Origin: Quercus robur
Taxonomy: Eukaryota; Streptophyta; Magnoliopsida; Fagales; Fagaceae
Assembly: GCF_932294415.1 (NCBI RefSeq)
Contig: NC_065545.1
Location: forward strand, 19,534,857-19,598,856
Length of the DNA stretch: 64,000 nucleotides
Direction of reading: 5' to 3'
Positions 1 to 64,000 of the stretch are shown one piece after another. The notes under the pieces are model-generated. The model made no database searches. It was not told the origin of the DNA and saw nothing but the letters and a program-made list of their open reading frames with translations. The number at the start of each line of letters is the position of its first letter. The stretch's first letter is position 1. The position numbers were made by a program, and so were the translations under genes.

Positions 1-292
1 TGGATTAGTCATTGTGGGGCCACCTATGAATAGAGTAATTTAGTTTTTTTTTTTTTTTTTTGAAAGAGATTTTATATATAAGACTAAAATGAATAGAGAT
101 TTATTAGCAATATACTACAATACAACAATTTTCATAACCATTTTTCCAACCGTTAGGTAAATTCTGTTTTTTAATAACATAATAATGTATAAGATCATCA
201 CTATAACACTATTGATTCATTGAACTTACTTTTATAGTTTTTTTTTTTTTGAGAAATACTTTTATATTTTTATACTTTTACTAGACCAATTA
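1..292. other. AT-rich flank, no gene seen
   Basis: AT-rich sequence with T-runs near 46-61 and 239-250. No coding stretch or repeat structure is visible. The last five bases (288-292, AATTA) are the left target duplication of the copia element. Confidence 0.6.
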
Positions 293-605
293 TGTTAAAC
301 TCCGTACAAGTGAAGAATGAAAGAGAACTGCCTAAGCTACAAGTAGTTTAGAATAGATATGCTTAAATTGCAAGTGGTTTGTATATAGAATTAGTTAGAA
401 TTCTATTTTAACAGTTGTCAATTTTGTATTGGCTAGATTAGAAGTTAGTTATTGCTATTAGTTTTTTCCCGCCTCTAATCCCAGTATATAAAGGCAGAGC
501 TAAGATATTTATCAATATATGCATATACAGTTTTTTCATCTCTCTCCCATGGTTTGCTTGATTTCCTCCATTGATGAAGATTGTACGTGTGCTTGAATTC
601 TAACA
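293..605 (+). repeat. 5' LTR of copia element
   Basis: TG...CA-ended 313-bp repeat. A TATA box (TATATAAAG, 485-493) marks the likely promoter; transcription would start shortly downstream. The matching copy is at 5564-5876. Confidence 0.93.
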
Positions 606-620
606 TGGTATCAGAGCAAA
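606..620 (+). other. Primer binding site (initiator Met-tRNA type)
   Basis: TGGTATCAGAGC begins directly after the LTR terminal CA. This is the standard plant copia primer binding site, complementary to the 3' end of initiator methionine tRNA. Confidence 0.92.
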
Positions 621-1063
621 GCTGGTTCAGAGTCTTCATTCTTGGTACTCTCTAAAATTGCTAGTTCAATTCTTTGCTTTTCCCTGTGCTTAGTTTTAGA
701 TCAAGTAGAAAATTTTCCTTTACATTTTCTCTTGATTCTCGCATATTTTCTTTCCTCTCTGTTTTGCTTTCTTTTGCAATCCTTAGAAAATTGAATTCAG
801 AACTTAGGGTTTAGTAATTGAATTTCATTTGGATCTTAACTTGATTGTTGAAAGTTCAATTTTCATTTCTTGTGAAAGAACCTTAGGGTTTTTGTAGCTA
901 AATTCATCATCTAAATCTTCACTTGTTCGGTGGATTTAGATTCAATTCTCGTTCTAAGAATCTTGAAGCTTTAGTTGTTATTCTTGTTGAATTTTGGTTT
1001 AGAGTTCATCAATCTTGGTTGTGGTATATCAGTTTTTGATTAGATAAACTCTGATTTGAAGAA

Positions 1064-1861
1064 ATGGGTGACAGCACATCAAGTACCTTTGTTCCAACCA
1101 TTCAGCCATGGGAAAATTCTTCTAGCCCATATTTCTTGTCTAACAGTGACAATCCTGGTGTGTCACTTGTTATTCAACACCTCACTGAAGAGAACTACAG
1201 TACTTGGAGTAGAGTTGTTCTCATTGCCTTGGATGCTAAATCCAAAATAGGCTTCATTGATGGTTCCTTATTAAAGCCTCAATCAGTTGATCATCCTCTT
1301 TACACTGCTTGGTGCAAATGTAACAGCACTGCTCTAGCTTGGTTGTTCAATTCCATCTCAAAGGATCTTCAACCTTGTGTGGTCTACTTCAAGATAGCTA
1401 GGGAGGTTTGGTTGGATTTACAACACAGGTTTTCTCAAGGCAATGGGCCACGTATTTTCGAGTTAAGAAAGGAAACTTGCTCTTTAGCACAAGAGGATCT
1501 GAGCATCAGTAGCTATTACAACAAATTTAAGTCACTGTGGCAAGAACTTTCAAGTTATAGGACTTGTTCTTATGGTCATCAGGCAGAAGATTGTGTCATG
1601 TCTTTTCTAATGGGCCTTAATGAAACCTATACCACAGTTAGGGGGCAGATTCTGTTAATGAACCCTATTCCTTCTTTGGGCAAGGTGTTTTCTCTTTTGC
1701 TTCAAGATGAGAAGCAAAGGAAGATTGGAAAGAAGAACACCATTGAGTCTTCTACTCTGGCAGTCAAGACTAATGGTTCTGCTAAATCCTTCAACAAGCC
1801 CAAATCTGGGAGACCTCAATGTACTCATTGTGGAGTTTTGGGACATGTAGCTAATAAATGA
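1064..1861 (+). pseudogene. Copia gag (capsid/nucleocapsid), truncated by stop
   Basis: A 265-residue reading frame starts at the first good ATG after the leader. It has the usual copia gag N-terminus, including the LTEENYSTWSR motif near residues 40-50, then a UBN2-type capsid region. The C-terminus enters a CCHC zinc knuckle (CTHCGVLGHVANK), but the codon for the last zinc-binding cysteine is a TGA stop at 1859-1861. The frame stays open beyond it to about 2275. It would assemble particles and bind RNA if intact; here it is inactive. Confidence 0.88.
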
Positions 1862-1969
1862 TACGAGCTACATGGGTACCCTCCTGGTTATAAGTTCAAG
1901 ACCAAGGGTTCACAAGTTGGTTCCTTTGCTAATAATGTTGTAGCAACTGACAATTCTCCTGATGAAAGT

Positions 1970-3580
1970 GTGAATTTGACCCATTCAGAACATCAACAAT
2001 TGCATAGTTTGTTGAATTCTCACAGCCACTTTGGTACTCAAGCACCACAAGAAGGAGGTTCAGACACACACCAAGTTGTCAATATCATCACTCAGCCTAC
2101 CATTGGTCTTCAAGAACATGAGATTTCAGGTATTTGGTCAGCTCCTTCCTTAGAATATTCTGTTTTCTATTCTATTGTTGTCACAACTCATATTAGTTCC
2201 AGTGATTGGATTCTGGACAGTGGTGCTACAGACCATATGGTACATTCAATTCAATTCAATTCTTTACTTCTATAACTTCCATAGTTCAAATCTCTATTAG
2301 GCTGCCTAATGGTGATATGGCTAAGGTTACACATGTTGGGACTGTGCAAGTTTCTCCTACATTGCTCTTAGAAAATGTGCTTTACATTCCTAGTTTCTCC
2401 TTCAATTTGATCTCTATCAATAAACTAACTCAAACTTCATCTTGTTGTTGTATTTTCCTTTCACTATTCTGTCTCATTCAAGACTTACAACTCTGGAAGA
2501 TGATTGGGTTGGGTAAGATGCAAGGAGGCATTTATACACTACAAAACAACTCTTCTGTTTCACTGCCAACGTCTGTTTCTGATTTTCTTGCTAAGCTGTC
2601 TAGGTTTTATTCTTTCTATTTCAACTCTTGTATTTCTGAAGTTGATAAACCTAGCTTATGGCATTGTAGGTTAGGTCATCCTTCCCCACAAAGATTAGTC
2701 TTGTCGCAATCACTTGTACCAAATGTCATTACATGCAATATTAATAAAAGTTTTGATTGTTCTGTTTGTCCTCTTGCCAAGCAAAAAAGGTTGCATTTTC
2801 CCTCATCTGTTTCTTCTTCATCTTCTTGTTTTGAATTGGTTCATGCTGACATTTGGGAGCCTTATTCTACTCCTTCATTAAATGGATCTAAGTATTTTCT
2901 TACTTTAGTGGATGATTATAGTAGATGTACTTAGGTCTACTTAATGAAACACAAATCTGAAACTTCGTGCTTAATTCAATCCTTTTATAATATGATTTTC
3001 ACACAATTTAAGGTTCCTATCAAGATCCTTAGATTTGATAATGGGCCTGAGTTTGCCTTAAACTCCTTTTATGCTTCTAAAGGTATCATACATCATCCTA
3101 GTTGTGTAGAAACACCACAACAAAATTCAGTGGTTGAAAGGAAGCATCAGCATCTTCTTACTGTTGCTAAAGCATTGAGGTTTCAAGCCAATCTTCCTTT
3201 AAAGTTTTAGGGTGATTGTGTTCTCACTGCCACTTATCTCATTAATAGAATACCTAGTCCCCTTTTGCATGATCTTACTCCTTTCCAAATGTTATTGGGT
3301 CATCCTCCTTCCTATAGTCATCTTAGATCATTTGGTTGCCTTTGTTATGCTTCAACCTTGGCAAGAAACAGGTCCGAATTTGATCCCAAGGCAAAGGTAT
3401 GTATTTTTCTTGGTTCCATTTGGTACAAAAGGTTACAAACTTTATGATTTAGCTTTTAGAACCTATTTTGTCTCCAAGGATGTTATCTTCAAAGAGTCAT
3501 GTTTCCCTTTTAAACACTGGATTGCTAAATCCACTTGCATTCCTTCTTTCCCAACTTCTCATTCAATGTTTCCAGACTAA
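1970..3580 (+). pseudogene. Copia protease and integrase region, broken
   Basis: The frame after the gag stop reaches the aspartic protease motif WILDSGATDHM near 2203-2238, then stops at 2273-2275. A shifted frame (from about 2206) carries the rest of the protease, the GAG-pre-integrase zinc region (LWHCRLGHPS near 2660-2690) and the start of the integrase core (HADIWEPY near 2842). Amber stops lie at 2932-2934 and 3208-3210, and the frame changes again between about 3380 and 3450. Integrase residues such as DNGPEF (near 3037) are recognisable. The domains are ordered as in copia pol; the gene is dead. Confidence 0.85.
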
Positions 3581-3879
3581 CATGTTCTACCTGAGTCTTG
3601 TCCATCACTTGTTTCTGCAGAACTTCCTACACCTATTGTTTCTGCAGAATTCACTCCTACTTTTGCTACAGATATTGCAGCCCCTCCTAATGAGTTTCTT
3701 GATCTTGTGCCTCTTCATTCTGACCTAGAACAGTCTCATTCTGCTCTTGTTGCTCTTGTCCTCCTGTTACTTCCACTCTTGTTTCTCCATCATTACCACA
3801 ACCTCAAAGAAAATCCCCTAGACCTCACAAGGCACCTTCTTATCTTCACGATTACCACTGCAACCTTGCTTCTGCTTAT

Positions 3880-4752
3880 GTGTTAGCTTCAACATCCCTT
3901 ACTCAGCCACATGATTCCATTGCTTCCAATGATTCAGGTATTCTCTATCCCATATCATCTACCTTGTTTTATAATAAGCTTTCCACTGGTCATAGGGCTT
4001 TTGCTATTTCTCTATCTGTTTCTAAGGAGCCTGATTCTTATGTTGAAGCCATGTTGGATCCTAGATGGCAAGAAGCAATGCAAGCTGAGATTGATGCTCT
4101 TAAGGCTAACAACAATTGGACTATGTGTCCACTTTCTCCTAGCAAGGTTCCTATAGGGCGTAAGTGGGTGTACAAAGTGAAATTGAAGGCTGATAGTTCT
4201 ATAGAGAGGTATAGGGCTCGTTTGGTGGCTAAGGGGTTTACACAAATTAAGGGAATTGACTTTTATGAAACCTTCTCTCATGTGGTCAAGTTTGTGACAG
4301 TTAGGACTTTGCTTGCACTTGCTGCTGTTTTTGGTTGGTATTTGACATAGCTTGATGTCAATAATGCTTTTCTCCATAGTGATCTCCATGAAGAAGTCTT
4401 CATGCTTCCACCTCCTGGGTTTGGCAGCAAGGGGGAGGTTTGTAGATTGCTTAAGTCTTTGTATGGACTTAAGCAAGCTAGCAGACAATGGTTAGCAAAA
4501 CTGTCTTCCGCAATTGTCAATCATGGGTTTATTCAATCCAAATCTGATTACTCAGTCTTCACCAGAATTAAAGGAGGTTCCATTATTATCATTTTGGTGT
4601 ATGTTGATGACATATTAATTGCAAGCAATGATGTGGATGCAGTGAACTCTTTCAAGCAATTTTTGGATAGTAAATTGAAGCCTAAGGACCTTGGCACATT
4701 GAAATACTTTCTTGGCCTTGAGGTGGCTAGAACTACAAAAGGTATCTCCTAA
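3880..4752 (+). pseudogene. Copia reverse transcriptase region, broken
   Basis: Family signatures are clear: an RVT_2 start (DPRWQEAMQAEIDAL near 4057-4101), the RARLVAKGFTQ motif near 4215, and the catalytic YVDD at 4600-4611. One amber stop (4348-4350) interrupts the frame just before the LDVNNAF motif, and an ochre stop at 4750-4752 ends it. The catalytic aspartates survive, but the continuous frame does not. Confidence 0.88.
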
Positions 4753-5076
4753 TGTCAAAGGAAGTATACATTGGATCTTCTTGCTGATACAGGTTTGTTG
4801 GCTAGTAAACCTGCAAGCATACCTATGGAACAATTTGCCAAATTCAGTAACTCCATTAGTGAACCAATTTTAGATATTTCATAATATAGAAGGCTAATTG
4901 GAAAGCTTCTTTACTTAACCTTGACCAAGCTTGATATATGCTATCCAGTACATAAATTGAGCCAATTTATGTGTTCCCCTAAAGTTCCTCACTTACAAGT
5001 AGCTTACATAATCATTAAGTACTTGAAGAAGACACCAAGCCAGGGCTTGTTCCTTTCTGTAGATTCAAGTTTATAA

Positions 5077-5556
5077 TTGAAAGCTTATTGTAATGTTAAA
5101 TGGGCAGCTTGCATTGATACAAGGAGATCTGTTTCAGGTTTCAGTGTATTTCTAGGGAATTCTCTAATTTCCTGGAAATGTAAGAAACAGCAAGTTGTTT
5201 CAAGATCTTCAGCTGAATCTAAGTATAGGGCTATGGCCACAGTGACTAGTGAAATTATGTGGTTAATTGCTTTGTTCAAGACTTTTGGGGTGCACCATAC
5301 ACAACCTGCCTTCTTGTATTGTGACAGCAAGGCTGCTTTGTACATTGCTACCAATCCCGTGTACCAAGAAAGAACAAAACATGTTGAAGTAGATTGTCAT
5401 TGTATTAGAGAGAAAATTCAAGATGGTGTTATCAAGACTTTCCACATTCCAACAAGGCATCAAATGGCAGATTTCTTCACTAAAACTCTGGGACAAAAGC
5501 AGTTCTTTGATCTTCTTTCCAAGAAGAACTTGATAAATATATACAGTTCATCTTGA
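5077..5556 (+). pseudogene. Copia RNase H region
   Basis: An open stretch of 159 codons runs to a natural stop just before the purine tract. It has the copia RNase H signatures: DTRRSVSGF near 5116, SRSSAESKYRAM near 5200, and ADFFTKTL near 5467. It is in the same frame as the reverse transcriptase but separated from it by the stops at 4750 and downstream. It would degrade RNA in the RNA:DNA hybrid in an intact element. Confidence 0.85.
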
Positions 5557-5563
5557 GGGGGAG
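5555..5563 (+). other. Polypurine tract of copia element
   Basis: GAGGGGGAG lies directly before the 3' LTR start TGTTAAAC. This is the expected site and composition for second-strand priming. Confidence 0.88.
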
Positions 5564-5876
5564 TGTTAAACTGTGTACAAATGAAGAATGAAAGAGAACT
5601 GCCTAAGTTACAAGTAGTTTAGAATAGATATGCTTAAACTGTAAGTAGTTTGTATATAGAATTAGTTAGAATTCTGTTTTGACAGTTGTTAGTTTTGTAC
5701 TGGCTAGATTAGAAGTTAGTTACTGCTGTTAGTTTTTTCCCACCTCTAATCCTAGCATATAAAGGCAGAGCTCAAATATTTATCAATATTTGCATATACA
5801 GTTTTCTCATTTCTCTCTCATGGTTTGCTTGATTTCCTCCATTGATGAAGATTGTATGTGTGCTTGAATTCTAACA
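5564..5876 (+). repeat. 3' LTR of copia element
   Basis: Equal in length (313 bp) to the 5' LTR and about 92% identical by eye. The TATA box is kept near 5757-5765. It is followed by the target duplication AATTA. Confidence 0.93.
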
Positions 5877-5969
5877 AATTACAATATATCATCTATGAAA
5901 AAGTTTATGAAATTTATTACTATGTATTTAGACTGATTTGAGTGATGGATTAATGGGAAAGCTAGCACG

Positions 5970-6652
5970 TAGGGATGGCAATTTTGCCCCGCCCCACTTA
6001 ACCCGCCCCTCCCCGCTTCGCCCTGTGCGGGTTTTCCCCGCCCCGCAAAGGTGGTGGGGCGGGGATGGGGCGAGATTTTAGACCCGCACCGCGGGGCGGG
6101 GCGGGGATGGGTTTACACTTTTTAGACCCACCCCGCCCCGCCCCGCATTAATAAGGGTTAAAAGGTAATTTTTTATACCCTAAAACCCTACTATTTAAAC
6201 AAAAATATCATCATCTTATTTTATTTAAGTGGAGATTCTTTTTGAAGAACTAGGCCATTTTTATTTTGTTATGTATTAGGAGTTTGGATTATTTTATTGT
6301 GTCATACTATGAGATTTTTGTTGTGATATTATCTTGTTAAACATTTAGATAATATTATTTAGTATTTGCTAAAAATTAGTTTGATTTGATAGGATAAATT
6401 TATTTATAAATTCAAGTATATTTTTATTATTGAAACATGTAATTTTATTTGAAAAAATGGTAATAGTTGTAGGGAAAATTAACAAGAAATAAAGTTTAAC
6501 GGTGTAGGGTGGGGCTTCGCGGGTCTTCGTGGGGCCTTAAGGAGCGGGGATGGGGCAAGAAATTTTCCCCGTCATGCAGGGCGGGGCGGGGATGGGGTAA
6601 GAAAAATCCATGCTGGGATCTTCGCCCCCGCCCCGCCCCATTGCCATCCCTA
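5970..6652. mobile_element. hAT-type non-autonomous element with GC-rich arms
   Basis: The ends are inverted copies of TAGGGATGGCAAT (5970-5982 and 6640-6652). An exact 8-bp target duplication CTAGCACG flanks them (5962-5969 and 6653-6660). Eight-base duplications and TAGGG(A/G)TGGCAA ends fit the hAT superfamily. Both arms are runs of CCCGCCCC/GGGGCGGGG; the centre (about 6160-6490) is AT-rich. No transposase is seen. Confidence 0.9.
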
Positions 6653-6868
6653 CTAGCACGTGATTCATATACACTGAAATAGTAAACTAAAAAAAATCTA
6701 TCAGGTTTTTTCAAAGGAGTGGCCAAGATTGTGACATGTGGCCCTGCTTTTAGCTTGGAAGCTTATTAATTTCAGATGGTTTTTTTTTTTTTTTTCAATG
6801 AAATTAGAAGTATATGAATTTTTTTTTTAAAAAAAAAGTGGAATTCATATTACTTTGATTGAGTGATT

Positions 6869-7006
6869 TTGCAAGCCATGGCTTCAACCGTTTGTGAGAT
6901 TGTCTGGTTAATCTCTTTGTTTAAAGACCTTCAAGTGAATTACTTCCAGGAAGCCTAGTCAGGCTGCTATAATATATATCAGCCAATCCTGTTTATCACG
7001 AGATGA
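6869..7006 (+). pseudogene. Copia RNase H fragment (orphan)
   Basis: Translation shows ASTVCEIVWLISLFKDLQV and, after a stop and slip, SQAAIIYISANPVYHE. Both match the copia RNase H C-terminal half seen at 5230-5380. No LTRs or other domains adjoin it, so it is a scrap of another insertion. Confidence 0.7.
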
Positions 7007-7580
7007 ATAATTAAACAATTAATCTTTTCTTTTCTTTTTTTCTTTTTTTACTTATGGGAATACAAATAATCTTTTGTTCACTATTTGAATGAGAAAATAA
7101 TAATAAAATAAGGCAAAGTGATTAATTCAATACTTTTAAGATGTTGAGTTTGGAAAATTCTTAGTAAAATTGTGGTTTTTCCTCTCTTATTTATGGTAGA
7201 CCGTATAATAAAATTAATAAGTGAACATTACTATATTTATGAGAAAAGTAAGTATTATTCATTATACTCTGAGAGTCCTTAAGAATTATTCGTTGAGTTC
7301 AACGTTCAAATGCTTGAATTCACGATGGCTAAGCTGGTATAAGTGGATTATAAGTTGGTGATGTGGAAGGTTTCAGCTAAATATTAACATGGTACTATTA
7401 TTAATATTTTGATGTGATATTTTGATGTGGAATAGGAATTTTAGGTGTCTATACTTTTCAATACTATCAAAATTTTTTTTTTTAAAGATTTTTTTTTTTT
7501 GAGAAACTGTATTTAAGAATTTCAATATAACATAATTTTGTCCTTTTAGAGGCTCTTGACATGAGAAAATCTTATAAAAT

Positions 7581-8160
7581 TGACATGATTAAATTATAAA
7601 TTACAGGATTGAATTGAATTTTGAACAAAGTCAGAGGTTTAATTTCAATGCCTTTGACATGCACACAATAATCTCTCCATAAAACTAACATAATTAAATT
7701 ATAAAGGGTAAACTACATATTTAGTCCTTATCTTATACACTATATTTCAATTTGATCCCTAACTTTTCAATTGTATCAATTTGATCCCTAACATTTTAGT
7801 ATCGTGTCAATTTAGTTCCTACCATTATCTTTTGGATGAAAATTTATGACGTGTTTAATGGTCGAAACAAAAAATTAGCTTACGTTGATGAGACAATAAA
7901 CTTAAATTTTATTTTGACCGTTTGTCATGTCAGCAATTTTCATCTAAGATATAACATCAGGGACTAAATTGACATGACATTGAAAGGTTAGGGATTAAAT
8001 TGACACAATTAAAAGGTAAGGGACTAAATTGAAATATGGTGTAAAGGTTAGGGACCAAATATGTGGTTTACCCAATTATAAATTATAGGACTGAATTAAA
8101 TTTTGGACAAAGTCAGAAGTGTAATTTCAATGCCTTGACGTGCACACAATAATCTCATCA
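7581..8160. repeat. Ancient ~110-bp direct duplication, second copy split by MITE
   Basis: The block at about 7581-7690 (from ATTAAATTATAAATTACAGG to CACACAATAATCTC) recurs at about 7690-7705 plus 8074-8153. The second copy is interrupted by the Mutator-type MITE at 7706-8073. The copies differ at several sites, so the duplication predates the insertion. Confidence 0.75.
7706..8073. mobile_element. Mutator-type MITE with long terminal inverted repeats
   Basis: The ends GGGTAAAC...GTTTACCC belong to imperfect inverted arms of about 120 bp. These carry repeated motifs such as TTTGATCCCTAAC on the left and GGGACTAAATTGA on the right. An exact 9-bp target duplication AATTATAAA flanks the element (7697-7705 and 8074-8082), as expected for Mutator-like elements. 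No coding capacity. Confidence 0.9.
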
Positions 8161-9302
8161 TATCATGTATATTTTATCAAAGATGAGGCACAATTGTAAG
8201 TTGTAACCTAAATTTTATTTGAATTAGCTTCTAATTATTGTCTAACTTTGTGTCACATGTTCAATTTATTTTTCTTAACTATGATACCAAATAATTCATT
8301 CATATTACTCAATATAAAGTTTCTCAAAAAAAAAATATTACTCAATATAAAGTCGAGATAACCATCTCACTCACTTATATTAGAACCTCATCATCATTAA
8401 TATTATTAAATATTTTCGGGTGTAAATACAGGTTACATCCAATTTTCATCTTAGAGTTACGGTGATTTGATAAGGGATAGGGTGAGATGGAGAGTGTTGT
8501 GCATAGCTGCATATAGCATAGACAGATAAAGATTAACCAGTTGATTATGCAGCCAATCATTCAAAAGAAAATATAAGAGGTAGCCAAAATGTTAAAGTGA
8601 ATTCGACAGTGAAAGCATCGAATTCACTTTAATTTCCACATTCTCAATAACAATTTCAAGGGTTTTTTTTTTCTGTGAATTAGACAGTAAAGTGCAGACT
8701 TATGCCATCGCCTATAGGCTATAGACTAGATTCTCTTTAGTTCGATAGTGCAATTAATTGTCGAGTTTATGAGTTGCCACTTCAACCACAATCATTCAAT
8801 TAGCCAGCCTAGCTAGCAGCCGAGTCAACAATGATCTAACAAATCAACTAAGCATGAATTCGATACTCAACACCCTCTTGGGAACTGATATTTCCACTTC
8901 AACATGTGTAAGTATTTTACGCCACCATTTGTATAGAATTTGACCATATAATTTTTAGAGAGGATTAATGAGTGGAAGTAATTATTAATATATAATATAT
9001 AATATGGAAATAGAAATATAGAACTATCTTAATTTTTGTTGTAGTCTTCTATTTATAAGAAATTTTGTCATGTTCTTAGTATATTTTGTTAAGGTATTAA
9101 CTATCACGTGAATTTTTTTTTTTTAAAGAAAATGTCTAAAGATAAAATAAATTGCCATAATATTGTGGTAGATCCTGATATAATATTTTATTATTTTAAT
9201 TAATTTTATATTTAAGTATGATATATATATATATATATTAAAGGTATGATAAGCTTATATCTTAACTATTGTGAAAATATTATGATATTTTGTTATGGCG
9301 GT
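8161..9302. other. AT-rich spacer with a perfect hairpin
   Basis: No gene seen. At 8592-8606 and 8618-8632 a perfect 15-bp inverted repeat (TTAAAGTGAATTCGA and its complement) encloses an 11-base loop. An (AT)n run lies near 9222-9240. Confidence 0.55.
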
Positions 9303-10067
9303 TGTGGCGGGCAAAAAATATTGCCAACAAAGTTAACAGTTTTAGACGTGTTATTTCTTGCTCACACAATTAATTTTTAGAGATGAGATGTAAGGTCAAC
9401 CTTTAAGTACCCATTTTGAGATAAATAATGATGTTGGAACTATGCTCAAGTGAGATGTAAATGTATTCAATTAGAAAAAGCCTTGAAATGGCTAAGTGTT
9501 AGTCCTCAGGTTTAGTCCAAGGATCAGGTTACAATTGAGTAGTCTCTCTCCCTTCTTTTTATCAAAAAATCCTCCCTTTGATCCAGGTACTTCTTGACTT
9601 TATATAGTTAGTCAAAATGTATCCGGACTCTATATTTGGAGGGTTAGGATCAAACTTTCCTGATACTTGTCCCATCAAGACCTTGTTAGAAAACTTCTAT
9701 ACTAAGGTATGAGCTGTGTGTATACTATTCAATGTCATTTCCCCATTAATGCAGTCAGCTAAGTTGTTGCAGTGCATTTAATGTAGGGGGAACTAGCTAC
9801 TTTGTCCTTCCTCTTTCTTCTCTTTTTTGCTAAACTCCAATTTACCCTCTTTTCACCCTCGGTTTGCACTGTGCTACCTCTAGCTCTAACTCTCGACTTT
9901 CCGAGGTTAAGTAGGCGTCTGGGACCCTCGTTAACTGTGGCTGTTCTGCCTCTGCATGAGTTAGGTGAGAACTTTCTGAGGACATTCTGCCAATATTTCC
10001 CGAGGTTTGATTCCTCAGAAATGCCCCTATCCATCTTACCAGTTGTTTTGGATCCTCGTCCCACACA
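9303..10067 (-). repeat. 3' LTR of Gypsy element A
   Basis: This is the left copy of the repeat, from TGTGGCGGG to CCCACACA. A minus-strand TATA box lies at about 9599-9608. A minus-strand purine tract (plus-strand CCCCCCAAAACC) adjoins it at about 10072-10084, fixing orientation. Confidence 0.88.
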
Positions 10068-10342
10068 ATAGCCCCCCAAAACCTCGCTTTTCGTTATTGC
10101 CCTAGGAGAGGGAGGTTTTGACAATTGAGGGTTGGTCACACTGGCACACTTTCAATATGTTCCCAAGTGAAAGTGTCCCTTCAACTAACTGCGACATGCT
10201 TCTGACGCTTCGAAATCCACGACGCCGTAATAAATGCTGCAGGTGGCTTGTTGTCCCCCACGTTCTATGGTAAGATCACAATCCTACGGTCTCTGTTCCT
10301 CCACCAAAGAGATGGGAAAACTGCCGCTTCTTTTTTGACCCT

Positions 10343-10351
10343 TATATAAAA
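10343..10351 (+). promoter_or_regulatory. TATA box of antisense gene in element A
   Basis: TATATAAAA lies 186 bp upstream of the ATG at 10529 and on the opposite strand to the element. Element B has a TATA-like box at the equivalent place (62251-62261, minus), 244 bp upstream of its ATG. Confidence 0.65.
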
Positions 10352-10528
10352 GGGGGATATGGGGGTACTGACCCCATATTTCTCTTTTTAGAGCAAAAAC
10401 TTACTCCCCCCTTCAAATAACTCGCCCAAGGAGCCTTTCTTCCTAAATTTTGTAAGTGTTTTCGTGATTCCTTCTTCTTTTGATAGATTTTTAGATCTTC
10501 TTTTCCTTTTATCTTCTTTCTTTCACCA

Positions 10529-12981
10529 ATGGGTAGATTTTTTAACTTAGTTGATACCCCTAAGCATAAAGAAGAGTTCAAAAAGTACTGTAGGATTCCT
10601 AGTAACGTGTCTATAAAGCATTGTAATTTGGGGGAGTGGCATGAGAAAAGACCCACTGAGTCCATAGCGATTCCTATGATAGCATTTATTGAGGAAGGAA
10701 TGAGGATTCCTATAGGTAGGGCTACTAGGGATTTTTTGAATCTTTTTAGACTTTGCCCTACTCAGTGTGCCTTGAACATGTTTAGGATATTGGGTAGTGT
10801 AGATGCAATAAACGACAAGATGGGTATAATTCTTACCTATCACGTCATAAACTAGGTCTATAGCTACCAAAGGAATAACGAAGTGGGATACTACCTAAAA
10901 ACTAGGGTTCCTGCCGTTAGATTAATTTCTTGCCTCCTCGAGACGAACAAAGGCATGGACAAAGATTTTCTCATCGTTTCAGGGGAGTGGCATGATGGAC
11001 TTCACTGCTCGACCATAGATGGCAATCGAGGTGGGGCAGCTTAGGGACACCTTTAAGATCTTGTGTTGTTTAGGAACTAAAACACTAATATTCTATCTCT
11101 ATTTTTCTCTGTTGATCGTTTTTCTCACTTTTTTTCCTTTTTTTTTTTAGACAAAAAAGCTACTGCCAAAAGAGAAAGCTTGGTGAACTTCAATTTGTTG
11201 AACCAAGTCCTAAGATCTGAGATCTTCCTAAACCAAGACAGCCAACTCCGAGCAGTGTAGTCATCCTTGGTTTCAAACAAATTTCCACCCACTTCCAAGT
11301 TTCTAAGAACGTGATCAAGGCCAAAGACCCGCGTCTCGTATTGGTTGACATGGTTGTTAAAGGGTTCATTCGAAAGCCTCCTCCTGCTAGAACTCAACTT
11401 GTGGAACTCCCCACCCTAACTGAAACTCAACCTTCAGTCGAAGAAGTCATCTCTTCAGATGACAAGGTTGAAGCTCAGTCTGAAGAGGTCGAGGAGGAAA
11501 CCGAGGAAGAAAGTACTGAGAGCCTCGTCTACAACAAGAACTTTGAGATTCTCTACAATCGGGACGTGACCGAGGACGTAGTATCCACCTCGAGGTCGGT
11601 TACAATTGTAGTTAGTGAGGTTCAAGAGGCAGTAGAAATCTAGAGGTAATGGTGATAGAAAAGCAGTTGCCCGACCTATTGTCCTTATTGGAGTCCCACG
11701 TAGGGGGGTGCTACCCTAGAAATTCCTGTGGTACCCAAGCCTCCAACGCCTATCCCTCCTCCTCTTATCCAAACTAAACCAGCTGACAAGAAACGAAAAA
11801 GGGATAAGAAGGGAGGAAAAAGCCCTGCCGAGGAATGGGAGATTTCATAATAAACTCCTCCTGAACAAACTAAGGTTGCCAAAGTCACTCGATCTCAACA
11901 AAGGAGGAGAGGGAGAGACTTCAAAGGTGGTTTTGGAATGCCGCCCATGAGTTTCGAGCTGGAACACCCCCCCCCCTCCCCCTTAGTATTGGATGGAGCC
12001 CCCATTCCCTCAAATTCCTCAATCCACATATTTAATAATGGAAGGGCAAGCTATGTAGTCAACTCGGTTGAGCAAGCACTCCTTCTACCTCAGGACATGG
12101 CCAAGCTTCGTAATTTAAAGAAGCACGAAATGTTTCTATCCCTAAAGAGGGACTTAGCCCTAGTACACTTCCCTTCTTCTCTTATTTCCTTATTTGCTTC
12201 TACAATGTTTAACTTCTAACTCCTTCTCTTTATTCATAAATTTCTAGGCCACCCAAGCAGCACATGTGACCGAGGAGTGGGTTAACCAAGCCCTTTATGA
12301 AAAGTAAAAGGAGGAATCCAAGCGCTATGCTGCCCAAAAGGTCCAAGCCCAAACTGACAAAAAATTGAAGAAGACCTTCTTTAAGCTGTCCGAGTGTGAT
12401 AAAGCCTAGAAAAGTGTTGAGGCCTCGATTGAGAGCTCTAAAAGGCAAGCCCGAGAACAACTACGCCATTTAAGAGAGTTAGAAGGTCAACTTACTCTTG
12501 CCCAGGATAAGATTGCAGAATTGACGAATGAGCTAAAACAAAAATTTGAAGAGATGAACAAGGTCGAACAAGCAGTGTACAATCTGGAGCAGAAGGAAAC
12601 TGCGACATAAAGTCTCAGATCCCAGTTGTTTGTCGAGACTTTTGTCTTCGGACTTGGATCGAGGCTTTAAAAGCTGCTAGCGTGGACCCTTCCTCGGAGT
12701 TGAGGAATCCGGAGAAGTTGTTCTACCCCCTAGCAATCAGAGAAAAAGCACTTGCTCCAACTCCTCCCAGCACTGCTGCTCCTGCCCATATTGAAGACCA
12801 ACCTCCTGCATCTAGTGATAAAGCTCCGACAACTTCTGCTACCGCCAAGGAGACTCCTTCCTCGAACAAGGTCCCCTTTTCAGTTGAAGTTGCTATCTCT
12901 AGGCCACAACCTTTTGCTGAGGAGCAGACCACTAAGGATGCAAAGAAGGAGAAAGTACCCGAGGTCCAAAGAGCAAAATAG
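10529..12981 (+). pseudogene. Antisense gene of element A (three exons, decayed)
   Basis: Opposite in strand to gag-pol. Exon 1 (10529-11030) starts MGRFFNLVDT and contains MIAFIEEGMRIPIGRATRDF. This resembles the domain called 'putative gypsy type transposon' (Transposase_28), a name given from memory. An in-frame TAG lies at 10853-10855, after which similarity to element B continues. Intron 1 is 11031-11150 (phase 1). Exon 2 (11151-12162) includes an acidic stretch and KHEMFLSLKRDL. Intron 2 is 12163-12247 (phase 0). Exon 3 starts ATQAA, is rich in Glu/Lys/Gln (coiled-coil-like), and ends in a Pro/Ala-rich tail at 12981. Extra stops (for example near 11259, 12306, 12407 and 12607) show decay. 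Function unknown. Confidence 0.75.
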
Positions 12982-13404
12982 ATATTAGGCCGAGGGTTTT
13001 TTTTTTTACATGTGGCCACCTTTTGTACTACAGCCTCCCCTTATTGTAAAGAAGTTTGTTAGTTCATCAATGAAAAAGCTTCAGCCTATCTTTCATTGCA
13101 TACATTCTCTTTTTACTTTTTACTCATTATTTTTAGTAGTAATGTTCAACATTATATTGATATACACGACAAATTACCTTGTCTTCATGAACTTTACCAT
13201 ATATTGATGTTTGGCTTCACATACATGTCTATTTTCAACTGTCTTTAATTTTTTTTTTTTTTTAAGAGATCCTAATTCTGCAATCCAAGATATCAAGTCT
13301 TTCTAGGTTTGGTGTCATACTTGTAAAACTTGAAGGTGAGCTTTTCCAAAACTGATTATCAAAGTTCTCAAACTTGGTTGAAGTCCTACTTGTATTTATC
13401 AAGA

Positions 13405-13637
13405 AAAATACGTGTTAATTTACCCAAAGCAGGTGATCCGAGGAATCGAACCTGTTCGAGGTTTTGTTTAACCCTTAGTAACAAGTTAGGTATTAATTTA
13501 CCCATGGCAAGTGATCCGAGGAATCGTACCTAGTTGAGATTCTGTTTAACCCTTAGTAACAAGTTGGGTGTAAATTTACTCAAGGCAAGTGATCCGAGGA
13601 ATCGTACCTAGCCGAGGTTCTGTTTAACCCTTACTTA
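13405..13637 (-). repeat. 78-bp minisatellite of element A
   Basis: GATCCGAGGAATCG recurs at 13435, 13513 and 13591, a period of exactly 78 bp over about three units. Read on the element's strand, each unit holds AAACAGAAYCT and TCCTCGGATCAC, which match the 81-bp units of element B. It sits between integrase and the antisense gene's 3' end. Confidence 0.85.
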
Positions 13638-13711
13638 TATTAAAACCATTGTTAACCAAAACAAAAACAATTGTAATGCTTAATACATCTTGATTTTCCA
13701 TACATACATAA

Positions 13712-16700
13712 TCATTTATAGGATTTTAAACTAGTAAAATATTTTCGTAAGTTATTTACATTCCATAGTCGAGGGACTACAATCTCATCCAGATCCTCTA
13801 ACTGATAAGCCCTCGTTCCAACTACTGAGGTCACTCGATAAGGTCCCTCCCAATTGGGACCAAGCTTTCCCCAAGAAGGATTCTTCATACTTCCAACCAC
13901 CCTGTGCAGGTCACAGGACGAGGTCCCCTAGAATGAACATCCTTGCTTTTACCCATTTTACAAATCTTTGCCTAAGTCTCTGTTGATATTGTGCTAATCT
14001 TACTACAACGACCTCCCTTCATTCATCAGCTTAGTCAAGGTCAAGGGAGAGGAGCTATTCATTGCTGCTACTGGTGAACTAGAACTAGTCAGACCTTAAC
14101 GTTGGAAAACCAATTTTTGTAGGGATAACTGCTTCAGATCCATATGTCAAAAAATGGAGTCTCTCTAGTGGATTTTCTAAGAGTCGTGCGATATGTCCAT
14201 AAAACATGGGGTAACTCTTCCACCCATCCTCCCTTAGCACGTTCTAATCTCTTCTTCAAACCATCCACAAACTTTATTTGTGGCCTCCGCTTGGCTATTA
14301 CTATGAGGATATGCTGGGGTGGAATACCTCTTCTTTATCCCCAAATCACAACAGTATCTCCAAAAGGCTTTACTGTTAAATTAAAGCCCATTATCCAAGA
14401 TGAGATTGTTTGGAATCCTAAATCTCATTACAATATTCTGCCATACGAATCTCTTTACATCTTGGTCTCGGATATTTGCTAGGGGTTCAGCCTTTACCCA
14501 TTTGGTAAAGTAATCGATAGCAATGAGAAGATATCTTTGATTCCCTATCACCTTAGGGAATAGTCCAACAATATCCAACCCCCATTGGGCAAAAGGCCAA
14601 GGACTACTCAATGGATTTAGAGCTCCCCCTAGTTGGTGGATATTGGGAGCATATCTCTAACACTGATCACATTTTTTAACATACTCTTGGGGAGATTTCT
14701 GCATACTCGGCCACTAATAACCTTGTGTTAAAGCTCTATGGGAAAGGATCTTCCTCCTATATGACTGCCACAAATTCCCTCTATGAGAGACCGCGTCCCT
14801 GGCCCGTTTTTATGATGTGTTGGGCCAAACCCATGTGAATGGGTGGAGTCGTGTTATTGCCTCTCAAAATGGAGATTCGACTAGTCATATTTTTCCCTTT
14901 AGATTAAGGGTTTTACAATGGAGTCGCCACTTATTTAATTATTGGAAAAATAAGAAAACCATGAATGAAAAATTCCTCATTTTATTAATTTGAAATTGAA
15001 TTTACATTGATCATAGGAAAATTACATGACTTTGGTCCTAGATACAATCTAAGATAAAGTACATGGCTTTGTTTCCTAATTACAATCTAAAAATCAAAAA
15101 TTACATGGATAAACATTTGATCTACTTAACCCTTGATCTAAGCTCGGGGGATATGTTACAAGGTGGGAAGGTGTTAGGCACCCGCCTTGCCCGGTGAAAC
15201 CGATCTTCTAGACTATGGTGGCAAACATTCATATCACATCATCCAATATGCCAATCAGTTTGTATGTTGAATTTAATGTGTGTGCATGTGATAAACCCTA
15301 ATTCAATTTATTAAGCATGACATTTGGATTGAAAAAAATAAATTCTAGTGAATGTGTGTGGATGGTGATAACTTAGATTTAAGGATTTGAAAGAATTATT
15401 AAACAAACATGTTTTTCATATTTTTGATGTGGATTTAAGATTAAATCTAGTGATATGCATAAACATGTGATGAACAACCAAGAACATGTGAAGAACACAT
15501 AAGATAAGAACATTCAAACATATTCAAGGGAATTATCATGCTTTAATCTTAAATTCACATCATGGCAATATAAACAAACAGTTAGGGAAGGGGATTATAC
15601 TTTCATGCAAGATCCATATGGTGGAGGAGGAGACTCTTGATGGAGGTCTTAAGGGTGGAGGAAAAGAAGAGTTAGGAGAGGGAGAGTAAGTCTCACTCAA
15701 TACCTTGAGTCTCAGGAAGACCAAGATATGACAAAACTACTCAACTTCACTAGAACTCAAGAGAAAAGAAGAGAGGAGGGTTTTTTGTTGTCTTGGAATG
15801 AAGGAGATAGGGGGTTTATATAGTAGTGGCGGAGGAAATATGAATGGAAAACTATTTAATGAGGGTTGACAAAGAATCATGAACCTAGACCTCATTTTAG
15901 CCTTGGGGGAAATCTGGTGCATTAAATGGAAAGATTGGTGGGAGTGAGGAGCAAGCCAAAATTCGGTTTTCCCGTAGCTGCTGTAACAACCTATAGAGCC
16001 AACTTTGAAAAATCATATCTGCCTTAATTCTGATCGGAATTGTCTCATTCTTGTACTCAAATTGAAGCCTCGGATGTCTAGTTTCTGGAAAAATTAACCT
16101 CATTCACAAATTCAAAATATTCTGAGAGATATCAATGAAATGGTGAGCAGATGTCATTTGTTAAAAAATGGTTTCAACACAATTAACACCAATAGGTCCC
16201 AAATTAGCTCCCAATTAACATTAAATGGCTCCAATCACTCCCATTTCAGACTTAAGTGGTTCCAAATTTACTCTAATTAAAAGAGCACAAATTACTCATT
16301 GAATAATTAATGTTTAACTATCTAGTTAATTAGGTGTGTGCAACCCTACCATAAAATGTAATCCTAACCAATCAAATTATGACACATTATCGATCTCAAA
16401 TTGATTATACTTATAACCAATTGAAATCAATTGTTCATAATCACATATAGTCGGACTCAATTTGTGATAGTGCATCTCAGCCATTAAAACTTGATTTGAT
16501 GATAACTTTCAATCTAATGGTCCGATTAGGGCTCATGACCAGTCGATTTAATCGTTACAACATCAAGATCACTTTGGTGAAATGAGATTAAGGATCTAAT
16601 GACCAGAATCAATATGCATATTTCCAATGTGAAATTACCCTTTTACCCTCCATGTGAGGTTAAATACGGGTTGCAAAATAAGGTGTCAACACCCTCATGT

Positions 16701-16795
16701 AGTTCTTCCAACAACACTTCCACCGCCTCAAGATGAATACACAACAGATACGGCCCCAAATACGAGCGCTTGTATAGTTTCTGATCCTCGAATAG
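13712..16795 (-). pseudogene. Integrase region of element A, split by a solo LTR
   Basis: On the minus strand the zinc-binding start lies right of the insertion (16697-16795). The rest lies left of it: IDYFTKWVKAEPLANI (near 14480-14530) is the core with the first catalytic Asp, and LILDNG near 14385 holds the second. The C-terminal motif LGPNWEGPYRVTSV (near 13815-13860) ends the pol frame at 13712. Stops and gaps separate these parts. The element inserted at 14782-16691 interrupts it further. Confidence 0.8.
14782..16691 (-). mobile_element. Solo LTR nested in element A
   Basis: This 1,910-bp block interrupts the integrase region. Exact 5-bp duplications CCCTC flank it (14777-14781 and 16692-16696), and joining the flanks restores similarity to element B. 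On the minus strand it begins TGTTGACACC and ends CTCATA, where the usual final CA has become TA. A minus-strand TATA box (TATATAAACC) lies at 15813-15822. No second LTR copy, primer site or pol was found inside. A solo LTR left by LTR-LTR recombination is the simplest reading; a coding-free element is possible. Confidence 0.78.
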
Positions 16796-17820
16796 CTAAA
16801 ACCTCGGTGCCTTTCTACAGAGTTTCTCCGCTTCGATTCTATCCTCGAGCAAGGTTCCTTCTTTAAGAAATCTAACTACAGGGTCCATCCAACTTGGGCC
16901 CACTTGCGTGAAGTGTACTCCTACTAGAATCTGTGTATCATAAGCAGGAGTTGCATGGTCTTCCACGAGTATAATCCTCATAAGTTTTTCTTTACTTGAA
17001 GTGGCCAAGGCTGCTAATAAATTAGCATGAGAATTTTTACTTCGAGGAACTTGCTCCAACATAAAGGAATAGAAGTCGTCCGATAAACATTTCACCTGAT
17101 TCAAGTACCAGAGCATCCTCGGATCTTTTGCTTCAAAATCACCCCAAACCTGTCCAGCTATGAGCCTAAAATTACAATACGCCCTAACAGATTTACCTCT
17201 GAGCTCCCAAACAACAACTAACCCTGCTTGGAGGGCCTCATACTCAGCCTCGTTGTTCGTCGCTGAGAAGCCAAGCCTTAAAGATTTTCCAATGTAATCC
17301 CCTCTGGCGAGATTATCATGATTCCAATTCCTGACCCCTTTTGGTTAACCACACCATCCACAAATAACTGCCACGATTGCTGAGTTGCAATTGAACTCAT
17401 TCTTTTTGCTACTTCGGGCTTTCTTACCACCTCGAGGTCACTTAGGCCTAACTCTTCAATGAATTCTACTACCAGATTTGCGAGAATTTTCCCTTTCACT
17501 GTCGTATGAGGCAAATACTTGATGTCAAATGCACCTAGCATAGTTCCCCACTTTGCCACTCTTCCAGTGTAGTCTAATCTCCAGAGTAACGCTTGCAAAG
17601 GCAATTGGGTCAAGACGATCACCGTGTGAGCTTGAAAATAGTATGGTAGCTTCTTTGTGGCATGAATAACAACAAGGAGAGACTTCTCAAGAGGGAGATA
17701 CCTAACCTCTACCTCCTGAAGAGATTTGCTGACATAATACACTGGTTTTTGAATTCCTCCATCAACCCGTATCAGGACCAAACTTACTGCATGCTGCACG
17801 ACAACTATGTATGCATACAA
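16796..17820 (-). pseudogene. Dual RNase H region of element A
   Basis: The minus strand shows a first RNase H (YYVSKSLQEVEVRYLPLEK near 17690-17745). It is followed by a second, archaeal-type RNase H starting QLFVDGVVNQKGSGIGIMI (near 17310-17370). The second continues to about 16900 with NNEAEYEAL and HANLLAALATSS. A stop at 17278-17280 falls within it. Two RNase H domains in tandem are diagnostic of the Tat lineage. Confidence 0.82.
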
Positions 17821-18012
17821 AACCTCTTATTTCTCTGGTCTAGACAAAACTAGTGGATGGGCCAGATATGCCTTCAACTCCTTAAAAGCTTTGTCACACT
17901 CCTCGGACCAAGAAAAATCCTTCCACTTATGTAATAGCTAAAAGAATGGTTTACATCAATCAACCAACTGTGATATGAACCTATTCAAAGCCGCTGTCGT
18001 TCTAGTAAGACA

Positions 18013-18900
18013 CTAGACTTCCTTCGGATTTCGAGGAGGGTGCAAATTATGAATAGCCTTAATCTGGTTGGGGTTAACCTCAATCCCTCTATGGGTGATC
18101 ATATAACCTAAAAACTTCCTGGACCCTACACCAATAGAACATTTAGAAGCATTTAAACGCAATTTATGCCTTCTTAATATTGCAAAAATTTCATCAAGAT
18201 CTATGAGATGCTGGGACTCTTCTTTACTTTTTACCACCATGTCATCAATGTAGACCTTCACGCTCTTTTCCAATTGGTTCTCAAACATCCTCGTCACCAT
18301 TCTTTGATATGTAGATCCAGTATTCTTCAAGCCAAAAGGCATTACTCAGTTATAATTGTTTCCTGTTAGGGTATGGAAAGCCGCTTTCTCTTGATCAGAT
18401 AGTGCCAAAGGGATTTGGTGATATCCTTGAAAAGCATCTAGAAAACTTATTCTAGGGTGCCCAAATGTTGCATCTACTAGCTAATCTATCCTCAGAACAG
18501 GAAAGGGATCCTTAGGGCAAGCTTTATTAAGGTCTGTAAAGTCCACGCACATTCTCCATTTCCCCAACTTCTTTCTTACCACTACGGTGTTGGCTAGCCA
18601 CTCGGGGTAAAATATCTCCTTTATCACCCCTGCTTATTTAAGCTTCCGAACCTCCTCCTTTATTGCCTCGACGTGCTCTTTAGATGAATTCCGAGTTTGC
18701 TACTTCTTCAGAATGGCCTTGGGGTTAACATTTAAATGGTGACAGATGAACTTTGGATCAACCCATATGCTTCATATGCACTTCAAGCAAAAATATCCAG
18801 ATTTTTCTTCAAAAAATCTATTAACTACCTTTTATCTTCTGATGGGAGTTGAGTTTTGACTTGGAAATACCTTTCTTCATCCTCTTCAATGAGAATTTTC
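18013..18900 (-). pseudogene. Reverse transcriptase region of element A
   Basis: The clearest part (18013-18342) reads MPFGLKNTGSTYQRM, then the catalytic box VYIDDMVVKSK and the thumb-side FLGYMITHRGI. Upstream fragments (to about 18700) match VCVDFTDLNKA-type motifs of element B but are broken by stops. In gypsy enzymes the YIDD box is normally functional; the surrounding frame is not intact here. Confidence 0.82.
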
Positions 18901-19208
18901 TCTAACTCCTCACATGATACTGAACAGTCCGAGGAGACTAGCAACCCAGGCTGTGATTGCTATAAGGCTGGTCTTATCTCCGAAGAACTCACCTCGGACA
19001 CACGGTGGCTAACCACTGCTACCATACACTGTCTGGCCACTACTTGGCATCCTACCAGCTCGGCCACTCCTTCATCAATAGGATGTTTCAACTTTACATG
19101 CAAAGTTGAGGACACTACCCCTATAGCGTGTAGTCATGGCCTAACAAGGATGGTCATATACAAAGAGAAAGCATCCAACACTATAAAATCCACACTCACT
19201 ATCTTATC

Positions 19209-20718
19209 TCATGTCTGTACAGGTAGCCAGATCATCCCCTTTAGGATAGTAGCGTTCCCATCAAACCCAATCAGAGGAACATCGTACTTGCTTAAGTCCT
19301 CTGACTTAAGCCCTGGACCTTTGAATAGATCAGGGTACATGATTTCAGCCCCATTACCTTGATCAATCATCACTCTCTTGACATCAAACCCCACTATCTG
19401 CAAGGTTACTACCAACGCATCATCATGTCGCTGAATTGTTCTTTCCTTATCTTCCTTATAGAATCCTAAGATTGGCTAATTTGGAATCCTGGGCTTTTTA
19501 CGCGATGCTTCTCCTTCATCTTCTTCTAACTGTGAAGATACCACCATTACTGGGCTGACCGAGCTAGAGTCCCTTCTCAGAGATGCGAAGATGACGTTTA
19601 TTGTTCCCAAGGATGATCGAGAAGCTTCGCTTCTCTAAGATCCGACTACAGGCTACCCTCCTTGACTAGTCGGCTGTTGCAAAAACTGTTTCAACTTGCC
19701 AACTTTGATTAAATGATCAAGGAAGGCTTATAAAGTCCTACAATCCTCAGTTGTATAACCTAGGTCCTGGTGGTATTGACAGTATAAATTCTGATTTCTT
19801 TTAATGGGATCTCCTCCCATTCTATTTGGCTATTTAAAATAATGCTCGTTCTTGATTTTCTCTAACACTCGATATATGGGCTTTTTGAACACCGAGTTTA
19901 CCGCTTGGGGACCAATAGGGTTATGGGGAAAAACTCCCTCCTCAGTCGGGAAGACGTAAACTAACTTAACGAATTATCCCTTCGATCAGGGGTGAAAGAC
20001 TTGGTTTTTTCCCTTGCTAGAATTCTAGTTATCCTCGACCCTTTTATGCTTCTTAATTCGATCCATCAATTGATGCATATTCCGAAATGGTTTCATAGTA
20101 AGCGACTTATACTGATCAGAGTGTGTAGGAAGGCCTACCTTAAAGGTTCGTACAGCAACATCTTCAAAGTCTCCATCAATCTCATTATAAATTTCCCAAT
20201 ATCTATTAGAGTAGTTTTTCAAGGTTTCACCCTCTTTCTTGGACATTGAAAGTATAAAGTCTAGAGGCCTTGGGACCCTGCTGCATGTCACAACCCTCGC
20301 TCTGAATGCCCTTGTTAGCTCCTCAAATGTATAGATCCCTCCTTAAGACTATCAAACCACCTCATGGCCACCGGACCAAGGCTTGAGGGGAAGACTTTGC
20401 ACATTAGGGCTTTATTCTTGGAATTGATGACCATTCTTTTGTTAAAGTGACTCACATGTTCAACAGGGTCAATCTTACCATTATAAATGGTAAAAGTGGG
20501 TTGATTGAAGTGACATGAGAGCTTGGCCTACTCAATACGCTGAGAAAAAGGGGAGCGGGATATCTGGAGAAGAGCCTTTCCCATGGCATCATGCCCCTAG
20601 CCTTTCCTTGGTGGTGTTCTAGACCTTCTATGATAATGTTTTCCCCTAGAAGTGCAATAGGATGACGATGTGAATGATTCACTGGGCGGAGTTCTACTTC
20701 AAGGTCAGTAAGTTCCAT
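19209..20718 (-). pseudogene. Gag and protease region of element A
   Basis: At 20025-20291 the minus strand reads SRVPRPLDFILSMSKKEGE and continues as a gypsy gag core closely like element B (53430-53690). At 19209-19415 the retropepsin motif VMIDQGNGAEIMYPDLF appears. These pieces are in the right order but lie in separate frames with stops between them. Confidence 0.8.
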
Positions 20719-20943
20719 CGCTTTGAGAGCTTGGATCTTGCTCTAAGGTAGGAGTCCTATCCTCCCTTATTGGAGTCTTGTGACAAAGTCGTCAGCATAA
20801 CCGTTCCACCTTTTTCTCCAGGTTATGCACTTCCTCATCACGCGAATTATGTCTGGTTTCATGCGGACCATGGATTCTAATGATCCACTTCGCCTGGGAC
20901 TCGCCATGCTAATAAGGTTTTACAGGAGTACTTTAGGAGACAA

Positions 20944-20961
20944 TTCCCACAAATAGTGCCA
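20944..20961 (-). other. Degenerate primer binding site of element A
   Basis: On the minus strand TGGCACTATTTGTGGGAA directly follows the 5' LTR. It differs at a few bases from the intact sites in elements B (52680-52697) and C (39146-39163). Confidence 0.7.
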
Positions 20962-20963
20962 AT

Positions 20964-21721
20964 TGTGGCAGGTAAAAAATATTGCTAACAAAGTCAACGG
21001 TTTTAGACGTGTTACTTTTTGCTCACACAATTAATTTTTAGAGATGGGATGCAAGGTCAACCTTTAAGTACCCATTTTGAGATAAATAATGACGTTGGGA
21101 CTACGCTCAAGTGAGATGTGAATGTATTCAATTATAAAAAGCCTTGAAATGGCTAAGTGTTTGTCGTCGGGTTTAGTCCAAGGATCAGGTACAATTGAGT
21201 AGTCTCTCTCCCTTCTTTTTATCAAAAAATCCTCCCCTTGATCTAGGTACTTCTGGGCTTTATATAGTTAGTCAAAATGTATCTGGACTCTACATTTGGA
21301 GGGTTAGGATCAAACTTTCTTGATACTTTTCCCATTAAGGCCTTGCTAGAAAACTTCTACACTAAGGTATGAGCTGTGTGTACACTATTCAACGTCACTT
21401 CCCCATTAATGCGGTCAGCTAAGTTGTTGCAGTGCATTTAATGCAGGGGGCTGGTTGCTTTGTCCTTCATCTTTCTTCTCTTTTTTGCTAAATGCCAATT
21501 TACTTTTTTCACCCTTGGTTTGCACTGTGCTACCTCTAGCTCTGACTCTTGACTTTTCGAGGTTAAGTAGGTGTCCTCAAGACCCTTGTCAACTGTGCCA
21601 TTTTGCCCCTGCATGAGTTAGGTGGAAACTTTCTGAGGACATTCTGCCAATATTTCTCAAGGTTTCATTCCTCGGAAATGCCCTATCCATCTTACCAGTT
21701 GTTTTGGATCCTCGTCCCCCA
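20964..21721 (-). repeat. 5' LTR of Gypsy element A
   Basis: Right copy of the repeat, 758 bp, from TGTGGCAGG to TCCCCCA. It shares its whole length with 9303-10067. Confidence 0.88.
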
Positions 21722-21772
21722 TAGTAGTAGAACAACATTTTTTTTAGGACTAAACAAATATGGATGAACTAA

Positions 21773-22261
21773 GGGTATGTTTGGTATACTGAATGTAGAT
21801 TACAACAGGAATGGTAATCTTTATTACCAGGAATAAAAGGTGTTGTAATGGAATAACTAAACCTATTCATTAGTTTAGTTGTGAGTTGTAACATTAGAAT
21901 AAAACTTATAATCTATTTTAGGAAATATCTCATTCATATAGATATATTTCATAGAAAATAATATATTTTAAATTTTAGAGAGATGAGTTATTTTTTGATG
22001 ATTTTTTATTTCTATAATTGTTAGGTGGATATAGAAAGTTTATTTATTTGGAAATATATTAATATTAGAAATTATTGCATCTATTAAGGAATAGCTATTA
22101 CAACCCTTTTAGAGAGGAATAGTTATTCTTCATTTTAAAGAATAACTATTCATAAGGAATGACTATTCCTTGTAATAAAAACATAACCAAACTATTAAAT
22201 AGCTAAATCATAGGAATAACTATTACATTACAGTGCCTATTACAGTCTACCAAACGTGCCC
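21773..22261. mobile_element. PIF/Harbinger (Tourist-like) MITE
   Basis: The ends are GGGTATGTTTGGTA and TACCAAACGTGCCC, 14-bp imperfect inverted repeats. TAA trinucleotides flank it (21770-21772 and 22262-22264). End sequence and TAA duplication fit PIF/Harbinger elements. The interior is AT-rich and non-coding. Confidence 0.85.
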
Positions 22262-22513
22262 TAACTCTTATTTATAATTTGATGAGCAAATAAATATAAA
22301 TGTCTTAGCTCTATTTCTAAATGCCCAATAAATGGGATCTAGTATGAATTGGGAGATTTATTTATTTTTAGATACTTCATTAATAGGTCAGCAATGAAAT
22401 AGTATCCATTTATGGCTAGATTATTGCAAGTGGGAAAAGCCTATAAACAATCAATGTTTGGATTGCCTTTCAAATCCTTTCTGTTTCCTTTCTTTGCCAA
22501 AAATTTGTAAAAA

Positions 22514-22703
22514 AGAAATGATACGTCTACAACATTTTTACAATATTTCTACAACAAATCCTAAGTGGCAAGTTGTTACTGATTGTTATTGTTGGGGTAA
22601 AAAAGTAATCTTAGTGTTAGTTTTAAATTTGAACCAATAACAACTAACCACCTGTAATTTGTTGTAAAAATGTTATAAAAATATTGTAGACGTAGCATCT
22701 CTC
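22514..22703. mobile_element. Mutator-type MITE, 190 bp
   Basis: Inverted arms of about 45 bp (AGAAATGATACGTCTACAAC and the complement of GTAGACGTAGCATCTCTC) enclose a short centre. An exact 10-bp direct repeat TTTGTAAAAA flanks it (22504-22513 and 22704-22713); nine or ten of these bases would be the target duplication. Confidence 0.82.
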
Positions 22704-22730
22704 TTTGTAAAAAGGGGACTTGGAGAAACT

Positions 22731-25638
22731 TCTTATATATAAAAGTGTCAATGCCCCTACAGTGTTTTGCCATTATGCATCCAACGTTTTTCACTGTTCA
22801 TCTACAGTGCAATTTTGGTGAGTCCCTCTATTTTGTCTTTTTGTGAAGCCAAAACGGTTCGTTTGGTTGAAATGTGAAAACCAAATAAAAAAGAAAAGAA
22901 GAGGAAGGTAGAGATAGAGGGTGAGAGGGCTAGAGAGTTCTGGAATCTGGAACTCTCTCTACCTCTCAACCTCTATTTTTCTCTCTTTCTCAATGTCTAG
23001 AGAATTTTTGGAACGAGAGAGCAAGCCATGGTTGCTAATGGGTTTTTTTTGGACGTTTATGGTGGTATATTGGCCGATCTGAATAGAGCAAAGGGGGATG
23101 GGTAGATCGGAGTGAGGGAAGGCTTTGAGTTGAAAGGTATAATCTTTTGCTTTCTTCCTTTTTGCTTCTATATACTTTGCTTTTATTTATTTATTTCTTT
23201 CTTCCAGATTTTGATATGTGTTATGGGTAGGTGTGGAAATGTTTCTCAAAAAAGCACAAACTCTGTGACTCACCATTTACTTATCTTCTTCTTCTCTCTC
23301 TTTACACATGAAGATTCAAAAAAAAAAAAAAAAAAAAAAAAGTGGAGCTCAAACGCTGTTTGTGATATCTGGGGATTGGTGGATGTGCGAGAGATAGAAG
23401 GTTGCAAGTTTGAAACTCTGTTTTATTTACTTATTTTTTGGTTTTTGGTACTACAAAATCATGGTTTTTGCGAAAATTAGGGACTATTGGTATTAAACGG
23501 AAGGAAATTGAGGATTTTTTGTTTTTGTCTGATTTGAGTTTTTGTATGAAAGTTTGATTTTTTACTCGGATGGGTCAGAATATTTTGTGTTATATGTAGA
23601 TTATATGAATGAAAGTTTGGATTTTTTTTTTAGTTTGATTGGTTGAATTTGTGTTGTGTTTGCTATATGTAGGTGTTCTTTGAATTTATCTTTGTGCATG
23701 GGGTTCACAATTTGGATTTTTACTCAGATTAGATAATTTTGTGTGTTAATATTTGTTATTAGATGTTCTTTTGTCATATCATGTATATAATTATGTATGT
23801 ATATGAATGAAAATTTGGGTTTTTTTTTTATTTTTTATTTTTTTATACTAATATCCGATTAATTTGGTGTATACAGGCGTTCTTTCTGCCGAGTAGGATT
23901 GGTTTTTCATAAATGAATTACTGTAATTTGTAATCTTCAATAGAATGCCTTTTTGGTTGTTGGAGGTAAAGAGATTAGAGGCTCTATCTCTAATTTGAAA
24001 GGGGCCCTTTAGTTTGCCCCAAGCTTCAGTTAGTCGAGGTTTTGGCTAACAACCCACTGTGGTCCTTGAGATGGCACTGTGGTAAAAAAATTTGTGAACT
24101 ATTCTTTATATTTTCATGGTTTTGTTGAATGTTATAGGCTTTTGAGGGTTTTAGATTAGAGGTTTTTGTTTTTGTTCGCACTCACTGTCATCAATCAGAG
24201 GTTTGTGATTCCCTGCACCAAATTCCTAGGCTTCAACAAAGCAAGATTGAGTTGTAATTTGCATGTTTGCTTTGATTTCAAGTTTAAATGCTTAAAACTT
24301 TTAATATATGAAGAACGGGCTTAGTTTATGTTTGTTTTGTGTATAACTAATTGTTTAGATTTTATTTGATATGACTAGGCATGACTTTGTGTAATTGAAC
24401 AATCATCTTGATTCAACCAATGGATGAATTACTATTGTTTATACCCTTATTTTGATTGATCAGAAACCTCTACCTTAATTTTGGCCAAGCAATATGATCA
24501 TTGTTTGATGGTTTATCTTTATGGCTTTGTTTAGAGTTGTATATCCTGTTGTTTATACTTTTTACTCCCCATTGTCTCAATTGTTTATTTTATATTTTTG
24601 TTATATGACTTAGTGGTTTTTCTGTGACTCCCTTGTCAGATAAAGGTAAAATACCACTGTCATTATCAATTTTTAGGTTCCTTTAACAGATTATACTTCT
24701 CCAATGCAAACGAATTAGTTTGCTTACTTGTTCAATTTGAATATTCTTACTGATTGTTTTATTTTTGAATTGCAATGGTTGAACAATTTGTTTAGGAAGA
24801 GAAGCAATGGCAGACTACCTTTTGAAAATGCACATTATAAATTATAGATTTTGCTTTTAGCATTGGCTTGACTAATTACTCTTTAAAATATATTTGTTTC
24901 TCATTTTAAATGATAAAAATGTTAGAATTTAATCAAAGCAAGTCATGATAGAGTCAACGTATCTGTGAATATTTGTAATGGTGCTTTTTAGGTGCATTTG
25001 CACATATGGCACAACTATACACGCTCCTCCAACCACCTCATTCTATTTTCCACCCCTTTATTGCCAACTTTCCCTACAACCACAAGTTCTCTCTTACAAA
25101 ATCTTTTGCGTATTGTGTACAAATATTTTTCATTTGCCATTTCTTTTTTTGGTTTAATATGGATGTATTAGATATCTATTTGTTTTAGATGAGTTGAGTT
25201 TTTATTTCTTTTTTTTGGTGATGTGTTAGATTGAATAGTTTCTTCAAAATGTACTATTATGGCTATAGATTCTTTTGTGTGGTGTTGTGTGTGTGTAAAA
25301 TTGAAATAATTTTGAATCTGCTATTTTCAATTGTAAAATTAAGAAATTGAGGTGCTTCCTTGGTACTGGAAATTGTGTTTGGTGTACATGTATGCTGATT
25401 GACGAAAGCTTCCAATGTTAAATAGCTACTCTAAGTTGAACTCTCTCTTTCTTATGTATAAAAAATAAAATAAAAAAACTAGCTACTCTAAGTCTGTGCA
25501 TAATCAAAATTCTTATATTACTCAAATTAGTATTGTATGAATTATTTATACATGATTTTATACTTTTCAAATAGAAACTTTATTTTAATTTTCTTATCTA
25601 AGAGGCAGCACGTGACTTGCACGTGCCGTCCAAACTAG
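22731..25638 (+). mobile_element. Probable non-autonomous Helitron
   Basis: The 3' end shows a 7-bp stem GCACGTG/CACGTGC (25608-25626) followed by eight bases, then CTAG (25635-25638) and a T, the classic Helitron terminus. The likely 5' end is TCTTATATATAAAAGTG at 22731, although the base before it is T, not the usual A. The interior is T-rich and intron-like, with a purine/pyrimidine-rich block (22890-22990) and a poly(A) run (23320-23341). It has no Rep/helicase. It may carry captured gene pieces; none was recognised. Confidence 0.55.
25437..25479 (+). mobile_element. Tiny retroposon remnant with 14-bp target duplication
   Basis: The exact direct repeat TAGCTACTCTAAGT (25423-25436 and 25480-25493) flanks 43 bp ending in an A-rich tail. 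Long duplications plus an A tail are marks of LINE-driven insertion, so this is probably a strongly 5'-truncated SINE or LINE. Confidence 0.65.
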
Positions 25639-28600
25639 TATTACTAAACATTGGAAAGTTAATGTTGTAATTATCACTTCACCAACCCAGGAAAAAAAAA
25701 TTCCAAGTCTTTACCAGTCTGAATGTCTTATCATGGGCAGCAAGTAATGTGGCTTTCAGTATTAAAGTAAAACATTATGTGCATTGTTCTCTGATTGTCA
25801 CCCCAGTCAAAGAAGTTTCAAAGTCAAAGTCCTGAAGCCATATTACTGAGGATTCAACCACCATCAGGCTGCTTCTTTAATATGATCCTTTATTAGTTAC
25901 ATATAGAAAGAAAAAGAAGAAGAAGGGTAATTAATGTTTTGTTAATATTTTGGAAATTAATGTTTGCAATTGTCACTTCACCAACCCAATCAATCATAGA
26001 TTCGTAAGAGTTAATTCAAGTCTGAATAGGGTTTGACCATTCTGTTGCCAAAAAGGCAAAATTTATGATAAAACAAGGTTGCACACTTGCACTGATTAAA
26101 TAAACACCTATTTTACAATGTTAATTAATTTAGTTTAATTTAAAAATCAAACGTACTGCACCAAGAAATTGTCATAAGTCTAATTAGCTATATGATTTGT
26201 TTAAATAATATATAAGGATAGTTTTGTAAAATGCCATATAATAATAGTTGGAAGAGATAGATCTAAAATGATCTCGAGTTACACTTTATCCTTTGTATTA
26301 AAAATGTACATTAATCTTGTAATTTTTTAGGGTCAATAGGGGTGTTAATTTTGTAAAAATTAGAATCCTTAAAGATACCGAGTCCAACATCTTATAAGGA
26401 TTTTGTATGGTTCCTATTAATAAGATTAATTACAATGTAATTAGTCATCAAAAACTTGAGAGAGAGAGAGAGAGAGAGAGTTGTGAAAATCTTGGAAGAC
26501 AGCATATTTGGTATGAGAAAAGATATACTTGTGCTAATACAAAATACTATAGTAATGAATAATTATCAAGTCGAGTACTAAAGTTCAAAATTACTTCGTC
26601 TTTTTTTTTTTTTTTTTTTTTAACATGATTTGAGTATGAACTTTGAACTCTTTACCAATTTCAATTAGATATTTAAACTTTGAGTATTTTTTGAGCCCAT
26701 TTTTAAAGAACTAAAGCAAATAAAGTGCTTTCTTGCTTCAAGAGTTTTAAAAGAATAAACAGTTACTTTTCTAAATGTCTCAAAATAAGCAAACAAAAAA
26801 AGTCATCAAAAAAGTTGGATTGAAAAAACTCTAACCAACAAAACGTATTATTTGGATTGAAAAAAAGAAGAAGGAAATATATGAATTGAGTTGCTATTTT
26901 GTTTTCTTTTCTATTTTAGAACTTAAAAGTTAAAATAATAAATTAAAAAAAAAAAAATTTATAGAAAAATAAATAAAATGTGTAAATATGTCCCATACCC
27001 TAATATGTAAGTTTTTAAGAGCCACAATAAATGGAGAGGCTACGAAGCGAAGGGTACATGGCAGTGAGGTTATAAATTACCGTACACATTCTTACATGGA
27101 TTTCCTACCACAATTTCTCCTGCGACCTGACTAGTGACCCATCGTGCCCATGGGGTCTACGCATTGAATGTTTCAAGACCTTATCTGAATACATGAGGTC
27201 ATGTTTACGTTATGTTTTTGTCTTACACAGAGGGAGAGAAGAATTGGCAAATTTGCAATTGACCAATGCAACAATTTATATTAAAATAATATTAAATTTA
27301 ATTGCAAAAATTGAAAATTTATCAATTAAAAATTTACCTAAGTTTTATTATTATATAAAAACAAAAAGTTGGGATTTTTTTTCATCTTGGGTAAAAAAGA
27401 AAAAAATATATGGCAATTTTCTTTTGGGTACAAATGATTCAGTTTTTCAATGAGTCTTGTACCAACACGTTAGTCAAATTTCATAGTTTAAATAAATGGA
27501 GAGGGGAGATTTGAATCATATTTATGAGTCATTGAACTATAATTTTTTTATTAGTGGGACTTATTTATGTTCATCTAAAATTAGCATAATGTTTACTGGT
27601 TTTATTTGTTATTTATTTGAAACTGCATTTTTGTTGGACGCAAGGTATTTTTACTAAAAAAATAATTATAATAAATGTTACTACATTGGATTATTGATTA
27701 TTGCAAAATACATTTTTGCCAGCAATAAGGTGGTGGTTCTTGATTTTGTTCTTAATAAAGAACCAAGTATAAAATGAAATATACTTATATAAACAAATTT
27801 CTAATTACACAAGTATACAATTTTCAATAACAAACTAACTACATTAAATTATTTTTAAATTATAATTTTTTTATGTGAAAATAATTAATTCTCTAACATA
27901 AAGTAATATATACTTGGTAATATTTCTCCAATTTCTTCCAAAATAAAAAAATTAAAAAAAAACTAATTCTAACCAATTTTCATTTCTACATATAGGAATC
28001 CCAAAGAATTCTAACACATATTTTTTTTAAGAGAAAACTTAAACACACACAATAGCAGTGATTCGATTGATGACATTGTGGTGACTTTTGGGTCATTATA
28101 GTGATATTGCGATAGTTGAGGACAACAAAGATTTGTTTGGTGACTCATTCCTAAATGAGCAGACATGTGTTGAATTTGTTGATTTGTAATAAAGTAATTC
28201 GTAGGTACTATCAGAGTATAAAAATAGTACTTACTCATCTCACAATTATGGTAAGGTCTATTTATTAAATTTATGGTTAGATGAGTCTACCATGAATATG
28301 AAAGGAAGAGACACTATTTCATTATGCTTCGAGAGTACTTAATAAAGTTTTGACCATACTAAACCACCACACCAAATAAGACAAATAAATAAAAAGAGTT
28401 GCCAGTGTCATCTCTAGTTGAGTAAGAAATTGAAGATCCACAATAGGAGAAAGAACTCAAAGATCATAATTAAGTGAAGAGAAACATAATAGAACAAAAA
28501 AAGGGAAAGAACTCATCAAAAAAAAAAAAGGGAAAGAAAAAATGGCTTGGAAAAAAAAACCGTATGCCTAATGATGTTTGCAAGAATGGGTACCGTAATT

Positions 28601-28718
28601 TGTAACAAAAGCTATAATGAAAATATAAGACTTCAAAAATAGGAAATGGAAAATCCATAATTTAAAAAATATATATATTTTACAGAATTAAAATCAGTGA
28701 TAAAACACATCAATTTTT

Positions 28719-28764
<46 letters not shown>

Positions 28765-29002
28765 CATTTTACCCAAACGGCTAGATTTGCATGCTTTTCG
28801 AAGTATGAGCTAATTTCGCATGTCTTCTACATCCTAAATAATTCTAAAGTGTCACACTCACACTCACGCTCCCTTTGCAATTTACCGTTAAAGCAGCACT
28901 TCACCACCCGTTTGAACGTGCATATGACTTCGTGCATGTTTGCCTTTGACTTTTTCTTTTCGTTTCTTTTTTATTTTGTCTTTCTTTTTCTTATTTTTGC
29001 AG
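25639..29002. other. AT-rich spacer, no gene seen
   Basis: Contains a (GA)n run at 26458-26480, a T-run near 26600-26622 and a 40-base A-run at 28724-28763. Short open stretches (for example 27193-27453) have no recognisable domain and biased composition. Confidence 0.5.
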
Positions 29003-29275
29003 GGAGTCAATTCTGTACCGGCCAATTTCGGACAATACCGAAGTTTTGTAATTTTTGTTAGGCAAAATGATAATTTATTTGCATTAATTTATTAGTACTA
29101 TTTGTTTTCTTAGTATGTAATGGTAACTTTTAAGCTTTCTATTTTTTATATTGTATTTTTTTTTCTTATAATTGATACTAAAATCTAAAATCATAAATAA
29201 TTAGTTCTGAATTGAGGAAATGTTTTATGATAAACTTTTATATTTATTATAATATATATATATATATATACACAC

Positions 29276-29314
<39 letters not shown>

Positions 29315-29438
29315 TTTATTTATTTATAAATATAAAAAATAGCGGTAAACTCGAAACGGTACACCGGTATTGACCAGTGTCCGAAATATATCGCACCGCT
29401 GGCCAAACCGATACAGCCTCCAGTATGGTATTGACTCC
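29003..29438. mobile_element. Terminal-inverted-repeat element, possible MITE
   Basis: GGAGTCAATTCTGTACCGG at the left and the complement of CCAGTATGGTATTGACTCC at the right form imperfect inverted ends. The interior has a long AT/AC microsatellite (29251-29330). No convincing target duplication was seen, so the superfamily is not assigned. Confidence 0.45.
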
Positions 29439-30183
29439 TTTGTTACTTTGCCTTTCTTGTTGATTTGTTATATTATTTCACTTTTTATATGTACAGTTAT
29501 AATTTATTGTATGTTAACCCATTTTTTTAGAATAAACGAATAAAAATAAATTCTACAAAAACAACAAGAGTTTTTCAGGTCATCTGGCTTATATACAACA
29601 TTTTAAAGTTTTAATTTTTAAATTTTTTTAATAAGTACAATTGTATTTTTATCAAACTTACTGTACGATAATAAACTAATTAAAATAAATTATACCAAAA
29701 AAAACTTTATTAGGAAACTTACACATCTAAGGTGGGATATATTTGTGATGGAATTCTCTCAAACCTTTATAGAATAGAATAAAAATCTTTATTTTCAAGA
29801 AAATAAATGTGTGTTTGGATGAGTTTATTTTGCTTCAAAAATAAGGTATAAAAAATGCAACTACAACTTTTTTTTTTTTCCTTAAAAAGGCTTAGAAAGC
29901 TATCCTTATCAAAATAAGCAGGGACGACAATGGATTGGGCTTTGTGGAATTTATGACCCATCCCCACCCTAATGGTAAGACATTTTAATTTTAATTTATT
30001 TTTTATTAATGGATTTGGGGTGAGTTTGAGTTTACATTTCTAAAATCGTTAAGATTTTAACGAATTTGTATTTTATACGTTAGGTACCTGTACACAACTC
30101 TATTATTAATAAAATATCCTATATTAATTTTTTGAAGACAAAAAAATTTGGGTTTTTATAATCAAACTAAGTGTGCCTCACTT

Positions 30184-30194
30184 GTGTGTTTGTT

Positions 30195-30229
<35 letters not shown>

Positions 30230-30571
30230 AAAAAGAAAAAGAATGGGTAACTATCCCACATTGCTTAAAAAAATGTGTTGTGTGTAGTATAACTGGATTC
30301 ACTTTCCCTTAAAAGTTACCATGACTTTTGAGTGGATTTATGGTATGCTTTTATGTTAGAACCCTTTCTTTCTTCCTTGTATGTATGTGTTTGTTTCTTA
30401 AAAAAAAAAAAGGTAATTGTCCCACATTACTTTAAAATAGTGTGTTATGTGTAGTATAATTTACCCCACTTTCCTTTAAAAGTTACCATGACTTTTGAGT
30501 GGAATTGTAGTGTGTCTTTGTGTTGAAATCTATTTTCCTCTTCCTTGTGTGTGAGTTTGTTTCTCAAAAAA
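30184..30571 (+). mobile_element. Multimeric SINE-like retroposon
   Basis: An exact 15-bp direct repeat AAGTGTGCCTCACTT flanks it (30169-30183 and 30572-30586). Inside is a tail fragment ending in a 30-odd-base A run, then two similar units (about 30243-30411 and 30412-30571). Both carry TCCCACATT and AAAGTTACCATGACTTTTGAGTGGA and end GTTTGTTTCT(T/C) plus an A run. One target duplication around several A-tailed units suggests they inserted as one multimer. Confidence 0.7.
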
Positions 30572-31099
30572 AAGTGTGCCTCACTTTTTCTATTAAAATA
30601 TAAATCAATTGAGTGTAAAAGTTCTTATTAATCCTTTATTTCGTTAAATAATGTTTTAGATATTCAATTTTAGGTTAGCTCAATCTGATTTGACCTATTT
30701 GACCAACTTGATAAGATTACATGAGAGTTTGGCAAAGTTTTTGATAGAATTCCTGAAATTAATGGGGTTTGGTGAAAGTTTAATATACAAAATAATAATA
30801 TTTTATTATGATGATAAAGATCAATTATCATAAAACATGTCATATGTTACAATTATATTATATCGATAAAAATTTATATAAAAAAAATAGTTGAACGGCA
30901 TATGTAGTCCTTAACAATTAACCTTTATTTCGAAACCATTCTTTTAAATTTAAAAGTTTTACTCTAGTCCTTATACTTGAAAATTATTTTAAAAACATCC
31001 TTATCATCGTCATATCAGTTAAAAATATTGATATAGCAAACATAATTCATGCCTAATTAAATTATATTGGTTTCATGAATTCGCTCAACACTCAACAGT

Positions 31100-31630
31100 G
31101 CTCTCCAAAACAACCCATTTTTGCCCAATGGGGCTTGTACAGGTGCAAGGGGACTTGACCTGGTAGCCCAACCCACCTCCCATCCCCACTTCGGACCTTT
31201 AGCCTTGACCCGGACACCTTAGGACCCAATTTGTCCAAGAGTTGAAATAAGACCACGCCACTTCCACCTTCCTGACGAAGTGTTCACTTTGAGATTATAG
31301 AATTGGACCCCCATTCGCACTAGTAAAGGGGAGTAATCATAACTCCTCCACTTATCCTAGCCTATAAATAGGAGAAGAGAATGAGGAAAATGGGATTGGT
31401 AATTCTGAAGAGAATAGAGAAGGGGAAGAGAACAATTATTCTGAGGAAGAAAGAGAGTGATATTTTGAGGTAAAGAGAAGAGTTGGAAGAAACAGGAGTG
31501 TACTTAAGTTGCCGAGCGTAGGACCACTCATAGTAGGAAACCCAAAGCCTACAATACAAGTAAAGGTTGAGCCCAACAACCATATTTTGGATACCCACAA
31601 GGCTGATACCAAAATGATAAACCCCACATA
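31100..31630 (+). repeat. LTR-like segment with TATA box
   Basis: Unlike its AT-rich surroundings this block is CCC/GGG-rich. It contains CCTATAAATAGGAGAAG (about 31361-31377), which resembles a retrotransposon U3/R junction. No ends, second copy or target duplication were found. Confidence 0.35.
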
Positions 31631-31656
31631 AATTGCATCACTCCTTATTCATGTTT

Positions 31657-31807
31657 TTTTAGAGCACTTCAACTTATGACGTTCGTTTTTTATAATAGTT
31701 TTTTATCATCAGACTAATACACCAATCAAATTTTGGTGTAAGTGGGGATTGAATCTTAGATTTCTTATTCAACCATCAGAAACTTTACTAGTTGAGTTAA
31801 CTGAAAC
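31657..31807 (-). mobile_element. tRNA-derived SINE
   Basis: An exact 19-bp target duplication TCACTCCTTATTCATGTTT flanks it (31638-31656 and 31808-31826). On the minus strand it starts GTTTCAGTTAACTCAACTAG (A-box-like). It has GATTCAATCCCCAC, a good RNA polymerase III B box (about 31748-31761), and ends in an A tail. Confidence 0.82.
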
Positions 31808-32435
31808 TCACTCCTTATTCATGTTTATTTTCTCTTGTTTACAACCAAATAGGGAAATGAACTATTTTCTCTTTTCTTTTCTTTCTTTCCTTCCAACCAA
31901 TCAATGTCTTTGTATTTTTTTTCCTATACATCAATAGATAAGGGTGTGGAGATTTGAATTATGAATATTTTTACTAGAAACACCAATAAATGCTTATTAA
32001 GATTGAACTGCAAAATTCTTAAGCTTAACAATCAAATAGTGTGTTCGTGTTTACTAATTAGAGCTTTTAGTCTCACTTTAAAATCACACATGAGTAACAC
32101 TATACACACAACAATTTTTAAAACAATTGAGTTTCATTGATTTTCATCACTTGATTCCCAAAAAAATAAAAAATAAAACTTGCATTAGACAAAATGACTA
32201 TCGACAAAAATGGCACGCCAAGCCGTATAGATTGCGTGTAACAGTAATAGAGAAGAACAGCGCGTGTACCAAAATCATGTAGGAGAGCAGGTACGCTTAG
32301 CCAGTTTAGCCCGCCTCTCTCACCAATAATTCTCTCTCAGACAAAAAAATAAAAATAGAAATAAAAACAAATTCACTGCTTATTAAAGCACGGTCCATTC
32401 CCAAATTTCAGAGTCACCCTTAAAGTTTCAACCCA

Positions 32436-32472
32436 TCTATCTCTCTGTCTCTCTTTCTCTCTCTCTCTCTCA
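32436..32472 (+). repeat. (CT)n tract in the BPM leader
   Basis: A pyrimidine-rich run ends about 170 bp before the BPM start codon. Such tracts are common in plant promoters and 5' leaders; a regulatory role is not shown. Confidence 0.6.
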
Positions 32473-32640
32473 AAATTGAAGCTTTGAGAAACATAAATAG
32501 CCACACAAATCGATCAAACCCTAGATTTTCTCACCAACCAAACACCCTACTTTCCCGAGAAAAGAAAATCATAACACCTCTGTTTCCCCTCAAATTGAGC
32601 TCCGAGATCGCGATCCTCGCGCCGCGGCGAAAAAAGAAAA

Positions 32641-35382
32641 ATGGGACGGGTTTTCAGGGAAAACCCTAATTCGAGGCCGATATTCCCGTGTTGCGAGTCC
32701 ACGTTGGCGAATTCGTCTTCGTCTTCTTCGTCTTGCTCGACGCCGACCACGACGACGTCGACCTCGATGACCGAGACGGTGAATGGGTCCCACCAGTTCA
32801 AGATCTCGGGGTACTCGCTCTCGAAAGGCATGGGGATCGGAAAGTACGTGGCGTCCGATACTTTCGTCGTCGGCGGGTACTCTTGGGCGATCTATTTTTA
32901 CCCGGACGGTAAGAGTTTGGAGGACAATGCTACGTACGTTTCGCTTTTTATAGCTTTGGCGAGCGAAGGCACTGATGTGAGAGCGCTTTTTGAATTGACG
33001 CTTTTGGATCAGAGTGGGAAAGAGAGGCATAAGGTTCATACCCATTTCGGGAGAACTCCGGATAGTGGGCCTTACACGCTCAAATATCGCGGCAGCATGT
33101 GGTAATTGATAGTTCTTGTTTAATTTCTTGGTCGTTTTTCGATGATCTTGATGATAATTGTTATGATTATGATGCTGTTTTTTTTTGTTTGTGTATTGGT
33201 TCTTGGTGGTTATATGTTTTTCTTGATATTTGGGTGTAGTTTGATTGTATAGTTACGAAAAAAAGAAAAAGAAAATCTATTTAATGATGTATTAAATGCA
33301 CTTTAAGACATGATAAATGTGGGTAGTTGTATAGAAACCAATGGCATGATTAGGAATTGTGAAGTAATAGCAATTGGCTATTTACTTTATTTGTTTTGGA
33401 ATTGGAAGTTTTCATTTTGAAAGAGGTCAATATGTACAAGTGGCGGTGGTATGCTTGTTGAATTTGATAGATAACGGGTTTTCTTGGCTTGAATTCTAGC
33501 ATTGAGCTAGGATTTTTGGTGTAAAGATGCAATTTCTTGGCAAATTTCTTGTTCAAAATTTGTGTGTATTACTTGAATCGATAATGCCTTTACATGAACT
33601 ATTTTCCACCTCCTATCGTGTTATGCTTATAACCTGCATCCAATCATTTTTTAGGTGTATACCTTTTGCCCAAGTTCTCGTTTAATGTAATTGAGTGGCA
33701 AGTGTGGTATGATAATTTTTTTGTTGGATGCTGCAGGGGTTACAAACGGTTTTTCAAAAGAACTGCTTTAGAGACATCAGACTACCTCAAGGATGATTGC
33801 CTCTCGGTTAACTGTAGTGTAGGCGTTGTGAGATCATATACCGAGGGTCCTAAGATCTACTCTATTGCAGTACCATCTTCTAACATTGGTCTGAATTTTG
33901 GGCAGCTACTGGAAACTGGAAAGGGAACAGATGTGAATTTTGAAGTTGATGGAGAAACTTTTGCTGCTCATAAATTGGTACTTGCAACTCGCTCACCTGT
34001 ATTTAGAGCCCAATTATTTGGTCCAATGAGGGATCAGAATACCCAGTGTATAAAAGTTGAAGACATGGAGGCTCCTGTTTTTAAGGTTGGGAAAAAATAC
34101 CCTTCTATATTGGGGTTTCTATTTCATCTGGTAGTTAATACTTAGCATTGGGGTTCTTCATATTAACTGTTTACACTTCAGTTTTTTTCCCATAATAGTT
34201 ATTTTCCAATATTTCTCTTAGTTATTTTTCCCTTTACTTTTCCAAGCTCAGCCTCACTCTTGGGGATAGTAAATTTAACCTAGAAAGATATTTATGTTAA
34301 ATGTTTATAATTGTTATCTAACCTCATGTGCCATAATGCAGGCTTTGCTTCATTTTATGTATTGGGACTCCCTACCTGACATGCAAGAGCTTACTGGTTT
34401 AAACACAACATGGGCTTCTACTTTGATGGCACAGCATCTGCTTGCAGCTGCAGATCGTTATGGTCTTGAAAGACTGAGGGTGCTATGTGAAGCCAATCTC
34501 TGTGAAGGTGTTGCCATAAACACTGTAGCAACAACGTTAGCTTTGGCGGAGCAGCATCACTGTTTCCAGCTGAAAGCTGTGTGTCTCAAATTTGTTGCAC
34601 TGCCTGAAAATCTGAGAGGTGAGTCATTTTTTTCCTTGAAGATTTTTTAATATTATGAAAAGTTTGAATAAGTAAGATTTATTGATGGAAATTGTTGACA
34701 ATAAAGAGGCCATACTATAATCAGTGACTTGGATAATCAACTTCTTGCTAATTGAAATTAATCATTCATCAACTAATGAGTCCTAATATTTTAAGACTGT
34801 CTCATCTCTTTGGAGAAGGCATCTCATGCATATGGCTTATGCAGCACCACCCCTTGCACACCACACACTCACATGTTGTGATTTGAGGACCTTAATGTTA
34901 ATGGTCAGCATAAAGGTGAAATAAGCTACATCCCTCTCACAGGTATCCCAATATGTTTGTTAGGACCCTAATGTTATCAACTTATTACTGTTAAATAAGG
35001 TGAAAGTCTCATCCATTTTGTAAGCAACTAGTGCGTCTGCAGGGTATTGAGAAGCTATGCCAAGCAATCCTATAATTGTCTTGGATCTTAGGAAGACATT
35101 TTGTAAATTTAGTTATAATCAAGTGGGTTTCAAAGTGTTTTTGTTGTCTGGATTTTTATTCTAATGTTGGCTGCAGCTTATTCTCTTTTTCTTTCTCCCC
35201 CAGCTGTGATGCAGACAGATGGCTTTGAATACTTGAAGCAAAGCTGCCCTACTGTCTTGACTGAACTCTTGGAGTATGTGGCTAGAGTTAGTGAACACTC
35301 TGTCATCCTATGCAGGCATGGAAATGAAGCTATCCTCGACGGCAGTGATGTCAATGGCAGGCGGGTGAAGCAAAGGCTATAG
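32641..35382 (+). CDS. BPM: BTB/POZ-MATH (BPM) protein, CUL3 adaptor
   Basis: Four exons: 32641-33101, 33737-34085, 34342-34618 and 35204-35382. All introns are GT-AG and the frame joins to 421 residues, usual for plant BPM proteins. The N-terminus [13 protein letters not shown] and a Ser/Thr-rich stretch precede the MATH domain (about residues 45-175; [26 protein letters not shown]). The BTB domain follows (about 205-325; [20 protein letters not shown]), then a BACK-like C-terminus ending [13 protein letters not shown]. Known plant BPMs bring substrates such as HD-ZIP and MYB factors to CUL3 ubiquitin ligases; the MATH domain binds substrate and BTB binds CUL3. The gene looks intact. It most resembles the BPM5/BPM6 group, from memory. 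Confidence 0.95.
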
Positions 35383-35686
35383 TGATCAGGCTTCCACTAT
35401 TCTTTGTAGCCAAAAATTGAAAAAGATAAAAACAATAATGTTTTCTAGATATAGAAACCAACTTCTAGCTTTTAGCTTTTCACTTGTAAGCGAATGTAAA
35501 TTTGTTGTTCATTTGTTGTTCATGGAAAAGCTTGTAATGTGTAAGTTTCCACTTGCAGTATGCCATTTCCTCTCCCCCCTCTTCCCATAGTACTTTCTTT
35601 CCTTGTGTTTTTTGTTTTGGTGTTTTCTTTTTTGGTAGAACTATATTTGTGCGATTAAAATTTGGATCACCGTTGTGTTAGATTGC

Positions 35687-35727
35687 AATGTATTTCAGTT
35701 CTGGATAATTTTCTCATCACAGTTAAT

Positions 35728-35763
<36 letters not shown>

Positions 35764-35798
35764 ACAATGTATTTCAGTTCTGGATAATTTTCTCATCA
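35687..35798 (+). repeat. 33-bp duplication flanking a (CT)n microsatellite
   Basis: AATGTATTTCAGTTCTGG plus the next 15 bases occurs at 35687-35719 and 35766-35798. A (CT)n run (about 35729-35759) lies between. It is in or just past the BPM 3' untranslated region. Confidence 0.85.
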
Positions 35799-35799
35799 A

Positions 35800-36373
35800 C
35801 TGTTGTGTGAACTGGTGATGCGGGGGAATCTTTTGAGGGTGGAGATTGTCTAAATATGGTTTTAAAGACGCGTAGTGAAAAAAAAGAGCTGTTCCAAAAA
35901 ACCTGCAAAGCCGCCAAATAGGCTGATGTATCTTTGCTTTGAATTAGGTCGCATTCTGAGTTTATATTATCCTCATGGAAAACGAGTCCTTAAAGGAGCC
36001 TCAGAGCCTGTCATGGGTCCCAAAGAAAAAAAAAATCCTACGTATGCCTTTGGAGACCTTCCCTTCTGCTTTTATGAGAATTCATTTTGGTTGCAATTTA
36101 AATACTATTAATCATACACGACCTTCTAAGGTTTATAAGCAGTGATGGAATGGGGTTTCAAGTGATAATATAATGGTAATGAAATCTTATGCGGTAGTCT
36201 TATCTCTTTTTTGAATCTCATCTCCATTATCTACTTATATTCAAAATAAAATTTTACTTATCTAGCAAGAAATAAAAAAAAAGACATGCATAACTAGTCA
36301 CTATTTTGTGCGTTAATCAATCTTTTTTGAAGGGGTGCGTTAATCAATCTCATGCAATTTATTTAAAATTAAT
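35800..36373. other. Intergenic spacer
   Basis: A 78-codon open stretch at 35875-36111 shows no domain and a Lys-rich start from an A-run, so no gene is called. The last five bases TTAAT are the left target duplication of element C. Confidence 0.5.
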
Positions 36374-36994
36374 TGTAGGGACACGATTTTTAACGACCTA
36401 AGAATGACATTGGGTTCATATGTAATGGGCCCGAATAATATAATTTGTAGAGAGTGGGTTTGAAAGGCTTGCCCTTGGTCGCCGGGCAACGGTCTGGTCC
36501 TGATTTTATGGAAGCTCATACAAAGGTAGGTTTGGCCTGAATAGCTAAGCCTTACATCGATGTAGCTTGAAGGGTTTGAGTCCTCGGACTTAGTTCGAGG
36601 AGCATCACATTCTTCTCATTCTTCCTTTTTGTAGGATCTGCCCCCCCCCCCCCTCTTGGCTTTCGTTTCCTTTTATACTCGTATTTCCTTCCCCTTTTGT
36701 GTCCACGTGTCAGTTTCGCTTTTGAGGTATGGACTTGTCCCATCAATCCGTACATCTGAGTGGTTGGGAAAGGTTAAATAGCATGGTCTGAAGTATGGGC
36801 CTGTCAGATGTAGGGCTCCATACTGCGATGTCGGCATCCTTTTCCTTGTCCTACCCCTGTACGGAGTTTATCCTTTTCTTCAGGCGTTTTGTGAGGTGTT
36901 GAGTGTGAGATCGTCCTCGGCAATAGGGCTCCTCGGCCTGGGCTTTGGGCCCTGAATGTAAAGTGGGCTGGGACCTCAAACTTTGGGCCCCACA
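36374..36994 (-). repeat. 3' LTR of element C
   Basis: TG...CA ends. A minus-strand TATA box (GTATAAAAG) lies at about 36670-36679. A 12-base C run lies near 36641-36653. Confidence 0.9.
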
Positions 36995-37329
36995 ATAGCC
37001 CCTCAAAATCCTACTTCCCTACCTTGTGGTTAGGGAGGAGGGTTTTGATGATGTTAGGCCCAAACCATGACTTGCCCAACTCAAAATTTCTTTAATGTCG
37101 GGGTTTCTTCGTTTGCATGGGGGGCGCGCAAAATGGTGAGACATCCCTCTAGGTTTTCTCGTGCGGCGTCCTTAACGTTTTAGTGTCCAAGGCGCGCCAT
37201 TAATACGTTTCCTTCACGAGGTTATTCAAACCTTGCGGTTGCAGATGGTGTTGGAAATTGTGCCAGGACCGTCTTGTCTGTAGCACTTATTGGAAACTTG
37301 CATGGATTAAATGCCTCCGGTTTGCTCTC

Positions 37330-38030
37330 TATATAAATAGGATAGGGGGTCATTCCCCTTGCATATAAACCCTTCTGCTCCCTTCAGAATCACAATCCTT
37401 CCGCCATACTCACAATCTCCATTTCCAGTGCCATCCACCCTCAGAGCAATATGTTTGAGGCATGGGTGGGGATGAGGGATCTTCACCCGCTTCAGAGGCA
37501 CCGAATCCTTCCAAAACTCAGGGTGTTGCGGTCCGGACAGGGGAGACATAGACTCAAGATGATCTTTCGTTCGGATAAGGTGGGGATGGTATCTCTGCCT
37601 CTTTCAGTCAAAATCCGAAGCAGGCACTGGTCGCATCAGATTCTTGGTGCGTCAGAAGTAAGGTTTTCCGTCATCAGCACCGTCTGCTCTATCGGAGGCG
37701 TGGCTAACATGGAGGCTCATCAACTTCCGGCTCCCTGCACCTTTTCTTCAACGGTGCCAGCCTCAAGTTGGGCTCCCTGCACCTTTTCTTCAACGGTGCT
37801 AGCCCTAAGTTGGATTCTTTTGCTGCCTGAGTCATAGGCATGTAAAAGTATTGAGGAATGGTCTCCTTAGACAACATTTTGGAATGGCAGCATCCCTCTT
37901 CTCTGCACCTCTTCTTCGGCTTTTTCTTCACTCTCTTGTATCTTTTCTTTCCGCTTATGTAGTTAGCTTTTAGTATAAGCTTATTCAAGCTTTTTCATTG
38001 TACGTTGTACTGTTTCTTTGTGCTAATAAA
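37330..38030 (+). other. Antisense transcription unit of element C
   Basis: A plus-strand TATA box (TATATAAATAG, 37330-37340) and an AATAAA signal (38025-38030) frame about 700 bp, opposite to the element's own strand. The place matches the antisense gene promoters of A and B. The first long frame (37451-37837, 128 codons) has no similarity to the A/B antisense protein and no domain I recognise. It includes a 42-bp tandem duplication (37728-37811, CTGCACCTTTTCTTCAACGG). It may be a non-coding or degenerate transcript. Confidence 0.5.
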
Positions 38031-38379
38031 AGGTGAATTTGTTTCCCTCTAAATACTTTTCTTTTCTGCGGCAATTACTTTGTGAATGGGTATGCTATAT
38101 GTGTATTTTCCTTTAATGATACATAGGACAGGAAACCTTGTGACAAAAACCTACCAATTTGAACCTATTGAAACTATCAAATATAATAACACCAATCAAT
38201 AGCAAATTAAACTTATGAGACTAACCAAGATAACAGTTGAGTGTACCGTAACGCGCGTGAAGTAGGTGCCTGAGAATGAGGAACCCAAAATAATCCATCC
38301 GAGAGGGCTGCCGAGTAGTGTGGAACTTTGGCCGTGTTTTCAATAATTCCTGGCCTCTGATCCGAGGACCGAGGTTCGA

Positions 38380-38915
38380 TTGTACCGGGTTGTGCCCAAA
38401 ACTTGTATTATTTATATATTTTTTTATTTTAGTAGTTGGTTTCCCCATAGGCTTGAGTCCGAGGACCATGCAAGGCCTTGGTTCTGTCCAAAACTTGTAT
38501 TTTTTCTTTGTAATAGTTGGTTTCCCCATAGGCTTGAGTCCGAGGACCATACAAGGCCTTGGTTCTGTCCAAAACTTGTATTTTTTCTTTGAAGTAGTTG
38601 GTTTCCCCCTAGGCTTGAGTCCGAGGACCATACAAGGCCTTGGTTCTGTCCAAAACTTGTATTTTTTCTTTGAAATAGTTGGTTTCCCCATAGGCTTGAG
38701 TCCGAGGACCATACAAGGCCTTGGTTTTGTCCAAAACTTGTATTTTTTCTTTGAAGTAGTTGGTTTCCCCATAGGCTTGAGTTCGAGGACCATACAAGGC
38801 CTTGGTTCTGTCCAAAACTTGTATTTTTTCTTTGAAGTAGTTGGTTTCCCCATAGGCTTGAGTTCGAGGACCATACAAGGCATTGGTTCTGTCCAAAACT
38901 TGTAGTTTTTCTTTG
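38380..38915 (-). repeat. 81-bp minisatellite of element C
   Basis: TTCCCCATAGGCTTGAG starts at 38441, 38522 and 38603 and continues to about 38850, a period of exactly 81 bp over six to seven units. The minus strand reads GGACAGAACC and GGTCCTCGGACTCAAG, alignable to the A and B units. Because 81 is a multiple of three, both strands stay open for about 200 codons; these are not genes. Confidence 0.92.
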
Positions 38916-39145
38916 TATTTATTTATTTATTTTTCGAAGGTTAGCCCCTCGACCAAGGTGGGGAGAGTTAGCTTGAGGCTGGAAGCCCCTAGAGCTGCTC
39001 GTGCCATCGGCGCTGCGAGGCGTAGCCCCTAGCGGAAGTTTATGTCGGAGCAACAACTGCATGTCGCTGGAAATGGAGGAACCTTCGCAGACCTCCGCTT
39101 GATAGAGGCTTGACTCCACCGCTACCTGTGCCAATGCGCAAGCCT

Positions 39146-39163
39146 TCCCACAGACGGCGCCAA
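39146..39163 (-). other. Primer binding site of element C
   Basis: The minus strand reads TGGCGCCGTCTGTGGGAA right after the 5' LTR, identical to the site in element B (52680-52697). Confidence 0.88.
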
Positions 39164-39164
39164 T

Positions 39165-39785
39165 TGTAGGGACACGATTTTTAACGACCCAAGAATGACA
39201 TTGGGTTCGTATGTAATGGGCCCGAACAATATAATTTGTAGAGAGTGGGTTTGAAAGGCTTGCCCTTGGTTGCCGGGCAACGGTCTGGTCCTGATTTTAT
39301 GGAAGCTCATACAAAGGTAGGTTTGGCCTGAATAGCTAAGCCTTACATCGATGTAGCTTGAAGGGTTTGAGTCCTCGGACTTAGTTCGAGGAGCATCACA
39401 TTCTTCCCATTCTTCCTTTTTGTAGGATCTGCCCCCCCCCCCCCTCTTGGCTTTCGTTTCCTTTTATACTCGTATTTCCTTCCCCTTTTGTGTCCACGTG
39501 TCAGTTTCGCTTTTGAGGTATGGACTTGTCCCATCAATCCGTACATCTGAGTGGTTGGGAAAGGTTAAATAGCATGGTCTGAAGTATGGGCCTGTCAGAT
39601 GTAGGGCTCCATACTGCGGTGTCGGCATCCTTTTCCTTGTCCTACCCCTGTACGGAGTTTGTCCTTTTCTTCAGGCGTTTTGTGAGGTGTTGAGCGTGAG
39701 ATCGTCCTCGACAATAGGGCTCCTTGGCCTGGGCTTTGGGCCCTAAATGTAAAGTGGGCTGGGACCTCAAACTTTGGGCCCCACA
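39165..39785 (-). repeat. 5' LTR of element C
   Basis: Same length (621 bp) as the left copy and about 98% identical by eye. Confidence 0.92.
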
Positions 39786-40056
39786 TTAATGATGTTAAAA
39801 CGAGTAATTGCACAAGCAATTACATTTTGTATATTCAGTCTTTATGTTTAGAAAGACTTTTACTTAAATTTAACCAGATCGAAGTGAACCGTACACTTAT
39901 ATAGCTTAATAGGAGCGTAATGACAATAAATGTTATATGCTTTAAATTTTAGATATTACGAGTTTGAAATCATATATACATTTTTTAATAAATTTGGATT
40001 TAGAACATGTACTCTTAACCTAAACTTGTCTTTTTCCATTATGTAATTGCACCAAA

Positions 40057-40527
40057 ATGGACTGAATAGGAATTAGTGGACAGAATAAGATCTCATAGGA
40101 CCAAATGGGACCTGGTAGACTGAATAGGACCAAATAGACATAATAGGACCGAATAAGATTGAATGAACCGAGTAGGACCTCAGTGGACTAAATAGGACCA
40201 AATAGAACTCCAATGGATCGAATAACAGAATAAAACCGAGTAGGATCGTATGGATTGAATAGGAACGAATGGACTTAATAGGATCGAATAGACCCCGTGG
40301 ACCTAATAAGACCGAATAGAATTAAAGTAGACCGAATGGATAGAATAGGAATGAAGTGGACTGAACAGGACCGAAATGGACCAAATAAGACCGAGTAAGA
40401 CTGAAGTGGACTGAATAAGACCGAATAGAACCGAAGTGGAGCGAATTAGACCGAATAGGACCAAATCAGACTGAATAGGACCAAATAGACCGAATGGATC
40501 GAATAGGACCGAAGTGGACTGAATAAC
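40057..40527. repeat. Degenerate ~10-bp-period minisatellite
   Basis: Blocks of GACCGAATAG, GACCAAATAG, GACTGAATAG and GACCGAAGTG follow one another for about 470 bp with frequent 5-bp shifts. No coding sense; minus-strand open frames here reflect only the repeat. Confidence 0.85.
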
Positions 40528-40608
40528 ACTATTTGTCATTTTTTTAATAATTTACTTTTTAAATTAGGGAAATATTTAATGCAAGCTAAAATCTATAGTA
40601 ATTATAGC

Positions 40609-41159
40609 TAGGGGTGGCAAAATCTAACACGACTTGTGAATCCAACACTACTAACCTGTTTATAAATAGGTTATAGGTTGAGGCTAAACGGGTTTGGGTT
40701 ATATTCGAGTTGACACAGCTAACCCGTTTAATAAATGGGTCGTGTTCGAATTCAACATGTGAACCTGTCTAACCCATTTGACCTATTTAGCTTATAAAGT
40801 TATTAGTTATTTTGATATTATTACTTAATTTATGGTTGTTTTTATATGTTTATTGTTATATTTATAGTTGTAATTGTATTTTTATTTTATATACATGGGA
40901 ATTGATAAAAATTATATAGGTTAGGTATGACCTATTAATTAAATAGATTATAAAACAAGTCATTTGTATTAACCTTTACATGACTTGTTAATTAAACGTG
41001 TTGGTTTGGGTTGACCTATTTAATAAACAAGTCGTGTTCGGGTTGAGAATTCCTAACACGTTTAATAAACAGGTCGGGTTCGAATCAACTCATATTGTTG
41101 AATACTCATAACTCAACAAGATAAAAACTCGACTCATGAACACGAATGGCCATCCCCTG
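40609..41159. mobile_element. Second hAT-type non-autonomous element
   Basis: The ends are TAGGGGTGGCAA and TGGCCATCCCCTG. The flanking 8-mers ATTATAGC (40601-40608) and CTTATGGC (41160-41167) match at six of eight bases, as an old 8-bp duplication would. The interior repeats AACCCGTTTAATAAA-type motifs in both orientations. No transposase. Confidence 0.75.
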
Positions 41160-41426
41160 CTTATGGCACAGTTAAAATATAAAGTGGGCTCCAGCCCAAA
41201 AAAAAAAAATACTAAGTGGGCTGGGCTGGGTATTCAGCATGAGTGCATGACATATCTGTAGGAGTAAGACAGTAAACAGAGCTATTTCTCCACTTTCCTT
41301 TCCCTATTTGCCCTTCACTCTGTATTCTGTCCCTAGCTCGATACCTCGACTCCAAAACTTCTTCTTAGGCACTACATATACAAAAACCAAACACACACAC
41401 TCTCTCTCTCTCTCGGCGTAGAAAAT

Positions 41427-44400
41427 ATGGTAAATCTTTTTTGCTTAATCTTTGTCTTTGTTAGTGTTTCGTTTTGATTTCTCTTTCTCTCTTAGCTTTT
41501 CCAGCAAAAATCGTTTTTTGTTGTTTCTCCCGCAAACTTTTCACTTTATCTTTATGTTCTTTGTGATTTTTTCTCCAAATCCTTGATGGGTTTTTCAGGA
41601 ATCTCCGTTTTCGTTTGTTTCTGACATCTGGGTCTTTTTTCTTTTATGGGTTTTCTTTCTCTTATTTGTAAAGTGTATATTTTTGGTTAAAAAAATTTCT
41701 TCAAAGTCTCTAACTTTCTAAAAGTAATCTCTGTTTCCATTAGTTTCTGATATCTGGGTCTTTGTGTTTTTCGTTTAACTTTTATGGCTGCAGTTGTTCT
41801 TCTCGTATTTCAAGGACTTGGTGGGCAGAGAAGTAACCGTGGAGTTGAAGAATGACCTTGCAATCAGAGGGACTTTGCACTCAGTTGATCAATACCTCAA
41901 TATCAAGCTTGAGAACACTAGGGTTGTTGACCAGGACAAGTATCCCCACATGGTACTAATCATTCTTATCAATTCTCAGTTTCAATTGTCTATTTTAGTA
42001 CTTATTCAAATTTTAGGGTTAGGGTTTATAAATTCTTATAAATTAATTTAATTTGTAGTTATTGTAGTGTGAAAATCTTTGCCTGTTTGCACTGTAAATG
42101 TTTAATGGGTTTTTGATTAGATAACAGGTAGACATATGTTGTCATTGTAATTTGGAGCTCCATATAATCTTTAACAAGGAAGAAGATTGCGTTGCTTAGC
42201 AAAAAAGGAAGAAGATTGGGTTCATAATGAATTGATGGGGGATAGGATCTTCTCTAGTCATTCTACAATCAATATAATGCTCTATGGAATCAGTTGTTGT
42301 ATACATTGATAAATAAAGTCACAAATAATAATTTGGGCTAATCACATACATCCACAGTAAGGGCGTTTGCAATGTGAACCTAAACTTGCGAGCAATGTCC
42401 TAATTTGAAATGAATTTGCAGTGTCCACTCGATGTCCCTATTAGTATCTAAACTAATAGATTGGTGGGGAAATTAATCTTCAATTGGGGTGTTGATTGTA
42501 ATTTTTTGTATTTTAGCTTTAGGTTACATTTTGCAGTTGTCCTATAGTTTAGGATACATTTTACGGTTGTCCTATAGTTTAGGGTGGATAGCTACCTGCT
42601 AATTGCACTGATTTGGTTAGTGGGGTGGGCATTGCAAATTAATCTTGAATTAGGATGTTGATTGCATAATTTTGTAGCTTAGGGAACATGATGAAATGCC
42701 TCCATTGCTAATAACTTTTATAGGCATTTTAAAAACTTCTCATTAGCACTTTAGTGTTTAGCAAGTGGCAACTCCTAAAGAAGATATGTACATGAGCATT
42801 TGACTTTTGGCTTTCTATCATTTATTTGTTCTTGTAAATGATTAGTGTTGTTTTTAACTAATCATATTGGGATATCCATGAGATATGATTTTTCATGATT
42901 TGAAGTTACATTTTGATTGGATGATTTGGGAATATATGGATGTTTTTATGAGATTCTGAGTTTATCCCAGTTCCCCTGCCAAATACGTTTTGAAAATTAT
43001 TACGCTCTAGATTATTTAGAACTATGATGTAAGGTTTATGTTTTAATTGATAAGATGGTGATGGGACCATAAGTTGGGAGGAGGTAGCCTTAACATTGTT
43101 ACCCTCTGATTGTGTAGAATCATTGAAAACAGCTTATATGATTTCTTTTTAGTCTTGAAGCCCTTTCTCATACCTTAAAGTGAGTGCTGAGTTCCTTATT
43201 CTCTGCTTGTTTTAGGCCCTAAAATTCAAAGTACTATAATGTCTTGTCTTGTCATCATAGCATTCTTTCTATACTACGCAAACAGCCTTGTATAAGCGCC
43301 AATTATTTTTACAAAAAAGTGTGTCTATTTAAATTTATTGGTCCATGTTTTAATATTCTAACTCTGTTCTATCTCTGTCCGCACGACTATCAAGGTTTGG
43401 GGGTCTTGATATAAGGAATTAATATTCTGCCTACCTGTTCTCTCATCTGAGTGGTTATTTGGAATATTGGAAAAATCATCTAATTCAATGTCCAGGCAAC
43501 CATATAGCAGTCTGATGTCATTCAAAGGTTTATTTATTTTTAGTCCTGAAGTTTTTAAGACCAATGACCATAAGTGTGTAATTTCTATTAGAACCGATAA
43601 TTGTGACTTCAGAGTTCACATGCTGCATTACAATTGATCTGGAACTTCTTAACAATGCAAAATACGGTAGAGAATGATTCACATTATCTTATATAGAGTT
43701 ATTTATTTATTTTTAAGTCATTATCTTATATGAAGATTATATCATGTAGACACCTGGTTGACCATTTTTTATATCCTTGGTACAGTCTGCTTACTTGGGG
43801 GTCTTTTTCAATTTTTTTTTTCAATGAAGTATTATTACTTATCCAAAAAATTTATATAGACACTTAATTCATTTAGATGGAATTTCTTTGGAAGACAATT
43901 GGAATCATTAATGAATCAGGTATCTCTTTTGGATCCTACAGCTGGAAGATACTTATAGACCTGCTATTAATTTTGCTTATAATGGGCTCTAGCTCTCCCT
44001 TAAGATTGGGTTGAAGGGTGAGGTAGTGGGTTCAAGACTCACCAGTGTAACTTACTGATCAATGAAAAATATTAATAATAAAAAATAAAAAATAAAAAGA
44101 AAAATTTTGAAAAAAATTGGTTTGACCAAATGATTTTCTACTCCATTTTCATCATGGTTTCATGAGTCTCAATTCTGGTTTATATATCATCAAGGTTAAC
44201 TTTGGGGGTTTCCTACTCTCTCAGGGAGGAAATAATTAAGGAAAGAGGGGGGAGACTGGGTGGGTTGTGCGGGGGTCTTGTGTTGTGTTTGCTGTATATG
44301 ATTAATTTTCTCAAATTGTATATTATGCATTTCTGACATGACTAGTTTTATTGTGCTACAAAATGCTCATTTACGTGAATGAGAATTTTTGGGTTCTGTT

Positions 44401-44597
44401 AATATATCAACTCCCAAAATGACTTTAGTTTTTGTTGCATTTTCCCCTTCTTCTTAATGTTTCTGCAAAAATGGCAGCTTTCAGTGAGAAACTGTTTCAT
44501 CCGGGGGTCAGTGGTGAGATACGTTCAACTACCTCCAGAGGGAGTTGACATTGAACTGCTTCATGATGCAACAAGAAGAGAAGCTCGGGGTGGCTGA
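41427..44597 (+). CDS. LSM2: U6 snRNA-associated Sm-like protein LSm2
   Basis: Three exons: 41427-41429 (the ATG alone), 41794-41952 and 44478-44597, joining to 93 residues, the usual LSm2 length. The protein starts MLFFSYFKDLVGREVTVELK. The Sm1 motif includes LHSVDQYLNIKLENTRV and the Sm2 motif includes CFIRGSVVRYVQLP; the end is ATRREARGG. LSm2 is a subunit of the nuclear LSm2-8 ring that binds the U6 snRNA 3' end and of the cytoplasmic LSm1-7 decapping activator ring. Introns are GT-AG (first 364 bp, second 2,525 bp). The leader has AC/CT repeats (about 41391-41414). It appears intact; copy number in the genome cannot be judged here. Confidence 0.95.
43756..43856 (+). mobile_element. 5'-truncated retroposon in LSM2 intron 2
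   Basis: Near-identical 12-mers (ATGTAGACACCT ending at 43755, ATATAGACACTT ending about 43867) flank a segment ending TTCAATGAAGTATTATTACTTATCCAAAAAA. It looks like a plant LINE 3' end with a short A tail. Confidence 0.4.
43980..44102 (+). mobile_element. SINE-like element in LSM2 intron 2
   Basis: GGTAGTGGGTTCAAGACTCACC (about 44023-44043) is a good polymerase III B box. An A-box-like stretch lies about 35 bp upstream, and the segment ends in an A-rich tail with ATAAAAAATAAA repeats. Target duplications are not clear. Confidence 0.5.
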
Positions 44598-44599
44598 AT

Positions 44600-45810
44600 G
44601 TTGATGTTGTTGTATCCCATGAACTCTTGATTCAAGATACTCATGGATGAAACTATTTGTTGAAGCAAATTATGCATTGTGATATGACTTAAGCTTTTCT
44701 TTTTCTCCTCTTAAGCAAGTTGCTATGTTAACTTCTTACATGTGCCTTGGAATAGATCTATATGTTCCTCAATCCTAGATTATACTTTTTTGAGTGAACA
44801 TATATACTAATATGATTTGTCTGTATGAGCAGGTTGCTAATATTACATCTTACATGTAATGTTTAACAGAAACATGGCAGTTCATTGATATTCATGACTA
44901 CCTTTTTGAGTCAAAAACATCTTACTGCATTATTCGCTTGTGTTAAACTAGGCTCAAGGCCACTGCCGTCATGAGGAGAGCATAATGCAAGCAATGAACC
45001 TCGGTTCCCAACTAATTATGTGGGGTGTCTCAACCTTATGTGGGCATTGAATTGCTGCATAATTATTTTACTAATGGCACTTTTGATATGCAAGAATAAA
45101 CTCTAAATGGAACATCCACTTCAAAAGAATAGTTATTTTTTTATTTGGTGGTTATTTTTTATTTAAAGACCCGTATGGTCATAATAGTTATTTCTTAATA
45201 TGTGTAATAGCTTTAATAAATAAATAAATAAATAAATCAGTGCTGGTTGCTGCTTCCCAAAACCGCACTCTCCTCTTCTTCGTCGTTCTTAGATTCTATC
45301 TTTTATATCCGTTTTAGGTTTGTTTGCTATTTGCATTGAGTTCTCTCTCTTGGTTGGTTCGGCCTAATAGTTATAATGAATTTCTATGCTTCATCAACCT
45401 TGTAAAATATTGTTTTATCTTTGGTAGATTACATTAGTTATTTATAGTCTTTGAGAAAAGTATAGCATCTCCCGGAGAGAGAGAGAATTTTCTTATTATT
45501 CCGACATTGCATTATGATTCCAAGAGAATTTGACTATTTTAGTTAGATTTGTGTGTATGTAAAGACTACAGAGAGGACAAATTTTCTCTTCGTTGGTAGA
45601 TGTTCAACGGGAGGTAGGAATATAGATGTGAACTCTATTGAACAGTTTAATTAATATTCTAAATATATTTATACTCAGCACATTGCCTTTCTATTAATTT
45701 ATACTGGATTTTTTTCTTATGACAAAACCATACTAGACTTGGGGTTTGAACTTTTTCCATGTAATTGTTTCATTTGAAAGGCAAAAAAGGACTCCGAATT
45801 TACAGCCTTA
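44600..45810. other. Spacer downstream of LSM2
   Basis: LSM2 3' untranslated sequence, then AT-rich DNA. A stretch at 45240-45420 (CT-rich leader followed by a T-rich run) looks like the 5' end of a gene, but no coding exon follows that I can support. Confidence 0.4.
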
Positions 45811-46268
45811 CAGGTTTAGGTTTAGTTTTTGGAATATAGGTGAGCAAATTCCAATCTTCACTAAATGAGAAGAAGATTTTATTTTTGCGACACATCAATT
45901 CTTTAAGCGTGGAGTTACCACAATTGCTCAAAATTTAGGGAATATAATAGGAGAATTGATTGATTCTGCTGGTGCAAGTCAAATTACACCGTCTATGTCC
46001 TCAATGGCACGTAATTTGGGGGATACAATCAAATATGGAGATAGGGTTTGGGAACTTTTTTAATATGTGGTAAAGAAAGCATGTTTTGATGCCGTATACC
46101 TTCAATTCAGAAATATTGCTTACACAAAATTAAAGAGACTCAATTATATTATAATAATTTCTTGAAACATGCAAACAGCTTGTTATTAGGATTTATCGTG
46201 GCCCCAAAAATAAGTTTTTGGGTTCAAACAGTTTATTTTAATAAATTTTGGGGTACAGATAGGATTCG
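45811..46268. repeat. Segmental duplication, copy 1 (3' flank of hydrolase gene)
   Basis: Matches 63506-64000 from CAGGTTTAG(GTTTAG)TTTTTGGAATATAGG to ACAGATAGGATTC at roughly 90% by eye. It includes an open stretch of 64 codons (45869-46063) ending ...DTIKYGDRVWELF that I do not recognise. Copy 2 keeps its last 50-odd codons open. The stop codon of the hydrolase gene lies 13 bp further right. Confidence 0.85.
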
Positions 46269-46280
46269 AGCACTCCACAG

Positions 46281-47598
46281 CTAGAAATGCCATCTGAGAT
46301 ACTTGCTTAACCAAATAAACATGTCTATATGGGCTTCAATGGCAGCCTTCACAGCTGTTGAATCACTATCATTGTACCTGACTGTCCATCCATGCTGAAC
46401 CTTAGGAAATATCTTGATGCGGTTCTCAATCTGCAGAATGGAGGCATTAATTGGAGATTGAGAGAATTTTTTGGAACCAACCTAATTGAATATCTCATGA
46501 TGCAAACCGCTTGCAAGAAGATTGCTGTTTAGATGTCATTTATATTTATCTCGAAAACAAGGTGTCACATGACTCACATCCAAGGCTAGTAGTCAAGCAG
46601 CATGAACATAGATTATCTGAAATTTGAAGATCCTTACCTTATTTTCTGTTAGAGCCTCCTCAAACTGTTTGAGGAGTTCAGGTGGAGTGCCATTGTCTAA
46701 CTCAGCAGCCAATATGGAAATTGGAACCTTGACAGCTGAAAAAGAAGAATTCTTCATTATTTGTGAGTTATACAAGCAATTGTGTCAATAAATGTGTATA
46801 AAATAAATAGGCAAGTCCAATTGAAAATCTTTCACTTGAGATTGAAGCAATTCTCCTACCACTATTTTGTATCAGACGAATTAGGCCCAAAAAACAGGCA
46901 ACTTTTCACCTCTATGTGTCTTTTGTGTATACTTATACAAGGCTAAATATTTACATATTAGACAACTAAAAGTAGAGCAATTATACTTTCTATTATATTG
47001 GAGACTTGGGAGTCCCTCTGTTGATATTTAGTATAAACATGTACGGGGATAATCCTTATTTTCTAGTAGCATATCATGTAAGATCGTAATATTCCTGGGT
47101 TTGCACCTGCATAATCTTTAGATTTGTATTAACAGTCATACCCTTAATATCATCCAGAGTGACCCGTGAAGGGTGTAACAACACTGTAGCTTTAGTGAAA
47201 TTAGTGCTTGCTAGTTGTGCAACCACCTTGCCTGACAAAAGAATTCAAGAAACTAAGATTTCAGCTGAAGTACTTTAGAAAGCTTCCCTTATCAATAAGC
47301 TAACTCAATAAGCCAAGCCAAAAAAGAATTAGAAGATCAAAAATACTATTAAGAAAAGATGAATGGATATCTAACCTCCCCAACAAAACCCTGCTGCCCC
47401 AACTGCATGTATGCCTTCTTTTCTCAGAGCTGCAGTTACTTTTTTAGCATCTTTAAACCCTTTGTCCTAAATCAGACAGTTAGGAGGAATATGATAGCAT
47501 AAAGCTAGTATGATTTGAAAGCAAATATTGCATACAGTCATGATTTGTAAGTAAGAAAATGGCAAAGAAATATTATTTACTGGATACAATAACTGTTT

Positions 47599-47630
<32 letters not shown>

Positions 47631-50600
47631 GAGAATATGTTTAAACTGAAATTCATGAAAAAACAGAATTAAAAAAAAAATTTATTTATAAGAAATTCAT
47701 GATAAGACAGATGAATATATTATGTTCAACTTTATTTGAGAAGAGTTAGGCACAAACTGTTCCATGATTTTTTGACCACTCTTCTATTGTCCTGGAAGAG
47801 TTCTGTACATAGGGATCTCCATAGAAGAAGTCGGGAACCACTGCGTAGAATCCAGCTAGGGCAACCCTATCAGCAATATCCCTTTAAAGTGACAATCAAA
47901 AAGAACTCGGCATTAGACTTGAAGCAAAACGTAGACAATTATATGTATGTGGAATCTATGTACAATACCTATTCAAGAGAAGATAATATGTTATTCCTTA
48001 TTGTTTCTATAATTTAGGCTTAAGATGATTCTTAGAGAGTAATGAATATATAGGCACACACAACAACAGCAATAGAGAATTTATCACAATAAATAACGTA
48101 ATCAAGCAGTGTAAAGTACTGGGGTTTGGAGCATGTTCTTCACGAAACAAAAATTGTCGTGTGCTGTGTAATAACAGCACAATTCAAATTTTCTCTCTTC
48201 TACCATTAAAATATTGAAATCATGGAAAGCTGAGGTGCCACTGCCAGCACCCTATGCGGAATAAAACTAACACATTATTTCAAAGGTTAGTTTATTTCTT
48301 AATATGAAGAGAGTCAAATGTTGAAGCTTAGTATCACATTCACATGTCCAATTTCCACACCTCAATTCCATGTCTAGATGGAAAATGTACCACTAGATAT
48401 CACTACTGTTTTACTGGCTGATTTTAACAGTCTCCATTAATGAAATTCGAGGTCTTTCTTCTCAAAAAAAAAAAAAAAAATGTCACTTATGATCTATTTG
48501 AGAAAATAGATATTTTCTTACTTACTTTTTAATGGGGTTTCAGTTGCTGGCTTACAAAATTCTTTCATTGACATATTATTTTTTGTAACTATATTACTTG
48601 ATGCACCAAATGAATCTAGGAAAATTTCCAAACTAAAGGAAAATATTTATTTGGAATATAAAGAGAAGAATATAGACAATATTTATTTAATAAAAATAAT
48701 AAATTGATTTTTTTTTTATACAAAATTTACAACGGAAAATGTTATATCACATTTACTCAAAGAGTTGTTACAAAAATATTTATATCCCATTAACCCCCAT
48801 TATCTTTCTAATTTATTTGTTATTATTTTGTGATTATAACATGATCATTTGTATTTTAGGTCTATATAAATGTGTCTTACCACTATTGATATCTATCTTA
48901 TCTATATAAATCCTCTATACTATGAATGGTTATTCATTTGAGTGATTAAAATGATAAGGGATAAAATATACAATATTTGTTGTGAAACACTTTTATATAG
49001 ACATAAAATACACATGGGTTACAATCACAATTCACAATATAATGACATTGTAGCTGAATTAGTACTTTCTCATGCACAAATTGTTTAGGGGTCTAGGGGA
49101 GAAATACAGTATAATATTTCATAATTTTTTTTTTTGAAAAAGTAATATTCCATAATTTGTAACAACAAAATTAATACAATTATTATTATTATTATTAAAA
49201 TACACCAAAAAGTATATATAGGTCCACATTATTTCTAGATTGTCTACTCTTTTTTTTTTTTTTTTTTTCCATATTTAAATATGTTAACCAATCATAAAGA
49301 AGAAAACCTGTTATTAATCAAATTGTTAAAAAATATTGCTTTCATTTTTTTGTCAAATTAGGCAAACAAATAGTACCCATTTTATCTAATTACAGAATGG
49401 TTATTATAGGGGATCCAGGACTGCATACTCATGTTCTTCTATAATAAAAAGAAAGGTTTCATTTTATGTTATATCTACGAAGTTCTTTAAAAATCACATT
49501 AGAGGTAAAGTTGAGAAGTGGAAACACCTCAAATGTGGTGCCTCATATCCTGTAAAAAGGGAAAAATTGTGTTAGGAGAAAAATAATACCAAAAGAAATA
49601 TAAACAAAACCAAAAACAAGATGATGAAATAAATTTGGGTACTCAATCATGATACAATTTATGTCAAAATTATCCCTCCCCTGAGAGAGAGAGAGAGAGA
49701 GAGAGAAGAAAATTATATCTAACACAAGATATGTTCTAAAAATTACTAATCACAATTTTCATGATGGTTAATCAATAGATATTATATAGGTGATCAAAAA
49801 TCACAACCACACTTTTCTTAAAATTGTCAAGAGCTTTGTGTTTTTACTTTTTAGTGACTTTTGTCATGGCTCTATCCATGAATATAGAACCTAAGTTGGA
49901 ATTCTCTTCTCCCACCTGTTGTAAAGGGAAAAAAAAAATCCTTAAATCTTAAAGTCTAGTACGTAGGACATTAGCATCAAGCATCTTTATTTTGATTCAA
50001 TTTAAATTTAGCCGGTAATTAAGGGAATTTAAATTTGAGAATTTAAATTTGAGAGGACGTAGATTACTAAAAAATATTCTAGGAAGCTAGAATACTTCAC
50101 TTGAGGTGTCGTATTTATTCTTATTTTTTACTCTCTTTTTTGTGTGTGTTATACTCGTATTTGTACTTGCTTCTTAGATAAGGACTAATAACTTGATAAG
50201 GACAAATTTTTCTTCCTAGAAAATATAACATTTCAAATTTCAATAATTTTTTTTCAAATTTTAGAAAAAGGAAAATTTTCTTATTTGTTAAAAGAATGAA
50301 TAAGTTCCAAACATGGAATACCTCAAAACCCGAAGTTGACAAATACCCAAATCTGAAAAATGTTGAAATACGAAACTAAAATAATCAAGGAAAATGTTAA
50401 TAGATGCTCTAAATGTATTAATTTAAAAATTATTTTTAGAAATATTTTATGAAAAAAAAAAAAAATTTTCAATAGCTTTTTATATTCCCATGAATGTGGC
50501 ATCAAAAGTTTTCTAATATAGTTTATTAACAACTGCCCTAAGAACACCCATTAATATGATTCAATAACCAATACTACAATCCAGTCCCAGATACAAACTC

Positions 50601-50945
50601 AGATCAGAAAACAGCTATGAACCTAAAACACCAACACCATAACATACTGGAAGATAAATATAGTAAAGAGTATGTCATTAGTTATTAGTTATTACCAAAA
50701 ATATCAGAAACGAGTAGGATTCCCCGCTTTGAATGACCGCTAACATAGGCTTTGAGGCCTCCAATGTCTTTCACAAATCCAAATCCATAGTTTGGGTTAA
50801 GAGTTGGCGGGTTCTCCGAGCAATGACGGCCTAGTTTTTCTTGCCCAAGAGAAAGAAATACAAAGCTGGAAAGAGTGACAAAAAAGGCTAGCCCGAGCAC
50901 AGAAACTGGAGCTACCTTAGCCATGAATGAAACTGACAATGGCAC
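46281..50945 (-). CDS. Dienelactone hydrolase family protein (endo-1,3;1,4-beta-glucanase-like)
   Basis: Seven minus-strand exons: 50945-50696, 49549-49528, 47881-47758, 47466-47376, 47231-47142, 46735-46638 and 46430-46281. All introns are GT-AG and the exons join to 274 residues. The first 34 or so residues hold a hydrophobic segment (VSVLGLAFFVTLSSFVFLSL), a candidate signal peptide or anchor. The conserved start CSENPPTLNPN follows. The alpha/beta-hydrolase triad is visible: Cys in GAAGFCWGGK, Asp in AAELDNGTPPELL, His in KVQHGWTVRY. Exon 2 is only 22 bp (YEAPHLR region). Relatives include dienelactone hydrolases and maize endo-1,3;1,4-beta-glucanase; the substrate here is unknown. An alternative start is Met8 (50924). 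(GA)n at about 49682-49706 lies in intron 1. Confidence 0.92.
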
Positions 50946-51542
50946 AATGGCTTTTGTAACTGCATGTGTCAGATTAAAAAGGTTTTATCTTTTTATGGTA
51001 CGTGAACTGGATAATGCATGGTTGCTAATCATGGTCAGCCTGTTATGGAATGCTTGAATCGGCATCGTTGGAAATATTATTATGCTTCCTATTGCAGTCA
51101 ACGCCAGCATTTTTGGTTCTTTGAATTTGATTTTGGGCTATGTTTAGTTCACACAGATGTGTTACGCACATTTTGGCTGAGGATTGATTTTCTTCTGGTG
51201 ATAGTTTTGTTTTGTTTTTGTATATATCCTCAATTTCTATATTTTGTACCAAATGTATATATCCTCATTTAATTTCTATATTTTGTACCAATTATTGACT
51301 GAGGTTTGGGGTATTTCTTACCTAGACTTTGTACTACTTATCTGTTTAATATAATTTAAGTTCCCTTTCAACCAGAAGATTAAAAAAAAAAAAAAAAAAA
51401 AAAGATTTGTTACACAATGTATATTTTGTAAATTTAAATTGTAACTTAATGCCAAGATTTCAGCACCAACAATATTTACACATTGATTTTACTTTATTGT
51501 AAAATAGGACAGAGACAATAGATCCAAAAAAAACGTGGTTAA

Positions 51543-51741
51543 GTGTGCGTTTGGATGCGGATGAAAAACTAAAATTATTTCTCTATTCAGCTTATTTTTG
51601 CTACTATTTATGAGTCCAACTGCATTTTTTGGCACTATTTATGAGCCCACTGTACTATTTCAGCTAACTTTTACCTTTATCTATAGTACTTTCAGCAATA
51701 ATTTTTCAGTTTCAGCAAAATAAGCGGTATCCAAACACATT
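51543..51741. mobile_element. Short TIR element (MITE-like)
   Basis: GTGTGCGTTTGGATGCGG at the left and the complement of GGTATCCAAACACAT at the right form imperfect inverted ends. Similar ends occur on plant Harbinger or hAT MITEs. TTAA lies at the left flank and TTTAAAT at the right; the duplication is unclear. Confidence 0.55.
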
Positions 51742-51864
51742 TTAAATCCTTTTCTTTATTTAAATAATTTATTTGGATCATTTAAATAAAAATGCCCACA
51801 TTTTTCGTCAGTAAAATTATGTTTTTTCCAATTCTAAAAAAAGAAAAAGAAAATCTATGATACT

Positions 51865-52677
51865 TGTAGGAGTGGTAGGCCCAGTAATGCATATCTATGT
51901 ATATATTGGGTCGGGGGCCCAATTCGAGGATATTAAGTAGTCCGAGGACAGGAAAACACTGTTAGAGGAGTCCATGTTAATGAATGAAAAGGTGAGATAT
52001 GGTCATGAGGGTCTAAAAGAGTGATTCGAGGAGGGATGCTTCATCGGTTGAGCGAAGTCGAGGTCAGAAGGTGTGGTCTACCATTAAAAGAAACGTTCTG
52101 GACAATTCCACTGTTGAGGATAAGTATCAAGAAGGAACATGACAGAGAGAGGTTATGAAATATCTAAGAGAAAGCTGCTACCACCGCATTAAATGCTCTG
52201 CAACTAACTCTCTGGCTACATTTATGTGGAGAAAACCCCTGAACTGTGCTGCCTAGGCTGCCCCAACTCACAGAGGGCCTGAGAGGGTGTCTGATGAGAC
52301 AAACACTCAAGTAGTGGCCTGGATGATCAACAAATGAAGGGCCAATATCATCTAAAGGGAGATATATAATGTAAAAGACCCTCCATAGAAGGGGGATTGG
52401 AGAATTAAGAGAGAATTACTATAGTAATAAGAACTGTACTTGTAATCAATTTCAAGATCTATATATAAGAATTGATTTCCTCGGACTGCGCCAAGGACAA
52501 TTTTCATTAGATACAACTAGTCTATTTTCACTTTATTGTCATTTAGATTCACTATAATTGCTACCCAACCTATTAGAACCTAGTTTTCCAACCCACTCTC
52601 TACAAATTCATTCAATTGGGCTCTTTGGGCCTAGATCCTTTTAACTTTTAGGTTAGGGCTCAAATTCAGTCCCTACA
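51865..52677 (+). repeat. 5' LTR of Gypsy element B
   Basis: Starts TGTAGGAGTGGTAGGCCC and ends TCCCTACA. TATA box TATATATAAG lies at about 52459-52469. Confidence 0.92.
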
Positions 52678-52679
52678 AT

Positions 52680-52697
52680 TGGCGCCGTCTGTGGGAA
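52680..52697 (+). other. Primer binding site of element B
   Basis: TGGCGCCGTCTGTGGGAA two bases after the LTR end, identical to the element C site; typical for this gypsy group. Confidence 0.9.
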
Positions 52698-52826
52698 ATT
52701 CTTGTGTTCTAGTGAGCTTAACGTTCATTTATGGTAGGTTTAGGTCCAAACCAGGCAGAATCCTTGGGGTCCCAACGTTAAGATCATTTCCTCAATCTTG
52801 AGCGGAGAAGGGACCGAGAAGTTAGT

Positions 52827-54057
52827 GTGCATACCACCCATACTAGTAGGAGCCACTCTCGAGGTGGGAGTCATATCTCTCATGAGGAAAACACTAGAGT
52901 CATGCAGCTGGAAATTGATTGTTTGAAGAGGAAGTTGCACCACAAACGGCGAAGGCGAACTCCCTCCAACTCTGATTTTTCTTCTGGTGTTGAGGGGGAT
53001 GGTAGCTACAGACCCAGGTCAAGAACTCCCCTCCAGTGAATCCTTTTCTTGTGATGAGGACTACCACCGGGAGCGTAGGAATAGGAGCACGTCTCATAAA
53101 GGCCTGGGAAATGATGCTATGACCACTGTGTTGAACCAAATTTCCAGGTTGCCTTTCACACGTAGAATTGAATGAGGAAAACATACTCGGCGGTTCACTT
53201 AGCCAGCGTTAACCATGTACAATGGTCGAACAGATCCTATGGAGCATGTGAGCCACTTTAACTAGAGAATGGTTGTACACTCTAAGAATGAGGCCTTGAT
53301 GTGTAAGGTGTTCTCATCCAGTTTGGGGCATGTGGCAATGAGATGGTTTGATGGCCTGAGAGTAGGTTCTATAGATTCCTTCAAGGAACTTACTCGAGCG
53401 TTTGGATCTCACTTTGTCACATGCAGTAGGGTTCCTCGGCCCTTAGATTACTTACTATCTATGGCCATGCAAGAAGGAGAGACCCTGATAACGTACTCAA
53501 ACAGATACTGGAAGATGTTCAATGAGATAGATAGTGATTTTGATGATTTGGCCATAAGAACTTTCAAGGTCGGCCTACCTGTCGAGCATAGTTTAAGGAA
53601 GTCTTTGATTGGAAAACCTGCTAACAGTGTGTGTCAACTTATGGACCGAATTGATAAGTATAAGCGGGTCGAGGAAGATAAACAACAGGGGAAAGGGAAA
53701 GCTAAGGTTATCCCTCAAGAAAGGAGGGATTTCAGGTCGGATCAATACAACAATAACCGGCCCCGGCGAGACTTTGCTGGGCAATCGGGGTCTGCCACTG
53801 CTCAAATGGTTAACACAGTATTCCGAGAGCTAGTACACCAAGTCTTGGAGAAAATCAAGAACAAGTCATTCTTTAAGTGGCCAAATAAGATGGGAGGTGA
53901 CCCCATGAAGCGCAATCAAAGCCTTCATTTCCAGTACCTCCAGGACCAAGAGCACACTAAAGAAGACTGTAGAACTTTGAGGAGTCATCTGGAGCAACTG
54001 GTCAGAGAATGGAGGCTGAAACAATTTTCGCATCAGCCCAATGGACCAGGAGGTTAG
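52827..54057 (+). pseudogene. Gag of element B, frameshifted
   Basis: An N-terminal piece (from 52827) with coiled and Arg-rich sequence ends at 53039. The main gag core is open at 53269-54057 (262 codons), with MRWFDGLRVGSIDSFKEL and SRVPRPLDYLLSM, then a basic C-terminus (NNNRPRRDF). The two parts lie in different frames with stops between 53040 and 53268. Confidence 0.82.
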
Positions 54058-54331
54058 ACAAGATCAAGATTTAAAGAGAATGCTTTTTCCAAAGCCCCTT
54101 TGGGCATCATCAATGTCATCTTCGCGGCTTGGGGAGAACTGGTTCTCACCCCTCCAGGGTGATGTTTGTAGCCTGGCCACTTGCCGAGGACTATAGACCT
54201 GAGTTGAAGAGGGCTAGAATGGAGAACCGGCCATCGATGAGTTTCTCTAAAGAGGACAAGTTTGGAACCATACAACCACGTGATGATGCGCTAGTGGTCA
54301 CCCTCAGGATAGGGGGTATGATGTTAAGAGG

Positions 54332-54646
54332 ATGATGGTGGATCAAGGTAGTGGGGCAGAGATTATGTACCCTGATTTGTACAACGGACTAAGCTTGAAA
54401 CCTGAGGACTTGACAACTTATGATTTGCCTCTAGTAAGCTTCGATGGGAAAGTTGTTATTTCGAGGGGCCAGATTCGACTACCTGTACAAGTAGGATCAG
54501 AGGTGGTAAATGTGGATTTCATTGTAGTGGATGCTTATTCTCCCTACATGGCCATTGTGGCAAGACCTTGGCTTCATGCCCTGGGGGCCGTTTTCTTCAC
54601 TCTGCATTTGAAGGTGAAATATCCATCTGGGATCGATCGGATTTAG
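54332..54646 (+). pseudogene. Retropepsin-like protease of element B
   Basis: An open stretch of 104 codons holds MMVDQGSGAEIMYPDLY (active-site region; in this group the loop reads DxGS(G/S)A) and the second-strand motif AIVARPWLHALGA. A stop at 54644-54646 cuts it from the reverse transcriptase. Confidence 0.8.
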
Positions 54647-54763
54647 GAGCTGGTTAGGAGCCAGTTCGTGGCTAGACAGTTCTTGGTTGCTGCAATAATG
54701 CATCAGCTAGGAATGGAGTCCTCAACCTCTGCTGAGAGGAGCTTATAGAAATCAAGGACTTCG

Positions 54764-55675
54764 ATGTTGTCTGCGAATGCAGTGTCAAAGGGGGCAACAT
54801 GTGAGGAGTTAGAGAAAATTATTATTGGTGATGATGTGGAGAAGTTCTTTCAGGTCGGAGCTCAACTGCTTCCCCAAGAGAAGGAAGAGCTGATAGTGTT
54901 CCTCAAAAGGAATATTGATGTGTTAGCATGGAGTGCTTGCGAAGCACTTAGGGTGGATTCAAACTTCATCTGCCATCATTTGAATGTTAGTTCGTCTGCC
55001 ATCCCTAAAAAGCAATCACCTCGGCACTCATCTAAGGACCATTCTGATGCTATCAAGGATGAGGTGACCAAACTTAAGCAGAATGAGGCTATCAAAGAGG
55101 TGTTTTACCTCGAATGGCTAGCCAATACTGTAGTGGTAAGAAAAAAGAGTGGAAAGTGGCGAGTATGTGTGGACTTCACAGATTTGAACAAGGCCTGTCC
55201 AAAGGACCCTTTCCCTATGCCTTGGATAGATCAACTAATGGATGCAACTGTAGGCCATCCTTGGATGAGTTTTTTGGATGCCTTCCATGGATACCACCAA
55301 ATACCACTGGCTCTAGATGATCAAGAAAAGACAGCTTTTGTCACTCTTACTGGAAATTACCACTACAAGGTAATGCCCTTTGAATTGAAGAATGCAGGGT
55401 CTACCTATCAGAGGATGATGATCAGGATGTTTGAGCCACAGTTAGGCAAAAATATTGAAGTTTATATAGATGATATGGTGGTAAAGAGTAAGATGGTGTC
55501 CAAGCACCTAGGAGACCTCGGTAATATTTTTGAAATATTGAGGAAACATAAACTACACCTCAATGCTTCCAAGTGCTCCATTGGCGTGGGATCAGGCAAA
55601 TTTCTAGGGTATATGGTCACTTATCGTGGAATTAAGGTCAACCCTGATCAGGTTAAGGCAATTAACAGTTTGTAG
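54764..55675 (+). pseudogene. Reverse transcriptase of element B
   Basis: 303 open codons: WRVCVDFTDLNKACPKDPFP, then FLDAFHGYHQIPL, then the catalytic YIDD box at 55463-55474 and FLGYMVTYRGIKVNPDQ. A TAG at 55673-55675 ends the frame inside the connection to RNase H. The catalytic residues are present. Confidence 0.87.
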
Positions 55676-55867
55676 CTACCTCAGAATCCTAAAGAAGTCC
55701 AGAAGTTAACTGAAATAATCACTGCCCTGAACTGGTTTATCTCTCGGTCAGCGGACAGGTGCTGACCCTTCTTCCAATTGCTGAATAAGTGGGAGGGATT
55801 TGAATGGACCCAAGAGTGTGCCTCTGCCTTCTAGCAGCTCAAGGAATACCTTTCCCGGCCACCTATT

Positions 55868-56730
55868 ATGTCTAGGCCCGAGGTGGATGAGGTCTTGTTT
55901 GCATACATTGCTGTGGCTTCTCACGCCATGAGCTTAGTGCTGATACAGGTTGACAATGGCGTGCAAAGGCCAATATACTATGTGAGCAAGTATTTTCATG
56001 AAGCAGAAGTTCATTACTTACCACTGGAGAAGGCCATTTTGGCAGTAATACATGCTACACGTAAACTACCCCACTACTTCCAATCCCACACAGTTGTTGT
56101 TTTAACCCAACTTCCGCTTCGATCACTACTTCGGAGTGTTGATTATACTGGGAGGATTTCCAAGTGGGGTACGATCCTAGGGGTTTTTGATTTCAAGTAT
56201 ATGCCTCGCACCTCTATAAAAGGTCAGGTCCTCGTAGATTTGGTGGCCGAGTTTGCTGAATCCCCGTTGGATGAGGAGGCTAAAAAGAAGGGCGTGGATG
56301 GAAAATTAGTTGGCATAATTTCCTTGCAAGAACCTTTATCCTGGAGGGTATACGTTGATGGTGCATCAAATCACAAAGGCTCTAGAGTGGGGCTGGTTTT
56401 AATATCTCCTAAAAAGATCACTATTAAGAAATTCTTAAAATTGGGCTTCTTGGCCACAAACAATGAAACTGAATATGAAGCTCTATTAGTGGGGATGACC
56501 ATGGTTTAGAAAATGGGAGGAAAAGCAATGGAGATCTTCTCGGATTCAAGGTTGGTGGTTGGCCAAGTAAAAGGAGAGTTAGAGGCCAGGGATGTGAGAA
56601 TGCAAAGATATTTAAGTCAGGTTAAGTACTTGTGATCAGGGTTTGAGTCTTTCAACTTACTGCAAATCCCGAGAAGTGGAAACACGCATGTTGATTCCCT
56701 AGCCACTCTTGCAACCTCCTCGGCACAAGG
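55868..56730 (+). pseudogene. Two RNase H domains of element B
   Basis: The first RNase H is at about 55868-56270 (PIYYVSKYFHEAEVHYLPLEK). The second, archaeal-type domain starts WRVYVDGASNHKGS (about 56341) and runs to about 56730, with a TAG at 56507-56509. The pair supports Tat lineage membership. Confidence 0.83.
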
Positions 56731-56812
56731 CTTGCCTTGGTTTATCCTTGTTGAAGACTTGTGCAAGCCTGTTGAGATGAATAGGGAGATGGTTTAGATT
56801 CATCAAATTAGG

Positions 56813-58062
56813 GTGGGACCTAGCTGGATGGACCTTAAAGTACTATTCCTGAAAGAGGATATCTTGCCTGAGGGGAAATCTGAGGCTGACAAAGTGCGAA
56901 GGAAGGCTCCTCGGTTTTGGTTGTCCGAGGAACAAAAGTTGTACAAGCGTTCTTTCTCTGGGCCATATTTGCTATGTATACATCCCGAGGCATCAGAGCT
57001 ACTCCTGGAGGAGTTATATGAAGGGATTTGTGGCAGCCATATAGGAGGCAGATCCTTATCTCACAGGGCCCTTACTCAGGGATATTGGTGGTCGAACATG
57101 CAGAAGGAAGCCCAAGAGTACGTGAAGAAGTGTGACCAATGTCAGAAATTTGCCCCAAACATTCACCAATCAGGGGGTGTCCTTAATCCTGTGTCCGACC
57201 CTTGACCTTTTGCTCAATGGGGCTTGAATATTGTAGGGCATTTCCCTAAGGCAGCAGGAAATAAGAGATGGTTGTTTGTCGGCACGGATTACTTCACCAA
57301 GTGGGTTGAAGTTGAACCATTGGCAAATATCAGGGATGTGGATGCTAAGAGATTTGTTTGGAAAAACATTGTCACTCAGTTTGGGATCCCCATACCCTCA
57401 TCTCGAACAATGGTCTTCAGTTTGATAGCAAAGCCTTCAAGAGGTATTGTTGTGACCTGGGAATAACAAATAGGTATTCCACCCTGGCTTATCCACAGGG
57501 AAATGGACAGGTCAAGGCTGTCAATAAGGTCATATTGAATGGACTCAAGAAGAGGTTGGATGATGCTAAAGGAAAGTAGGTGGAAGAGCTGTCACACGTC
57601 CTTTAGACATATTGGACCACACCTCGTAGATAAACAGGGGAGACACCCTTTTCAATGACTTATGGAGTCGAGACTGTTATTCCTCTGGAGATTGAATTCC
57701 CAACACTGAGAACAAGTTCTTTCACTCCGAGCAACAATGATGGGCTGTTAAGGAAGAGCTTAGACTTAATTGAAGAGCGAAGAGAAAATGCCATGGTCTA
57801 ACTAACGTATTACCAACACAAGCTCAAGTAAGGTTATGATGCCAACGTAAAGCTAAGGCCATTAGTGCCTGGAGACCTGGTATTAAGAAAGGTTTTGGGT
57901 ACTGCTAAGAACCCAGCATGGGGAAAGTTAGGGCCCAACTGGGAAGGGCCATATCACATCACCTCAGTGGCTGGAATAGGTACATATAATCTTAAAGATC
58001 TAGATGAAAATGTTGTACCACGCCCCTGGAATGTAAACAACATGAGAATGTATTATTATTAA
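56813..58062 (+). pseudogene. Integrase of element B
   Basis: The HHCC zinc region is at about 57030-57150 (HIGGRSLSHRALTQGYWW...CDQC). The core starts GTDYFTKWVEVEPLANI (57278 on). The codon at 57406-57408, where the second catalytic Asp of the D-N-G motif belongs, is AAC (Asn). The frame changes near 57205-57224, again near 57360-57470, and has stops before the C-terminal LGPNWEGPYHITSVAG region ending at 58062. Confidence 0.82.
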
Positions 58063-58124
58063 TGAAAGTTTTCTCTACCATATTTTGGTTTATTACATTA
58101 TGCGTTATGCGTCCTACTATTTAT

Positions 58125-58866
58125 TTGAATATCAAACAGAACATTGGTCATGCCTAGCTCCTCGAACTACATACCTTGAGTAAATTGACATTTTAAGTTA
58201 TTTTTCTAAGTATTAAACAGAACCTTAGTTATGTCTAGCTCCTCGGACCACATACTTTGGGTAAATTAATACTTCATATTATTTTTCTAAGTATCAAATA
58301 GAACATTGGTCATGCTTGGCTCCTCAGACCACATACCTTGGATAAATTGATATTTTAAATTATTTTTCTAAGTATTAAACAGAACCTTAGTTATGCCTGA
58401 CTCCTCGGATCACATACTTTGGGTAAATTAATACTTCATATCATTTTTCTAAGTATCAAACAGAACCTTGGTCATGCTTGACTCCTCGGACCACAAACCT
58501 TGGGTAAATTGATATTTTAAGTTATTTTTCTAAGTATTAAACAGAACCTTAGTTATGCCTGGCTCCTCAAACCACATACTTTGGGTAAATTAATACTTCA
58601 TATCATTTTTCTAAGTATCAAAAAAAATCTTGGTCATGCCTAGTTCCTCGGACTACATACCTTGGGTAAATTGATATTTTAAGTTATTTTTCTAAGTATC
58701 AAACAGAACTTTGGTCATGCCTGGCTCCTCGGATCACATACCTTGGGTAAATTGATATTTTAAATTATTTGTGTAAGTGTTAAATAGAATCTTGGTTATG
58801 TCTGGTTCCTCGGACCACATACCTTAGGCAAACTAATACTATCTGTTATTTATCTAAGTCTCAATA
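58125..58866 (+). repeat. 81-bp minisatellite of element B with 162-bp dimer order
   Basis: The landmark CTAAGT recurs at 58206, 58287, 58368, 58449, 58530, 58611, 58692, 58773 (variant) and 58854, always 81 bp apart, about nine units. Units carry AACAGAACYTTGGTCATGCC and CTCCTCGGACCACATACC. Through most of the array units alternate between a GATATTTTAAGTTATT form and an AATACTTCATATCATT form, giving a 162-bp higher-order repeat. Confidence 0.95.
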
Positions 58867-59398
58867 AAACAAGCCATGCTAAATGGCAGACATCTTCATT
58901 GTAATAACATGATAAAATAGACACTCATAAGCACCACTTAAAGCATTTGAAAGTATATCTATGATCTGTTTAAGAATTGATTATCATCTCCAGTTCCTTA
59001 AACTTACTGATAGGTGGAGAATTGGGTAGAGCCTGACATGAATGGGTGCTCTACCATTATGTATGTTTTTAAGGTTAAGGTTACACTTTGTTGAGATCGT
59101 GGACTTAGTAAGTTTAACCTGTTCTGTTGCTGTTCATATGAGGGTGGTAAGTATGCTACCACTTATGCAGTAGTTGTATCTCATTGTCACGTTGGCTAAG
59201 TATTAAGTGAAACATAAACTGTATTTGGATCCATATAAACATCACAAGTATAGAAGAAAAGCTTGCAATTATCATTAAACCAAGCCTCTGAAAAAGGCAA
59301 GTAGATTACAAAAGGTTGAATGAATTACAGAGCTAAGAAACAAAAACAACAGTTAAAAAAAGGGGGGGGGGGGGGAGGGAGAAAACAAAAACAACAAC
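58867..59398. other. Element B interior between minisatellite and antisense gene
   Basis: No coding sequence seen. A G run lies at about 59360-59375. Confidence 0.5.
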
Positions 59399-62007
59399 TC
59401 ATGGTTTCATCCTTATTACAAGTTTTTCCTTAGGAGTCTTGGCAGGCTGAGTGGTTGTTGTTGCTAAGGATGCCGAACCCTTACCCTTAAGGTCTTCCTT
59501 GGCAGGGATAGGGAAAGTTGCCAAAACCAGCTTGTGGCTTTGAGAAACCACCCCTCCCTGGGAAGAATCCTTAGGTGCGTCCGAGGTCTTTGTCATCTCG
59601 GGGGCGACCTCCTTAGGGACTTCTTTCTCCTTGTCAAATACGCCGGTTTGCTCTGCCCCTTTATGAGGATTGTTGGGAGGAAGAGGGTCCTTAGTCAGAG
59701 CCTCTTCAACATGGCTTGTGATGTTGGGGGCTGCATCATCCTTGGGGGCTGTGGAGCCTGGTGCCCGGATTGCAGGGGGTAGTATACATTTTTTGCTCTT
59801 CTAATTGCAGAAGAGGCCTCAACCCCTGCCAGGTTGAGGGTCTCATTCCACACCTGAAGGCAGTATACTCTACACACCCTTGAGACCTCAACCTTAAGGG
59901 CCCCCTCGGGCTCGGCTACCCCCACGTCATAGCCATCTTGTTCGGCCTATTCCTTGGCCTTCTTAGCATCCTCCAGCTTTTTCCTTAACAATTTGATCCA
60001 CTCCCTGGCAGCGGTAAGCTCGTCCTCGGCTTGGTGGAGTTACTTACGCTGGGTCTCGGCTTGCCTCTCCGCCCCTTCCAACACCGCCTCAGCACTTTTC
60101 CACTCCTTCTCGGCCTTAAGGAGTTTGGCGTTCAGCACTTTCACTCCCTTCTTGGCCACGTTGAAGGCCTCAACAGTAGCAACCCTTCTGGCCTCCTCCT
60201 CCTTCATCTGTAGGTAAGAAATATCCATCAACTCCTCAGCTCTGAAACTGGTTTGGATAGCCTGCAAAAGAAACTTAGTGAGTGAGCAAAGGAAAGAGTA
60301 AAAAAAAAAAAAAAAAAAAATCTTATTTATTAATGAATAATGGACTTATCTTGAAAAACTCACCATAATGAGGTCTCTCTTTAGACTTAGAAACACCTTG
60401 TGTTTCCTCATGGTCCTCAGATCAGCCATGTCATCGGGTAATTACAGAGCTTGCTCTACAACGTCTGCTACTTACCCAGCCTTTCCCTGTTGGAAGTCCC
60501 TGATTGAGGAGTTCGTAGGGAGAGAGAATCCGTCTAACACCAGGGGGGATTCCAGTTCGAAACCTTGGTGCATAGATCGCATTCCTTGTCTCCTGGTGCT
60601 CCATCACTTAGGGACCTCGTCTGAGTGGTCTTAGCCACCTTAGCCCCTTTTTGGGGCTCGTTCTCCTTTGAAGGGATACCTCAGCCCTCTTCTACCACGT
60701 CCTTCCCCTTCTGCTCCTGTTTCTACTTTTTGTCTACTAGATCGGGTTGAGAGTCATGGGGGGGTAGGGAGGGAAAGAGGTTTAGCTTGGCCGGTCGCCT
60801 TGGGTGACCTGCCTCTAACCTGGGACTTCATTACCTCTATAAGGAAAGCCTTGGGCTTTCGTTGTATTCCCATGTCTTCTGGGATAGAATAATCTTCTTG
60901 GGAGTGACTAGCTTATGCAGGAATATGGTGGCCAAGGTCACCAGTTGGGGTTTCAGGGGATAAAGGTTGGTTGAAGACTTCGAAGTTGTCTTCCGAATCA
61001 GAAACTTCAACGACCTCTTCCTCTTCCTTAATTGTAAACTGGGACGAGGTTGCCTCTTCCTCGGCACTGCGTTGGAATGGCAATGCTACTTTTGGTATGC
61101 CTTCTGGGATAGGATCGATGGTGAGGAAACTCGGAACGACAACACTTATTTGGTGCAGGTAGGGATCTTTTGCCTTTATCTAGCACTTTGGCGCTTGAAA
61201 ACTGGACGAGATTAGGGTGTAGTTTAAGATTAGGTGGGCCGCTCTTAGTTGGCCATCCTTGTGAATAAACACCTCGGCTTGGAGGATCTTATCTAGGCTT
61301 TGTTGGTTGATGAGATTGAAATTTGGAATAGCAACTTTCTTATCTGCAAGACCATTTGGAAAACAAAAAATATCATTAGCAAAAAATGGCACAAATCAAA
61401 GGAAAAAATTCAATTGCAAGCATAAACATAGGCAAATGGGTAAAGAATATGTCAAGAGAAAAAGAGGTGATTTTTCAAGTAATGAACCTAGACCTAAAAT
61501 CCCACCTGGTTTCCCCTCTTTCGTCGGGTAAGGGAGGCCATCGTGCCACTCCCCTAAAACGATCAAGAAATCCTTATTCATGCCCTTGTTGGACTCAAGG
61601 AGGCACAAGATGAGTCTAACCTCCAAGTACCAAGTTTTTAGGTAATACCCCTGCTCCTTTAAATTGTGAAGGTTATAGACCTAGTTGACATCGTGATGGG
61701 TAAAACCTAAGCCCATTTTCTCGTTGAGGGCATCGACGCTGCCTAAAATCCTAAACATATTTGGGGCACATTGGGTGGGAACTAATCTGTGAGCCCTAAG
61801 GTAATTCCTAGTGACGGTGCCCATGGGAATTCTCATCCCTCCCTCTATAAAGGCAATCATCGAGATTACCACTTCTTCCCTTTGCCTTTTTTCATGCCAT
61901 TTCCCTTCCTTACAGTATCTAATGGAGACTTTTAGCGGGATTCTATATTGAGCTTTAAAGCTCTCTATATTCTCCGCGGAGTCTACCAGGTAAGCAAATC
62001 TACCCAT
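59399..62007 (-). pseudogene. Antisense gene of element B (three exons)
   Basis: Opposite to gag-pol. The ATG at 62007 opens MGRFAYLVDSAENIESFK, aligned with the element A start; a longer upstream frame (to 62181) has no counterpart. Exon 1 (62007-61506) contains MIAFIEGGMRIPMGTVTRNY and an in-frame TAG at 61683-61681. Intron 1 is 61505-61344 (phase 1). Exon 2 (61343-60364) starts with DKKVAIPNFNLINQ and ends HKVFLSLKRDLIM. Intron 2 is 60363-60262 (phase 0). Exon 3 (from 60261) starts AIQTSFRAEEL, runs through an Ala/Glu/Lys-rich coiled coil, then AGVEASSAIRRAKNVYYPL, and ends near 59399. Other frame breaks exist. Function unknown. Confidence 0.75.
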
Positions 62008-62250
62008 ATTCAGAGAAGGGTTGGAGGTGCTAAGATAGTAAAGGGGGAAACTAAGAAGGCCGAGGAGGAATAGACGCAGAGAAAAGAAAAGTATGTGGGA
62101 AAATAAATGGAAAGGTTTATAAAGACTTACGCAAAGAAAAAAAACTCTCCTCGGACTGGCTCTTGGTATTTGTGAAGGCACAAGTAAGTTGAATAAGTGC
62201 GCAAGTTCAATGTATGAGTGCTAAAGTGAAGTGAATGAAGTGTTTGGATA

Positions 62251-62261
62251 GTATTTATATC
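62251..62261 (-). promoter_or_regulatory. TATA-like box of antisense gene in element B
   Basis: The minus strand reads GATATAAATAC, 244 bp before the ATG at 62007 and outside the LTR. Confidence 0.55.
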
Positions 62262-62536
62262 AAAGGAAGGGAGACAGGTGGGAAAATTCCCACTTGGGTT
62301 CCAACAAGATTCTCAGCCGTTGGATCCACATCGTGCCGTAGAACGTGGGGAACATGGTGTCGCAGAAATTTAATGAAGGCGCGTCTCGGATGCCGAAGCG
62401 TCAAGAGCATGCGTGGGGCAGTTAAAAAGCACCTGCGCTGACAGAGGTGATATATGATAAGTGCGGGGCAATTGTGGTAATATTGAAATCCTCCTTTCTC
62501 TCCAAGGAGCCAGAGAGGAGAATTTCAAGGAGCTAT

Positions 62537-63348
62537 TATAGGGTGGTAGGCCCAGTAATGCGTATCTATGTATGTATTGGGTCGGGGGCCCAATCCAAGG
62601 ACATTAAGTAGTCCGAGGACAGGGAAACACTGTCAGAGGAGTCCATGTTAATGAATGAAAGGTGAGGTATGGTCGTGAGGGTTCAAAAGAGTGATCTGAG
62701 GAAGGATGCTTCCTCGGCTGAGCAAAGCCGAGGTCAGAAGGTGCGGTTTGCCATTAAGAGCAACGTTCTGGACAATTCCAATGTTGAGGATAAGTATCAG
62801 GAAGGAACAGGACAAAGAAAGGCTGTGAAATATCTAAGAGAAAGCTACTACCACTGCATTAAATGCTCTGCAACTCACTTTCTGGTTGCATTTATGTGGA
62901 GAAGACCCCTGAATAGTGCTGTCTTGGCTGCCCCAACTCACAGAAGGTCTGAGAGGGTGTCCGATGGGACAAACACTCAAGTAGTGGCCTGGACGATCAA
63001 CAAATGGAGGGCCAAGATCATCTAAAGGGAGATATATAATGTAAAAGACCCTGCGTAGAAGGGGGATCAGAGAATTAAGAGAGAATTACTGTAGCAATAA
63101 GAACTGTACTTGTAATCAACTTTAAGATCTATATACAAGAACCGATCTCCTCGGACTATGCTGATGACAATTTTCATTAGATACAACTAGTCTATTTTTA
63201 CTTTATTGTCATTTGGATCTACTATAATTGCTACCCAACCCATTAGAACCTAGTTTTCCAACCCACTCTCTACAAATTCATTGTATTGGACTCTTTGGGC
63301 CTAGAGCCTTTTAAATTTTGGGCTTAGGACGCAAATCCAGTCCTTACA
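62537..63348 (+). repeat. 3' LTR of Gypsy element B
   Basis: Aligned along its length with 51865-52677; the first dinucleotide is TA, one G-to-A change from TG. Followed by the target duplication ATACT. Confidence 0.92.
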
Positions 63349-63505
63349 ATACTTTTTGAGCTTTTCTAAACGGATACAACGTTTGTCTGGTGTCTAGTGC
63401 ACTACTACATTATTTTGGAATATTGTTGTATTTAGGACACGTCTACAAATAGTTTGACTATGAGCCACACATCTTCAAAAAGATTTATGCCTTGTTTTGG
63501 AATTT

Positions 63506-64000
63506 TCAGGTTTAGTTTTGGAATATAGGTGAGCAAATCTAATCTTTGTGAGTGACAAATTTTCTTTAGAAGGTTTTTTTTTTTTTTTGGGGGGGGGGGG
63601 GGGGGAGGGGGGGGGAGTGTTACACATCAATTCTTTAAGCGTGGAGTTACCACAATTGCACAAAATTTGGTGAATATAATAGGAGAATTGATTGATTCTG
63701 CTGTTGCATGTCAAATTACACCTTCTATGTCATCAATGGCACAAAATTTGGGGGATATAATCAAATATAGAGATATGGATGGTAAACTTTTTTAATATGC
63801 TATAAAGAAGGCATGTTTTGATGTCATATATCTCCCATTCAGAAATATTGTATACTTAAATGAAAGACACTCAAATATATTTTTATTCATTTCTTGAAAC
63901 ATGCAAACAGCTTGTTCGAATTTATCTTGGCCCCAAAAAATAAGTTTTTAAGGATCATACAACTTATTTTAACAAATTCTGGGCTACAGATAGGATTCTA
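63506..64000. repeat. Segmental duplication, copy 2
   Basis: Copy of 45811-46268. It contains a T/G homopolymer insertion (about 63574-63616) that copy 1 lacks. It runs off the window 13 bp before the point where the hydrolase stop codon would lie. Confidence 0.85.

What the first reader, a model, noticed from the sequence alone, without database searches (positions are those of the whole stretch)
10529..62007. Spliced antisense gene conserved between two diverged Gypsy elements
Elements A (10529-12981, plus) and B (62007-59399, minus) each carry, opposite to gag-pol, a gene with the same order: MGRF start, MIAFIE(E/G)GMRIP block, intron in phase 1 before DKK, FLSLKRDL block, intron in phase 0 before A(T/I)Q, coiled coil, SS(E/A)(L/I)R...(L/V)(F/Y)YPL. 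Intron lengths differ (120 and 85 bp against 162 and 102 bp) while positions and phases agree. Extra open frames downstream of pol, sometimes antisense, are known for Tat-lineage elements. A spliced antisense gene with its own promoter suggests an unstudied accessory function.
Basis: partly seen in the sequence, partly recalled or inferred. Interest (0 to 1): 0.85.

Follow-up and report, generated by a model that had tools for sequence, protein, structure and literature searches.

The report
Spliced antisense gene in plant retrotransposons
Two old plant jumping genes carry, on the strand opposite to their replication genes, the remains of a gene that looks split by introns and was kept by natural selection while the elements were active; the gene family was known, but I found no description of its split structure or of the short DNA motif that may be its target.

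Summary

In 42 copies (the two in the window included) splice dinucleotides are mostly kept (donor GT 34/38 and 32/34, acceptor AG 28/38 and 26/30 readable), and the frame under purifying selection switches at the introns as splicing predicts in 10 of 12 pieces. The gene is a diverged relative of the Transposase_28 (TRP28) antisense gene of Retand retrotransposons. Canonical TRP28 genes in the same genome also have a phase-1 intron after the domain and a phase-0 intron before the coiled coil. The papers I could read treat these genes as plain ORFs.

New lead: A and B are strewn with a short motif (CCGAGGA), in arrays and LTRs; a second TRP28 lineage is rich in another (GGACGA). This resembles the target motifs of VANC anti-silencing proteins. 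No RNA or protein evidence was available.

The parts
10529..11030 (+). Element A antisense gene, exon 1 (diverged TRP28 domain); in-frame stop at 10853-10855
11031..11150 (+). A intron 1, GT-AG, phase 1, 120 bp
11151..12162 (+). A exon 2 (net frameshift inside; first stop at 11258)
12163..12247 (+). A intron 2, GT-AG, phase 0, 85 bp
12248..12981 (+). A exon 3 (coiled-coil-like; stops from 12305 on; true 3' end uncertain)
9302..10071 (-). A 3' LTR
20963..21727 (-). A 5' LTR
16796..18345 (-). A pol remains: RT, RNase H, and a second RNase H-like domain (RVT_3)
13409..13642 (+). A tandem array, three 78-bp units each holding TCCGAGGA
61506..62007 (-). Element B antisense gene, exon 1; in-frame stop at 61683-61681
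61344..61505 (-). B intron 1, GT-AG, phase 1, 162 bp
60364..61343 (-). B exon 2 (8 in-frame stops)
60262..60363 (-). B intron 2, GT-AG, phase 0, 102 bp
59399..60261 (-). B exon 3 (coiled-coil-like; stops; true 3' end uncertain)
51864..52679 (+). B 5' LTR
62536..63350 (+). B 3' LTR
53266..57205 (+). B gag-pol remains (gag, protease, RT, RNase H, integrase zinc domain)
58026..58973 (-). B tandem array, about nine 81-bp units homologous to those of A; CCGAGGA 6 times, each in gene orientation

Best explanation
The feature is the antisense accessory gene of Retand-type Ty3/gypsy elements, in a diverged TRP28 lineage. SHOWN from genomic sequence: three exons and two GT-AG introns at fixed places and phases, purifying selection in the spliced frame across copies over most of the exon length, decay in the two window copies, and homologous genes in a second, canonical TRP28 lineage with an intron of the same phase at each of the two corresponding places. 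INFERRED: the gene is transcribed from a promoter between its ATG and the 3' LTR and spliced to give one protein with an N-terminal TRP28 domain and a C-terminal coiled coil. Because the introns are antisense to the genomic RNA, they cannot be spliced out of the RNA that is reverse-transcribed; this would explain why they are kept over long times. MOST LIKELY JOB (inferred, about 0.3 on its own): a nuclear factor that acts on the element's own DNA, with the lineage-specific motif in the arrays and LTRs as candidate binding site, to promote its expression or counter silencing.
For: 42 copies, window copies included: donors GT 34 of 38 and 32 of 34 readable, acceptors AG 28 of 38 and 26 of 30. 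Intron 2 begins GT in 27 of 28 and ends AG in 25 of 28 copies while neighbouring positions vary; its lengths (53-153) are 10, 8 and 10 in the three classes modulo 3 (counted by hand), so the frame is not kept through it. dN/dS of exon 1 falls from 0.86 (2 pairs) to 0.13 (373 pairs) with distance; other frames 1.09 and 1.19 (48 copies; 784 of 1128 pairs, the rest saturated). pN/pS in the predicted frame: exon 1 0.29 and 0.34 (before and after codon 109), exon 2 0.19/0.36/0.31 (A group) and 0.27/0.58/0.24 (B group), exon 3 5' part 0.24/0.31; other frames of these pieces 0.72-1.68. Profile comparison of exon 1 (7 copies) with canonical TRP28 (5 loci): probability 94.3, E 1e-7, 98 columns. Second lineage, read by eye: donor GT at the intron-1 place in 8 of 8 loci, acceptor AG in 5 of 8, phase 1; a later intron of phase 0; exons under selection in their own frames. 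Motif: TCCGAGGA 27 times in the window against 0.71 expected, each inside A, B or a third element.
Against: No RNA: splicing and promoter are inferred. No processed (intronless) copy was found: 0 of 43 listed matches of a 120-nt junction probe spans the junction, so there is no sequence-level proof of a spliced message. GT/AG is not exceptionally conserved beside the gene itself: 10-38% of exon-1 dinucleotides are as well kept. In 2 of 12 pieces, the 3' parts of exon 3 (5 and 7 copies), the predicted frame is not the best (0.71 and 0.89), and in the middle of B exon 2 it is weak (0.58, 4 copies). Pfam's cut-off for TRP28 is not reached by the window copies. Nothing tests DNA binding. GGACGA is also 2.7-fold enriched in A/B loci (58 against 21.3), so the motif sets are not exclusive, and ordinary stretches of the window reach high raw k-mer scores too.
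Confidence: 0.72

Rival explanations
1. Same spliced gene, but the protein serves nuclear import, particle assembly or integration rather than acting on the element's own DNA as a regulator.
For: Grande gene23 product is nuclear (cited in PMC7264820); that review itself raises a role in moving the pre-integration complex. A coiled coil fits a structural partner.
Against: Motif enrichment in noncoding parts of A and B (13 independent places against 1.6) would need another cause.
Confidence: 0.35
2. The antisense transcript matters as RNA (dsRNA, silencing or interference) and the protein does not.
For: Suggested for antisense ORFs in PMC7264820.
Against: Amino-acid level selection in one frame that switches at introns; opposite-strand frames of exon 1 carry 7.5-14.5 stops per copy.
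Confidence: 0.04
3. The exons are separate short ORFs, not spliced together, as ORF surveys count them.
For: No RNA; in one locus of the second lineage the first intron happens to be open, giving a 582-residue frame (L087).
Against: Exon 1 ends in phase 1 and exon 2 resumes in the matching phase in both lineages; intron 2 lengths are free modulo 3; splice sites are mostly kept. The ATG of exon 1 is present in 37 of 42 copies; starts in exons 2 and 3 were not looked for.
Confidence: 0.06
4. The stop at codon 109 shared by A and B is functional (readthrough or a short 108-residue product).
For: Same stop at the same codon in both window copies.
Against: 35 of 50 copies have a sense codon there; the 15 stops are of three kinds; other codons open to the same kind of decay also turn to stops; selection is about as strong after it (0.34) as before (0.29).
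Confidence: 0.02
5. A captured host gene fragment or chance ORFs without a role.
For: Both window copies are dead.
Against: 40 scored places each for A- and B-type exon 1, selection, and a position shared by diverged elements.
Confidence: 0.02

Closest known systems
Antisense TRP28 (Transposase_28, PF04195) ORFs of Retand LTR retrotransposons (Vicient 2025, PMC11963269)
   Same: Position between pol and 3' LTR, antisense, TRP28 domain, tandem arrays nearby; Smc-like and other antisense ORFs in the same region.
   Different: Described there as ORFs found with ORF Finder; the word intron does not occur. Here one gene of three exons (at least four in the second lineage). TRP28 ORFs under 600 nt noted there for some species could be first exons (inference).
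Grande gene23 of maize (Gomez-Orte 2013; not held, seen only as cited in PMC7264820)
   Same: Antisense gene in the 3' region; own promoter and nuclear product reported.
   Different: Whether gene23 is spliced could not be read; no sequence comparison was possible.
VANC anti-silencing proteins of Arabidopsis VANDAL transposons (Hosaka 2017, PMC5735166; abstract and passages)
   Same: Works-like only: element-encoded accessory protein; short family-specific motif dense in the element, tandemly arrayed in one orientation.
   Different: DNA transposon; no relation was tested. Binding and hypomethylation are shown for VANC and untested here. Motifs here also lie in coding parts.
Ogre gag-pol intron (passage in PMC6317226)
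   Same: Introns in a Tat-clade element.
   Different: That intron is in the sense gag-pol message.

Membership tests
Retand lineage (Tat clade, Ty3/gypsy) | LTR element with gag-pol of gypsy type | tested here: met
   (full domain set in B only)
Retand lineage (Tat clade, Ty3/gypsy) | Additional RNase H between RNase H and integrase | tested here: inconclusive
   A has RVT_3 downstream of RT_RNaseH, but no integrase match was found in the A ORFs scanned; in B the domain was not found in the ORFs scanned
Retand lineage (Tat clade, Ty3/gypsy) | Place in an RT tree with reference elements | not tested
   no reference RT sequences at hand
Retand lineage (Tat clade, Ty3/gypsy) | Antisense TRP28-type gene between pol and 3' LTR | tested here: met
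   (as diverged TRP28)
TRP28 / PF04195 | Score above Pfam's curated cut-off (26.2 bits) | tested here: not met
   A 14.4, B 19.8 bits; 6 of 7 copies with an open exon 1 match at E<=1, the one whose score is printed has 20.3 bits, best E 0.00019. So filed as a diverged relative, not as a Pfam member
TRP28 / PF04195 | Homology to over-cut-off members | tested here: met
   profile-profile probability 94.3, E 1e-7, 98 columns, against 5 loci found by PF04195 over its cut-off
VANC-like anti-silencing system (works like) | Family-specific short motif dense in the element, in tandem arrays | tested here: met
   with the reservations given (specificity is not strict)
VANC-like anti-silencing system (works like) | Protein binds the motif and lowers DNA methylation | not testable with these tools
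   needs EMSA, ChIP, bisulfite sequencing

The most novel reading that the evidence does not exclude
The spliced antisense gene of Retand elements encodes a sequence-specific factor that binds a short motif scattered through, and tandemly arrayed in, its own element, and shields the element from silencing: a retrotransposon counterpart of VANC, with protein lineage and motif changing together (CCGAGGA in the A/B lineage, GGACGA in the canonical TRP28 lineage). It would also give the hypervariable 3' tandem arrays of these elements a purpose.
Probability: 0.2. Interest if true: 0.88.

Novelty: new variant of a known kind. Interest (0 to 1): 0.62.

Why it matters
TRP28 genes are reported from 97% of recently active Retand clusters of flowering plants (PMC11963269), with no known function. 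If they are spliced multi-exon genes, ORF-based surveys have counted exons as separate ORFs and missed diverged members, and expression studies must look for spliced antisense mRNA. Introns that the element's own replication cannot remove give a clean mark for telling antisense mRNA from genomic RNA. The pairing of motif and protein lineage makes a concrete, cheap test of function possible, for the protein and for the unexplained tandem arrays.

Tried and rejected
Functional stop at codon 109: rejected. Opposite-strand coding as the cause of the selection signal: one reverse frame shows a shadow (0.44) but carries 7.5 stops per copy. Processed copies as proof of splicing: 0 of 43 listed matches of the B junction probe spans the junction, 40 of 135 candidates scored; the A probe was not searched. 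Structure of the 108-residue piece: AlphaFold model useless (mean pLDDT 42.8, 2 sequences), so no fold search. Solved structures: no hit at E up to 1. A conserved TATA box: not established. Intron 1 as a faster-evolving control: in the 25 closest pairs it differs about as much as, or less than, synonymous sites. Exon-only BLAST queries cannot show where similarity ends, so they are not used as evidence for the edges. Papers on Grande gene23, Tat extra ORFs and Retand are not held. A raw k-mer score alone proved a poor test, since CCCCGC in window 1-9250 scores higher than the motifs; hence the count of places with unlike flanks.

Rows left out before counts: in exon-1 selection tests 3 of 51 copies with too many gaps, and 344 of 1128 pairs with saturated dS (A against B is one of these); codons with stops or gaps; copies covering less than 70% of a piece. 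In splice counts, sites with no hit or extrapolated over 15 nt: 4, 4, 8 and 12 of 42 for the four sites (no hit: 2, 4, 6, 7). In the intron table, introns of 230 nt or more: three copies whose intron 1 is 810, 1257 and 2564 nt long. K-mers were ranked among those passing filters on raw count and letters.
Full report
WHAT IS THERE. The window (from an unnamed 786-Mb assembly in 42 contigs) holds two Ty3/gypsy elements in opposite orientations: A (LTRs 9302-10071 and 20963-21727, 90.5% identical, minus) and B (LTRs 51864-52679 and 62536-63350, 89.7%, plus). On the element strand B shows Pfam matches to gag, protease, RT, RNase H and an integrase zinc domain; A to RT, RNase H and a second RNase H-like domain. 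Both copies are broken: the same exon-1 codon is a stop in both, B exon 2 has eight stops, A exon 2 shifts frame, exon 3 of both has stops.

IS IT MORE THAN CHANCE. Exon 1 of A found 304 candidate places in the genome and exon 1 of B 1278, of which 40 each were scored. I fetched 20 of each list with about 3.1 kb from the ATG on and with A and B had 42 copies. Donor 1 is GT in 34 of 38 readable copies, acceptor 1 AG in 28 of 38, donor 2 GT in 32 of 34, acceptor 2 AG in 26 of 30. Intron 2 is 53-153 nt long, starts GT in 27 of 28 and ends AG in 25 of 28 copies, while the positions next to these vary; its lengths fall 10, 8 and 10 into the classes modulo 3 (my count from the list). Intron 1 is 118-211 nt in 33 copies and 810, 1257 and 2564 nt in three more. 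In one search a probe joining the two exon edges matched 43 times, never across the junction. As a caution, 10-38% of dinucleotides inside exon 1 are as well conserved as the splice dinucleotides.

SELECTION. With 48 of 51 exon-1 copies (784 of 1128 pairs; the rest saturated), dN/dS (Nei-Gojobori) in the gene's frame is 0.86 for the closest pairs (2 pairs), then 0.36, 0.25, 0.19 and 0.13 with rising distance; the two other frames give 1.09 and 1.19 overall. This is the pattern of neutral decay after insertion on top of selection between active lineages. Piece by piece the lowest pN/pS is in the predicted frame in 10 of 12 pieces: exon 1 before codon 109 0.29, after it 0.34; exon 2 start 0.19 (A group) and 0.27 (B), middle 0.36 (A, in the frame that follows the shift in A) and 0.58 (B, 4 copies), end 0.31 and 0.24; exon 3 5' part 0.24 and 0.31. 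The selected frame changes at each intron as splicing requires. The two failures are the 3' parts of exon 3 (5 and 7 copies): the predicted frame gives 0.71 and 0.89 and another frame 0.51 and 0.49. This could come from frameshifts in A and B, but it leaves the end of the gene open.

THE SHARED STOP. At codon 109, 35 of 50 copies have a sense codon and 15 a stop, of three kinds; two other codons of the same residue are stops in 4 of 51 and 5 of 45 copies, and several glutamine codons show the same decay. The excess fits deamination in a plant methylation context (established knowledge, not measured here). I see no sign of a recoding site.

WHAT FAMILY. Pfam finds only Transposase_28 (PF04195) in the window pieces scanned, in exon 1 and below its cut-off (14.4 and 19.8 bits against 26.2); 6 of 7 copies with an open exon 1 match at E up to 1. 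PF04195 itself has 4149 candidates in this genome; 150 were scored, each over the cut-off. Eight of these loci, and a ninth fetched later (L087), form a second lineage with canonical TRP28 sequence. Exon 1 of A/B (7 copies) and this lineage (5 loci) align profile to profile over 98 columns (probability 94.3, E 1e-7). I therefore call it a diverged TRP28 relative. The second lineage is also split. Read by eye: donor GT at the first intron in 8 of 8 loci, acceptor AG in 5 of 8, phase 1, shortly after the TRP28 domain; another intron of phase 1 not seen in A/B; and one of phase 0 before the coiled coil; L087 shows the same. Its exons are under selection in their own frames (0.11-0.22 against 1.07-1.91 in other frames; 3 to 7 of 9 copies per exon). 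That the first and last introns correspond to those of A/B is inferred from order and phase; the residues beside them are too diverged to align. I did not check which way pol runs in the second lineage.

WHAT IS IN PRINT. Vicient 2025 (PMC11963269; parts 1-3 of 5 read) finds TRP28 antisense ORFs in 97% of Retand clusters, with Smc-like and other antisense ORFs besides, using ORF Finder; 'intron' does not occur in it. The 2020 review (PMC7264820; parts 1-2 of 3) reports an own promoter and nuclear product for Grande gene23 and asks that spliced antisense transcripts be looked for; 'intron' does not occur. Neumann 2019 (PMC6317226; passages) finds PF04195 in 23% of Retand elements and counts eORFs of at least 250 codons, a rule that a 167-codon first exon fails. 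A sunflower study of additional ORFs (PMC11728184; passages) has no 'antisense' or 'intron'. The listings of searches (only the first rows of those with many hits) showed no paper on introns of this gene; the primary papers on Grande, Tat extra ORFs and Retand are not held, so priority cannot be claimed.

A LEAD TO FUNCTION. The array units of A (78 bp) and B (81 bp, read on the gene strand) are homologous (local score 62; best of 200 shuffles 24). The array of a third element at 36371-39788 is not clearly homologous to them (21 against 25 with A, 25 against 23 with B), but all three share TCCGAGGA. This 8-mer occurs 27 times in the window against 0.71 expected (most in 100 shuffles: 3): 8 in A, 12 in B, 7 in the third element, none elsewhere. 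Counting only places with unlike flanks, CCGAGG ranks first of the 6-mers passing the filters in the three elements together (45 places, 6.3 expected), in A alone (19; 2.4), in B alone (21; 2.7), in noncoding parts of A and B (13; 1.6) and in their gene regions (24; 3.7); in the third element alone it is second to the overlapping CGAGGA. With the arrays left out, CGAGGA (A) and CCGAGG (B) still lead. In the arrays all 4 (A) and 6 (B) copies of CCGAGG point the way of the gene. In 40 other A/B loci TCCGAGGA occurs 31 times (2.6 expected), in 8 second-lineage loci 0 times (1.0 expected). The second lineage has another top 6-mer, GGACGA: 48 places, 8.9 expected (8 loci), and 23 places, 1.5 expected, in L087. 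This is carried mainly by L081, L082 and L086 (31; 3.8); among L079, L080, L083, L084 and L085 the top is TCGTCA (26; 5.6) and GGACGA comes fifth (18; 5.1).

Controls for the motif. Best 6-mer scores of A, B, L087 and L082 (11.9, 15.5, 19.9, 10.1) exceed the best of 60 dinucleotide shuffles each (6.6, 5.7, 6.3, 6.7), but real stretches elsewhere in the window reach raw scores of 31.4 (CCCCGC), 18.3 (GAGAGA) and 11.5 (A-run). By places with unlike flanks the rest of the window reaches 4.8 for 6-mers and 9.0 for one 7-mer (6 places, 0.4 expected), against 15.3 and 18.0 for the motif. GGACGA is also raised in A/B loci (58; 21.3 expected), and part of the motif places lie in coding sequence.

Hosaka 2017 (PMC5735166; abstract and passages; and passages of PMC10398659) shows that VANC proteins of VANDAL transposons bind a short motif that is dense, tandemly arrayed in one orientation and different between related families, and cause loss of DNA methylation. 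The likeness is in arrangement only. Together with the reported nuclear location of gene23 and the DNA binding predicted for TRP28 (PMC11963269), it makes 'acts on its own element's DNA' the best working idea, at about 0.3, with the narrower anti-silencing reading at 0.2.

VERDICT. The finding is real and well read. As a kind it is known (antisense TRP28 genes of Retand elements); the split gene structure, seen in two deep lineages, and the motifs are the parts I did not find in print. RNA is the missing evidence.

Noticed in passing
window 36371-39788: Short LTR element (LTRs 36371-36997 and 39162-39788, 98.1% identical) with an 81-bp array carrying the CCGAGGA motif; a 29-bp stretch at an LTR end matches the 5' LTR end and primer-site region of B in reverse orientation: probably a young non-autonomous relative.
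   Followed up: partly
window 13409-13642, 58026-58973, 38336-38983: Tandem arrays of A and B are homologous although the elements have diverged widely; the third array shares TCCGAGGA with them but no clear wider homology.
   Followed up: yes
L079-L087: Second TRP28 lineage rich in GGACGA; one sub-lineage leans to TCGTCA.
   Followed up: partly
window 1-9250: CCCCGC occurs 16 times against 0.3 expected; not explained.
   Followed up: no
window 293-5863: Another LTR-like pair (293-592 and 5564-5863, 92%) with ORFs between; element not classified.
   Followed up: no
window 45890-46128 and 63622-63860: 239-bp direct repeat, 88% identical, the second copy just outside the 3' LTR of B.
   Followed up: no
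L065 and L066 (G000:C4, about 240 kb apart): Two copies with 98.6% identical exon 1 and 99.3% identical intron 1; a segmental duplication or recent pair.
   Followed up: no
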